DNA of 64,000 bases, from positions 13,824,001 through 13,888,000 of the forward strand of contig JAVHKY010000013.1 of the NCBI GenBank assembly GCA_035079385.1, in the 5' to 3' direction. The DNA is from Aspidiotus rigidus (lineage: Eukaryota > Arthropoda > Insecta > Hemiptera > Diaspididae). Numbering within the stretch: the first letter of the stretch is position 1; the number at the start of each line of letters is the position of its first letter. The translations under genes and the position numbers were made by a program. Under the pieces are notes generated by a model. That model saw nothing but the letters and a program-made list of their open reading frames with translations, did not search any database and had not been told where the DNA came from. Positions 1-64,000 of this stretch are shown here, one piece after another.

Positions 1-26
1 TCGGAGTGGTATCTATTTTTCTTGTT

Positions 27-149
27 CGACTGTTCTGTCTGGCAAGTGGATTGAAAAAAAGTCACATTTTTCACTATATCGTTTGTGAAGACTACTTTCG
101 TCAGCTTAAATTTCGATCATCTCGATAGGCGTTCATTTCTTGGGACGAT
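27..149 (+). other. Noncoding exon 0 (5' UTR) of peptide gene A
   Basis: Aligns with the exon 0 copies of B, D and E: shared stretches are AAGACTACT, CGATCATCT and GGCGTTCAT in the same order, followed by a GT donor (GACGAT|GTGAGT, intron starting at 150). The transcription start is uncertain because the initiator is degenerate here (TTCGACTG in place of TTCAGTC). No in-frame ATG is needed, since the coding part starts at 1565 just after an acceptor-like ACAG. Inferred from paralogy, not from transcripts. Confidence 0.45.
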
Positions 150-1564
150 GTGAGTTTATTTGTTTGTAATACTTTTATTTGTAATACCTAGTAATTTTTG
201 ATACCAATAATATTATAAACTGGAAATTTTGAATCTTATTTCATGTGCCTGAAATAAATAAAAATCAGACACTCATTTGCTAAGCGATAGAAGTTGTTCG
301 TCAAATTGTTTAATTTTTTTCTCTTTTCTAAAAGGCCATGATTTCGGTGGCGACTCACATTATTTTGTTTGAACGGGTTTCTCGAATAAAATTATCAAGT
401 TTCAATAAGATTTCATCCATGTTACCGATTTTTAATTTAAGGAAACTTATTTTTTTTTTTTTCAAATGGATACCGAAAATCCTGTTTCATTAGAAATTTG
501 CTTTCCTACTATTTTTCCGCGGAAAAATTAATATTTTCAGTTTCGAAAAGGAAGTAATTTCTCTTACGGGATTTCAAATTTTTTTCGATCAATTTCAGAT
601 TTTTTTATGGTAACACACCTACAAGGAGCTATTGACGATGTTTTCTTTTTGTAATTTCATCCGTCAACTTGGTTTTACTCACGAGCAATTTGCGCTATAA
701 TCAGCGGAATTCAAAAAAAAAATTCTAGACATACCTATTCGAAGATATTTTAAACGAATAATTTCGTTATGACCTCGCCCTCTATGCTAGTAATGGGCGA
801 TAGTCGATAGTTTCATGCTATCAAAAGACCAAAAATTTTTTCCCAAGGTACAATCGAGGATATCGATAGTTTAGATGGTGAATTTCAATCAATAGAAAAG
901 TACCTAAGTTACAAGCGGGATAGATACCTTTCCCCCGATCATTATTTTTGAGAGAGACTGTCACTCGTCGTCGACGATGAGTTGTCATCAAAAAGAGCAA
1001 TCGATCTGGAGTACATTTTTGTTCGGAATAGCGAATCGATTTGGAACTGATTTGACGTCAAATCGACGTCGATTCGGAGCAGAAATCGTTCACGAAGACA
1101 CTGCTCGAACATTCTGGTTGTGATGATCGAGGAGGGACGGTGTCTGAAAATTGTCGTCGTGCTGGGTGAGATAAAATAAATTCAGTAAATCGTCGGGAAA
1201 TTCACTCTCCTCGCCCATCATATAAAAGAAATGGAGTTGTACATTTGTCTGCTTTGAGGTGTACCAGCCCAGAAATGAATTTCTTGTCGCAAGTTCAAAG
1301 TGGGGTAAGAACTTCTTGGTTAAGTCAGACTACCTACTTCGTCTATCATACAACCACAATGTTTTCCTCAAATAACCCTCCATGTATAAAACAAGTTCCC
1401 TAAAACTAGGGTTCGGATTCGGAAAACGTATCTCGAACCTATCGTCACCATCAGTGTGTCGTTCTATTCATAATTTAATTTATTATCACCTTGTAAAATA
1501 TTTACTATAATTATTAATTGAATTTGACCGAATTGAATAATTTAAATTGACTTGATTTAACAGC
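150..1564 (+). other. Intron 0 of gene A
   Basis: No gene seen. Positions 330-740 are a diverged copy of segment R (also 21480-22700 and 49830-51150). Around 788-900 lies a degenerate TAGTAATGGGCGATAG sequence resembling the hAT MITE ends at 47929. Positions 1165-1340 and 1440-1500 form a block conserved upstream of exon 1 in the other copies (CAGTGAATCGTCGG-like, then CATCAGTGTGTCG). Copy A alone has a TATAAAA at about 1221. The block could instead be an alternative promoter. Confidence 0.45.
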
Positions 1565-2482
1565 ATGACATCAGTCAAATTCTATTCATTCTTAATGCTA
1601 CTCATGGCGAGCGTTTTACTCACGTTAGTCGATGCACAGTAAGTACGCACATATCGTAATGAACATTAGAATAGAAAATAAAATCAGGAAACGTTTTGGT
1701 AAATGAATGGTGTTTTCCAGCAGGGCTTTGGCTCTTTCTTCCTTGTATCCTTCGCTATCTTGGTCACAATAGACTCAATTTTATTCTTGAACTCCTTCCA
1801 GACCATGGCCACCAGCGTATTTAAAGGAGGTTTCCGTGGTTTCTTTGGAATCCTATGACGGATCGGATTGATGTGTCTCTTCCGCCACCGTCCAAGAATA
1901 GGTGACCTGTCCCTGTCCCTATCCTGTCTATCTGGCCTTCCTCTGCTGGACCGAGTACTTGCCCTGGCTAGACCTCCCTTACACGCTTCTGTTGGCTGAC
2001 GTGCTGTGACTTAAATGAAGCTCAAATTCAGAATGTAAGCTCTAGAAACTTGAAGATCATTATAGCCACGAACCCAATTTAATGGGGACGATATCATTTC
2101 CTTCCTGCTCCCATTCGCAGTGTCTGTGCAAAAGAGGCGCTCTCTCAAACTTGGTTAATTCTTTTTTAGACTTCGGAGTTTCCGAAGAGCTATCTCACTC
2201 AGTTCTATCCAACCCTTTCCCTCAAAGTTTGTTTCTTCTATAAAATAAAATATGAATTTGAGTCTAATGAAAAAGGAACCACAAAAAAATCAAGAGGGTG
2301 CTCCTAGCATTTATTTTATCCGAAGATAAGACAGATGGAAACGTTTCAGGATTCGAATAAAATTATGATAGAAAATTGAATACAACTCTAAATAATTAAT
2401 TTTCCTTCCATCTGTTAGAGGCGCCGGTGATAATGAATACATAGGGGATTATCCTAACCCCAAAAAACAAAAAACAAGTTAG
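1565..2482 (+). CDS. Short secreted peptide, array copy A
   Basis: Two coding exons, 1565-1638 and 2419-2482, joined at CA|GTAAGT and TTAG|A, give 45 residues. Residues 1-24 form a signal peptide: MTSVKFYSF, then a hydrophobic core, then VDAQ. The predicted mature part is about 20 residues, acidic first (GDNEYIGDY), then Pro/Lys-rich (PNPKKQK), with no cysteine. The stop codon ends 1 nt before the exon 2 donor (GTAAGT at 2484). The ATG was chosen because paralogues B, D and E start at the same place, each directly after an acceptor-like ACAG. PKKQK resembles an SV40-type nuclear localisation signal but could also be a processing site. The family is not recognised. A is the most diverged copy, since B-E share KRRKLDE instead. 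Confidence 0.62.
1684..2010 (-). pseudogene. Arg/Lys-rich reading-frame fragment inside intron 1 of gene A
   Basis: An open frame of 108 codons without an early ATG runs on the reverse strand from 2010 to a TGA at 1684-1686. It is GC-richer than its surroundings and strongly basic, with an RS-like stretch (RQDRDRDRS) followed by KRHINPIRHRIPKKPRKPP and then a Lys-rich amphipathic tail (VWKEFKNKIE). The insert replaces sequence found in intron 1 of the paralogues, and its junction lies near 1713, so the last few codons read into host intron. It is probably a piece of a transposon gag/ORF1-like protein or a retro-inserted gene fragment. I cannot name the source family. Confidence 0.4.
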
Positions 2483-2628
2483 GGTAAGTAAATTGGACGT
2501 CTTCAAGCGATGAATACGTTAAAGGTGAGTTTTTGAGGCTCTTCTAAAGCGAGCGTATAACAAACTATTCACGAGTCACAGGCCGCAAAAATTTCGTCGA
2601 AAATTTCTCGGATTATACCTAATTTGAA

Positions 2629-2760
2629 ATGAGAAAAATTAACGATTCTAAAAAAAGAGGAAAGGGTAATCATTTCGCAGACACGCGAGCCGAATTTCTC
2701 GTGGGCGAAACCGACAAATGGCTCAGAAAGATTCTTTCCGCCGATCCGCACGGTGAATAA
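2629..2760 (+). CDS. Exon-3-like conserved small ORF of copy A
   Basis: ATG to TAA, 43 residues. It contains RAEF(L)VGETDKWLRKILSA, aligned with RAEFPVNESVKWVRKILCA in copies B, C and E. Between A and B several differences are synonymous third-position changes in this frame (AGA/AGG, ATT/ATC, CTT/CTC), which suggests past or present coding constraint. An acceptor-like TTTCGCAG ends at 2680. The ORF lies after the stop codon of the signal-peptide frame, so it would be 3' UTR of that message unless another isoform uses it. The start codon is weakly supported because B and E start at a different ATG. Confidence 0.35.
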   Translation: MRKINDSKKRGKGNHFADTRAEFLVGETDKWLRKILSADPHGE

Positions 2761-3239
2761 AAGTTATGAAAAACATGGGGTTCTTGATAAACTTTCAAAT
2801 TTAAACTATATCTCAGGGGAGAGGGATAGCTTTACATTACGTTTTAGTAATGGTTATGAATATAATTGAAAAATAATAAATGGTGTACGATGTAGATAGG
2901 TTGTGTTGAAAGCAGAGGAAGATGAAGCATCAAACGGGTGTAATTAAGGGGTAAGATGGAGGAATTGAAGTGTGAGGCAGATAGTGTCTGAGTTATTTTT
3001 GAGGGCTTGGGGAAGCAAGAAGGGACGTTCAATGAAGAGCGGAGATTTTGTAATATATGGAACATGAGAAAATGTGATCGATTCGAGTATGGCCTATTAT
3101 TAATCTGGTTATAACGGTTAGAATTTCTGCAGGCGGTTGACCAGGAGGTGGAAGTCTTTTTAATACGGAAGAGTTTATTTGAAGGTTGGTTTTTCCAGAG
3201 TTTGGTCCAAATATTTAATAATATGAGTGAGTGGTAATT

Positions 3240-3912
3240 TTTTCAAGTCTCTAATGGGGAAAGAGGGTGGTCAGTAATAGTAGCGAAGGTGGTGGCTTGT
3301 TTAGCTGGCTGGTCTACTACGTCATCCATCATGTTCGGGTAGGTCAATCTGGCCAGATGGGTGTTGATTGAGTTAGAAGATTGGAGAGTGAGGAGGTGTG
3401 AGAGGGGTTGTAGTACAGGGGTCATTGAGAGAGTGCGTTCTGGCAAAGAAAGTGAGTTTATGAGGAGTAGAAATTTGCAACGTGAGAGGAGTTGAGGAGA
3501 TGAGGGAAGTTTGTTTTGTTTTTCAATTACATCCAACCATGTATCAAAGTAGCAAAAACCAAAAAGAAAAAAAAAATTACTCCGACGTAACAATCCGTAG
3601 TCAGACCTGGGGCCGAATCTTCACTTCAGTAAATAAGGAACATTTCAGAATGAGTCTACGATAATTGAGAGGAGGTTCAGTAGCTTCGGCGCGTAAACTG
3701 AGTTGGTGACTTGTTCGGAAGGCTTACAGAACCATCCTAAGGGAGGAGGTTAGAATGGTGTCTAACGAAGGGAGGATCGATTTTTTGTCTAGGTTATAGA
3801 TCAAAGCTCCGTAATCTAGCCACGAGCTAATAAAGCTCTTGTACAGATGGAGAAGAAGTTTCTTTTTGCAGCCTTTGGAAGGGTGAAAGATAAATTTCTT
3901 GATAATGTACAT
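3240..3912 (-). pseudogene. LINE remnant: end of reverse transcriptase and RNase H
   Basis: On the reverse strand, 3912-3724 reads LLLHLYKSFISSWLDYGALI followed by a KSIL..LD.I...SLRMVL pattern, typical of the C-terminal part of Jockey/I-type reverse transcriptases. Colinear downstream, 3593-3243 reads SLSLPERTLSM...VDQPAKQATT, typical of the LINE RNase H region (the W.P.H.G..GNE.VD..AKQA block, degraded). Frames are interrupted and both ends are missing. It belongs to the same family as the fragments at 17190, 17790, 38170, 55230 and 60433. Confidence 0.6.
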
Positions 3913-4011
3913 AATAAAAAATTACTCGCTAGAAGAATTTCTATACAATGAAACAAATAACTATTTCCTTCCTTCTCTCTCTCTCTCCCTCTCTCTTCTT
4001 TGCTGTTTCAG

Positions 4012-4300
4012 GTGTACCAAGACGTCGACGGATATTCCATCATATTTCTTTATTATTGTGAAAAAAAATAGTATAAATAATGAATAAATAAATATCATTA
4101 TTATTAATTATTGGCTTGAGAATTAGATATCAAGCTATGTAGAAATAGAAAAAAATAATTGAAATTTGTAATTAAACTGAATGAAATTTTGTTCTTATCA
4201 TAATGTTATTAATGTTTACCGGTATTCTAATTTATAAAGACCCAGTTCCGACGCAGTAATTGTGCAAGCAATGTTCTAAAATAAAGCAATTTGAGCAATT
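4012..4300 (+). other. Last (3' UTR) exon of gene A
   Basis: A pyrimidine-rich tract (CT repeats from 3971) ends in TGTTTCAG at 4011. The following GTGTACCAAGACGTCGACGG is the copy A form of a block (TACCTACGCCAAGATGTCGA) that begins the last exon in B (20973), D (49521) and E (58919). A conserved AATAAAG polyadenylation signal lies at about 4280. An open frame (STDIPSYFF) runs through it but lacks the ATG found in other copies, so I treat it as UTR. Confidence 0.5.
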
Positions 4301-4309
4301 TGTTTGAAA

Positions 4310-5900
4310 ATTTGTTTTTATTCTCCTGAATATGAGCGTTCTGTTCTCTTGCTTACAGGGGGACACATTAAAATGCAAACAACATTAATAAATAAGTTGA
4401 TAAATATGAAGCGATTTATGAAAAGGATTCGCTTTGCGCAAAATCAAATATCTATATTTAATTGTAAATCATGTCGTGCGCCGTCCCACATGCAGATGCG
4501 ACAGTTTTTTGCTCAAAAAGTGCGGGAGGGTGTATACTAACATTTTCCATCAATTTTTCAAATTTCGCGAGATCAAGTTTTTTTGACCTATTTTGGCCTC
4601 TCCAGTAAAATTTGATTTTGCCCAAAGTGGATCCTTTTCATAAATTGCGTCACAAATAATTTTTTTTTTTCCAGCAGAGAAGTTGTTCAATGGTGTTTTT
4701 TTCTTTCGAGAAAAATATACGAGTTAACTACTCTAAAAGTGAGAAGGGAAATTAGTTTAATAATGATAGTGAGGGATATCCTGTGTGGAAAAACTGAATC
4801 GTCGTTCTTACTAAGTAAGATAAATTTCCTCGCTCCATCCAGAACGAGTAGGTGTAGGGATATCTTTCAGATTCCTCAGCACAGAACACAGCAGTTTGCT
4901 TCTGCTCCACTGCTTCTTGCCCTGTCTCTCTTGAACCGTGTTGTTAAAGAAGACCGCACAATTGATATATTTTTTGACAAAGGTGACGACAGTCCTCGTG
5001 AACTTGGAAACAAATTGATAATGCTTGCCCATACTTTTTTTTGTTCATTATTCATCTATCTTTTTTTTTTTTTTTCTTCTTCTTATTATAAATTTTTTAG
5101 TCTGATCTTGTCCGCACCCCTATGATCAAATGGCCTCCATAATATATCCGTAATTATTATTATTATTATTATTATTATATCTATTTATTTATTTATTTAT
5201 TTTTTTCTATTCATTTATTTTTCTTTTTATTTATTCTTCGAAATGATTGGTTTGTGGAAGGGGTTGGGGGATTGGACATGGGACCAGGGTTGGTGTGGCT
5301 AGTGGTGGACATATTATCATTATCATTATTGTTTTTTTTTTTTTTTACATATTTTGTTTTTGATTTTGTTTTTTTTTTTGTTTTTTTTTGTTTTTTTTTT
5401 GTTTATAGTGCCCTCCTGTCATTGGCCGATCGGCTGTTGGAGGGCACTCTAATAATAATAATAATATATCTGCTGTCTGATGGCAACTGGTCTCTTCTCA
5501 GCTAATCAGATATACTGGAAAAAATTTCCCCTTTTAGCGAGAAACCTGCTATAGGTACTTTTGTTGGGGGACATCTTCAGAAAATTTCCGCGTCTGTGCA
5601 CGCGTACGAGATTGATGACGTTACCAACCTAAAAAAATGTCGACTTCAAGCTATACATGAGAAACAAGGTGAAAAAGCACGAACGTAACAAACTTTTATT
5701 ACTGAGTAGGTAGAGGATAATGCGTGAACAATAGGAGAACGTAGACCTTTGGTTGAAAGATTTACGAGAATTCAGTACTCGAAGATTATGTGCAACTTTA
5801 TTCACCAACGCGAGATATTGATGCGAAAAGTGTAAAAACGTGAATACAAGTTGGTTTCGCCATTAACGCTAGTAAGATAGAGAACGCATGACTTTTCAAT
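4310..5900. other. Spacer with low-complexity DNA
   Basis: No supportable gene. It contains an (ATT)n run at about 5153-5177, TTTA repeats at 5180-5235 and long T tracts at 5330-5405. The ORFs here are T-tract artefacts (poly-Phe). A GCCCTCC...GGAGGGCAC inverted repeat lies at 5410-5447. Confidence 0.6.
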
Positions 5901-6355
5901 ACGCTACAACCTGTGTATTATTATAGAAACAGCTTTACAAACACCCTCGAATCATATGATTTTCGATAGAACGGAGTGAAAAAAGTGTGTAAATAACGAG
6001 TCGATATTGTGCGTCATCATGAATCTGTGAGAACTGTAGGTCCCTCGTAACCCCCCGTCCTCTATAATGTAAACAAAATATTTGAAATGCTTGTGTAAAT
6101 TTAATAAGAATAAAGAAATTGAGAGAGAACGTTTTACTAGAAAATTTCTCAATATACAATGTTTGTGCAAACCTATCAACCTCAGGAGTTTAGCATGTTT
6201 ATTCTAGAAGAAGAGCAAACGACGATCATCATGATTGTACTTGTCTGTTCAAAGCATGTTTTTTGGTTGCCCTATTTCTGAAAACATAAGAAAATGAAGC
6301 TACGAAATTTACGATTATTCACGACGAGGAGTTTCGATGACTGAGTACGAAAATT
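5900..6355 (+). repeat. Segment X copy 1 (partial)
   Basis: Matches 62980-63360 and 30340-30740: the shared order is ATGATTTTCGA..AGAA, AACGAG(T/A)CGATATTGTGCG, then a CGAC(GA)ATTATTATG-like block and CACGA..AGTTTC. ORFs differ in frame between copies, so this is noncoding duplicated DNA. Confidence 0.55.
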
Positions 6356-6359
6356 TCCT

Positions 6360-6940
6360 GAAAGTACCCCCAACCAAGGGGATAGCGAGTTTCCCTCGCT
6401 AAAAATGAGGATGCCGTTGCAAGTTTTGCAACGGTGAGCGGGAAACCCGCAAGATCCGTATTCTTTGCGGAAGGTCTTTTAAAAAGTAGAACATATAGAA
6501 AATTCTATCGTATATAGCTCGAGAGTCTCCAAGTTCTTCTCCTATCATATATAGCTTGAGAGTCGAAATTTTCCCAAGTCCCCCTCCTACCATATATAGC
6601 TTAGAGGTCAAAATTATTCCAAGTTCCTCTTCCATCGTATATACCTCGAAAGTCAAAATTGTTTGACATGTTTCATGTCTTTGTCTCACTGTACCCCTCA
6701 TTTGAAAATTTGCGAGTACACCCGGGCCCCTCCCCGTGACCCTCTTATCATATACAGCTCAGAGATTGAAATGATTCTAAGTCCCCCTTTTACCATATAC
6801 AGCTCGAGAGTCAAAGTCGAAATTTTTTCAAGTCCTGCCCCCCTTCTCCGTGACGTCATCAACCTCGGAACGCTCGCGAACGAGAATTCCCTGAAAGTGC
6901 CCCCCAACAAAAGGGATAGCGGGTACCCCGCTCAAAAAAA
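6360..6940. repeat. Minisatellite of about 45 bp inside a larger repeat
   Basis: At least six degenerate units of the type ATCATATATAGCTCGAGAGT-CGAAATT-TTCCAAGTCCCCCT lie between 6490 and 6850. The tract is bounded by GGGATAGCG(A/G)G..CCC-GCT blocks at 6380 and 6910 and a GCCGTTGCAAG-TTTTGCAACGG palindrome at 6413. The same architecture recurs at 32080-32660 and, in part, at 15360-15650. Confidence 0.7.
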
Positions 6941-7051
6941 GTAAATGAAATCCGCAAAATAGGAGCCTAGAAAAGAACTTGCTGTCTTATTCATTGCAGT
7001 TCCAAGACCCTTCCTCAGTAATTATTTGAGCTCACAATCTGTTTCGTCACG

Positions 7052-7261
7052 ATGGGAAAATCCGTGGCGGACAGTGATTCGAACGACGGTAACGAAATTT
7101 CAGAACAAGATTTTAAAAAGCTATTATTGAGTGAGATGAAGTCAGTCAAGAACACAGTCTTGGACGTCAAGAGCGAATTCACTGTTCTGAAAGACACCTT
7201 AAACGAATTGAATGCGAAACACGTTTACCTAAAACAAAAAAAACAGCAGTCATTCCACTGA
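7052..7261 (+). pseudogene. Possible LINE ORF1-type coiled-coil fragment
   Basis: A 69-codon ORF starts MGKSVADSDSNDGNEISEQD. It continues with a heptad-like LL.SEMKSVKNTVLDVKSEF..LKDTLNEL segment and ends KQKKQQSFH. This acidic start followed by a short coiled coil is the layout of ORF1 N-termini in several insect LINEs. The usual RRM or zinc-knuckle part is missing after the stop at 7259, so it would be truncated. An unrelated small gene is possible. The start has no supporting context. Confidence 0.35.
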
Positions 7262-7269
7262 CAGCTGAA

Positions 7270-7890
7270 AACCTGCAATTTCCTCCGATTTTAATCACTT
7301 ATCATGAAGTAGAAACTTCTCTCTCAGATATTTGTGGTCTCCGAGGTCTTCCTCAAAAATCTTTTTCTACGGATTTCATCCCTCCTGCCCCATCGTTTAT
7401 CGATATCGATTTGTGAATGACGTCTCATACCTTTAAAGTTACTTTGCTATCGACTTTCACTCTCTTCTCACTTTTTTTTAACAGTCAGTATCCCACCATT
7501 GATTTTACTATCGAGGTGAGGGAAGGAGGAACTTTCTATCAATTTCTCTGATCTTTCTATGTTCATTGTTAATAACGTGGATGATTTTGGTGACTTCTTG
7601 AAAAAAAAAAAAAAAAAAAATACCTGCAGCCATATGCTTTCCGCCTACTATCCCATGAACCGCGATCCCTGCTTTTAACAGCGTCATCCACCATCTTGTT
7701 TCTGTTTTCTTTTCCACTCAGGCTTTGCATTTGATTTAAACCGCAAACGAAGCTTCTTGTAACATTCAAATAAATATACTTAGTTGTTACGGAAAGGAAC
7801 TATTATTTATTGTAGATGGCAGTCGCAAAGCACCTATAAAACCAGGCCGATTTCGTCAAATTTTCCCAGTTGTTTTCATCTATTATAATA
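7270..7890. other. Spacer, no gene seen
   Basis: Unique-looking AT-rich DNA with an A tract at 7601-7620. Overlapping short ORFs on the reverse strand are produced by this tract and show no recognisable domain. Confidence 0.6.
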
Positions 7891-7894
7891 TTAG

Positions 7895-8034
7895 GTATTG
7901 TTCGACAGTTCTGTTTGGCAAGTGGATTGAAAAAAAGTAACATTTTTCACTAGCGTTTGTGAAGAGCACTACCCGATTTTCGTCTGCTTAGATTTCAATC
8001 ATCATCTAGATTGACGTTGATTTCTTGGGACGGT
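7895..8034 (+). other. Orphan exon 0 copy
   Basis: Closely matches 25-150 of copy A: TTGTTCGACAGTTCTG, GGCAAGTGGATTGAAAAAAA-GT, then TTTCTTGGGACGGT|GTAAGC with a donor. Part of segment R follows (8228-8300), as it does after exon 0 of A. No exon 1 is found before copy B at 16911, so this is either a relic or an extra upstream promoter. Confidence 0.4.
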
Positions 8035-8329
8035 GTAAGCATATTTTTTTGTAATATTCTTATTTGTAATAGTAATTTTCGATAGGTAGGTACCTATAAT
8101 AATAAACTGGAAATTTTAAATCCTATTTGATGTCCCCGCAATAAAATAAAATCAAGCATTCATTTGGCATTTGCTCAACGATAGTTGTTTGTTAATTTTT
8201 CTAATTGTTTCCTCTTTTTTAGGACGCCATGATTTCGATAGCGACTCACATTATTTTGTTTGAACGGGTTTCTCGAGTCTTTACGAGCAAGAACATCAAG
8301 TTGCCTCATCCCCTCGTCCTTAAAAATGA

Positions 8330-9380
8330 TACAAATTATTCGGTGTACCGAAATAAATTTGAAAAAAAAAAAAAAAGTTGGTAAAGAATAACCTAGATAA
8401 AGAAAAATTCACAATATCTGTTCAACATTTGTGCAAATCTTTTCAAGAATGGAAACAAACAAATATTATCGTGTACATACCTATTCGAAAAATTTTTTCT
8501 CTTTATCTTCTGTTTAAGAAAATTGTAGCCAAAAAATTAGACAATTTTTATTATTCACTACGAAGAGTTTGAGTGTCTGCGAGGATGAAAAAAGGAGCCC
8601 TAATGAACTTAGGAACAACTAGAAATGAAATTGAAAGAAGGGATTTTAATTAGCGTTATTTGTGTGATTTTTTTCAAGTCAATTAGGATGTATTTTCTCA
8701 GCCTCGGCCTGAAAAATCATAACTTGTCTTATCAAGTGGAAGATTTTCAACAAGGATAGAATTTTTTTGTAGATACATACTTCGTTTAGAACAACACTAT
8801 CCCAAGTACAAAAAAAAATGAACAGATCGTAGTAGAGATGTGAGACTGGTGTTCTGCATGAGTTCTTTAAAAGTACAATACAAACCGCGAGGATATACAG
8901 TTTGAGCTGATCAATGTTAAAAAAAAGAAATTTCCAGCAAGATTAATCGAGAGATATTTTACAGAACAGAAAGAAAAAACTTGATTAAAAAAAAACGAAA
9001 AACGACGCGAAATGCGAATTGGTTTTGATATTGAGAATTGAATAAAAAATTCAAGTCGCGAAGAGTGTAAATTCTTCTGAGTCCTTCCTTGTCATATCTA
9101 GCTCGATATTTAAAATTTTTACTATTTCAACTCCTTTGATGATTAAAATTTTTTTGAATCCAACTTATTTATCCTATAGGTCAACTTCTACCTCACAGCG
9201 AGACGCCAAAACTTTCAAAAAGACCCTCCATAAAACAGTTTTCTCGTTGAGATTCGTACCACTGATATCTCATTAGTTTCAGCTCGATTTGACTCCTTTC
9301 TCTTTTGGGGTTTCAGCTTATAATTTTTCGTATTCTAATGACTTCACGATGCGAATTTAGACGACCTTTCCCCTTTCTAT
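8330..9380 (+). repeat. Degraded segment X copy
   Basis: 8380-8700 aligns with 11370-11640 (TGTTCAACATTTG(T/C)GCAAA, then CCTATTCGAAAAAT, then GAAGAGTT(T/C)GA(G/A)TGTCTG) and 8820-8850 with 11800-11820 (CGAACAGATCGTAGTAGAGA-like). 9090-9240 shares CTCGATATT(T/C)AAAATTTTT with 51345-51480. No coding sequence was identified. Confidence 0.5.
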
Positions 9381-9389
9381 AAAGCTCTT

Positions 9390-10810
9390 AGCCAACTCTG
9401 GCATGTTACAGGAGGTCCATGTGCGCACAGCCTCCCTCTCGATTCTTGAGGTGGGAGGGAGTGGGTGGATTCGTTTGTACTACGTTTGTGCTGTACAGTT
9501 TTTCGTTTTTGGTGATTTCCTCCCCCTCTAACCTTATGAGGGGGCTGTGAACATACCACGCTCTGTCCTATTCAATTTTTGGCCTGAATACAAGGTGAAT
9601 TGCGTGGGCTATGTTTTTGGTCTGAGTTTTTACTCTGTGGAGACCCCTTTCTCCTCAAGTCCTTGGGGTGGGGGGAGTCAGAAGACATGCAGAACCTAAT
9701 TTCGATAATTGGCAGTTTTAGGATAAAAATCGATGGAATCGTTAGTGTTACATTATTGTTCTGTATCCTTGTCCTCCAATCGTTATCTTCTGAGGTAAGG
9801 TTGTAAGCTCACAGTGAAAGATCGATTGCGACTCCGTGTGTGCTCGCGGTGGGAAATCGACTTCGGCCCCGCTTATGATCAAAGCGGGAAAACGTGCTGA
9901 AATTCTGGTTGTTTCAAGCGACGGAGGGAATGGAACCGAAGAAGTGGCCTTCTGTTAAGGACTCGCGGTGAGAGTTTGACTTCGACCCTGCGCACGATCG
10001 AAGTGGGCAAACGTGCGGAAATTCTCATTGTTCCAAGCAATGGAAGGAATGTTACCAAGAAGCTTGTTAACTGTTGTGTGCTAGCAGTGAGAGATCGATT
10101 ACAGCCCCGTATATGATCAAAGCAGGGCTGTAGTCGACCTCAGGTGACCAATTTGTCGGAGAGATTTTGTCCACGGCGGCCTGGAATAACAAAAATTTCC
10201 GCATGGTCGCCAGCCTCGATCATACGCGGGGCTGTCGTGGATTCGTGCCACGAGCCCCCAATAGGAGACTACTTCGGTTCCATTTCCTCCACCGCACCGC
10301 TTGCAACAACCAAAATTTCAGCATGTTTCCCCGTTTTGATCATTGCAAGGCTCTAGTCAATTTCTCACCGCGAGCACACAACAAATACCAAGGATCTTGA
10401 TTTCATTCCTACTATCGCCTGAAATCATGAGAATTTGAGCGAGTTTGCTTGGCTCCATCGAACAAGGAGTTGCAATCGATCTGTCACAGTGAGCTTACAA
10501 TCTTACCTTAGAAGACAACGATTGGATCCCGAGGATACCAGAACAAGTATAGCTCTAACGATTCCATCCATTTTGTCAGTTATCAAAGTTGGGTTCTGCA
10601 TATCTTCTGCCTCCCACTCTTCTAAGTACAGGAGGGAAATGCGGTGTCCACAGTGGAAAAACTCTAGAGCGTAATACAGCAGAAACATGAAACACGCAAT
10701 TCAGCCTATTTTCGGGCCAGAAGTTGAATAGGACAGGGTCTGGCATGTTTACAGCCCCTTCATAAGGTTGGAGAAGAAGGAGACCAACACAAACGAAAAA
10801 ATGTAAGTGA
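9390..10810. mobile_element. Long foldback (inverted-repeat) element
   Basis: Outer arms at about 9490-9850 and 10480-10810 are imperfect reverse complements: CCTTATGAGGGGGCTGTGAACAT against ATGTTTACAGCCCCTTCATAAGG, and ACAATCGTTATCTTCTGAGGTAAG against its complement at 10505-10530. Inside, a subunit of about 130 bp (AGTGAGAGATCGA..CGGCCCCG..TATGATCAAAGC) appears two to three times forward (9815, 9965, 10085) and then reversed (10190, 10300). GC is higher than the surroundings. No transposase ORF is seen, so it is non-autonomous. Short ORFs inside are by-products of the arms. Confidence 0.65.
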
Positions 10811-10869
10811 TAATATTGCCAAACTAAAAATTTATCCGTCCCATATTTTTTCACATGTCCTTCTGACGT

Positions 10870-12100
10870 AAACACCAAACATTCATTTTCTGTCTCCTCT
10901 TAAGCCCCGAATGCTCTTTCCAACAACTCAGAAACCATCACTAACAATTTAAACTTCCTCCGATCCACCTACTACTACAAATCTATTTAGTCCCAATATT
11001 TCTTCCTATAGCTAATAACTCGTTGAGTAGTTGGGGGCGGGAAATTCTTTTAGATATAGAAGAGAATTCTTGGAAAATTTCGTCATACGTTATAAACTAG
11101 AATATTACAGTATTTGTTATTAGTTTGTTTTGGGCTTGTCTCTGTTGTTTTTGATTTCATTCGCTGGTCGAATTTATTGCGATAGAAATCGTGTTTCAAA
11201 TTCTTAGAAGAAAAAAATTCTGTGAAAAACAAGTCGATGCCATGTGTCATCGTGAGTTTCAACGCCTCCTCCTCATATGCTCAAAAAGTGATACAAATAT
11301 TTGAGGTACACTGCTCGAATTTGAACAAAACGTTAGTTTCGAGAAAAATCGTTTACTTAAATTTTTCACGGTGACTCATCTGTTCAACATTTGCGCAAAC
11401 CGTACCGGGCGCAGAATATTTACTCCAAAAGAGAGCGAGCAAAACTTATTATGTACATATAGCTTACCTGTTCGAAAAATATTTTTTCGTTATTCACTTT
11501 TTGAAAAAAAATTTACCGCCATCTACAACGAAGAGTTCGAATGTCTGAGGATCAAGAAAAGGGGCTCAACAACTCGAAATGAAATTGAAAGAAGGAATTT
11601 CAATGGAGATTGTTTGTGTGCTTCTTTTGTGTCATTATAAGATACCATTTTTCACCCTCGACCATAAGGATTAAGAATCATAACTTGACTTACCGATGAG
11701 AAGAATTTTAACGAGAACAGATTTTTTTTGTAGGTACTCTCTTTAGAGAAATGCTCGTAGTATATCCCCAAGTGCAAAACAAAAAAACGAACAGATCGTA
11801 GTAGAGATTCGAGACTGGTGTTCTGCTAGAATTTTACAAAAGTACACACATGAAATCGTTAAAAAACACTGCTTAAAAAACGACATTTTTCTTTATCGTA
11901 ATTATTTCATAGTCCGAGTGCACAGGGAGCTCTTAGCTAATTTCTTTCCTCCTGTAAAAAGCCGAGCTCAAAATTGTGTCTAGTCCCTCCTCCATAGGAG
12001 CTTGAGCTGAAAAGTTTTCAAAGTCTTCTGATAAACAGAGAATGGAATTTTAAATGGCGTTTGGTAAGGAAAAATAAAAAATCGGGCAAATTTTTGCTTC
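10870..12100 (+). repeat. Segment X copy 2 and flank
   Basis: From about 11060 (GAAGAGAATTCTTGGAAAATTT) it aligns with 30143 and 62800. 11370-11640 repeats the 8380 block. 11900-12215 matches 51640-51905, including GAGCTTGTAACCTTCCT-like and TTTGTGCGAT(C/T)TTCCACCTTTCC stretches. ORFs are not conserved in frame between the copies. Confidence 0.55.
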
Positions 12101-12216
12101 TTTTATGGGAGTTGAACTTGTGACCTTCCTTGTGCAAGGTAGTTTGCCAGAAAAATCATCCTCCACGGAGGGGAACAAAAATTTGTGCGATCTTCCACCT
12201 TTCCTTATCCGTATTA

Positions 12217-12420
12217 ATTTTATTTATTTATTTATTTATTTATTTTTCATTTTATTCTATTTTAAATTGTTTTATTTTTTGAGGTGGTTCCGACAACTGT
12301 CCGTGGGCCAATTACTGCCGACACCACCTTTACATACTTACTTCAACAATAATAATAATTACAATAATTCTAACTAAATAATAATAAAAAAACAAAAAAT
12401 ACATACATACATACATAGGC

Positions 12421-12471
<51 letters not shown>

Positions 12472-13759
12472 ACATGAATCACACCTCATATACTTACACC
12501 TCACTCATGTTCTGCACGTTCGTGTCCTCTTCCTATCCCCCCTGCATTACCCTCCCACACATACTTCGGTCATATTCACTCAACGGTCTTACTGAGTATC
12601 TCCACAAGTGTCCTTTTGAATGCATTCCTATTCAGATGGAAAATGTCCAGGTCCGGGTATTCCCCACTTATCTCATTATAGCGCTCCAAGGCCCGATTGA
12701 TGATGCTGTGTTTGAGAGCATTTGTGCGCGATGTTATGTTTTTCTCTTTGTCTTTGTATTCCTCCTGTTCTAGGTACTCGTATATGTACCTTTCCAAGGT
12801 GCCTGGCTCCTTTATTCTCCCATGTATTATGTCGCGCAGGAACATTACTGAAGTTAAGATGTGCCTTTCCTTCAATGCCAGTATCTGAAAGCCCCGCAAT
12901 AGCTCTCTATATTTCATATCCGTTGGCCAGTACTCAAACATCCTATAATATATGTACCTCAGGAATCTTTTTTGAGTCGCTTCAATCGCATCAGAAATAA
13001 TTTTTGAATTGAGATCCCATATGAGGTTCCCGAATTCCAAATTCGATCTTACTAGAGCGTAGTATAGCATATTGAGTGTCCTTATTTCTTTGAAGTGTCT
13101 AGAGTTCCTGATAATAAGCCTAGCTGTCTTTTTGCTTTTTTAATTTTTTGGAGGATGTGAGTTTTGAAATCTACGCGTTTGTTAATGATAATTCCCAGGT
13201 CTCGAACCCAATCGACCTCCTCCAAAATATCACTATTCATCATATACAAGTTGACAATCATCAATCTTATTTTTTTAGTAAAAGTTATTTTCTGGCATTT
13301 TTTAGTGTTAAAGGGTAAATGATTTTTTATACTCCATTGTATTAATGAGTCCAGATCATTTTGGAGGAGAGAACAAATCTCCTTTATTCTCTATAGTGCG
13401 AAATATTTTAAGATCGTCAGCTTACATTAATATGCTTGAATTCTTAACCCCAGATATATAATATCATTGATAAATAATAAGAAGAGGAGGGGACCAAGAT
13501 TCGATCGCTGGGGAACTCCCGAAGGACACGGAAACTTGCGCGACTCATTATTTTTATAGCTTACATATTGCCATCTTCCTGCTAAGTACGATTTTATAAA
13601 TCTCAGAGCTTCCTCAGTGAAACCCATGCACTCCAGTTTATTAATTAGGATATTATGATTCACCTTATCGAATGCTTTTTGAAAATCAGTACAGATGGCG
13701 TCCACTTGGAGTCCCTGATCGAACCTTTTCGAGAGGTACTGGACAAAACACGCAAGCTT
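12217..13759 (-). mobile_element. 5'-truncated Jockey-like LINE
   Basis: The reverse strand carries reverse-transcriptase pieces in order. 13705-13427 has TDFQKAFDKVNHNIL and the SGVPQ.S.LGPLLF.LFINDI block. The ADDLKIF catalytic box follows in a different frame at about 13400-13420, which indicates a frameshift. 13264-13082 has WVRDLGIIINK..DFK.HI. 13070-12576 has the C-terminal SNLEFGNLIWDL...ATQKRFLRYI...R.FQILALKER region. The 5' part (endonuclease and ORF1) is absent. The 3' end runs into (TG)n/(TATG)n and A/T-rich tails. Paralogous DNA at 51895-51925 lacks the element, which places both ends. Confidence 0.8.
12421..12471. repeat. (AC)n microsatellite
   Basis: About 24 uninterrupted AC dinucleotides, preceded by ACAT repeats at 12400-12415. 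It forms the 3' tail of the LINE on the reverse strand. Confidence 0.95.
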
Positions 13760-14210
13760 TTACGACCCGTACATGGACATTTGTCTAAGGAGTTTTCCAA
13801 AGCGAAAAACCTATTATAAATTGGTCAAAGAAGTTGAAAGTCAACGAAATGTAGGGAAGCTAGGAAGGTATCGAGAATAAAAAATAATGGACTCTTTTAT
13901 TACAATTTTTCAAGTTCAAGTCCGTTGAGTAGAATTTTTCTGGGACTCGAAGTCAAAATTAACATATCTGATTATCGAATTCTTTTTCAAGTTCCTCTAG
14001 GTTATGCATTTGTACACGTTTTAAAAAAAAAAGTATCTTTCCCCAAGCTCTCAATATTTTGTAGTTTTATTCCTTGTCTTCCCTTCTACATTTTAATCGT
14101 GTATGCAAAAAATTGACAAGTTGTCTTCATACTATTGGATGTTTATTCAAGTGACTGAATTTTATATCCGTTAGGTACACAACTACAATCCTCTTATACT
14201 TCTACAGTTC

Positions 14211-14330
14211 AGTCAGTCCTGAAGATCAATCATACATCAGTTCACTACCTACCTATTGCTTCTAAGGACTACTAGTTTTAATCTGCTCAGAATTCGAACA
14301 TCTTGTTTGGCGCTCATCTCTTCAGACCAG
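14211..14330 (+). other. Noncoding exon 0 (5' UTR) of peptide gene B
   Basis: An initiator-like TTCAGTCAGTCCTG is followed by GATCAATCATACATCAG, ACTACTAGTTTTAATCTGCT and TCTCTTCAGACCAG|GTGACT. The donor begins at 14331. The block is conserved at 31642, 35298 and 52575, and lies 2.5-2.7 kb upstream of exon 1 in B, D and E. It contains no ATG, and exon 1 starts with an acceptor-like ACAG just before its ATG. Confidence 0.5.
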
Positions 14331-15359
14331 GTGACTATATTTTTTCGTAATTTTCATTAGTATTAGTGATATTTGATGCATAGTATTTTAAAAAGGAAGA
14401 AAAAACAAAATTTGAAGTTTCAAAAGACGAATAATATTAAAATATTACCATTTCAACTAGAATGCTCGTCAAAATTTGAGAGAGAAAAAAAATCCAACAA
14501 TTTATGTTCTGTCAAGAAGTACAAATTTTGTAGTATGAAGTGCATATATTTCAAGTTATAACTATATTACAAATATAATTATGTGTAAATTGTGCAGAAA
14601 AGAATTTAAATTTTGTTTTCTTTGCCCCTTTGCAAAGTTTTATTCCGCAAATTAAATTTAAAAAAAAAACGGTGAGTTTGGTTTTTTATTGGAAAAATGT
14701 ACGTACCAATTCATAAAAAAAACTTTTGTTTTTTTCCACGAAAAGTTTTTTTTTTTTTCTTAATTGATTTTGCGTAATGTTGCTGCAATAAAATAAAATG
14801 ACTTCGATACCTAGTTCATATTTAATACGAAAAATTCTTCTTAGCTTAGCTCAGCAAAACATTTTCTTAGTCAAAATAGGTTGATTTGCTCATCATTTTT
14901 TTGTAGGAAAATAAATTTTCTCAATGTTGGAGAAAAGAAATCAAAATTTGTTTTTGAGAATTTTTGAACAGAATAATCTTTATGGTGAAAAAATGAAATC
15001 CTAAAAAAAAAAGAATCCAATACATTTTCAGTCAGATTTCTCTGAGCAAGGCTTCTTGTTTCAAAAAGACACAAGACTATGGGTTTTCGAACAATAACTA
15101 TAATTTGATTTAACAATCCGTTGTCAGGACTGGAGCCGAGTTTGAATTTGTGTATTAAGGAAGTATGATTTAAGTGCTCTTTAAGGTTTATAAAAAGTAA
15201 AACTATAAAACATGAAGAAAAACGACGGCTTCCTTAACGAAGTTAAACGAGGAACTCAGGGAACCTGTTTTATGAGTCAAATGGGATTTGGTATTGACAG
15301 GAAGCCTAGACCTAGATAAAGCTAGTATAAAGAAGGCCTAGACCTACTATAAGCCTAGT

Positions 15360-15655
15360 ATAATATAGTTTGAGAGTCTTAATTTTTCTCGAATCTCCAG
15401 CTATATATTATGATAGCTGGAGAGTTGAAATTGTTCCAAGTCCCTTTCATATCATATATAGCTCGAGAGTCGACATTTTTCCAAGTCCCCCCCCCCTATC
15501 ATATATAGCTCGAGAGTCGTAATTTTTTCTATGTCCCCCTCCTATCATAACAGCTCGAAAGTCGACATTTTTCCAAGTTTTTCGCTGGACGGCGGACGGC
15601 GCACGGCAAATTTCTCAAAAAGGCCCCCATGGAGCAGGTTCCCTGTTAAAAAAAG
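15360..15655. repeat. Minisatellite of about 45 bp, second locus
   Basis: Four to five units of ATATATAGCTCGAGAGTCG..TTTTTCCAAGTCCCCCCTATC, ending in GGACGGCGGACGGCGCACGG and a block also seen at 31325-31375 and 63935-63980 (GGGAACCTGTTCTATGG type, in reverse complement). Confidence 0.7.
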
Positions 15656-15659
15656 ATTG

Positions 15660-15960
15660 GAAAGAGGATGGCTACTGCCGACCTGTTAGAGGGTTAGACC
15701 TTTAGATGGCATTCCCCACCAGGGAATTGACAACGGGTTAACCCGACTACGGGAATCTACTGATAGACGAGACAAGAGCTCGAAGTATACACGATAGCGT
15801 GCATGCAAGAGGTGCGCGCAGCGCACGTATACTGGAGTAAGAGAGTGCGAGCTAGTAGCGAGAGACGCTAGACGATCGCGTAAGGTACCTACCCGGAGAA
15901 CGGGCACGGCTGTACATAGCTGCACGCTCTAACACGACCTTACCTCGAAGGAAAAATGGA
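15660..15960. other. GC-rich island of unknown origin
   Basis: Clearly richer in G+C and CpG than its flanks (GTGCGCGCAGCGCACG near 15810). A 79-codon reverse ORF (15925-15686) has no recognisable domain. It could be a fragment of a structured RNA-derived or transposon sequence. I see no tRNA cloverleaf. Confidence 0.3.
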
Positions 15961-16158
15961 AAAATTGATTTGAATTATCTAAATCTTGATAGAAGGAGGT
16001 ACCTAGGTCAGAAATAAATTTGAAAACATGTGAGAAAATGGAAGGGTTTCTGATGGATGATAGGAGGTTGGCTGCTCTGAAAAGGGGTCGAGAATTGTAG
16101 ACTTATGGCTTCTGAGTACCTTTAAAAAATCTTATAGTTCATTTGCCAAAAGAGGGAG

Positions 16159-16591
16159 TGACGTCACAACCTAACTCAGATGTTTTGGTACTTGCAAGTG
16201 ATGGGCAAAAATCGGTTATTAACCGGTTAAACGGTTTATTCTTCAGTAAAATTGACCAAAATTTGAGTGCAAAAACCGGTCAGCTGCTAAAATTAAGATT
16301 TTTTAAATGTTATCACTACATGAATATCTCTCTCTTTCTTTTGAATTTTTATCAATTTTTGCGTGTGGACGACTATAGCGCTCCTTACGGAATTATTTCA
16401 CAATCACTGTCACTCAGTTAACCAGTTAACCGGTTATTATGATTCTGAAATGACCGATAACCACCCATCTCTAGTACTTGCGGGACAACTTTTCTCACGT
16501 TGTAAGGTCTAATTTTTGTTGTGACGTCACTCCCGTTTTCCAGCATGTGGACTATCAATGATACAGGATATTATCTCAAGTTGTGACGTCA
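16159..16591. promoter_or_regulatory. Three CRE-type palindromes TGACGTCA upstream of exon 1 of gene B
   Basis: Exact TGACGTCA occurs at 16159, 16522 and 16584, each inside a repeated GTTGTGACGTCACTCC- or AGTGACGTCACAACC-like context. The block recurs upstream of exon 1 in D (36641) and E (54051, 54112), and at 40122 and 60215. TGACGTCA is the CREB/ATF consensus. Whether it works here is inference, as the block may simply be a transposon end. Confidence 0.4.
16196..16473. mobile_element. hAT-type MITE, 278 bp
   Basis: Flanked by an exact 8-bp duplication GTACTTGC (16188-16195 and 16474-16481). Imperfect terminal inverted repeats: AAGTGATGGGCAAAAATCGG against CCGATAACCACCCATCTCTA. AACCGGTT motifs recur inside. 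The paralogous site near 36672 (TTTTGGTATTTGCGCAGC) is empty. An 8-bp target duplication is characteristic of the hAT superfamily. No transposase. Confidence 0.8.
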
Positions 16592-16910
16592 AAACTTATC
16601 TTTTAAGTAGGAAATTTCATTTTTGAGGCTCTTAGTTTGCAAAAAAAAACAACAAAATGAGAAATGATTTGAAATGTATCAATGCCATCATGGATGAAGG
16701 AAAATCAATGTATCACAATCTTTGATTAAAGTGACGCCGTTCATCATACTTACATTACAACTTTTCACAACTACAGACCTCTCAAAATGACCCAAAACCA
16801 TAACTATCGTCATCAGTGTGTCGTTCTATTCCTAAATTATTTCATTATTAATTTGTAAATCAATTATTAGATTTGACTGAATTGAATTAAAATTTTCTTG
16901 AATTGACAGT

Positions 16911-19444
16911 ATGGTGTCACTCAAGCTTTACACATTCTTTTTCGTACTCATGATGGCAAGCGTTTTGACTACATTTGTCATCGCACAGTAAGTACGCGCA
17001 TATTTTATTAAATTAAAATAGAAAATAAACCATGAAACGTTTTGGTAAATTAATATTTTTGGGTGTGAAATACGTATGCTCGAAAGGAATGTGATTTAAA
17101 GAGATCTACCTACAATAATATTGTCTCAATTACACGCACTGTCCGTGTACCACGTATTTCAAGTCGGGCAAAATTACGGGGCAATAACAACAAAGCGATG
17201 ATACAATTTTGTCTTAATTTGACAGTACGATTGGTCACCTCTCACCTGCTGCCAATATTCCCCGTTTACATTCTGAGGAATTTTTATGATAATGTTGATC
17301 GTGCGGCCAAGAACTCTACCCTCTTACCGAAAATTACTGACCCAGATCAGTTACCAGTATACGACCTTCAGAAATACTACCATTCCAAAATCATAGCTTA
17401 AAACTTTGGAAAGAACGGCATACAACAAACTAAGATCAATCAAAAGACTCCCTATTCCTTGGCCCTCTTCAAATAGAAACTCCCCCCACAAAAAAGTCAT
17501 CCTCTCTTGTCTTAGGATTGACCATACCCGACTCAGCGATTCTCACCTCCTCTTAAGGTGCAGTTCAGATTAGGATTCAGAGAGGTTGGAAGTAGGGGTG
17601 AGGTCACGAAAATCAAAAGTGATGTGGATGATTGAGGTGATTCATATCAATCACCTCTTTTCCTGTTTCTATTTACAATTTCTTTGTGGAAGATGCGCCC
17701 TCTCAAACTTCATCGTTTATATTCTGACTTTATAGTCTGCGAAGAGCAAGTAGGTACTTTCTTCTCTAGTATCTACATATGAGATGACTTGATTATAGTG
17801 AAGAGGTGGGTTAACCTGAGGTATTGGAGAACTACAGTAATGGTGTCAGGATTATTTTCAAGGCTTTGATGTGCCGGGGGGAGGGGGGGATGTCATTGGA
17901 AGATTAAATGACAAGCAGTTGACAATACATGAGCTGAGAATACTGATTATGACTATGAGGGTACATGGGGGGGGGGCATGATGTGTCTTGTTGGATGAGA
18001 AGGAGTGAGTGATGCTTGCGTGACCCATTTAGAGTTGAAAGAGAATAACCTCTTTGCGCTTGCAGTTTCTGATGGTTGAGGACCAGAGGAAAAGGGTTCA
18101 CTTGATTTAAAGTAATTTATCGAAGATGAGTTTTTGATAGTCTTGTTTGTGGTCTAAAACTGGCAAGTGGGTATAGTTGGTGATTCTGTGGAATATGGTG
18201 GCTTGTTTTGCGGCTCAATCTACTGCATCATTTTCTGAGAAACTGATATGACTAGTGGGATGCAGATAAATAGGTTGATAGCGTGAGGTGGATTCTATGT
18301 ACGAAAGAGGTCTGTGTTATGGAGATCTCAGAGGGAGTAAAGAGAAGAAATTGAATTGGTGAGGAGGAGGAAATTGCTGTTTGGGGAGATGTTATCAGTG
18401 AATCTAGTCCATGTGAGTATGAAGTCCCCTGTTCACCTCACACGCAAAGTAAAGTACAGCGCTTGTTGGATACGTAAGGCTAGGCAGAATGCAAGTTTGA
18501 AAGTAAGTACGCTAGCAAAAATTTATTAGGTCCAACACTTCACTGATGAGAAACCTTTTTTATCAGAAAAATTCCTTGAATGGGTTTTTGTAGACAGGGT
18601 CACAAATATCTTCACTAACACAGTTGTAGCATATCTGATGCTTGATAACACACAAACTTGTAACTTGCAATCTGCCCCAAAACTCCGGCTTTTGACAAGA
18701 TTGATAACGCAAGTTGCATGTGAATCTTATCATAAAAAACAGTCCGTGTAAGTATAAAGTCAGAATCCTCGGTTCACCTCACATGCAAGTCAATAGTCGA
18801 AATTGTTCGAAGTCCTTAAATAAGGAATACAAGAATTATAATTAGCGCTACCGTTATAGAATTTTCAATTTAATTGAGGTCCATATCGTCACTCGGGAAA
18901 AATATCCTCCGTCCCCACTGCAAGAACAATCTAGGTGTGATAGTCGTGGCAGTGATCAATTAGGGCCGCTGGTCACATCGGCGAAGGACAGTGTATGGAA
19001 ATTCTTATCGTGCTAGGTGAGAGGATGCGAGTGCAGTGAATCGTCGGAAATTCACTTTCCTCGCAATTTCTTTGTGGAAGATGCGCCCTCTTAAACTTCA
19101 TCGATTATATTCTGACTTTATAGTCTTCGAAGAGAGCGCCTACTTTCTTCTGACCAACCCCCATCAAAGTTAGTTTTCTCCATAAATTAGATTGTGAATT
19201 TGAACTCAGTGAAAAACTAATCAAAAAAATCGAGTGGGCGCAGGCAGGTATCCCTAACACTTATTTTATCTAAAGCTAAGATAGATGGAAATATAATAGG
19301 ATTCAAATGGCATTATGATGGACAATTGGAATACAACGATTGATTTCTCTCCGATTTTTCAGAATAGATGGCACAGACACGGCGCATGTTAAACGTAGAA
19401 AATTGGATGAATACGGAAGTTACGCTTCTAGGGGGGACGAGTAG
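16911..19444 (+). CDS. Short secreted peptide, array copy B
   Basis: Coding exons 16911-16987 and 19363-19444 (CA|GTAAGT donor, TTTTTCAG|A acceptor) encode 52 residues. Residues 1-25 are a signal peptide: MVSLKLYTF, a hydrophobic core rich in Phe, Val and Met, and FVIAQ. The mature part reads IDGTDTAHVKRRKLDEYGSY and then ASRGDE before TAG. It has no cysteine. The exon continues 37 nt past the stop to CTAG|GTAATT. Intron 1 (2.4 kb) is longest in this copy because it holds LINE fragments and a displaced promoter-side block (18830-19066). Exon 2 is nearly the same as in copy E, while exon 1 has the most different signal peptide after A. KRRKLDE resembles the c-Myc-type nuclear signal. Function unknown. 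Confidence 0.62.
17190..17560 (+). pseudogene. LINE remnant: RNase H end and C-terminal tail
   Basis: The forward frame reads LPIFPVYILRNFYDNVDRAA followed by KNSTLLP, an RNase H end (N..VDRAAK pattern). After a stop it continues in another frame with RSIKRLPIPWPSS and CLRIDHTRLSDSHLL, the RLRIGHTRLTH-type tail of I/Jockey LINEs. It lies in intron 1 of gene B, is truncated at both ends and carries stops. Confidence 0.6.
17790..18450 (-). pseudogene. LINE remnant, RNase H region, reverse orientation
   Basis: On the reverse strand around 18350-18170 the frame reads NSISSLYSL, then PTSHISFSENDAVD, a stop, then AAKQATIFHRIT. This matches the LINE RNase H blocks (TDS.S....L and HIG..GNE.VD.AAKQA) and is homologous to 3593-3243. 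Broken by stops. Confidence 0.5.
18830..19066 (+). repeat. Displaced pre-exon-1 block inside intron 1 of gene B
   Basis: Matches 54555-54800, which lies upstream of exon 1 in copy E (AGGTGTGATAGT, AGGGCCGC(T/G)GGTCAC, GTGCTAGGTGA, GCAGTGAA(T/C)CGTCGG). In copy B it sits after exon 1, and at 19066 it joins directly to intron 1 sequence (AATTTCTTTGTGGAAGATGC), with exon 1 missing between. It reads as a partial second gene copy that lost exon 1 by deletion. Confidence 0.6.
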
Positions 19445-19538
19445 CAAGAAATTATTCGAATATTTGTCGGGCTGTGCCTAGGTAATTAAAAAAGAAAAAA
19501 TTTACAATTTTAAGAATAGAGAGCGATTAAATTTATAG

Positions 19539-19670
19539 ACGGTTATGCGAGCCGAATTTCCCGTTAATGAAAGCGTCAAATGGGTCAGGAAGATCCTCTG
19601 TGCCAATAATCAGCCTAATCACGATATGTCCTCAGTGACTAAGCGGCTTTATAGAAACGCGAGAAAATGA
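19539..19670 (+). CDS. Exon-3-like conserved small ORF of copy B
   Basis: Follows an acceptor-like TTTATAG at 19538. The ATG at 19545 opens 41 codons containing MRAEFPVNESVKWVRKILCA, then NNQPNHDMSS and the basic end KRLYRNARK. The exon 2 stop precedes it, so it would lie in the 3' UTR of the signal-peptide message. The frame is conserved in A, C and E, and D has a 1-bp deletion near its start. It may be a separate short product, an alternative exon, or a decayed coding exon. Confidence 0.38.
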   Translation, partial: TVMRAEFPVNESVKWVRKILCANNQPNHDMSSVTKRLYRNARK

Positions 19671-20972
19671 ATCTTATTCAAAGAAATAAAGCCATCACAC
19701 GGGCAGTTACGCTATGTTACCTTGGAAACTTACAGTAAAAAAATTTGGGCTTAGAGAAAATGAAAATATGACATTTTAATTTTTCGTGGGTCCATTCCCG
19801 CGACTGCCAAAAACCAAGAATTTGTCAATCTCCTGTGATTTTGGTTTTACTTTTCTTGAAATCCTTTGATGACGGCGAGAGCCGCCAGAAATACGAAGGA
19901 TTAAGGTTAGTCAAGCCTGATCTGAATGAGTGATGAAGATTGTGCGTAATATGTCCCAACATTAGACGATGTGCTCGTGAATATTTTCGTATGCCTTATC
20001 GTGCAACAAATTATCATTGAAAACTTGAGTACGCGAATAAACGCAATGCTTATTGTAGGCTCTCTACTTGCACAATGTTTCTTTTTTTTTTCAATATTTT
20101 ATTGAAAACCAGATTTTTCATACGTATGTAACCAAATTATTTGTGAAGTCTGTTAATACGTGTCTTCATTTAACGTACTACAAATCCAAGTTTGTATTTT
20201 TTCACTTACTATGTTTCACCGATTTGAACTGAGCGACAGGGCTGCAAGAAAAAATCATTTAAACGTATTTTCAACTTAGGTCCGGGTACTATACTAAAAA
20301 CCTCAACCTCAATTTTTCCTCTCTTTTTAATAGTATTATAACGCTTAATTTCAGTGGAAATGGCCAGTGATCCTTCCGAAATTGGCCCGGCCCTCTCTAT
20401 ATCTCATTAGTGTCTGACGCTACTATATGCTAGCAATTTTGAGCTCAAAATCAAAGGCCAAATTACGTTGGAAGTTTATGAATTTTGACTTTTGAGCTAT
20501 GAATAGGAGAAAGGATAGTAAATGAAAAACATTCAAAATTTATAGTGTATCTCAAAGGAGGGGGACTTGAAGGTATTTTTAATCTCGAGATTGAAGGTGA
20601 GTGACTCGGAAAGACTTAGCCTAATAATACAGTTTATCAGAAAAGCACGGAACCTGCCCTACAGAACACAGCACTTGCAGCAGCCTAATTGCAGGATCAT
20701 ATTTCCTTATATTTTGAAGAAAAATTATTACTCGCTATACTCTGTTCACGCTAAGAATGGGCCAAAGAACGTGGAAAGTTATGTTACTTCAGAAGTAAGT
20801 ACGAAATGGTACAAACATTTTGAATTGGTTCGTCGTGGTTTGTACCATCAGTACGAAACAGTACGAACTTATACCCTTTCTTAGGTAGCCCTTTCTTAAC
20901 TTGAACAGAGTAAAGAAGAATTTTAATATTCTTTGATAACCAGTACTAATTCTCTCCTTTTTGCTATTTTAG

Positions 20973-21240
20973 CTACCTACGCCAAGATGTCGACGGATAT
21001 TCTATTATCTATTTATTAAAGTGAAAAAAATCAGTTTTATCATTATTATTAATACGATTGTTATTGTCGAAAATAAAGAATAAAAAATAATATAAAACTA
21101 CTAGTATGTAGAAATAGAAAAAAATTATTGAAAATTTTAATTGAGTTGAATGAAATTTTGGTTTTATTATTACATTTCTTCTAATTGATAGCCTAGTACA
21201 TAATGAGTACCTTAAAATAAAGAAATTTATTTGAAAACTG
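20973..21240 (+). other. Last (3' UTR) exon of gene B
   Basis: TTGCTATTTTAG|CTACCTACGCCAAGATGTCG, with AATAAAGAAATTT at 21216. Upstream, 20640-20750 carries a block shared with D (39020) and E (58760): CTACAGAACACA..CTTGCA and TTTTGAAGAAAAATTA. The ORF MSTDILLSIY ends early here. Mostly UTR by my reading. Confidence 0.5.
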
Positions 21241-21479
21241 TCTTATTATTTTCATTTCTCTCGATGGGAGCATATTTTCATTCTTTCTCCACTCGTACAA
21301 TACCTAATCTCAGCCGAACTTTTCTTTCTACTATGAAATTATAGTAAAATGAGTCTTTAAGATGACTGTACCTTTAATGTAATGTAATACTGTATATCAA
21401 GATAATAGCTCAAAGGGTAGCTTAAAAGCTTGTAAAAATAAAGAAAAAAAAAAAAAAAAATCCTAGCATCCGACGGTGA

Positions 21480-22720
21480 TTTCGGTGACGACTTACACTA
21501 CCTATTTTTTTTCTTGAATAATTCTTTTCACATTATATTTCACCGTGGTAGGTACCGATTTTTTATTGAAGAAAACTCCCCAAACCAAAAAGGAATATTC
21601 AATATTTTTCTTCAAATTGGTACAGAAAATCGTGTTTCATTCGAGTTTGTTCTACAAAACTTCTTAGTTCTGCTCCGCAGAAAATTCTTTTCTTTTCTTT
21701 TTTCCGCGAAGTTCTGAAAAGAAAATAATTTTTCTTACAGGGTTCCAATTTCTGTTTGGGTCAAATAATTCAGTTTTCTTCTTAATGACATGCATCGAGT
21801 AATCTACGATATTTTATCCTCCAAAAGCGCAGATATTTCGTTATTTCATCCCGTCGATTTGATTTACTGACGAGCAACTTGTATCATAGTCAAAGGAATT
21901 CAGAAAAATTTTCTAAACGTAACTAATTGAAGATAATATCTTCAACAAATGTCGTTTTTTAATGCATCTGAAATAGGATTTTTGAGAACGTAAAATAAAT
22001 AAACGAGCTACACAGGTAAAATAATACGAGGGAAAGTATATAATTTCTAGAATGCGGGAGACAATGAATCGAAATTTTATTTCGAGATTTTTCGAAAAGA
22101 AAAATTTTTCCTTTTCGACAAAAGAATTTGTTCATTTTTGAGATTAAAGAAATCCTCCAACATTAAATTTTCGATGTAAAATAGGTATATAAGTGAGATT
22201 TTTATGTACCTATCTTTTTCAAAATAATACCCATTAGCCTACAATAACTTTTTAAATCGAAAATTCAATTAATAATAAAAATATAGAAAAATGAAACTTG
22301 ATTTATTCATTCATCAAAAGTTTCTCAGTAATCATTTCTGATAGGTATTGTCATCTAGCTTTAGGGGTGAACAAAATCACTGTGAAGTTGAAAAAATCGT
22401 CTCCTGCAGAACTCGACTCGAAAATCGTACAGGTTATGAGTTATTATGAAGAATTTTTTCAAAAAGGTATTTTTTATTGCATTTGAATAATTCGCGATTT
22501 TCTCACTCGTTGTACGGAGGGGACAAATTATACTTTTATCCTACGCCTAAATTCTGTTCTGGAACCAAAATCATTCCAAAAATATATAATATTATATTAT
22601 GAAAGAAATTTTTTGGCGTAGCCAAATAAAAAAAATTAAGATTATGTTTCATATCTTTTATAAGGTAGTATACAAGTTCGGCTTTGTCATACTTGCTTTG
22701 CTTGATCTGGGAGTACCACC
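21480..22720 (+). repeat. Segment R copy
   Basis: Aligns with 49830-51150 over almost its whole length (GTGATTTCGGTGACGACTTA, TTTTTTATTGAAGAAAACTC, CTTTAGGGGTGAACAAAATC) and with 330-740. It lies directly downstream of the last exon in both B and D. No coding sequence. Confidence 0.65.
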
Positions 22721-23640
22721 TTTTCAACTGATTGTTGAACTTGAAAATATTAAATTTTCATACTCCTTGGACTTGTAAAATCTTTCATTTTTGATTGTCT
22801 CCCACACTTGAAAATATTTCAAAGTCCCACGATTTGAAAATAATTCCAAGTCCAACAGTTGAAAATATTTCCAAGTCCAGAATTGAAAATAAAAAATTTT
22901 TTTAAACACGTACACGAAAAGTATGACATTATGCGATTGATTTGCGTGGTAGAAGTGCGACTTTTTTGGTGAGAGCATAAACAGTTGAATAATCGTCTGT
23001 GACAGTGAAATAATGATTCATTATTTAACTGAGTGAAATAATAATTCCCAAAATATAATACAAACACCATTTTCGGCAACATAATGTCATACTTCCGTGT
23101 ACATGTATAAAAAAAAAGCTCACGCAGCAGCGTAAGCACCACCGACTTTTTCAATAACTTTATACATGACACCTCACGCATATTTCTCTCATTCAATTCA
23201 TTTCTAATTTTTTGATTATTTCTTAATAAGTTCCTCTTTTTTTTGTTATGCATTTGTCAGCACATCAAAAAAGAGGCCACAGCAAAAAAATAAGTTGAGC
23301 ATCAAAATATGCCCGCACTGATGAAAAAAAATGAAAGCCCATAAAAAAAATGCACATTTATAAGTAAAATATATTGGACAGGAGGAGAACACATCAGCTA
23401 CAAAAAATTGAATTCAAGGTTACAAATAATGATAGGTGTATAAATAGGTGAATTTTAGACATGTTTCATGTCTTCAATACACGTATACAACTTAGTGTAC
23501 AGTAAAATTGATGGCATCCACTGTGAGACATAAAACATATATTTTGAGCCTCCACTGGAACTTCTAACTACCTTAATTTAATAAGCATACCTACGCTGTG
23601 TTTACAAATTGATTTCTCCATTTAGAATGGATATACTCGG
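22720..23640. other. AT-rich spacer with an inverted repeat
   Basis: GTACACGAAAAGTATGACAT (22912) is mirrored by ATGTCATACTTCCGTGTAC (23084), making a hairpin with arms of about 25 bp. The long reverse ORF here (22819-23253) is Lys/Asn/Phe-rich and composition-driven, so I do not call it. Confidence 0.5.
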
Positions 23641-23649
23641 CTGATTATT

Positions 23650-25229
23650 CAATCTATCGCTCACGCGCAACATCTTTTCAACATACCCAATAAATGTTGA
23701 TTTTATTCAATCATATACGGTTGGTAATAAGAAGTTTTTACAGCCAATATATGATGCATTACCTTTCAGGCAAAAGAACTCAAATCGAACAAGCCCCGAC
23801 GGCTTTATACGCATATTTTGAGAATTACTCAAAAACCACTCATCCAATCTATACCAAAATTTCATGGCAATAATTTTGAATACACTTCAACGTAATGTAA
23901 TGATATTAAAATAATACGATTGATGCTTTTTGAGAAACAACACTAAGAAATTTGAGGAAAATTGAGAGTTACTCAACTACTCGAGAAATCTAGGAAAAAA
24001 ATTCACATTCCCAACTTCAGATAATCCACTACAACTTGGCCAAATTTCATGAGAATCCAACCAGTAGTTTTTGAGGAGTTGCGTGGACAAAAAAAATCTT
24101 ATATATATATAAGGAAACCTGAAATTTTCTTATTAGGGTAGAAGTGATCTAGGACCTCCAAAACGTCGAGAAAGTTTATTGCCCCCTCCCCCTGAATACT
24201 TTGCGTCGGGTGTAATACCTCACTTTTTACAAGTAAAAAGTCGGTAAAAGATGAAGAAAAAAAAGCTCACGCAGAAGCGTAAGCATCACCGACTTTTCAA
24301 TAATTTGCTATAAAATCATTTACACATGCTCCCCATACCTAAACTTCATTGTTTCTCACTTATAAGCTGATTGTGATAATAATGATTTAAGGTATTCCAC
24401 TTTCTCTTCTATTGTTCAATTCATTTCTAATCTTTTTAATGGGTTCTATTAAAATTAAAATATAAAACTTAGGTGATTTAGAAGAATCTTAAAGTATTAA
24501 CCTGACTGTCCATTTCCAAAAATAGGTACAGTAAGATATTATAAAGTCGATAATGACAAAAATCAAAACATAGATGAGGAAAATTGAAATGGGCAATGAA
24601 ACTTCCACTTTGTCTTTACCTGAATTTCAACATTACTCCCCAGTGTTCAGGCTACGAGCCTATTGCGATAATGTAGAAGAAAAAAAAAAAAAAAAAAAAA
24701 ATGATATGTATACCTGCATAACGCAGTAATTATAAAATACACGGCCAATATTCAATCCATCGCTTACGTGCAACGTTTGTTTAACGTATCCAATAAACGT
24801 CGAATTTTTTCAATCATATATGACTGGTAATGAGAAGTTTTTGCAGCCAATAGGTGTATGATGCTTTAATCACGTGGCAAACGAACTCAAATAAATTGAA
24901 TAAGCGAGATTTAGCTCTTACGGCTCTATACGTGGACCACGTATATTTTGAGATTTACTCAAGAACCACTAGTCCAACCGATACAAAAATTACAGAGCAA
25001 TAAGATTGAATAAACTATGACGTAATGTAGTGATATGAAGATAATAAGATTGATATTTTTTGAGAAACAACACTAAGAAATTCGAGGAAAATTGAGAGTT
25101 ACTCAACTACTCGAGAAATCTAAGAAAAAAATTCACATTCCCAACTTCAGATAATCCACTACAACTTGGCCAAATTTCATGAGAATCCAACCAGTAGTTT
25201 TTGAGGAGTTGCGTGGACAAAAAAAATCT

Positions 25230-25263
<34 letters not shown>

Positions 25264-25400
25264 TATATAAGGAAACCTGAAATTTTCTCATTAGGGTAGA
25301 AGTGATCTAGGACCTCCAAAACGTCGAGAAAGTTTATTGCCCCCTCCCCCTGAATACTTTGCGTCGGGTGTAATACCTCACTTTTTACAAGTGAAAAGTC
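23650..25400. repeat. Tandem duplication of a roughly 1.1 kb repeat (possibly RTE-like 3' end)
   Basis: 23650-24245 and 24750-25400 align in direct order. The last 300 bp (TTTCATGAGAATCCAACCAG, TTTTTGAGGAGTTGCGTGGA) are almost identical. They differ by an expanded (AT)n run at 25229-25270. A GCTCACGCAG(C/A)AGCGTAAGCA motif at 23117 and 24266 repeats with the same spacing. The TTTCATG..AATCC..AGTTTTTGAG phrase before a simple repeat resembles 3' ends of some insect RTE LINEs, which is a guess. Confidence 0.55.
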
Positions 25401-25419
25401 GGTAAAATAGCGTATAGCG

Positions 25420-25890
25420 CACTTCTCACACTAGTACTATAATATACTATTTCAAGTCCAAGAAGTACAAAAATATTTCCAAGTTCCACGGCATCCGAGT
25501 ATGGCAGTAAACCGACGCGTTATCCCATCCCGGTAAACTCGCACGCGAGTCACGTTTACTTGTGATGGGCGAACCTTTCTGTCATCAGACGCTCCTTAAA
25601 TGCGCAGGTCGGACATCCATCTTGTTTTCCGATGTGAACCAAAGGGATGCTAATTTCATTTTACAACCAAAATGATTGTCCATTTTACCCGCCCCTTAAT
25701 GAGGGTTGCCGTTAGTTAATTGCCAGTAACAATTGTTAAAAGCAGGTTCTACCTAGTCAGCAAACACATACAAAATACACTGTATTTACTTGGAATTCTG
25801 CAACGTGTAGTACACTGTGGGAAAATATTTTGGAATACATAGTACTAATTACAACTTGAAATTAGCTCTAAATCTCATGAAATTTCAAAA
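25420..25890. other. Spacer, paralogous to 54180-54480
   Basis: 25600-25740 matches 54340-54470 (CATCTTGTTTTCC, TTTTACAACCAAAATG, TTGTCCATTTTA). No gene seen. Confidence 0.5.
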
Positions 25891-28042
25891 TCTACTCAGA
25901 GCCCTCTTAAACTTCATCGATTATATTCTGACTTTATAGTCTGCGAAGAGCGCGCCTACTTTCTTCTAACAATCCCCATCAAAGTTAGTTTTCTCTATAA
26001 ATTAGATTGTGAATTTGAGCTCAGTGAAAAATTCACCAAAAAAATCGAGTGGGCGCAGGCAGGTATCCCTAACACTTATTTTATCTAAAGGTTGTAAAGT
26101 ATCCATCTTTTCGTGCGTGTGAATTGGTGTGTGCAAATCGAATACGTATAGCTATCTTTCTCTCTCCATCTTTCTCTGTCTCTTTCCTATATTTCTTTCC
26201 TTCCTTTTTTCCTTTCTGTGGTTTTTCCCATCATCAAATATTATGTATTTGATGATTATCCTCGTTTTATCCTGTTCCTATTTCTTCCCACTTGAGTTCA
26301 TGACCATATTTGGTCATGAATTTAGGTGCTGTTTTCCTATTCGTCTATTCCAATATCTTGAGATAGAGGGGGCAAGCTATCTTATCGTTTTATTCGAAGT
26401 TTCGGTCGACGAGCGTTTCGCTCGCTGCACGAATATTTCAGTTAGGTTTGCAGACCATGCGGAGACCCCCACATCCTGCACCGAGTTGTGACCACCGTCG
26501 GGCCTACTCCATGCTTTTCTTGTGAATAGTGCGTTAGACAAGTTGACCACGTTCATGTTTTAAGTATGTAAAAATCTCTGGGTACAATCCTCCCTTTGAA
26601 ATCCATACCAACTCGTCTGGTGATTTCTCGTAAGATGAAGTGCGCGCCTGAATACTGCCTCTGGATACCGATGAGGGCGTAAATCGAGTTACCAGTTCAC
26701 AGTCTAAAAAAGTAAACACTAAATTAGTCGCTGCTGGGAGTCGCTTCCTATTGCGCGTAGCGGAGACTCTAAACGAGAAGTCCATGGTTTTAGTCGTCGT
26801 TATCCATACCAAATCTCACCAAGTATAGGTGTAGACCTTGTTTCTTAAGGAATTCTTGACGATTACTACATCGAGGACGGACAGTTGTTGGACGGAAGAA
26901 ACGCTCGACATCCTGCTACCAGCCGACAGGCGGATAATTGATTGAAATATCATTATTCGAATTTGGTAACGTACGATTTTTTTTTTCTTAGTCTTGCGAC
27001 GTAATAAAGATATAGTTGCTATAATTAAAGTCATTTTTTTCGTTATTTGATACTAAGCTCTCCTTCATTAAAAAGAGAGTCCCCTTTTAATTATCTAGAG
27101 CGTCAGGGTGTGCTCAGCTGTCAGTTTTTTAAGATTCCATTTTTTCTCCCCTGTGCGAATCTTGTATGTGGGTGGGTTTTCTGAATATCGAACTTAGCTG
27201 TGGAGGCGGAGTCATTTCATACCTTGTCCAACTTTGAGCCATTCTCATGTGAGAATGTAGGGTTTCCATTTTTCTTTCTACAATAGTTTTTTCTTGTTCT
27301 TGTTTTTTGGTTTTTCTAAATTTTCTTTTTTTAGTTGGTCGTTGTTTTTTCTTTTTTTTCTTGGATTGACCATCCACGTTTGATAGCCAGTTCTTCTCTT
27401 CTCCCCCCACTGGGATTACCGTAGGTGTAGATGAGAACGTAGTCTACCTCCCTACGAAGAGTCTCAGTGCCCATTCGGTCATCTAAAGTTCATCTTTAGT
27501 CCAATAGTCTTAAATCAGGGACAGTTCGTTCCTTACCTAGTGAATCCGTTCTCGGCCCGTCTTGAGATTGCTCATATTCCACCACTGCTAGCTAGTTACG
27601 GCCAGAGGACGCCTCGAGATAGAGATATTCTCCAGGATGTGTCGAGTTCGTGAGACACTATGGTAGAAGCAGTTTTTCTTCTTTTTGATTTCTTGTCTAA
27701 ATTTACCCCCATAAGTAAAGTAAGAAGAAACCTCCATCTCGACGTCGGTGCTACGGGAGATCACTCTTCTGAGTGACAGATGTAAGTCGGTTTATATCGG
27801 TGTGGACAGTAAAGGGATAGACCACAAAGTAAGATAGATGGAAGTATAATAGGATTCAAATGGCATTATGATATAGACAATTGGAATACAACGATTGATT
27901 TCTTTCCATTTTTTCAGAATGGAAGATACTGATGGAGACACGGCAGATTGCAAACGTAGAAAACTGGATGAAGCAGCAAGTTACGCGTCTTGGGGGGGCG
28001 AGTAGCAAGAAATTATTCGAATATTTGGCAGGCTGCACCTAG
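25890..28042 (+). pseudogene. Array copy C: intron 1 and exon 2 without exon 1
   Basis: From 25893 the sequence is intron 1 of the family (GCCCTCTTAAACTTCATCGA onward), interrupted by the insertion at 26091-27825. Exon 2 is 27918-28042 with a TTTTTTCAG acceptor and CTAG|GTAATT donor. It would read MEDTDGDTADCKRRKLDEAA, then SYASWGGE and TAG at 28003. Neither a signal-peptide exon nor the pre-exon-1 block is found between the end of B and here. The mature-peptide frame is intact and carries a Cys not seen in the other copies. Exon 2 could only be expressed by splicing from an upstream copy such as B, or it is a relic. Confidence 0.6.
26091..27825. mobile_element. Unidentified 1.7 kb insertion with AAAG target duplication
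   Basis: Copies B (19276) and D (38672) read continuously through this point (TATCTAAAGCTAAGATAGAT type). Here AAAG occurs on both sides of a 1735-bp insert. The ends (GTTGTAAAGTATCC and GGGATAGACCAC) do not form obvious inverted repeats or TG..CA LTR ends. Reverse-strand ORFs of 93, 72 and 92 codons (27410-27129, 27034-26816, 26812-26534) line up in one direction. The first is very Lys-rich (SKKKKKKQRPTKKRKFRKTK). None matches a domain I recognise. Confidence 0.5.
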
Positions 28043-28089
28043 GTAATTAAAAACGAAGAAATTTACAATTTTAAGAATTGTGAGCGGTT

Positions 28090-28235
28090 AAATTGATACG
28101 ACGGTTAATATGCAAGCCGAATTTCCCCTTAATAAGAGCGTCAAATGGGTCAGGAAGATCCTCTGTGCCAATAATCAGCCTAATCACGATATGTCCTCAA
28201 CGGATAAGCGGCTTTATAGAAACGCGAGAAAAATG
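28090..28235 (+). CDS. Exon-3-like conserved small ORF of copy C
   Basis: ATG at 28110; the protein contains MQAEFPLNKSVKWVRKILCA, then NNQPNHDMSS and KRLYRNARK. The acceptor AG present in B and E (GATAGACGG) is changed to GATACGACGG here. The frame stays open to 28493, but that extension is not conserved in B (stop at 19668), so I count only the shared part. Confidence 0.33.
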
Positions 28236-28239
28236 AACT

Positions 28240-29640
28240 TATTCAAAGAAATAAAGCCATTACCCGGGCAGTTACGCCATGTTACAATGGAAACCTACAG
28301 TAAAAAATTTTGGTTTAGAGAAAATGAAAATGTGAAATTTTTATTTTTATTGGGTCCATTCCTGCGACTGCCAAAAACCAAGAATTTATCAATCTTCTGT
28401 AATTTTTGTTTTACTTTTCTTGAATTCCTTTGGCTGCGAGAGCCGCCTGGAATACGAATAAGGATTAAGGTTATTCAAGCCTGTCCTGATTGAGTGATGA
28501 AGATTGTGCGTCATGAGACAATGTTTTGAACAAAAAAATCGTTCTTCTTGAGAACATACGTGCAGGCAAAGCCTATGTATAATAAACAATTGTAACTATT
28601 TGACCCTGTATGATAAAAATTTATGTGTTCTCTTTTTTATATGCACATAAACTTGCAAGCAACTCTTCCCCTCCCCCCTTAGAATTTTATTGAAAACCAT
28701 TTTTTTTATACATATGTAACCAAATTATTTGTGAAGTCTGTCAATAGCTGTCTTCATTTGACGTACTACGAATCCAAGATTGTATTTTTTCACTTACTAC
28801 GTATGTTTGACCAATTTGAACTGAGCAACACGGCTGCAAGAAAAAATCATTTCAACGTCTTTTCAACTTAGGTCCGGGTACCGTACAAAAAACCTCAACC
28901 TCAATTCTTCTCTCTTTTTACCGCTATTATGACGCGTAATTTGAATTGTCTTCAATATACCTCATTGGTAGTATGATCCTACTATATGCACAAAATAAAT
29001 TATGCTCTATTTCCGCAAAGGCCAAATTACCTTTCAAGTTCATGAATTTTGACTTTTGAGCTATGAATAAAAGGATACATGAAAAACACGTGAGATTAGT
29101 TGCTTGATTTTACAGGGCATGTTAGTAGTGAGATTAATACTTTGGATAGAGTTTGCTTGGAAGGAGATGATAAGAGCGTGAATACAATTCATGAGGGATG
29201 AGATGGAGAGCGGCAGGAAACAACATTAAGTAATGTCAGAGAATTGAAGAAGATCAAGAATGGATCAAAGGGAGGACAGGTAAACAGGAGGGTGAGGATG
29301 TAAGTTTCATTAAGCGCAGTGCCTAATTTCTGGCTAAGGTAAAACGTCACGTGTTTTTTATGCAGCTGCATTTTTTTAAAGACTACCGGGCCAGGGCATC
29401 TCTTGGCTACGAACAAAATTCTCTCTTGCGCTCTTTTTGTTAGGTCTGTTCATACATTATGACGTTTTGATCTCAGAATTCTTTCGAGCTCGAATTTTAT
29501 TTAATGAATAGGCTTTTGGTTCGAGATGAAAGGACTGGGAAAGAATGGTTAGATATAGGGAGAACAACGATACAAAGAGTCTTCAGCAATTATAAGATCT
29601 TTAACGTTTTTTTTTTTTTTTCAAATTTGTAATTCTACTG
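28240..29640 (+). repeat. Duplicated gene-downstream block, near-identical to E
   Basis: 28310-29130 is almost identical to 56755-57570, including a 66-codon antisense ORF with no difference, and less similar to 19740-20520. 29140-29640 continues in 61800-62470. Identity far above that of the adjacent exons points to recent duplication or gene conversion. No gene is called. Confidence 0.65.
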
Positions 29641-29948
29641 AGCGATTGAAAAATAATCGACACTTCCCTTTGGAATGTCTGGAAGGGCGCCGGAAACGTA
29701 AAATCTAGGAATTCGTAACGAAAAATGTAAGTTTTCAGGGATATTTCAAAAATTCATTTAGAATAATGATTTCTTTGAGTCGTTCCTTGTATTTCGACCT
29801 TGGAGGCAATAATAATTTGGCAAAATATGCTTCTCAAACAACTCGAACAGAAGAAAGATTTGTAATCACGTTATCAAAAACAATTTTAATCCACTCAATA
29901 TTAATTATTTTAATTTGACCGAAGATGCAGTGTATTTTAGATGACCAT

Positions 29949-30078
29949 ACCTGCGATGAAAAAAGGATGCTCATTGCCCATTGGCGCAGGAACACCATTT
30001 CTCTCGAATTGGACATCTAATCAGAGAGAAATGGTGTTCCTGTCAGTGGGCAATGAGCATCCTTTTCTCATCGCAGGT
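29949..30078. mobile_element. 130-bp hairpin MITE
   Basis: Arms ACCTGCGATGAAAAAAGGAT...(29949-30006) and ATCCTTTTCTCATCGCAGGT (ending 30078) are near-perfect reverse complements of about 55 bp with a loop of about 20 bp. The paralogous site at 62738 (GATGATCATATTTCTCC) lacks it. A related end (GTGACCTGCGATGAGAAGAG) occurs at 39436. The target duplication is unclear. Confidence 0.75.
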
Positions 30079-30099
30079 CACATATTATTTCTCCACTAA

Positions 30100-31380
30100 T
30101 TTGAAGAGTCATACAACCAAATTCTTCTAAATAATATTGAAGAGAATTCTTGGAAAATTTTCGAATCTCCTATACGTAAATTCGAATAATTATTACAGCA
30201 TATTTTGTGTCTCACTATATTTCGTGCCTGTTATCTTTTTGATTTTATTTTTGCTCTTTGTTCTACACCAGGCCCAATTTATCACGATAAAATCGCATAG
30301 TCTCGCCGTGAATCCGATTAAAAGTTTATGTCCCAAGGGCTTGTATGATTTTTGACAGAATGAAGTGAAACGATTTTTACGAGACGATATTGTGCGTCAT
30401 TGTAAGCATGTAAAACGCATAGTTCTCTTATTTGCTCGTCCTCAAAAAATAGTACAATAATATATTGGAGATACCCCAGTAATTTTAAACAAGAAGAAAG
30501 TTATGAGAGAAAGAACCTTGAAAGAAAAGAAATTTTACAACATATCTGGTGCAAAACTATCAAAAACACGAGTATAGCATATTTATTTTAGAAGGAAAGC
30601 AAGCGACAATTATTATGTACATTTCTCAAAACATATTTTTTCGTTACCTACTTTTTGAAAACATAGGAAAATGTACTCGTAGCTATAAAAATGAAGATTA
30701 TTCACGACAAGTAGTTTCAACGACTGAAAATAAACGACTTTAGTGGGCTTAGAAACGACCAGTGATGCAATCGAAGGAGGAGATTTTTAAGGGCGTCATG
30801 TCGTTTGTAAGACAGTTTTCATGTTCATAAAGGTGCCTTTTTCCAGCCTCGACTTAGACAGTCTTAACTTGGTTTATTGGAAAATTCGTAAAAGTGAAAG
30901 AATTTTTTCGTACGTCGTTTAAGACAATACTGTTCCAAATACAAAAAAATAAAATCGAACAAATCATAAATTTTCCAAATGATCAAAGAGACAATACACA
31001 GCTTGATCTAAACTACGTTCAAAAAAATGCTCAACACTGAAATTCGCAAAAAGTCTACAGGACAAAAGTACAAAACAGAAAATTAGTAAATGAGAACTGC
31101 AACGTTGGAGTCTAGTGGAGACATTACGATCTCATTCTTTTCAGTCACAAAACCCTTCCTCTGTGATGATTTTAGTTCATCATTTGTCTGTATCCCAGTA
31201 GACAACCTTTTTCCCTTTATAAATCTTGAAGCCAAACTCCTTATTCTCTCTGTTGTAGTCGAAGCTCGAAATTTTTCAAGTCCTTTCTCTATAAGGTTTC
31301 AGGCTGAAAGATTTTCCAAGTTTTAAAAGGGAACCTGTTCTATGGAGGGTTATTTGAGAAATTTGCCGTTCGACTCTCGA
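30100..31380 (+). repeat. Segment X copy 3
   Basis: Aligns with 62760-64000 from CCAAATTCTTCTAAATAATA to GCCGTTCGACTCTCGAGCT. Short ORFs that look homologous between these copies start at TTG and are disrupted in the 11060 copy, so I treat the segment as noncoding. Confidence 0.65.
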
Positions 31381-31641
31381 GCTGTATCTGACAGGAGGGG
31401 GATTCAGAAAAATTTCGACTCCTAGTGAAAAATAACTCGCGAGTACATCCGCTGGTTCTCAATATTTTGTAGTTTTATTCCTCGTCTTACCTTTTACATT
31501 TTATTCGTGATGACTAGAGATGGATGAAAAAAATTTACATGTCGTCTCCATACGAGTACTATGTTGTATTTATTCAAGTGTCTTGAGTTTTATCTTCCTT
31601 AAACACACAACGACAATCTTTTTTGTTCTTCCATATAGTTC

Positions 31642-31746
31642 AGTCAGTCCGGCAAATCGATCATACAAAAGTTATTGCTAGAGACTACTAGTTTTATTCT
31701 TCTCAGAATTCGATCATCTTGTTCGGCGTTCATCTCTTCAGACCAG
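31642..31746 (+). other. Orphan or alternative exon 0
   Basis: TTCAGTCAGTCCGGCAAATC through CTCTTCAGACCAG|GTAACC, the strongest donor of the set. It is followed by another exon 0 at 35298 before the first coding exon at 37936. It could serve gene D as an upstream alternative promoter or be a relic of a lost copy. Confidence 0.42.
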
Positions 31747-32079
31747 GTAACCATATTTTTTCGTAATTCTTCTTAGTATTAGTGATTTCTGATACAGTAT
31801 TTTAAAAAGGAAGAAAATGAAAAAACAAAATTTGAAGCTTTAAAAGACAGATATTAAAATAATATGAATTCCATCTAAAATACTCGTTAAAATTAGAGAG
31901 AAAAAAATCCAACAATTTATGTTTTGTCTAGAAGTACAAATTTTGTAGTATGAAGTGCATATATTTCACGTTACAACTATATTATAAGTATGTGTAAATT
32001 GTGCAGAAAAGAATTTTATACGGAATTTTGTTTCCTTTGCACCATTCGCAAAGTTTTATTCCGCAAAGTAAAATTAAAA

Positions 32080-32660
32080 AAAAAAATAGAAGCCATTGCA
32101 GACGTTGCAATGGCAGCGGGGAACCCGCAATTCCTTAACTCGATCTCTCAGGTGGTGTGGAACTGAGTTGATAATCTTGTCATATAATTCAAATCGAAAT
32201 TATCATTCTACATTCCCTCCTATCATATAGCTCGAGAGTCGAAATTCTTCTGTCCCCCTTCTATCATATATAGCTCGGAAGTCACAATTCTTCCAAGTCC
32301 CCCTCCTATCATATATAGCTCGAAAGTCACGATTCTTCCAAGTCCCCCTCCCATCATATATATCTCAAGACTCGAAATTCTCCTAAGTCCCCCTCCTATC
32401 ATATATAGCTCGAGTCTCAAAATTTTTCCAAGTTTTTGGTTGGACGGCGGACGGCAGCTCGAAAGTCAAAATTCTTCCAAGTCCCCCCCCCCCCTATTAT
32501 ATATAGCTCGAGACTTGAAATTCTTCTAAGTCCCCCTCCTATCATATATAGCTCGAGACTCGAAATTCTTCCAAGTCCCCCTCCTATCATCTTCGCGGAC
32601 GCGGACGTTTTCTGAGGATGTAATCTCCTAACAAAATGGATAGCGGGTTCCCCGCTAAAA
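32080..32660. repeat. Minisatellite of about 45 bp, third locus
   Basis: At least eight units of CCTATCATATATAGCTCGAG..CGAAATTCTTCCAAGTCCCC lie between 32160 and 32590. The left boundary is GCCATTGCAGACGTTGCAATGGC with GGGGAACCCGC; the right boundary is GGATAGCGGGTTCCCCGCT. This is the same element as 6360-6940. Confidence 0.75.
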
Positions 32661-32689
32661 AGGTGAGGTTAGTTTTTTATTAGAAAAAT

Positions 32690-34980
32690 GTACCGATTCA
32701 TAAGAAAAATTTTTGCTTTTTCCACATGTAAAATATTTATTTTTGCGACGCGTTTCAAGCGCACTGCGTTCTTCAGGGGAAAAAATGGGAAACATGGAAG
32801 AAATGTTTTTTTTATTAATTTTGCGTAATGTCGCTACGATAAAATAAAATTACTTACCTAATTTATATTTTTAATGTTTCTTAACGCAATACCAAAAATC
32901 CTTTCAAGTTTAGACCTGTTCTATGAAAACTTCTTTGTCTAGCTCGGCAAAATATTTTCTGACTCAAAATAAGTTTTTTTTGTAGGAAAATAAATTTTCC
33001 AAAGGTTAGAAAAAAGAAATCAAAATCCGTTTTAGAGAATTTTTGAACAGAATAATATTTTTGGTCTAAAGAAGAAAAATCCAATAGATTTTTAGTTAGG
33101 TTTCTCGCAGCAGAGCTTCTTGTTTCAAAAAGAAACAAGTCTATACGTTTCAGTTGCATTCTCTCTTGTTTTTTCCTTTTTACTGCTACATAACTGAAAT
33201 TTGTTTTTTCATTTTTTTATTTTTTGGATCTATAGTTTTTTTTTTCTTCTACCAAAATCTAGAGCTCAAGACTTTTCTACATCAAAATATGAAAATCATC
33301 TTTTCTTCACTCAACATCAGAACTTGAGAGATTTGCTTCTTTTTGCTTGTTAAAATCCAAAATATTGAAGTACCCCTGCAAATAATCATAGGATAACTGT
33401 TCCTAGCCAAAATAATGATAAACAACTGAAGAAAATGAGATACAATTGCTCAAAAATTATTATATGTAATAATCTTCACAGTTGTAGAATACATGCCGTA
33501 GTTATATCACATTTTCAGACCTTTTTGAAGACTGTAGAAAATTTTGAAAAGTACCATGCAAAAATAAAACTCGCCAAGACTGAACAGAAATTCACAAAGT
33601 GCTATGCAACAATAAAAATAGTCCATTTGTTAAAGAAAAAGAGTGACGCGAAAAAAGAAAAACAAAAAGCACAAAATGTCTGGGAAATCAGCAATAAATC
33701 AATCAGCACAATCATCACAGATTCACAGAACAAGGAGCACAACTAGTGCCTACCTGAAGTAGAAAACCATAAAAGTTGCTCATTGTAGTTCAACAAAATC
33801 CACTTTTCTGCAAATGTTTTGTTTTTTATCTTCTCCCGGGAATCACAATCCACTTATCATCAAAAAAAATTTGGTAGGGGTCAAAAAATGATGTATTTAA
33901 CGTGTAGAATCCAAATTGCAGACAATTTCCAGTCAGGATTCCCGTTTGAAAATTACAGGTCAAAAATTTCATTCCTGAGAACTTGCCAACACTGGCTACC
34001 ATTGCCTGCGAGTGGTGTGAAAACAAACATTTTTTTGTTTTATGCTCTGCGTTACTCAGTACCGTAGTTTTGCAGCTAGTGAACCTACTACCTTTTCTAG
34101 TGTACTATTCGGACCAGTCATCCACTAGGAGCGTTACAATCGGTAAAATTTAAACGGCAGCAGGTAATTTTCCTGTATAAAAGTTCAATGAGTAATCTCA
34201 AACTAACTTGGGAATGAAACAATTTAGGAGAAAAACAAAGAGAACAAAATTTGTAGATCTTGGAAACCGTCTGCCCTTCTCCAGCACCACCCATCAATTT
34301 TCCCATTATCGAAACAGCGAACGACACCAGAAGCAACTTGTGAAATGAAACTTCCCGGAGAAATTTCTTTTTTCTCGCCCCTCTGAAGTTTTATTTGGCA
34401 TAATAAATAGGAAAAAGGAAAAATGTGCTTCTTCGCGGAAAAATTCTCTAATGAACAAACTTTGTGCATTTTCCCACAGTTCAATGCGTTCTAAACGCAC
34501 TGCGTTCTTCTTTGGGAACAAAATATTAGAAAATGTGGGCGAAGGCAAAAAAAAATTTTCGATCAGTTTCGCGTGGTAGGAACGAATTTCATAAACAGGA
34601 TCTTTTCATGTCATCGCGATAAAATCAAATTTCTTATTAAATAATTAATCGATAGTAGGTGTTTGTCAAACCTTCCTTTTTTTTCTATAATGATTTTTTT
34701 CCAAGTGGGTACTCTTGATCATATTTCAAACATTCGCGAATTTCTCGCTCATCTTACGTAAGAAAAATAAGGGATATACTTTTGCGCTATGCAATAAATT
34801 TTGTTCTGGAACTAGAGTTAGCTCCCGTCCTCAAAAAAAAAAAATCGATGAAAATATAGATAGTGGTGTGATTTGAATAATACAAGCGAGCGAAATTAGA
34901 AGAGAGATGGTATAACTCAATTCAACTTAATCGCAGCTTGTATTTTCTAATCTCTCTCCCAAAGACAATGAAGGCACAAG
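32690..34980. other. Repeat-rich spacer
   Basis: 32690-33740 aligns with 14690-15120, 35610-36600 and 53020-53950. 34030-34140 matches 37320-37440 (GCTCTGCGTTAC and AGGAGCG(T/C)TAC). The reverse ORFs at 34118-34548 overlap each other in different frames and are not conserved. No gene supported. Confidence 0.5.
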
Positions 34981-35297
34981 CTAATCTCAAAATCCATACT
35001 CCTATAGCTTGGTAGCCAAAATTTTCAAGTTAGCCAGGAAACATGGTTCAAAGTTTCCGACTCGAAAATAGCTGATCATCGAATCCTTTTTCAAGTTCCT
35101 CCGAGTTATGCATTTGTACACGTTTGAAAAAAAAATCTAGCTTTCAATATTTTGTAGTTTCATTCCTAGTCTTCTGTTTTATGGTGACTAGAAATGTATG
35201 GTACAAAACTGACGTGCCCTATAAGATGTTTATTCAAGTGTCTGACTTTTATTTTCCTTACGTACTCAAAAACAATCCCCTTGTTCTTGTACAATTC

Positions 35298-35412
35298 AGT
35301 CAGTCCTGCAAATCGATCATACAGAAGTTCACCATTGCCTCTAAAAACTACTAGTAATTTTATTCTGCTCAGAATTCTATCATCTTGTTCGGCGTTGATC
35401 TCTTCAGACCAG
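35298..35412 (+). other. Noncoding exon 0 (5' UTR) of peptide gene D
   Basis: Initiator ATTCAGTCAGTCCTGCAAAT, then CGATCATACAGAAGTTCACC, and the end TCTTCAGACCAG|GTGAAC. Exon 1 lies 2.5 kb downstream. No ATG. Confidence 0.5.
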
Positions 35413-37935
35413 GTGAACATATTTTTTTGTAATTCTTATTAGTATGATTTTTGATACATAGTATTTTAAAAAGTAAGAAAAAAAAAATTTGAGGCCTCAA
35501 AAGACGAATATTGAAATAATATCAGTTTCAACTAAAATGAATTTTATGCGGAATTGTGTTTCCTTTGCACCTTTGCGTAGTTTTATTTTGCAAATTAAAT
35601 GAAAAAAATGGGGGCGATTGTTTTTTGTAAAAATGTATCGATTAAGTAATAGAAAAAACTGTTTGCTTTTTTCCACATTTAAAATGTTTATTTTTGCGAC
35701 GTATTTCAAAAGCACTGCGTTCTACATACAGAAAAAAATGGGAAATATGGAAGGAGGAAAGAAAAGTTTTTTATTCAATAATTTTGCCTCATGTCGCTGC
35801 TATAAAATAAAATGACTTACCTAGTTCATATTTAATAACAAAAAACCATTTCCATTAGAATTTGTTCTAACAAAACTTCTTACTTTAGCTCAGTGAAACA
35901 TTTTCTGACTCAAAATGAATAATTGATTTGCTCATCACTTTTTTGTAGGAAAATAAATATTCTAAATGTTAGAGAAAAGAAATCAAAATTTGTTTTTGAG
36001 AATTTTTGAACAGAATAATCTTTTTGGTGAAAAAGTGAAATTCTAAAGAGAAAAAAATCCATTTGATTTTTAGTCAGATTTCTCTCAGCAAGGTTTCTTG
36101 TTTCAAAAAGAAACAAGTTTGTGCACCTCAGTTGCTGGGTCTCTAGTTTCTTCTTTTTTATAATATTGACTGCTACATATAACGGAAATTTTTTTCTTCA
36201 TTTTTTTTTTTTTTAAAGATCTAGAGTTTTTTCTTCTACCAAGATCTAGAGCTCTTTCTACATCAAAATATGAAAACCAGGCGATCTACTTTTTTTTTTT
36301 CACTTAGATCTAGAACCTGAGAGATTTGGTTCGTTTTGGCTTGTTAAGATCCAAAAGGTTGAAGTAGCCCTGTAGATAATCATAATGTGTAGGATAAGTG
36401 TTCCCAGCCAAAATAATGATAGACAACTGAAGAAAATGTGATACAATCGATCAAAAAGTATAATAATAATTTTCAGAGTTGTAGAATATTATGTCGTAGG
36501 TATATCATCGTTTCAGACCTTTTCGCAGACTGTAGAAAAATCTGAAAAATACCATGCAAAAATAAAACTCACCAGGAATGCACAGAAATCCTCAAAATGC
36601 TATCTAAAAATTAAAAATCTTATTTGCCAAAAAAGGGGAGTGACGTCACAACCTAACTTAGACGTTTTGGTATTTGCGCAGCAACTTTTCTCGCGTTGTA
36701 AAGTACCAGAAGGTCTAATTTATGTTAGGACTTCACTCCTGTTTTTCAACAAATGGACTCTATAAGTGATGCAGAATATTATCACGAGTTGTGACGTCTT
36801 AACTCATCTTTTAGTAGGAAACTTTATTATTTTTGAGGCTCTTATAATGTAAAAAAAAAAAAAAAAAGTTTCCTACGAAGGAGTGGGTTTACGCACAAAT
36901 TGTTAAACTTTGTTGGCTAACAATATAGAACACTAGAAGAGGTAGTTAGTTTACCATTTCAAAACACATTCCATTAATTCAAAACCATCCACTCAACATT
37001 ATTTTAGCGCTAGTGCTGCGTTCTTGTAATGCAAGGTCAGAACGGGCTGCAGAAACAAGTTTTATACTTTTACATGTGCTCTTATGGAAAATGATCCCTC
37101 ATCAGCGATTTTCTCTGAAAGTATGCATTAAAAGAAACATGTCAGTGGTGAACTTGAAGAAAATTTTCTATTCTTTAAATTGTTTTCTCATACATTTTTC
37201 ATCAAAATGTATATTTCTTGAGAAAATAGCTCTTAAAGGGTAACTCTCCATAACAGCCTATGTAAAAGTATGAAACCTAAAAGTATTACCAGTGCAGCTT
37301 TGAATGCGCGGCGTAAAAATTAATATTTTGTTTTGCGCTCTGCGTTACAAGGTAGTTTTGAAGGAGTGAGCTTACTACTTCTTCTTATTGTTATACTATT
37401 TGCTTCTGTAAGCTCCGCCAGGAGCGCTACCAAGCACTACTTTTTACATGGTGAAAACATGATACAGACCATTTGCATGACACAGCAGATTTGTATATGT
37501 ATTCCATTTGTTTCAAAAAGTTGAAATGGAGACCTAAATCAGTAAAATGAATTTCGCGTCATCATTTGTATATTTCACTTTTCAAACAATTAAGGAGAAC
37601 AAAGCATCTAATGAGCAAGAAAAAGTGAATGCAGTGAATTGTCGGAAAATTCACTTTCCTCGCCTATCATTAAAGAAAAATAAAGTCGTACATATTTGCC
37701 TTTCTTGAGCTGGACCAGGGCCAAAGTGGGTTCATAACGGGAGGGAAACTGAAAGGTTGCCTTTTGAAACGTAGAACGGGTACCAACTACAGACTTCTCA
37801 AAATGACCGAAAACTTTCAACTATGTAACTATCTTCATCAATGTATCGTTCTATTCCTAAATTAGTTCATCATTATTTTGTAAAATTAATTATGGATTTG
37901 ACTGAATTGAATTTAAATTGTCTTGATTTGACAGT
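35413..37935 (+). other. Intron 0 of gene D
   Basis: 35415-36620 belongs to the intron 0 repeat family. 36641 carries TGACGTCA, and the second and third sites present in B are mutated here (GGACTTCA, TGACGTCT). 36840-37550 holds an A tract and a TTTTGCGCTCTGCGTTAC block also found at 34030. 37620-37900 is the conserved pre-exon-1 block (GTGAATTGTCGGAAAATTCA to CATCAATGTATCG). Confidence 0.5.
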
Positions 37936-38826
37936 ATGATATCAGTCAAGCTTTACGCATTCTTCTGCCTACTCATAGCGAGCTTTTTGACTACATTTGT
38001 CATTGCACAGTAAGTACGCGCATATTTTATCAACATTAAAAAGGGAAAATAAAACCATGAAACATTTTGGTAAAAAATGAATATTTGTGGGTGTAAAATA
38101 CGTATGCTCGAAAGGAATGGGATTAAAAGAGATCTACCTACAACAGTAATATTGTCTCATCTGCGGTAAAAAGATGATAGCCAATTTCCAGACCGAAGGG
38201 TAAAGGCCATGTTGAGGAATTGTGTTTAATAGAGAGAGGAGGTAATCGAGAAGGCTGAGGTGGAGTTTTTTTTAGTGTGGAGGCATGGATGTCGTTAGGG
38301 CCAAGGTTGCGTGTCCAAGATTTTTGTAGAGGCCGACATGCGGTTCAGATGAGGATTTAGAGAGGTTGGAAGCAGGGGTGAGGTCAGCAAAATCAAAAGT
38401 GATAGGGATGAATGAGGTGATTCATATCAATCACCTCTTTTCCTGTTTATATTTACAATTTCTTTGTGGAAGATGCGCCCTCTCAAACTTCATCGATTAT
38501 TTTCTGACTTTATATAGTCTGCAAAGAGCGCGCCTACTTTCTTCTAACTAATCCCCATCAAAGTTGATTTTCTCCATAAATGAGATTGCGAATTTAACCT
38601 CAATGAAAAATTAACCAAAAAAATCGGGTGGGCGCCGGCAGGTACCTCTAACTTTTATTTGATCTAAAGATGAGATAGATGGGAGCATAATAAGATCTAA
38701 ATGGCATTATGATAGACAATTGGAATACAATGATTGATTTCTCTCCGATTTTTCAGAACGGACGATGAAGAACCAGGAGCTAAACGGAGAAAATTGGATG
38801 AAAGCGGAAAATACACTTCTGGTTGA
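37936..38826 (+). CDS. Short secreted peptide, array copy D
   Basis: Coding exons 37936-38009 and 38757-38826 encode 47 residues. The signal peptide reads MISVKLYAF, a hydrophobic core, then TFVIAQ. The mature part reads TDDEEPGAKRRKLDESGKYT and then SG before TGA, 3 nt ahead of the exon end (TTA|GTAAGT at 38830). It is the shortest mature form in the KRRKLDE group. PGAKRRKLD is strikingly close to the c-Myc nuclear localisation signal. The coding part is intact, but the downstream transcript is split by the 10.3 kb insertion at 39126-49458, so the last exon lies at 49521. Expression and polyadenylation may differ from its sisters. Confidence 0.62.
38170..38400 (-). pseudogene. LINE reverse-transcriptase fragment in intron 1 of gene D
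   Basis: Homologous to 55880-56110 in copy E (CCAATTTCCAGA(C/T)CGAAGG, GGAGGCATGGATGTCGTTA type, GATTTTTGTAGAGGCCGA). It is shorter than in E, and B keeps only the last part (17570-17620). Recognised as LINE through the E copy. Confidence 0.45.
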
Positions 38827-38884
38827 TTAGTAAGTGAATTGGATGTGTGTAGGAATTTTCAATTTCAAGGATTGAATGCGGGTG

Positions 38885-39010
38885 AATTGATAGACCGTTG
38901 TGCGAGCCAAATTTCCCTTATTGAATGCGTTAAATGGATCCCGGAGGTCCTCTGTGCCAATAATCAACGTCATCACGATAAATTATGTCCTTTACGACTA
39001 AGCGGCTTTA
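38885..39010 (+). pseudogene. Exon-3-like ORF of copy D, shifted
   Basis: GTGCGAGCCAAATTTCCCTT aligns with the start in B, but a 1-bp deletion follows. After it, the family frame resumes as ECVKWIPEVLCANNQRHHD. Several conserved residues of KWVRKILCA are changed. It looks like the most decayed exon-3 copy. Confidence 0.4.
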
Positions 39011-39487
39011 TAGAAGTACGAAAAGCACAGAACTTGCCCCTACAGAACACAACACTTGCAACAGCCCTAAGTGCACGATCATATCTCCTTGATATTTTGA
39101 AGAAAAATTACTCGCTAGAAGAATTGAGCCCTTCTTTTCAAGAAGGGCGTAAGTCGAAAAAACGCATTTTGAGAAACACTAATTTTAAAGTTTGGAACGC
39201 TGGTAAGAAGCGTAGAGAAATCAGAATGTGATAAAGTGTGGTTAGTGCACAGGCCGCATCGATCATCTTCCAATCCCCACCTACTACCCGTCCAAAGAGC
39301 GTAATTTAAAAACAAGACACTGTTTCCCGCAAAATACCACTTACGCCCTTTTTGAAAAGACTCGCCCTTCTTGAAAAACTCATAGCTGGACCATTTGGGA
39401 AAAGCATAATACGCCACGTCGCGTCTCCGGCTTGTTTTCATCACGTGACCTGCGATGAGAAGAGTGGGGGAAAGGTCATTGCCCATA

Positions 39488-39702
39488 GGGCTTTTCCAGT
39501 AATCCAAATTGCATATGTATTCTCCTACGTGTTATCGACTTGGTAGTATTTCTAACATTGCTCATTTGCTCTTATGAGTGTTGCTGGATTACATACTTAT
39601 TTTCATTCTGGGGTAGTTTGCCATAACAGCAATGTTAGAAATAATACCAACTCGATGACACGTAGGAGAATACGTATGCAATTTGGAATACTGGAAAAGC
39701 CC
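39488..39702. repeat. Long hairpin, arms of about 75 bp
   Basis: GGGCTTTTCCAGTAATCCAA (39488) is mirrored by TTGGAATACTGGAAAAGCCC (ending 39702). Arms also share CTCCTACGTG and GGTA(G)TATTTCTAACATTGCT. The loop is about 65 bp. Probably a MITE inside the 10.3 kb insertion. Confidence 0.7.
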
Positions 39703-40133
39703 TATTATTATGTGGACTGCGCTAGCGTGAATAAAACGACCAAAAAAAGCGTCCACATATGTGATAAGGAATTCTGTATGCGGCACTGACCATGCCTATT
39801 GGGATTTAAACTTAGAGTTGGGGAGTTGGTAGCCCTGACGATATTCACCCAGACCGATCAATGCTTTTTAAATGAAGAAATTTCACGCACCATAATCAAT
39901 AGGATATCAGTTTTTAAAGCAAATAGAAGCTTAAATTTTGTAATCTGTATCATCAACATTAAACACAAAAAAAAAATTGTAGCAATAAATGATATAGGCC
40001 TATTGACAAAATAACCGTTGATTGAAAATCAATGTATGAACGTATATAAATTCTCTGATTCACCCTTTCAGTAGCGCTCTCTAGTGTAGGTTTAAACTCC
40101 AATAGATCGATTTTTCATGACGTCACAACCAGG

Positions 40134-40563
40134 GATGGTTACGTTCATGAACGCGTTCACTCGTTCACGTTCATTGAAAAAAATGAACGTGAACGGAATG
40201 AACGGCATAAAAAAGAGAACTGAACGGAATGAACGCGTTCATTTCACTTGTTTTAATCCTGCGCTTTTGATAGTTTAAATCAATACATAAACGATAAGAA
40301 AAGTCTTTGTAGTAGGACTGCAGGTACCCTAGTAAAAAGTAGAAACTCAACTGTTAACATTTGAAGAAGTAATTATGTGAAAAAGTGAAAAAAATATAGA
40401 AATTTGAAAATGAACGTGAAAAAACACGTTCATAAAATGAACGTGCATTTTTTAGACGTTCACGTTCACGGAAAAAAATGAACGTGAACTTTTTGGACGT
40501 TCACGTTCACAGAAAAGAATGAACGTGAACTTCAGTTCAAGTTCATGAACGTAACCATCCCTG
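40134..40563. mobile_element. hAT-type MITE rich in TGAACG repeats, 430 bp
   Basis: Exact 8-bp duplication GTCACAAC (40126-40133 and 40564-40571). Terminal inverted repeats begin CAGGGATGGTTACGTTCATG. The interior is dense in TGAACG/CGTTCA motifs on both strands. The termini and 8-bp duplication fit hAT. No ORF. Confidence 0.88.
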
Positions 40564-40785
40564 GTCACAACACTGATACCTGTGGACAGTACCCAATAAG
40601 AAGAACATCAGCTTCCAGCGGCTCGATGATATGATTCCCATAAGAATAACATAGGAACATTTTGGTCATTCATCAGTACTTCAAAATGAAAGAAAAGTTA
40701 AGAATAAAAAGTGAATTTTCACACACAGGAAATCGTGAATACCAACTTTTTATTCTTAACTTTTCTTCTATTTTGAAGTACTGAT

Positions 40786-40960
40786 TGTCCGCTATTCCGC
40801 TTTATAACCGTATACCAAAGCATGCTCACATAGATAATAACAAGATCGTCGTCGTTTGCACTCATGGAGGTAGCGGTTATACCGAGTTGTAGGGTAAACA
40901 CGGGTTTTGGGACGAGTGGTCGATGCTAGTAAGGTGGGGACGGTAGTACCACCGTTGACA
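40786..40960 (-). repeat. Copia 3' LTR
   Basis: 175 bp, identical to the 5' LTR except for one extra C (TTATACCGAG against TTATACGAG). Confidence 0.92.
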
Positions 40961-41011
40961 CCCCCTCCCAGCGACTCGAGTCCACTTTGCTTTTTTTTTT
41001 TTTTTTTTCAT

Positions 41012-41195
41012 GTTTAGCGCACAGAAACAAAGTTTCTTCTATTGCTACTCTCTTCTTTAACTCATCATTGAAAAGTACATTTGCACACAGAAACAAAGTT
41101 TCTTCTTGCTACGTCAAGTCTTTATTAATACAAGAGTACTGTTTGTAACAAAGTATATTAAAGATAGCTCACAGAAACAAAGTTTCTTCTAGCTT
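41012..41195. repeat. Three palindromic repeats in the Copia 3' region
   Basis: CACAGAAACAAAGTTTCTTC occurs at about 41015, 41085 and 41169. Each holds an AGAAACTTTGTTTCT-type palindrome able to fold in RNA. They lie between the pol stop and the polypurine tract. Confidence 0.8.
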
Positions 41196-41321
41196 CTGTA
41201 AAGTTAATACTGTATATGTCGTTGATTCATAAATAAATACACTTATGAGTACCTACATCACTATATCACTATTATACATATCATTTATTGGCCATAAGTT
41301 ATCTCTCTCAGGTTTAGTTGC

Positions 41322-42437
41322 TTATTGGTTCTTTTTAGATGACCTCAGCAGACTGTCCCTGCAATAGACAAAGGGCTGTTGCGGGAGCGGCTTTGTTAAA
41401 ATATCGGCCAGCTGTTTGTCTGTGCCAACTTGTTCAATTCTCATCAAGTTCTCAGAAATATATTCTCTTATCTTAAGGTATCTTATTTCCATATGTTTGA
41501 CTTTTCCTTTCCCAACTCTTGTTGAGGCTTGTTGCAATGCTGCAAAGTTGTCTTCATAAAGAGTAGCAGGAAAAGTGTTAATCTTCAGAGTTTCTTTCGT
41601 CAGGTATCCTAAATATAATACTTCTTGGGCAGCCTCATTGAGAGCAATGAGTTCAGCCTCGCTTGTATGTGATGCTATACTCCTTTGGAGGCGGGAGCAC
41701 CAAGTCACAGGAGTCTCAAATAGTCGCACTACAAATCCTGAGGTAGATCTGCGAGTAACGTCTCCTGCATGGTCCGCATCAACATAGGCATCAAGTATAC
41801 CTGGCAGACATGCTTCTTCATTAGGAAAGATATTATCCAGTTTAGGACACATGATTCCATAGTGAGGAGTTAGGGATAAATAGTGAAGAACACGCTGGGC
41901 AAGTGTCCAATGGAGTGCTGTTGGTTGAGTTTGGAATCGTGCTAAATAATGTATTGAAAAACTAAGATCAGGTCTAGTATAGTTTGCAAGAAAAATTAAG
42001 GCACCAATAACTTGGCGGTATGGGAAAGATTCTTGGTTAAGTAGGGCTATTTTCTTATGATCAGAAAGTTGTGGCATTGGGTTAGAAGACCACATTGAAA
42101 CGTGCAAATTTGAGTTGTTAGCAATATAGTATTGGTTAACAACCGCTTTTGCATAGGACTTTTGATGAAGAAAAAGCTGATTCTCATGTTTCTCAATTTC
42201 AATCCCAACAAAGGTTTTTGGAAAACCTAAGTCTTTTATCTCATATCGCTGTGATAAAGCTTCAAGTGTTTGATTCATACCAACCTTATCATTACCAGTT
42301 AGCATGAAATCATCAACAAATGTGAGTATGATCGTAATGAGACCTGTATCCCACTTTGTGTACATACAAGGTTCTCGATTGGATTTCGAGTGAAGTTGAG
42401 TGATTTTAGGAAAGAATCTATTTCTCGATTGAAGCAA
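41322..42437 (-). pseudogene. Copia pol: reverse transcriptase end and RNase H
   Basis: Reads TFVDDFMLTGNDK (the catalytic VDD box), then the YRQVIGALIFLANYTRPDLS and HWTLAQRVLHYL blocks, and ends with RNase H (YVDADHAGD, SEAELIALNEAAQE, LYEDNFAA, HMEIRYLKIRE, LADILTKPL). The stop is at 41322. The upstream part lies in another frame, with the break near 42385-42400, so this copy cannot make one continuous polyprotein unless the break is a sequencing error. Confidence 0.85.
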
Positions 42438-43372
42438 ATAGGTGCTATATCAAGCCCATATAAAGCCTTATTGAGCTTGCATGCAAATTTCTTTGAGTCT
42501 GAATCAATTCCCTGGGGAATTGAAACGTATTTCTCTCGATCAATTTTCCCATTTAGGAAGGCATTATCAAAATCAATCTGTTTCATATCCCAACCAAATT
42601 TTGACGCTACCACAAACATCCATCTTATTGAAGTTGCTGAAGGTGTGGGTGAGGCTGTCTCAAGTTTTGAGGCTTTATCCTTATCTCTACACCCTATAGC
42701 TACTAATCTCGCTTTATAAGTTCCATTTGATTTGATAGAAAATATCCATTTCAACGGAATCACCTGTTTCCCTTTAGGTCTAGGGACAATGTCCCAGACT
42801 TTGTATCTTGCCATCGCATCCATTTCTTTCTTTATGGCCAGTAGCCATTTTTCTGCATCGGGACCATTAACTGCCTGCTTATAGGTAAGTTTTTGGTCCT
42901 GATGAGCTGTGAATATATTTTTATCAAATTCACCAAAATGATCATATCTCATCTTCAGCATATTGATACGGATATCATTTGCATCATCATCCCAGTCATA
43001 CTCAATTTCTTCTTCTATTTCTTGAACAGGCTCCTCTACGGTAGAGTCACCTTGTTCATCATTTAAGACGTCACAATGTGACTCTTCGCCCCCTCCATTT
43101 GAGGAAAGGTTCTCTATAGGAATAGAATTGGAACATGTACAGGGAGTGGATGTTCTTTCAAGATCAGAAAATAGATTTTTAAGAAGTTCAAGGTTTTCTT
43201 TGGATGGAAAATCATCTTTGAAAAGACAATTTTCATTTATCGACACATTGCAAACCTCATCAATTTTCTTAGTTTTGGGATCAAAAACTCTGTAACCTGT
43301 GTTAGTGAATCCCACTAAATAACAAGGATTTGATCGCTTCACAAATTTTTCTACCAGATGGTACAGTCTCAT
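42299..43372 (-). pseudogene. Copia pol: integrase end and first half of reverse transcriptase
   Basis: Contains the post-integrase acidic linker and then the classical Copia RT entry, NGPDAEKWLLAIKKEMDA, VWDIVPRPKGKQVIPLKW, KARLVAIGCRD and QIDFDNAFLNGKI. It ends after SLNFTRN, where the frame changes. The upstream break, near 43345-43360, falls in an A5 homopolymer. Confidence 0.85.
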
Positions 43373-44675
43373 CTAACACATTAACCAGTGAGCCAAATAT
43401 TCTTATTTGACTAACATCAGGTTTCTTATTAAAGAATTTCTCATATGGAGTCCTAAAGTTCAAAGCTGAATGGGGTGTTCTATTATATAACCAACAAGCA
43501 GTTTCAATAGCTATACCCCACATGTTCTCTGGTATTCCTGATTGTATCAGGAGTGCTCTCCCTCGTTGAGTCAACGTTTCTTGAACCCTCTCTACCAGAC
43601 CGTTATGCTGATGGCAATACGGCTCTGCAGGGTCTGTCTTCACATCATATTTATCTAGAATTTCGGAAGTTGCATAGGATAAAAATTCGGGAGCATTGTC
43701 ACATCGCAGGAGATTGAATTGACCAGGTGTTGGATATTTTGCTCGAAGATACCGATAGGCTTCATTCAAATAAGTGGGGATCTCACTTCTTGACTTCATA
43801 GGGAAAACCTGTAGGAATCGGGAATAGTCATCAATCACAGAATGTATATAACGATTCTTATCAGGGTATGTTACTGGAGTGATTGGACCTACTACATCAG
43901 TATGTACCACTTCACCCACTCTCGTTGCTCTTTCTCTATCTTTTTGAAATGATTTTCGTTTCATTTTTGCACAAGCGCATTCATTACAATTTGCAATTGA
44001 GGCAGTAGGGATCAGATCTCCAATGCCGTCAGCTGCATATCTCAGATGACTCAGATAGTTGGCAGAAATATGGCCCATACAACGATGCCATAAATTGCCT
44101 TCATTCTTAAGAAGTTGGATTTTCTCAGGTGATAATTTTCGCTTAAGTTTTCGTTGATTATTACGACGAATAACTTTTAGACAATTAATTATCTCTTTAT
44201 TTTTCTTGACAGATTCAGAATGAGATTTAGGATTACAAGTAGAAAAAGAAGTTATTTTCTTATCATCAATATAGGCGTCAATACGATAAAGATTCTTTTC
44301 TGTTTTGAGGAGAGCGAGTTCTCGATTCAGAGTCCTGGAATAAATACAACCAGAATTTATATCAAGGAGAAAGAATGTTTCAAATTGTACATTAAATTTG
44401 TGACAGCTTAGAACAAAATCTGAGATTTCAGGAACGTGTTGGACATCAAGAATAGTAATAGGAGTATATTCATTTTCAAATTTAAGGAGCAGAGGTAACT
44501 CACCACCACCAATAGAAAAACATTCAATACTAGAGAGAGCTGTTTTCACTGGTTTAGGTGTCTTAAATCTCTTATAATTGACTAAGAGTTCACAGTCATA
44601 TACTATATGATGTGACGCAGCAGAGTCAGTTAGTAGTGATATGGTTCTCTTAAAATTCTCATGAATGTTACACAA
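43302..44675 (-). pseudogene. Copia pol: protease and integrase
   Basis: Aspartic protease motif LLTDSAASHHI, then the integrase zinc-binding HHCC (HRCMGHIS...CNECACAK) and catalytic core with HTDVVGP, RCDNAPEFL and GLVERVQ providing the D, D and E residues. It also has the NMWGIAIETACWLYNRTPH block usual for Copia. The frame is lost just after VLDETVPSGRK. Confidence 0.9.
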
Positions 44676-44728
44676 ATTCTCATTTGTACCTGATTTCTTT
44701 GTCCCTTTTAATTTAGGGCAATCTTTTG

Positions 44729-46021
44729 CTATATATGACCGTACTGTTTACATCCCGGATTATAGCACAATCTTCCCGGGCGGTTACATTCCTCCGCCGT
44801 GTGAAAAAATTCACCACAGATGCGGCACAGAATTTTTGCCTTCTCTTCTTCCGACATTGATCGCAGTTTTGCACGTTGCTCCGCGGTATAGATACCGCCA
44901 AGAGTCTGTGCACCTCTCTTCTCATTCGTTCGTTGCTTCTTCCGAGAGTCGGTTTCAGCGAACGAATCTTTCTCTTTATCATTAAACTTTCGTTTTTCGC
45001 CTGTACAAATTAACATTGAATTAAAACTGATGTAATCATTATTATCCATAAAAAAATTTTCATGCTGGGGATTCAAGTTTGATTTAGTTATTTCAACACA
45101 TTCTCGATTATTTTTCTCATTCATTACAACTGAATTTTCAAAAATATTCTTACTATCATTATCGTTACCTGTTTTTACAGACGTATTCTTTCGTACTGAT
45201 TCGTGATCTAGCTGGAGAAAATTTGCCTTTATTTCTTCAAATGATTTCATCTCCGCAGATGACGTAATATTGTTGTAAAAAGACGCATACAAAGTACCAG
45301 GTTCATTAATTTGCTGTATCTTCTGGAGAAAAGTCGCAGCCAAAAACTCATCACAGAAGTTTGTGTTGACTAACAGGAAATCCTCTACGCAGTTGTCAAA
45401 ATCGGCAACAAATCTCGCTGCATCATATCCAATCTGGAACCTTAACTTCGTAAATCGACTGTTGAGTTCGACGTAATCACGCATCCGTGTTTTAGTATAC
45501 ATTTTCTCGAGTTGAGCGATTGCTGCAAACGGTGTTTTTGCCTTTTGTATTTGTAATTCAATACTTCTTGACACCGACGCTTGAATACACTGCATCGTCC
45601 GTGCATTCAAAAGAGACCGATATGATGGTGATATATTTACACCTTCCACACCATTTTCAGATTCGATAAATGGCATCAACATATTTGCTTCCAAATGGAG
45701 TTCGAGTTTTCCTCTCCATCTGCGATAATTTCGATAACCTTTCAGTTTCTCTTTTTCGTCGAACACAGGCACAGCGAAGGATGGTGTGCGGTAGTTTCTA
45801 TCCAGTTCCGCCATCCGTTTTTCCTCTGGATTATTCGTATTATTCGGTAATGCATCGACGGTAATTCCCGGTATTTGAATCGCTCCCGTTTTCATGAGAT
45901 TTATGAAAGATGCTAATACCGCTGCATTCTGATCGACTTGAGAATTAGTTGACGTACCGGCTGTATCATTCGACGTTGACGAATTTTCAGCGTCGCTGTC
46001 CGTGGTTCGCGTTCTCACCAT
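44729..46021 (-). pseudogene. Copia gag
   Basis: 430 codons starting MVRTRTTDSD. A capsid-type helical region follows (GYRNYRRWRGKLELHLEANM, FAAIAQLEKMY, LNSRFTKLRF), then a Lys/Arg-rich stretch and a canonical zinc knuckle CRICGEFFHTAEEC. A second Cys/His box (CYNPGCKQYGH) is cut by a frameshift at a TATATA run near 44742. The remainder (AKDCPKLKG) continues in another frame toward the protease. Confidence 0.88.
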
Positions 46022-46107
46022 TCTAACTGAATAATTGGGTGGTTTTCAAAACAACAAAATAACTTATCTTAAAAATCGTAAAAAAAAAATTTGCATTAAT
46101 GCATTAA

Positions 46108-46281
46108 TGTCCGCTATTCCGCTTTATAACCGTATACCAAAGCATGCTCACATAGATAATAACAAGATCGTCGTCGTTTGCACTCATGGAGGTAGCGGTT
46201 ATACGAGTTGTAGGGTAAACACGGGTTTTGGGACGAGTGGTCGATGCTAGTAAGGTGGGGACGGTAGTACCACCGTTGACA
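46108..46281 (-). repeat. Copia 5' LTR
   Basis: 174 bp; the TG..CA ends and flanking CTGAT confirm the boundary. Confidence 0.92.
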
Positions 46282-46399
46282 CTGATGAATGATCAAAACG
46301 TTCCCATACCTAGTAATTTTATGCTTCGACCATATACTGAATTGATATGCCGTTGGCTGGAACATCGCTATTATCGACAGATATGATGTAGCTGGAAAA

Positions 46400-46859
46400 C
46401 ACGGTATAAGATGAAGAGGTAATGACACAACGCTAAAATCGTGTCCGCAGTTTTGAAGTTGTACGTACAAACTTCCGCTAGGTTTGCAGCGAACACTCGG
46501 GCTGTTTCCCTGTTCCTTCTACACCCCACCTGCGCCGAGACGTTACCGTTGGTACCCTAGTATTGATGAAATTTCGAAGGATTATAAAAAATCCAAGAAT
46601 TTACTTAGAAGGGTGATTCTTTCAAAATTTTATAGAGTAGATTAAATGGTATTTTTATGCCAAATACGAAATGCATCGGCTGATTCCTGATCCTGCAATA
46701 AATTTTTGAAAGTAGCGGCGTTCCCATAAGACTCTGTACATTACCCATCACTTTCATCACGAGCGCTGCGCTCGGGATGTTCAGAACTACTTCAAAATCA
46801 CGGACAGCGTACCACAGTCAGAATACGTTCGTGTCACTACCTCTTCATCTTATACCGTG
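46400..46859. mobile_element. hAT-type MITE, 460 bp, first of an inverted pair
   Basis: The exact 8-bp duplication CTGGAAAA lies at 46392-46399 and 46860-46867. Terminal inverted repeats are CACGGTATAAGATGAAGAGG. No transposase. Confidence 0.9.
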
Positions 46860-47020
46860 CTGGAAAATAGGCCTATTTAAAATACACGCGTCACACCTTT
46901 CCCCACTGCGCCAACAAGTTCAATGCCGCTGGCGCTTACAATCGCCGTAAGCGTAACACTCTGATGTTGAGCGGGCCGTATTTTTTACCACTTAGCGCAG
47001 TCCATATACAATATGTATAG

Positions 47021-47482
47021 CACGGTATAAGATGAAGAGGTAGTGACACGAACGTATTCTGACTGTGGTAAACGCTGTCCGTGATTTTGAAGTAGTTCTG
47101 AACATTCCGAGCGCAGCGCTCGTGATGAAAGTGATGGGTAATGTACAGAGTCTTATGGGAACGCCGCTACTTTCAAAAATTTATTGCAGGATCAGGAATC
47201 AGCCGATGCATTTCATATTTGGCATAAAAATACCATTTAATCTACTCTATAAAATTTCGAAAGAATCACCCTTCTAAGTAAATTCTTGGATTTTTTATAA
47301 TCCTTGGAAATTTCATCAATACTAGGGTACCAACGGTAACGTCTCGGCGCAGGTGGGGTGTAGAAGGAACAGGGAAACAGCCCGAGTGTTCGCTGCAAAC
47401 CTAGCGGAAGTTTGTACGTACAACTTCAAAACTGCGGACACGATTTTAGCGTTGTGTCATTACCTCTTCATCTTATACCGTG
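47021..47482. mobile_element. hAT-type MITE, 462 bp, second of the pair, opposite orientation
   Basis: Nearly identical reverse complement of 46400-46859 with its own 8-bp duplication ATGTATAG (47013-47020 and 47483-47490), so it arrived by an independent insertion. The short ORF at 47065-47277 is not conserved and is not called. Confidence 0.9.
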
Positions 47483-47928
47483 ATGTATAGTCAAAGGTTA
47501 AACCTGTTATTGTATAATTCGTTTGCGAACGAATCGCGCTCTTGGCAACATTAAGAGGTCTCGATTAGTCGATTTCTCAATTCTCGATCAACGCGAGTCT
47601 ATTTGCGGATAAAAGTCCCGCTAGGAGCGCTACTTGTTCTGCAAAAAAGGTGATCATGGTATTTTCCACCATAACACGACATACTAATAAAACCGTTTCA
47701 AATTGATTTTCATAAAAAATGCAGAGAACAAAACTTGTTGCCCTTTCAATTTTCTTTCAGATGAATGTAATTTTAGATTTTTTAAATAACTTTTTTCATT
47801 TCATCACCTTTTTTGCAAGCTTCCTCAAGTTGCCGTCATGGTAAATCTAGAGGGCGCCTCCTTTGCCTTTAGTCGCAAATAACGCGGATTTTGGTCACAG
47901 ATACGGTCCGTAGGAACATGATTGTTAC

Positions 47929-49303
47929 TAGTGATGGGTAAAAACCGGAAGCTTCACTACCGGTAGACCGGAGGTTACCAGCAAAAACAACCGGTAGTAC
48001 CGATAGTACCGGTTGCCTCCGGAGGTGACCAAGTAAACTGCAGAAGTTGAAAAAAGATGGACAGATGTTCTTGTTTTTTTGCATTAAACTAAATCTTACA
48101 AAGATGAATCTACAGTCCAGTGCAGAGTTCTTAACTTCTTAGACAACGATTTTTCATAGATAAGAGTGGCAGAGTTGGATGTATTATCTAATGCTTGAAT
48201 CACACAATTAAGAGAAAAACATTCTCTTCTCTTCAATAAAGACCTTGTTTTGCAGATCCTTGATATTGATATGTAGTGACGTAGGTACCGATTCTCCAGA
48301 TTTTAATAAAAATGCAACACTACCGGTTTTTTTCAGTTGTTCTCAATAATACCGATTTTTTCTCCGACAACCAAACTACCGGTAGTTTGACTACCGGAGG
48401 GGGAAAACAACCGGTAGTACCGGTTGTACCTTTGGAGGTAACCCATCACTATAGACTAGTGATGGGCGGTTATCGGTGGTTTATTAAAGATCATTGTAAC
48501 CGGTTAATCGGTTGAAAACCTCCGAATAAACCGATTAACCGGTTAACTGGCACCTATGCGGATTGCTGTTAGTTCTCAAAAAATTCCACTAGGAGCGCTA
48601 AGGTCTTCCACTTTTTTGCTCTCAAAAATGCAAAAATTGAAAAAATAGAGAAGCAAGATCGCTTATGTGTTATTGATTGAGAAATATCTTTATTGATAAT
48701 TCGTATTCCCTCCTCCTGGTGCTTCAAATTTGTCAAATTATCAATTTAAAATTCAAAATTGTTGAAAAATTTTAAATTTTGGCGGTTAATCGGTTCATGT
48801 GTCCTTATTAACCGGTTTTTCAGGTTAACTGTTAATTACAAATAAACCGGATTTTCGGTTAATTTTACCCAAGAATAAACCGATTAATCGGTTAATAGCC
48901 GATAACCGCCCATCACTACTATAGACCTCTAAAAACACAAGATCGCTAACTTCGATAGTTCGTTGGTTCTGCCACACGTACAAAAATCGCTACAGTCAAC
49001 CTTCAGCACTTTAACACAGGCTCTTATTGAGAGTTGACACTAAAACTCATTTTCCTCCACAAATATTCAGTTTTTCAAAAAAAATGAAGAGATGTGAATT
49101 TATTCTGCATGAAATTTCCTTTCATATGCGCCGAACTTCGAGCGAATCTGTGAAATTTTTTTCTCCCATAAGAATACATTGAGTGCGACTTTGCGACATC
49201 TGGTGGGATAAACTATAGAAACGATTTCAGGATACGAAAATTCAACACAGCGTAGATGGCGAGTTAGCGATCTTGTGTTTCTAGGGGTCTGTACCCATCA
49301 CTA
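47929..49303. mobile_element. Nested hAT-type MITE complex, outer element
   Basis: The outer 8-bp duplication ATTGTTAC (47921-47928 and 49304-49311) encloses ends TAGTGATGGGTA and TACCCATCACTA. The interior has a block rich in ACCGGTAGTACCGG (47945-48450), a second complete MITE (48457-48918), and a hairpin pair ACACAAGATCGCTAAC (about 48938) / GTTAGCGATCTTGTGT (about 49263). Confidence 0.8.
48457..48918. mobile_element. hAT-type MITE, 462 bp, inner element
   Basis: 8-bp duplication CTATAGAC (48449-48456 and 48919-48926); ends TAGTGATGGGCGGTTATCGG and CCGATAACCGCCCATCACTA. AACCGGTTAA motifs recur inside. It is related to the MITE at 16196. Confidence 0.9.
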
Positions 49304-49520
49304 ATTGTTACATAGTTTCTACATTATTTTGACGGTAACCTAACGCGATTTTACATAACACACTTTGTGTTTAGATGAAGGGGAGGGTGAAGACCTCAAT
49401 TTTGCATTTGTTCAAAAAGGGCGGAAGCCGAGTTACGCCTCTCTTGAAAAGAAGGGCTCAATTTTAATATTTTTTGATAATCAGTACCTATTATTAATTC
49501 TGTTCTCTTTGCTATTTTAG

Positions 49521-49790
49521 GTACCTACGCCAAGATGTCGACGAACTCCATTATATCTATTTATTATGGTGAAAAAATCAGTTTTATTATTATTAATACG
49601 ATTGTTATTGTCAAGAATAAAGAATAAAAAATAAGATATTAAACTATGTAGAAATAGGAAAAACATATTGAAAATTTTAATTGAATTGAATGAAATTTTG
49701 GTTTTATTATTACATTTCTTCTAATTGATAGTACGTAATGAGTATCTTGAAATAAAGAAATTTGTTTGAAAATTTACTTATTATTTTTAT
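49521..49790 (+). other. Last (3' UTR) exon of gene D
   Basis: TTTGCTATTTTAG|GTACCTACGCCAAGATGTCG with AATAAAGAAATTT at 49751. It is separated from exon 3 of D by the 10.3 kb insertion. A frame MSTNSIISIYYGEKIS runs through it and is shared in part with E. Confidence 0.5.
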
Positions 49791-49829
49791 CTCTCTGAAT
49801 GGAAGTATTTTATTCCTTCTCCTAGCATC

Positions 49830-51150
49830 CGGCTGTGATTTCGGTGACGACTTACACTACCTACCTATTTTGTTTCTTGAAAAATAATTCTTTTAAAGTT
49901 TTAATAATTATACCTACATATTTCACCGTGGTACCGATTTTTTATTGAAGAAAACTCCCCAAACCAAAAAGAAGTATTCAATTTTTTTTTCTTCAAATAG
50001 GTATAGAAAATCGTGTTTTATTCGAGTTCGTTCTACAACACTTCTTAATTCTGCTCCGCAGAAAATTCTTTTCTTTTCTTTTTTCCGCGAAGAAGTTCTG
50101 AAAAGAAAATATTTTTTCTTACAGGCGTTTCAATCTTTTTTGGGTCGAATAATTCAGTTTTCTTTATAATACCCAACATCCATCGAGTAACCTACGATTA
50201 TTTCATTCTTGAAAGCGCAGATATTATTTTGTGATTTCATCCTGTAGATTTCATTTACTGACGAGCAATTTTCTAGACGTAGGTACCTATTTGAAGATAA
50301 TATCGATACCGTTGAACAAATACCTCGTAAGCCACAAAAAATTGACTTTTTTTTGGTCATTTTTGGATTGCGGAGTATGAGAAATATGTAAAATAGCAGT
50401 TATGGCGATTTTTTTTTTGTGCTTACGAGGTATCCGTTTTACGGTATCGATGTCTTCAACAAATTTCGTTTTTTAGTGTATTATTTTGAAATAGGATTTT
50501 CGAGAACGTAAAATAATAAATGTGCCACACGCATAAAAATACTTAATAATTACCTGATTTTTAGAATTCGGGAGAAAATGAATCGAAATTCTATTCTGAG
50601 ATTTTTCAGAAAGAAAAATTTTTCTTTTTCGACAAGAGAATTTGTTCATTTTTGAGATTAAAGAAATCCTCCAACATTAAATTTTCGATGTAAAATATAA
50701 GTTATAAGTAAGATTTTTATGTATCTTTTTCAAAATAATACCTTATTACAATAACTTTTCAAATTGAAAATTCAATTAATATTTAGAAAAATGAAACTTC
50801 ATTTATCTGTTCATCAAACGTTTCTCTGTAATCATTTCTGAAAGGTATTGTCATCTAGCTTTAGGGGTGAACAAAATCATTGTGAAGTTAGAAAAATCGT
50901 CTCCTGCAGAACTTCACTCGAAAATCCTACAGGTGAGTAATCTTATTTCTGAGTTATTATGAAGAATTTTCTGAAAAAGGTAATTCTTTATTGCATAGCG
51001 ATTTTCTCACTCGTTGTACGTGAGGGAATGACAAATTATACTTTTATCCTACGCACTAAATTCTGTTCTGGAACCAAAATCATTCCAGAAATATATAATA
51101 TTATAATATTATGAAAGAAATGTTTTGGCGTAGCCAAATAAAAAAAATGA
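49830..51150 (+). repeat. Segment R copy downstream of gene D
   Basis: Parallel to 21480-22720. An inverted repeat within it (ACCTCGTAAGCACAAAAAAA type, 50318-50345 and 50410-50440) is absent from the B copy, so it is a small MITE-like insertion. Confidence 0.6.
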
Positions 51151-51153
51151 AGA

Positions 51154-51297
51154 TTATGTTTCATATCTTTCGTCTTCGAATGCTTTTTCCAGACGACCGG
51201 CTAATTCATTTTTGGTTCCGCTAACAGAGAGATTACGCTTCCGGAGTTCCTCGCGGAGTTGATCCCGAGTAAGTTCATGAAGCTTCTTCTTCACCAT
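51154..51297 (-). CDS. SAP-domain mini-ORF, 47 residues
   Basis: The reverse strand reads MVKKKLHELTRDQLREELRK, then RNLSVSGTKNELAGRLEKAF, EDERYET and a stop. This fits a SAP domain, the helix-linker-helix DNA-binding motif (L..L...L..R.L...G.K.EL..RL). A SAP domain alone often forms the N-terminus of insect transposon gag or ORF1 proteins. The insert is absent from the paralogous segment R at 22650, so it came with mobile DNA and is probably a truncated transposon ORF rather than a host gene. Confidence 0.6.
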   Translation of the reverse strand: MVKKKLHELTRDQLREELRKRNLSVSGTKNELAGRLEKAFEDERYET

Positions 51298-51339
51298 CTT
51301 GAATCACCACAAGCTTCAAACGCACAGAGTAGGCTTACT

Positions 51340-52570
51340 TATAGCTCGATATTCAAAATTTTTTCAATTCTACTCTTTTCATGATTGAAATTTTTCCAAG
51401 TCTTCCTTCTTTTGATTGACAATTTATTTAACCTGTAGGTCAGTTTTTGCCGAACAGTGGAACGCCAAAATTTAAAAAAAAAACCCTCTTATAGAACAGG
51501 TTCCTTATTAAAATTCAGGTTTAGCCGACAACTGTGTTTCAGTAGTTTTAGCCCGAATTTTCGAAGCCCAATCTGTGAAGGGATTTTAGTTCGTAATTTT
51601 TCTGTATCTTAAAATTATTTCACAAAGCTCTTAGCTGATTCCTGTTTCTCCTGTAGGAAGCCGAGCTCAAAATTCTGTCTAATCCCTCCTCCGTGGGAGC
51701 TTGAGCTGCTGATAAACAGGGAATGAATTTTAAATGTCGTTTGATAAGGGAAATTAAAAATCGGGCAAATTTCGCTTCTTTTAAGGGATTTGAGCTTGTA
51801 ACCTTCCTCGTGCGAGATAGTCCGCCAGCAGAATCATCCACCGCAGAAAAGCGCAAAAATTTGTGCGATTTTCCACCTTTCCGTATCCGTATTAATTTTC
51901 TGATGATTTTACGACACACGTACGTCGACATTTGTCTGAGGAGTGTTCCCAAAGCGAGAAACCTAATACAAATTGATCAAAGGAATTGACTGAGAAATGT
52001 AGAAAAGCTAGGAAGGTAACAAGAATCGACTATTTTATTTTAATTTTTCAAGTTTAAGTCAAGTGGGTAAAACTTTTTTGGACTCCAAATCATCTCATCA
52101 GTAATATTTTTCTTAGTCTCAAAATCCATATTCTTACAGCTTGAGCCAAAATTTTCAAGTTAACCAGGAAACATGGTTCAAAGTTTCCGAGTCAAAAATA
52201 GCTGATTATCGAATCTTTTTCAAGTTCTGCATTTGTACACGTTCGAAAAAAAAAACAAAAAAAAAAAACTTTCCACTAGCTCTCAATATTTTATAGTTTT
52301 ATTCCTCGTCCTCCGTTTTACATTTTATTCGCGCGTATGAAAAAAGTTGCAAGTCGTTTTCATACTATGTGATATGTATTCAAGTGACTGAATTTTATTT
52401 TCTTTAGATACACAACACAACCTTCTAGGTGCAGAGGATAGGTATTTATGTGGTTCTGATGAAGAGGTTGTAGAACGACAATTTTATTTGTATACGAGTA
52501 ATTATAATATCGGTAGTGTGAGCAAAAAAGTTTTTACTTCAATCATACACAACTTTCTTGTTCTTCTAAA
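51340..52570. other. Spacer, paralogue of 11900-14200 without the LINE
   Basis: 51640-51905 then 51925-52110 align with 11900-12216 and 13760-13930, giving the empty site for the LINE. ORFs here are not conserved. Confidence 0.6.
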
Positions 52571-52574
52571 GTTC

Positions 52575-52686
52575 AGTCAGTCCTGCAAATCGATCATACA
52601 GAAGTTCACTATTGTTTCTAAAGACTACTAGTTTTAATCTGCTCAGAATTCGATCATCTTGTTTAGCGTTCATCTCTTCAGACCAG
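52575..52686 (+). other. Noncoding exon 0 (5' UTR) of peptide gene E
   Basis: GTTCAGTCAGTCCTGCAAAT at the start, CTCTTCAGACCAG|GTGACT at the end, 2.4 kb upstream of exon 1. No ATG. Confidence 0.5.
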
Positions 52687-55077
52687 GTGACTATATTTTT
52701 TTATAATTCTTATTAGTATTAGGGATTTTTGATATTTAGTATTTTAAAAAAAGAAGAAAAAAAAATTTGAAGCTTCAAAAAACAAATATCAAAATAATAT
52801 CAAAATTTCAACTAAAAAGCTTGTCCAAATTAGAGAGAAAAAAATCTAACAATTTATGTTTTGTCAAGAAGTACAAATTTTGTAGTATGAAAGTAATATG
52901 AGTAAGTATTTCAAGTTGCAAATGTATTATAATATGCAAATGGTGCAAAAGAGAATTTTATGAGAATTTTGTTTTTAGAATGTTTTATTCCGTAAATTAA
53001 ATAAAAGAAAAGGTGGGTTTGGTTTTTTCTTGGAAAATAGTACTTACCAATTGATTAAAAAAAAACTTTTTGTCTTTGTCCACGTTGAAGATGTTTATTT
53101 TTGCGGCACGCTTCAAACGCACTGCGTTCTTCAGGGGAAAAAATTGGAAATATGGAAGGAAAGTTTTCTTTGTTAATTTTATGTAATGTGGCTACGATAA
53201 GATAAAATGAGTTATCTAGTTTATATTATTCAATGTTTCTTAACTCAATACCAAAAATGCTTTTTTGTGTGGATTCGTTCTAACAAAACGTCTTAGTTTA
53301 CCTCAACAAAACATTTTCTAACTCAAAATAAGTTAATTTACTCACCATTTTTTCGTAGGAAAATAAATTTTCCAAACTTTAGAGAAAAGAAATAAAAATT
53401 TATTTTTGAACATTTTTGAACAGAATAATATTTTTTGTGGAAAAGTGAAGGTCTAAAGAAGAAAAATTCAATTGATTTTTAGTAAGATTTCTCAAAGCAC
53501 TTCAGTTGCTAGGTCTCTTATTTTTTCTCTTGTTATTTTTTTTCATTTTTTTTAAAGATCAAATTTTTTTCTTTTCTACCAAGATCTAGATCTCACAAAA
53601 TACAGATCTTTTCTACATTAAAATATAAAAACCAAGAGATCCACATCTTTTTTACACTCAGGTCTAAAATCTGAGAAATTTGATTCTTTTTTGCTTGTCA
53701 AAATCTAAAATGTAGTACTTCTGCAAATAATCATCGGATAAGAGTTTTCCCATCCAAAATAATGATAGACAACTGGAGAAAATGAGATACAGTTGATCAA
53801 AACGTATAATAATACTCAATCTTCACAGTTGTGGAGTACATGCCGCACCTTTTCAGACCTTTCTGAAGACTGTAGAAAAATTTGAAAAATACCATGCAAA
53901 ATAAAACTTGCAGAAATTTTCAAAATGCTATGTAAAAATAAAAAATTCTTATACTTACCTAGTCAATTTGCTAAAAAAGGAAGTGACGTTACAACCTAGT
54001 GGGGCAACTTTTCTCGCATTGTAAAATACCAAAAAGTCTAATTTATGTTGTGACGTCACTCCTGTTTTTCCTGTGAATGGACTAAGTGATACAGAATATT
54101 ATCTCGAGTTGTGACGTCACAACTAACAAAGTTTTTAAAAATTATTTAAGTGGAGCTTTTTTTTTGTCATATTGTGATCTACGTGCTTGGTAGCGCTGCT
54201 GGCGGTCACATATGCATACAGCTAACAACACATAAGAGGAGGGATCTCGAGAGCAGGTAAAACGTACATCCATTTTAGTTTGTAACTTACTGACAGCAGA
54301 CAGCTTCGTTATGGGATAAAAGCGCAGGTCTGCCGGACATGCATCTTGTTTTCCAATGTTGACCGCCAAAGGGGTGCAAAACTCATTTTACAACCAAAAT
54401 GGTTGTCCATTTTATCTGCTCTTAAGTTCCTTATGTTCTTAACAAGAGTTGTCGTTAGCTTGTTTCCTGCATTACTCAAATTCATACAGGTAAATGGAAG
54501 AATCTACTTTATTTTTAAACGTAAGTATTTTGTTCAAAGCCGATAAATAAGAAATACAAGAATTATAGTTGGCGTTATTGTCATCGAGTTTTCAATTTAA
54601 TTGAGATCCATGTTGTCAGTCCGGAAAAATATCCGCCGTCCGCACTGCACACACATTCTAGGTGTGATAGTTGTAGCAAGAATCAACTAGGGCCGCGGGT
54701 CACTTTGCCAAAGGACAATGTATGTAAATTCTAATCGTGCTAGGTGACCTCGCATATAAATGCAGTGAACCGTCGGAAAATTCACTTTCCTCGCCCATCA
54801 TAAAGAAAAAATGGAGTCGTACATTTGCCTCTCTTGAACTGGACCATCAGGGCCAAAATTATTTTCTTGTCGCGGGTTCAAAACGGGAGAGAAACTCTTG
54901 AAATGTAGAACCGGCATAGGGACCTCTCAAATTGACCAAAAACTATCAACTATCGTCATCAGTGCAGTGTGTCGTTCTATTTTTAAATTAGTTGATTATT
55001 ATTATTATTATTATTATTATTGTAAATTAATTATTAAATAGAACTGAATTGAATTTAGATTGTCTTGATTTGACAGT
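52687..55077 (+). other. Intron 0 of gene E
   Basis: 52690-53950 is the intron 0 repeat. 54051 and 54112 carry exact TGACGTCA palindromes. 54190-54480 matches 25600-25740. 54555-54950 is the best-preserved pre-exon-1 block, followed by CAGTGTGTCGTTCTATT and an ATT microsatellite at about 54989-55020. Confidence 0.5.
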
Positions 55078-56512
55078 ATGGTATCAGTCAAGCTTTATGC
55101 ATTCTTCTTCCTGCTCATAGCGAGCTTTTTGACTACAAGTGTCATCGCACAGTAAGTACGCGCATAATTATATTATTAACATTAAAGTAGAAAATAAAAC
55201 CATGAAACATTTTAGTAAATGAATATTTCTGGGTGTGAAATACGTATGCTCGAAAGGAATGGGATTGAAAAAACTGCACAGGCCAAGGTGAAACCAATGT
55301 ACTTCGCAGAGGATTGAATGGTAATCGTTAAGTATTGTAGATGCAGAAAAGGGAGGGGCGTAGGGTGTGGGTATCTTTTTTGTAACCTTACCATGACTAA
55401 AAATAAAAATAAGATGTGCCGCAAACCATGACTGTTCTCTTGGCCGAAAATTGAAGTCCATGGTGAGATGACCATTAAGAGATTTTTTTCTAGGATTAAT
55501 TGCAATAGTCTTGCTGCTCGGGATTAGAAGGGAGATGCCTAAAGTCATCCGCAAAAAGTGGTTTGAAACTCTTCTTTAGGTCATTTATAGCAGAGGAACA
55601 TTTCATACTTCTCCTTGGGAGATACCGTTTTTGATGGTTTATCAGTCTCGAATTTTAAACGTTAAAGGCCTTTCGTAAAAAAAAGGATTGGAAGAGTTTG
55701 GGTGAATTGCCTCATTATAAAATTTGAAGATGTAGCGACCCCAGACAAGGGGAAACACTTCAAAGAGATAGAAGAAAAAAGATAGTATTTACTCAAAGTA
55801 GTCGTTAGTTGAATATCTTTTTGAACAGTTCGCCAAGGACAGAAATCAGGGCGATAAGTTGGTAAGATGCCAGCCGAGAGGAATCTCCAGTAAAAGGATG
55901 ATGACTAATTTCCAGATCGAAGGATAAAGGCTGTGTTGAAGAATGGTCTTCAATAAGGAGAGGAGGTAATCGAAAGAGTTGAAGTGGAGATTTTTTAGCA
56001 TGGAGGCGTGGATGTCGTTAATACCAGAGGCTGCGTGTCCAAGATTTTTGTGGAGGCCGATATGCAGTTCAGATGAGGATTTGAAGAGGTTGTGAGCAGA
56101 GGTCGGGTCAGCGAAATCAAAAGTGATGTGAATGATAGAGGTGATTCATATCAATCACATCTTTTCCTGTTTCTATTTACAATTTCTTTGCGGAAAATGA
56201 GCCCTCTTAAACATCGTAGATTATTTTCTGACTTTATAGTCTGGGAAGAGCTCACCTACTTTCTTCTAATCAACCCCCATCAAAGTTAGTTTTCTCAATA
56301 AATTAGATTGTGAATTTAAACTCTATGAAAAATTAACCAAAAAAATCGAGTGGGCGCAGGCAGATACTCCTAATACTTATTTATGATAGACCATTGGGAT
56401 ACAACGATTGATTTCTCTCCGATTTTTCAGAACGGATGGAGCAGACACGGCACATGTTAAACGTAGAAAATTGGATGAACTCGGAAGTTACGCTTCTAGG
56501 GGGGACCAGTAG
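55078..56512 (+). CDS. Short secreted peptide, array copy E
   Basis: Coding exons 55078-55151 and 56431-56512 encode 51 residues. The signal peptide reads MVSVKLYAFFFLLIASF, then TTSVIAQ. The mature part is TDGADTAHVKRRKLDELGSY, then ASRGDQ and TAG, and the exon runs 37 nt further to CTAG|GTAATT. Compared with D, exon 1 shows both synonymous (TAC/TAT, CTA/CTG, ATT/ATC) and amino-acid changes. Exon 2 differs from B at about four residues, while KRRKLDE is unchanged. All parts of the gene model (exon 0, pre-exon-1 block, exon 3 ORF, last exon) are present, so this is the best candidate for an active locus. Not recognised by family; secretion is supported, nuclear targeting is inferred. Confidence 0.65.
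55230..56110 (-). pseudogene. LINE reverse-transcriptase remnant in intron 1 of gene E
   Basis: The reverse strand carries pieces with PSSKTIAINPRK (55530-55470) and, at 55910-55800, a WKL.II..L..GW.LTNLSP.FLS-LANCSK pattern recalling the YRPISLLSVLGKLFEKI block of Jockey/I reverse transcriptases. Multiple frameshifts and deletions are present. The same insertion, shortened, lies in intron 1 of D and B, so it predates these duplications. Confidence 0.5.
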
Positions 56513-56600
56513 CAAGAAATTATTCGAATATTTGTCGGGCTCTGCCTAGGTAATTAACAACGAAAAAATTCACAATTTTGAGAATAGAGAGCGATTGAAT

Positions 56601-56740
56601 TGATAGACGGTTATGCGAACCGAATTTTCCCTTAATGAAAGCGTCAAATGGGTCAGGAAGATCCTCTGTGCCAATAATCAGCCTAATCACGATATGTCCT
56701 CAATGGCTAAGCGGCTTTACAGAAACGCGAGAAAAGTGAA
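56601..56740 (+). CDS. Exon-3-like conserved small ORF of copy E
   Basis: After the acceptor-like ATTGATAG, ATG at 56613 starts MRTEFSLNESVKWVRKILCA, then NNQPNHDMSS and KRLYRNARKV. It is nearly identical to B and C. The frame stays open to 56894, but the extension is not shared with B. Expressed only if an isoform bypasses the exon 2 stop or initiates here. Confidence 0.36.
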
Positions 56741-56754
56741 TCTTATTCATAGAG

Positions 56755-57560
56755 AAAATGAAAATATGAAATTTTTTTTTTATTGGGTCCATTCCTGCGA
56801 CTGCCAAAAACCAAGAATTTATCAATCTTCTGTAATTTTTGTTTTACTTTTCTTGAATTCCTTTGGCTGCGAGAGCCGCCTGGAATACGAATAAGGATTA
56901 AGGTTATTCAAGCCTGTCCTGATTGAGTGATGAAGATTGTGCGTCATGAGACAATGTTTTGAACAAAAAAATCGTTCTTCTTGAGAACATACGTGCAGGC
57001 AAAGCCTATGTATAATAAACAATTGTAACTATTTCACCCTGTATGATAAAAATGTATGTGTTCTCTTTTTTATATGCACATAAACTTGCAAGCAGCTCTT
57101 CCCCTCCCCCCTTAGAATTTTATTGAAAACCATTTTTTTTATACATATGTAACCAAATTATTTGTGAAGTCTGTCAATAGCTGTCTTCATTTGACTTACT
57201 ACGAATCCAAGATTGTATTTTTTCACTTACTACGTATGTTTGACCAATTTGAACTGAGCAACACAGCTGCAAGAAAAAATCATTTAAACGTCTTTTCAAC
57301 TTAGGTCCGGGTACCGTACAAAAAACCTCAACCTCAATTCTTCTCTCTTTTTAACGCTATTATGACGCGTAATTTGAATTGTCTTCAATGTACCTCATTG
57401 GTAGTATGATCCCACTATATGCACAAAATAAATTGTGCTCTATTTCCGAAAAGGCCAAATTACCTTTCATGTTTATGAATTTTGACTTTTGAGCTATGAA
57501 TAAAAGGATACATGAAAAACACGAGAGATCAGTTGCTTGATTTTACAGGGCATGTTCACT
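56755..57560 (+). repeat. Downstream block, near-identical to 28310-29130
   Basis: Only scattered single-base differences from the C copy over about 800 bp. Noncoding by my reading. Confidence 0.65.
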
Positions 57561-57561
57561 A

Positions 57562-58644
57562 GTAATGAGATTAATACATTTTTTTTGGTGGGAGACCCGT
57601 AATCCGTTTAGTTACTGGGGGTCCTCAGAGGAATTCTTTCCGCGTACGCATAACGCTGGGACTTGGAAAAATTCGTGTCCTTCTATGGGCTAGTAAGGGA
57701 CTTGGAAAAATTCCGGGCTCCTCTATACCGCTCTATTGGCTAGTATAGTGACTTAGAAAAATTTCGAGCTCTTCTACGCCACTTTGAAAATTTTTTGCGG
57801 CTCCTTTATAGTCATCTGTGGAACTTAGAAACGCGAGACCCACCATCCTTTTAGTTACTGGGGGCCCTCAGAGGAATTCTGTCCGCGTACGCATAACGCT
57901 GTGGGGTGTAACGCTGGCGGGACTTGGAAAAATTCGTGCTCTTCTATGGGCTAGTATAGGGATTTGGAAAAATTCCGGGCTCTTCTATACTTATCTTATA
58001 CCCCTATATGGGCTAGTATAGGGACTTACAGAGTTCCGGGTTCTTCTATACCCCTTTAATGGCTAGTATAGTGACTTAAAAAAATTTCTTGTTCTTCTAT
58101 GTGACTTAGAAAAATTTTCGTGGCTCCTGTATAGTCATCTGTGGAACTAATGGCACTTGGAATAATTCCTGTCTCCTTCAATGTCGTCTATGGCACTTAA
58201 AAAAATTCCTGGCTCCTCTTTGGCCGTTTATGGGATTTGGAAAAATTAGTGATTTTCTTGACTCTTATCGCTAAGACTTGTAGGAATTCTCGGAAATTCG
58301 TGACCTTTTTGTTTTACGGAACTCGGTTCATTTGACCTAACAAAATTTTACGTCAAAAATGTTGAGAACTATGATTTGACAACAGTCAAGCAAAAGCCAT
58401 TAATCGTTAAAGCAGCAGAAGCAGCCAGAAATTCTTGATCGTTCTACAGCCCTCAATGGGACTCGGTAAATGTGATCTTTATCCCCTTCATATTATTTAT
58501 ATATTCCTTTCATATTTCCCGCAAACGCGCAAAACCATGAGTCGCGGGTCTCCCGCAACTCTTGCTCCCTGAGCAAGAGCCTGTAAGTTTTTTTTTTTTT
58601 TTTTTTTCAATCCAGGTTTTGCAAAATTGTATTAATCTCATTAC
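57562..58644. repeat. TIR-bounded element with internal tandem repeats
   Basis: The ends GTAATGAGATTAATACA and TGTATTAATCTCATTAC are exact inverted repeats. The interior holds about a dozen degenerate units of 50-60 bp (GACTTGGAAAAATTCCGGGC, TCTTCTATGGGCTAGTATAG), preceded by GGTGGGAGACCCG and closed by CGGGTCTCCCGC plus a CTTGCTCCCTGAGCAAG hairpin. It interrupts the downstream half of gene E. Confidence 0.6.
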
Positions 58645-58918
58645 ATGAAAAACATTCAAATTTGTAGTGTATCTCAAAGGAGGGCGACTTGGAGGAATTT
58701 TCAATCTTGAGATTGAAGGTGAGTGACTTGGAAAGACTTAGCTTAATAATACAATTTATCGAGGAAAGCATAGAATCTACCCCTACAGAACACAGCACTT
58801 GCAACAGCCACAATTGCACGATAGTATTTACTTAATATTTTGAAGAAAAATTACTTGCAAGAAGAATTTCAATATTTTTTTATGATCAGTATTAATTTTC
58901 TCCTCTTTGCTATTTTAG

Positions 58919-59200
58919 CTACCTACACCAAGATGTCGACAGATATCCTATTCGACCAATCTATTTATTATGGTGAAAAAATTAGTTTTATTATTATTAA
59001 TTCAATTGTTATTGTCAAGAATAAAGAATAAAAAAATGAGATATCAAGCTATGTAGAAACAGAAAAAAATTACCATTTAAAATTGTAATTGAATTGAATG
59101 AAATTTTGGTTTTAACATTACATTTCTTTTAATTGATAGTACATGATGAGTTTCTTAAAATAAAGAAATTTATTTAAAAACTTGCTTCCTATTTTTATTT
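58919..59200 (+). other. Last (3' UTR) exon of gene E
   Basis: TTTGCTATTTTAG|CTACCTACACCAAGATGTCG with AATAAAGAAATTT at 59159. A 32-codon frame MSTDILFDQSIYYGEKIS is open. It shares its start with B and D but not A. Confidence 0.5.
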
Positions 59201-59229
59201 CTCTGCATGGGAATATTTTATTATTTCTC

Positions 59230-60430
59230 CTGGAATCTTGTTTTTGTACAAGGAAAGAATATAACTGAAGCTAATTTTTCAAGTTTCAAAAGAACATAAT
59301 ACCTACCAATGAGAGTAGTCAAAAATATTTTTTGAAGAACTGTGCTATTGATGAGACTGCATTCAAACTTAACACAGGTCATTCTGACCTACATAAAGAA
59401 ACTGTCTAGAAATTTCAAGGAAAGCCAGCTAGCTTTATTAAAAATTTAATTTTGATTTGTTTTCTGGTTTAGAAAATTAATTAGTGTTTACTGTTGAAAC
59501 TCTTACAATTTTTGTTTTCAAGCTTCTGTAGCACACATTGTAAAGCAAAAAAAAAAAAAAAAAAACAACTTTTTTCTAGAAGGGGTGGGGCTCTTGCCTT
59601 GGCATGCTACTACAAACATAAAAAAAAGTTTCCCAGCAAAAGGTACATAGGACGTCACTACTCTTTTACATTTTCTGTACCACCTACAATTGCATAGCAT
59701 TTTTGGAGCTCTTTCTTTGGCAGGTCAAGAACCCCTATGCTCTGCCGAAAAAAAAAAAAAAACTCAGTTAGCATGCTTCTCAGTATTCAGGTCTCTTGAG
59801 TTTTCTTTTCTTATTACCTATTATAATATACCCAATGGAAAATGATTTTTTAATTTTTTTCAAAAGATCTAGAGCTTTTTCTCTTACCAAGATGTAGAGC
59901 TTAAGAAATTGAAATTTTTTTTCTATTATATCAAGTTCTGGAACCTATGAGAAATTTGGTTCCTCTCTGCTTGTCAAAAAATCCCTGCAGATAATCATAG
60001 TATAAGTGCCCTCAGCCAAAATAATGATAGACAACAGAATAAATTGAGATTTACTTGATCAACCAGATAATGAAAAGAAGAAACTTTTTCAAAGACTGTG
60101 CAAAAATTTGAAAAATGTCATGCAAAAATAACACTTACCAAGACTGCACAGAAATTCTAAAAATGCTAAGCAAAAATAAAATCTAAGGTGACACATAGTA
60201 TGTATCTTGAGTTGTGACGTCACAACAGACCGTTTGGTAGGAAACTTTTTTTTCTTTCTTTCTTTGTGGATGCAAAAGGGCTCTTGGTTTGCCACAACAA
60301 TAGCCTCAAAGATAGAAAATAAGAAAATTTCCTACCAAACTACCAAAAAGTACGTTGTGACATCATCCCTTAGTAGCCCATCACACTAACAAAACCACTA
60401 TTGTATTGCTAAATATAATCTAAACAACAT
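59230..60430. other. Spacer with intron 0-type repeats
   Basis: 59870-60180 matches 33240-33620 and 53560-53930. TGACGTCA lies at 60215, inside a GTAGGAAAC..GTTTCCTAC-type foldback (60237-60335). A tract at 59548. No gene seen. Confidence 0.5.
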
Positions 60431-60432
60431 AC

Positions 60433-60960
60433 TTGAGGCTAGCGTTTGGTACTTTTAGAACCAGTCCAGGACTGAGATTCTGTGCCAAAGCAGGTGAACC
60501 TCCTCTCTCATTTTACCAATCTATCCTCACTGCTAATTTTTGTATGTCTTTATTTTCCCTCAATCCTTTACACCATTTTATTATCTCTTGCATCACTTGT
60601 CCTTTACTAATCACCTGAAGAGACATATTCAAACGCATCTAGAAATCCCTCTCACACATAAACTCAAACTTAATTCCCTTTAGTACTTATCACAAGAATA
60701 ACAACCCCCCCCCCCATAGGCATTTCTGCAACCTAACATCTGCCTTGACCTTACAGAAGTATGGAAAATAAACAAAGCATATTATGGAATTATTAAACAA
60801 ATTCCCTGACCACATCTTATGTCTAACAGATGGATCAAAATACATAAACAAATTACAGCTTGTTGAATACATAATTCCAATCCAATTTACTCAGCCAAAT
60901 TAATAGCCATATTACCATAGTTCTCCCAAATTTCTCAACTTGTACCAATTTGTTCCTCTA
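60433..60960 (+). pseudogene. LINE remnant: reverse-transcriptase end and RNase H start
   Basis: The forward frame reads MRLAFGTFRTSPGLRFCAKA, then GEPPLS and ILTANFC, typical of the region after the RT of I/Jockey LINEs. Near 60805-60860 another frame gives PDHILCLTDGSKYINK, the start of RNase H. The sequence in between is broken by stops. Confidence 0.6.
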
Positions 60961-60980
60961 AGTTAGGGCCTGACATAATG

Positions 60981-61163
60981 AGAACAACAAATACTACAGA
61001 ATGAGTAAATAAAAGAAAAAAGTTGCAAAAGCCGCAGAAATGGAACAATACAAAGTACCGCAAGAACTTTTGGCTAAAAAGTCATCAATGGGCGGAGAAT
61101 AGAAAGCGGCGGCTTTTGCACCTTTCTTCTTTCATTTACTCATTCTGTAGTATTTGTTGTTCT
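60981..61163. mobile_element. 183-bp hairpin MITE
   Basis: Arms AGAACAACAAATACTACAGA (60981) and TCTGTAGTATTTGTTGTTCT (ending 61163) are exact over more than 20 bp and continue imperfectly through TGCAAAAGCCGC. No clear target duplication. Confidence 0.75.
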
Positions 61164-61169
61164 AATTGC

Positions 61170-62740
61170 TCAACTTGATCCGCATAAAAACTATCTACTC
61201 TAGGAGGGAAGTATAGAGTCCAGATGAAGATATTGGCAGAGAAGTTTAAGAGGGGCGTATTGCTATGTTTGAATGGGGAAGATCGGGAAGTTTGGATATT
61301 AAGTGTATGGCGTATGGTTTATGCTTAAGAGTTTTATTTGGTATGAAAGTAGGGAGTGCTAGAGAAGGATTGTAGAGCTGGAATGGGAGTGGTTGGGAAG
61401 ACCCTGACAGCGAGTCTTAGGCTTTCATCTGAACTGGTTACAGTACTTTTAAAAGAAGTAATTTTGAACAAATCAAATTAAAGCAGGGTAATGTACTCAA
61501 AAGGGAGTAGCGAGAACATAATATTAGTTCAATTATGTTTCATGTCTATCGTATGGTAGTATGTTTGTCTTTGCCGGTTACTTTTGTAATTGCTCTGCTC
61601 ATTTGCCCTCAATCTTGGTCTTGTCTAAGTCTAGTATAATAAACGTCGAGATACTTAGCCCCCAGAGACCCAACGCTCCGCTTGTTTGTCCCCAATTTTG
61701 GACCTTTAGTGTACAGTATGGTACTGTATGTTGAGCTACTTGGCTCTCAGGGCTCACCCGCACTGCTCGTTTGCCTCCAATCTTGGTCTGATGAAGAGTA
61801 TTAGGATGGAGTTTGCTTGCAAGGAGTTGATAACAGCGTGAATACTACTCATGAGTGGATCAGAAGAAGAGTGGCAGGAGACAACGTTAGGTAATGCCAG
61901 GGAATTAAAGAAGATCGAGAATGGATCAAAGGCAGAAGAGGTAAACAGGATGGTGAGGATGTAAGTCTTATCAAGAGATAAGATTTAAGCGCAGAGCTTA
62001 ATTTCTGGCTAAGGTAAAAAGTCACATGTTTTTTACGCAGCTGCATTTTTTTTTCAGATTACCGGGGCGCGGCAACTCCGGGCTAAGAACGAAATTCTCT
62101 CTTGCGCTCTTCTCGTCAGGTCTGTTCATACATGATGTTTTAATCTCGAGATTCTTTCGAGCTCGAATTTTATTTAATGAATCTGCTTTTTGGTCGAGAT
62201 GAAAGGACCGGGAAAGAATGGTTAGATATGTAGAGAGAACACCGATACAAAGAGTTTTCAGCAGTGCAGAGTATACCAGGTGTGCAGAGTGTGTAGTTGC
62301 ACAGGGCGACAAATTTTTGGAGGCGGTAAATTTTTCATTTTTTTCTATCGCGAGCAAAAACTTTTTTCATTTGGGGCGGCATAAAAAATTTTGCACACGG
62401 CGGCAGCATACCTTAATCCGGCACTGGTTTTCAGCAATTATAAGATCTTTGATGTTTTTTTTTTTTTTTTTTTTTTTTTTTGCATCGAATGAATATTTTA
62501 AAAATTTATTTAAACTAATAATTTCTTCGAATCATTTCTTGTACTTCGACCTTGAAGGCAACAATAATTTGGCAAAATAAGCTTCTCAAACAACTCCAAC
62601 GGACAAAATTGTACTTGGAAAAAAAGATGTGCATTCACGTTATCTAAAAAATTTTAAATTCACTGAATGTTAAAAATTTTTCACATTAATGATTATAATT
62701 TGATCAAAGATGCAGGATCTTAGTGTATTTCAGATGATCA
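61170..62740. other. Spacer, partly paralogous to 29140-29830
   Basis: 61800-62470 aligns with 29150-29620 (GTTTGCTTG(G/C)AAGGAG, GAATGGATCAAAGG, CTTGCGCTCTT). 62270-62420 is extra relative to C. T tract at 62456-62481. No gene supported. Confidence 0.5.
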
Positions 62741-64000
62741 TATTTCTCCTTTAATTTTGAGAGTCATAATTATAACCAAATTCTTCTAAATAATATTGAA
62801 GAGAATTCTTAGAAAATTATCTAATGTTATTATAGCACATTTTGTATCTGACTATATTTCGTGCCTGTTATCTTTGATTTTGTTTTGGCTCTTTGTTCGA
62901 CACCAGGTCCAATTTATTACGATAAGTATATCGCATAGTCTCGCCGTGAATCCGATTCAAAGTTCATGTCTCAAGGTGTTGTATGATTTTCGAAAGAATG
63001 AAATGAAACAATTCTGTAAATAACGAGACGATATTGTGCGTTATCGTGATCATATAACCCCCCCCCCTCAATCGCTCGTCTTCAAAAAGTAGGACAAATA
63101 TTGTAGACACCCCAGTAATTTTGAACAAGAAGAAAGTTATTATGAGCGAAAGAACCTTGAAAGAAAAGAAATTTTCCAACATATCAGGTGCAAAACTATC
63201 AAAAATACGAGTATAGCGTGTTTATTTTAGACGAAAAGCAAGCGACAATTATTATGAACATTTCTCAAAACATGTTTTTTCGTGACCTACTTTTTGAAAA
63301 CATAGGAAAATGTACTCATAGCTATAAAAGTGACGATTATTCACGACAAGCAGTATCAAGGACTGAAAAACGACTTTAGTGGGCTTAGAAACGACCAGTA
63401 ATGCAGTCGAAGGAGATTTTCAAGGGCGTCATGTCGTTTGTAAGACAGTTTTCATGTTCATAAAGGTGCCTTTTTCCAGCCTCGATTTAGAGAGTCTTGA
63501 CTTGGTTTATTAATGGGAAAATTCGTAACAGCGAAAGAATTTTTTCGTTTTTCCAAATACAAAAAATAAAATCGAACAAATCATGAATTTTCCAAATGAT
63601 CAAAGAGACAATACACAGCTTGATCTAAACTAATAAAAGCTCAGAACTGAAATTCGCAAAAAGTCTACTGGACAAAAGTGCAAAAAAGAAAATTAGTAAA
63701 TAAGAACCGCAACAACTGAGTCTAGTGGAGAACTTATTATCTCATTCTTTTCAGTAACAAAACCTTTCCTCTGTATAATTTGTCTGTATCTCAATGACGT
63801 CACGAACCGAATGTAGACAACCTTTTTCCTTGCATAAATCTTGAAGCCAAACTCCTTATTCTCTCTGTTGCAGTCGGAGCTCGAAATTTTTCAAGTTCCT
63901 TCTCTTTAAGGATTCAGACTGAAAGATTTTCCAAGTTTTAAAAGGGAACCTTTTCTATGGGGGGGGTTACTTGAGAAATTCGCCGTTCGACTCTCGAGCT
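62740..64000 (+). repeat. Segment X copy 4, cut by the window end
   Basis: Runs parallel to 30100-31380 and ends in GCCGTTCGACTCTCGAGCT. In the C unit, exon 0 begins about 260 bp after this point. Confidence 0.65.

Follow-up and report, generated by a model that had tools for sequence, protein, structure and literature searches.

A 64,000-nucleotide window of the Aspidiotus rigidus genome (the whole stretch that was analysed, on contig JAVHKY010000013.1) carries at least five old tandem duplicates of one two-exon gene. Four complete genes (A, B, D and E) and one copy of exon 2 (C) lie on one strand within 55 kb, and the complete genes encode short, apparently secreted peptides for which a signal peptide is predicted. 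Within the mature part, the heptapeptide KRRKLDE is unchanged in B, C, D and E beside a variable rest. Taken together, the data support a set of tandem, fast-changing genes in which the predicted signal peptide and the mature peptide are encoded by separate exons.

Gene models and exon anatomy

The original prediction had the coordinates right, as well as the number of intact copies and their size of 45–52 residues: the precursors of A, B, D and E are 45, 52, 47 and 51 amino acids long, respectively. The starts of the copies are 10–17 kb apart, and exon 2 measures 64–88 nt. The exons are as follows.

1565–1638, + strand: copy A exon 1, predicted signal peptide (24 whole codons followed by the first 2 nt of a split Gln codon)
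2419–2482, + strand: copy A exon 2, coding for the mature peptide; KKQK replaces KRRKLDE, and the stop codon is TAG
16911–16987, + strand: copy B exon 1, with one extra codon, in frame
19363–19444, + strand: copy B exon 2, which probably derives from a second repeat unit fused to the first
27918–28005, + strand: copy C, exon 2 only, frame open, core and acceptor intact
37936–38009, + strand: copy D exon 1
38757–38826, + strand: copy D exon 2, including PGAKRRKLD
55078–55151, + strand: copy E exon 1
56431–56512, + strand: copy E exon 2

All four complete copies have a phase 2 intron with the donor GTAAGTAC (GTAAGT, shared as predicted), and in all four a Gln codon, CA|A, is split at the exon junction, at the predicted signal-peptide cut. 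The claimed division of signal and mature peptide between exons, with the Gln codon interrupted in a single phase, thus held for every complete gene. Acceptors had also been said to agree, which is so for B, C, D and E (TTTTTCAG-type) and not for A (CATCTGTTAG). Length differences inside the exons among B, C, D and E are all multiples of three.

Exon 1 ends in VIA|Q or VDA|Q, its best 12-residue stretch has a hydropathy of 2.38–2.62, and pN/pS in the six pairs of A, B, D and E is 0.40–0.69, as for a constrained signal peptide. Beyond the stop codon, GTAAGT occurs after 2–4 nt in A and D, and GTAATT after 38 nt in B, C and E; these sites may mark an intron in the 3'-UTR, as candidates only. Scans of the window for Rfam families and tRNAs gave no matches.

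History of the array

Three further features bear on how the array arose.

17765–19064, + strand: extra DNA within the B intron, whose end (18803–19064) marks the unit fusion
26090–27826: about 1.74 kb absent from the other copies, between the late-intron remnant of C and C exon 2
31457–33648, + strand: further copy of the block lying upstream of B, D and E, with no exon 1 or exon 2 above the profile threshold

Two parts of B (17676–17765 and 19064–19151) match one and the same stretch of E, and 18803–19064, within the B intron, matches the DNA upstream of E exon 1; two repeat units have probably fused to form B. C was correctly described as an exon 2 without an exon 1 that keeps its frame, core and acceptor: a profile search for exon 1 found only those of A, B, D and E above threshold, and none for C. 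The block at 31457–33648 may be a repeat unit whose gene has been lost. For an exon 2 lacking its own exon 1 (C and the second unit of B), a more doubtful possibility is splicing from an exon 1 further upstream across a long intron; if so, one signal exon could join more than one mature-peptide exon.

Intergenic copies differ by 0.08–0.16 among the B, C, D and E units and by 0.21–0.26 between A and the other units, so that the description of the family as 'young' holds only in part.

Divergence of exon 2

Outside KRRKLDE, exon 2 is about two to three times more different than intergenic DNA in four of the five testable pairs (0.26–0.43 versus 0.08–0.16), in line with the claim of tandem, fast-changing genes; the exception is the pair B/E (0.13 versus 0.12). 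The excess over the adjacent intron is present in all six pairs, significantly in five, and that over the 3' flank is significant in only three of six. When the comparison with intergenic DNA is limited to the stretch following the core, which has few gaps, the excess is significant in three of five pairs. However, the silent sites of exon 2 also differ more than introns, so that part of this excess can be put down to faster mutation, to homogenised flanks or to misalignment.

The per-exon dN/dS comparison to which the original prediction pointed, run here as pN/pS, was consistent with constraint on exon 1 and did not show positive selection on exon 2. With just 10–14 silent sites, pN/pS was 0.43–0.99 over the whole of exon 2 and 0.54–1.51 outside the core (0.87–1.51 in four of six pairs), and values of this kind do not establish positive selection. 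For the codon counts of core and exon 2, the gap in C was placed by MAFFT, which relative to a first placing lowered pN/pS in most pairs with C and raised the p values for the core.

The KRRKLDE core

The original prediction had singled out KRRKLDE as the part from which the rest of the mature peptides diverges. Four of the five copies (B, C, D and E) have it; at the corresponding position A reads KKQKTS and lacks LDE. Among the six pairs of B, C, D and E the core shows zero replacement changes and two silent ones, and, as had been claimed, the mature parts diverge more than the core (p 0.0002–0.018 for the core against the rest of exon 2 in five of six pairs, values that are not independent since the pairs have branches in common).

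The nine residues PGAKRRKLD of D agree at seven positions with the nine-letter NLS motif of c-Myc, and KRxKLD, common to B, C, D and E, is likewise similar to the c-Myc monopartite NLS; this is similarity of a short linear motif, as opposed to homology. According to PMC9739371, monopartite signals follow the rule K(K/R)X(K/R), and the Myc core is KRVK. By reading, all five copies satisfy this loose motif, although A does so through KKQK, a fit that was looked for only after B–E had been seen. The core thus fits the monopartite rule for importin-alpha, resembling a nuclear-import signal. At such a small size a peptide could also reach the nucleus by diffusion, with no need of a signal. A candidate RGD motif close to the C-terminus in two of five copies (B and E) was dropped.

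Homology searches

None of the 1705 candidates from a search of 5.8 billion proteins with an alignment of the four precursors reached E 1. Pattern searches of viral and prokaryote contigs gave 26 and 82 matches, respectively, of which none was confirmed. With Pfam at E 1 or better, B, D and E each drew one weak match, below cut-off, whereas A drew none, and the mature part of D, the only query used, had no match in the PDB. KRRKLDE itself had no match in a full-text literature search. Among the papers listed for split signal and mature exons and for nuclear salivary peptides no recognisable family was named, and the signal classes sought were not found in the parts consulted of PMC4474859 and PMC6989684.

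The window also holds a copia integrase, which in the same protein database matched 44 proteins, 14 with an organism given (13 plants and one rust fungus) and 30 without. Some of the collections searched leave out animals, and the others gave no named insect protein even for this integrase; by our estimate, moreover, a relative of 50 residues sharing 50% identity would miss E 1. The homology negatives are therefore weak and say little about insects, so that the 'no named family' of the original prediction stands only as a provisional statement.

Possible functions

We lean, tentatively, towards an array encoding secreted peptides for a fast-changing partner, with KRRKLDE as a docking part, possibly for importin-alpha. 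Exon 1 would supply a signal peptide that is cut off between a final V-x-A and the Gln, and exon 2 the entire mature peptide, which would begin with that Gln, a residue able to form pyroglutamate, and is 21–27 residues long in the four complete copies (21–29 over all five). We infer from the sequence that the genes are expressed and that their peptides are secreted and act outside the cell of origin. The exported peptide would meet a fast-changing partner, most likely in another organism or the other sex, leaving most of its length free or pressed to change, while KRRKLDE would be kept in B–E for docking. From its form, this core may bind importin-alpha and carry the peptide into the nuclei of target cells. 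A more doubtful proposition is that nothing lasts in these micro-peptides except a Myc-type nuclear import signal, the rest of the 21–27-residue chain running free, and that they act as minimal-size messengers or effectors that enter nuclei. Were KRRKLDE a working import signal, very small secreted peptides would be aimed at nuclei; if it is not, the motif still marks the part of the peptide to assay.

Seminal or egg-coat peptides, secreted by accessory glands, arranged in tandem and fast-changing through sexual conflict with no host involved, are a lesser but real possibility. Insects commonly have short accessory-gland peptides that evolve fast, and the gene anatomy and divergence pattern also fit such peptides, but no specific sequence feature speaks in their favour.

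Prohormone-like precursors, in which KRRK (KKQK in A) would be a dibasic convertase site freeing two short signalling peptides, seem improbable. A dibasic pair (KR or KK) does occur at the aligned place in all five copies, and the mature part starts with Gln, as do many peptide hormones. However, LDE is as unchanged as KRRK in B–E, which cleavage alone would not need, the released peptides would be the variable parts, which is not the case for most hormones, and a C-terminal Gly, the usual amidation donor, is found in D only.

We regard as similarly improbable that a once functional gene was copied with its surroundings and that most or all copies are now drifting. On the one hand, pN/pS near or above 1 outside the core in four of six pairs, the missing exon 1 of C and the upstream block without a gene would agree with decay, as would the core not being significantly more conserved than the intron (p 0.33–0.68, from the first, poorer placing of the gap in C). 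In a neutral simulation with assumed branch lengths and indel rates, both exons of a copy stayed usable in 0.26–0.33 of runs at the divergence of B, D and E, which is not small, and C exon 2 alone in 0.43–0.52, so that survival of no single B–E copy is improbable by itself. On the other hand, both exons stayed usable in only 0.03–0.04 of runs at the divergence of A, which is still open, and survival of A, like joint survival, is improbable. Silent changes without replacements in the core and the low pN/pS of exon 1 also argue against decay, and the excess of exon 2 over intron divergence is unpredicted by drift alone.

The usual cationic or disulfide-rich peptides of antimicrobial or venom type would fit the size and tandem arrangement but are very improbable on composition, as positive charge and paired cysteines are absent from all five mature parts: at pH 7 their net charge lies between −4.2 and −0.15, C has a single Cys and the other four have none, and GRAVY runs from −1.4 to −2.0. 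In addition, no Pfam match of the four precursors exceeds the cut-off. Effector-like or reproductive roles remain.

Comparison with known systems

The design resembles the SSSGP clusters of the Hessian fly. According to PMC2955719, SSSGP-1 genes likewise form a tandem cluster and consist of a signal region, one intron and a mature-coding region, and in them intron and flanks are more alike than the mature-coding part, a pattern seen here significantly in five of six pairs for the intron and in three of six for the 3' flank. Tandem genes for small secreted proteins are also what we find, secretion being predicted, and the first intron, which in the Hessian fly pattern falls within the signal region or where this meets the mature part, lies at that boundary in all four complete copies. 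In contrast, the SSSGP-1 mature regions are 252–484 nt, the genes lie 0.2–1 kb apart within 15 kb, and dN/dS above 1 is reported (PMC2955719), whereas here exon 2 and the spacing of copies are as given above, pN/pS does not establish an excess over 1, and a heptapeptide is unchanged in four of five copies. The array is a compact case of change in a secreted-peptide gene, with the signal exon retained, the mature exon released and the heptapeptide kept in those four copies.

The KQY/KHI cassette effectors of the pea aphid (PMC7495047) similarly combine a conserved signal-peptide coding region with divergent non-secretory coding DNA. Their loci are mostly scattered, and KQY1a has 37 exons over 45.7 kb, unlike the two exons and tandem arrangement seen here.

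Gene anatomy

By their anatomy, the four two-exon copies A, B, D and E and the single-exon copy C are a real gene family. Re-reading each exon 1 between ATG and donor, and each exon 2 between acceptor and first stop, bore out the originally predicted positions, including that of C:

1565 (start): copy A, precursor 45 aa, intron 780 nt
16911 (start): copy B, precursor 52 aa, intron 2375 nt
27918-28005: copy C, exon 2 present with its frame open
37936 (start): copy D, precursor 47 aa, intron 747 nt
55078 (start): copy E, precursor 51 aa, intron 1279 nt

As had been claimed, the donor GTAAGTAC is common to A, B, D and E, and all four introns are phase 2, dividing a Gln codon between CA and A. The acceptors agree less fully than proposed: B, D and E have TCTCCGATTTTTCAG and C has TTTCCATTTTTTCAG, but A has CCTTCCATCTGTTAG. 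In DNA profile searches of the window, only A, B, D and E exceeded the inclusion threshold for the exon 1 region, while exon 2 matches comprised A-E plus an intron fragment at 25951-26092.

Several shared stretches flank the coding parts. CAGTGTGTCGTTCTATT, a candidate start-of-transcription element, lies ~100-115 nt before the ATG in A, B and E, and with two changes in D (about 1452, 16814, 37839, 54965). A TTTGACAG-like stretch immediately 5' of the ATG could be the acceptor of a 5' UTR exon. Donor-like GTAAGT or GTAATT follows soon after the stops (2484, 38830, and 38 nt past the stop in B, C and E) and may mark an intron in the 3' UTR.

Exon 2 divergence and the conserved core

Outside its core heptapeptide, KRRKLDE, exon 2 is more divergent than the final intron stretch (50-90 aligned nt) in all six pairs among copies B to E, significantly in five; between B and D, for example, 21 of 49 positions differ, versus 10 of 90 in the intron. 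It also exceeds the 3' flank in all six pairs, although significantly in only three (p 0.02-0.04; C-D 0.07, B-E 0.11, D-E 0.29), and the 3' flank of D is itself much changed. Intergenic DNA is significantly exceeded in four of five pairs (C-D having no piece of sufficient length), and in three of five when only the nearly gap-free part after the core is used. The excess is not purely one of replacements, as silent sites of exon 2 likewise exceed the intron level. Homogenised flanks, which have been proposed for the Hessian fly SSSGPs, a family of clustered small secreted-protein genes (PMC2955719), could contribute, as could mutation or alignment effects; thus the excess does not demonstrate positive selection.

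By Nei-Gojobori counts, with the gap of C placed as by MAFFT for exon 2, pN/pS was 0.40-0.69 for exon 1 (six pairs of A, B, D, E) and 0.43-0.99 for exon 2 (six pairs of B to E, A being left out because its exon 2 aligns poorly), or 0.54-1.51 once the KRRKLDE codons were removed. KRRKLDE is the sole unchanged stretch in B to E, and A retains only KKQK of it. Across the six pairs its codons show two silent changes (CGT/CGG, TTG/CTG) and no replacement. Set against the replacement rate in the remainder of exon 2, the core is distinct in five of six pairs (p 0.0002-0.018; B-E 0.13), which are not independent; against the intron it does not stand out (p 0.33-0.68), as the introns themselves have changed little.

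Predicted product and role

With Lys at position 5, a run of hydrophobic residues and a terminal V-x-A followed by Q, the precursor is predicted to be cut by signal peptidase at the exon junction, which would leave a mature chain starting with Gln; the peptides are likely secreted. The mature chains (21-29 residues) are hydrophilic, neutral to acidic and free of cysteine pairs, and are therefore probably unfolded by themselves, working through a linear motif.

PGAKRRKLD of copy D is identical at seven positions to Myc's nine-residue nuclear signal. KRRKLDE itself conforms to K(K/R)X(K/R), the consensus of the monopartite signals that importin-alpha recognises; KRVK forms the core of Myc's signal (PMC9739371). 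Our preferred reading, from sequence, is of secreted peptides that face shifting pressure from some external partner and retain one motif for docking, possibly a nuclear import signal. The main mechanistic rival is convertase cleavage at the basic residues of the core, but the unchanged LDE behind them favours binding over cutting.

No named family was matched in the collections searched, where ~50-residue queries reach little and insect proteins are poorly visible. In arrangement and intron position the family resembles the SSSGP clusters of the Hessian fly, and for the most part it may also share their contrast between non-coding and mature-coding parts; it differs in peptide size, spacing and its kept motif, and dN/dS above 1 is not demonstrated here. 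Pea aphid KQY/KHI effector genes (PMC7495047) similarly join a conserved signal region to a divergent rest, yet they consist of many tiny exons.

Tandem blocks and transposons

Old tandem blocks make up the window. Outside the genes, the units carrying B to E differ by 8-16%, and that of A from the others by 21-26% (mismatches within BLAST pieces 200 nt or longer, with gene spans excluded), which are low estimates because BLAST trims divergent ends. The block that precedes B, D and E recurs without a gene at 31457-33648. Copy B appears to be composite: 16776-17100 and 17559-17765 follow exon 1 and intron of E, 18803-19064 corresponds to the DNA preceding exon 1 of E, and 19064-19684 to E's late intron, exon 2 and sequence beyond it. 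Most simply, B's two exons would come from two adjacent units whose other exons were lost. Copy C has late intron (25899-26081) and exon 2, separated by ~1.74 kb with no match in the other copies.

The window also holds transposons:

12576-13759, minus: non-LTR reverse transcriptase remains (Pfam RVT_1 match at 13427-13759; 12576-13139 similar by eye only)
41322-46045, minus: copia-type retrotransposon with gag, integrase and reverse transcriptase
40786-40961 and 46108-46282: direct repeats, 99.4% identical, on both sides of the copia element
46400-46861 and 47019-47482: inverted repeat of ~460 nt, 98.7%, adjoining the copia element

The copia polyprotein frame is broken, its domains being spread over four overlapping open frames; the direct repeats are perhaps its long terminal repeats. 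Together with the style of the introns, these transposons would be in keeping with an insect.

A 45-nt tandem repeat occurs at three sites of the duplicated blocks (6539-6660, 15413-15578 and 32215-32590; 2.7, 3.6 and 8.3 copies). Finally, 28316-29143 and 56750-57580 are 97% identical, as after recent conversion or duplication, and neighbouring shared pieces are 85% and 83% identical.
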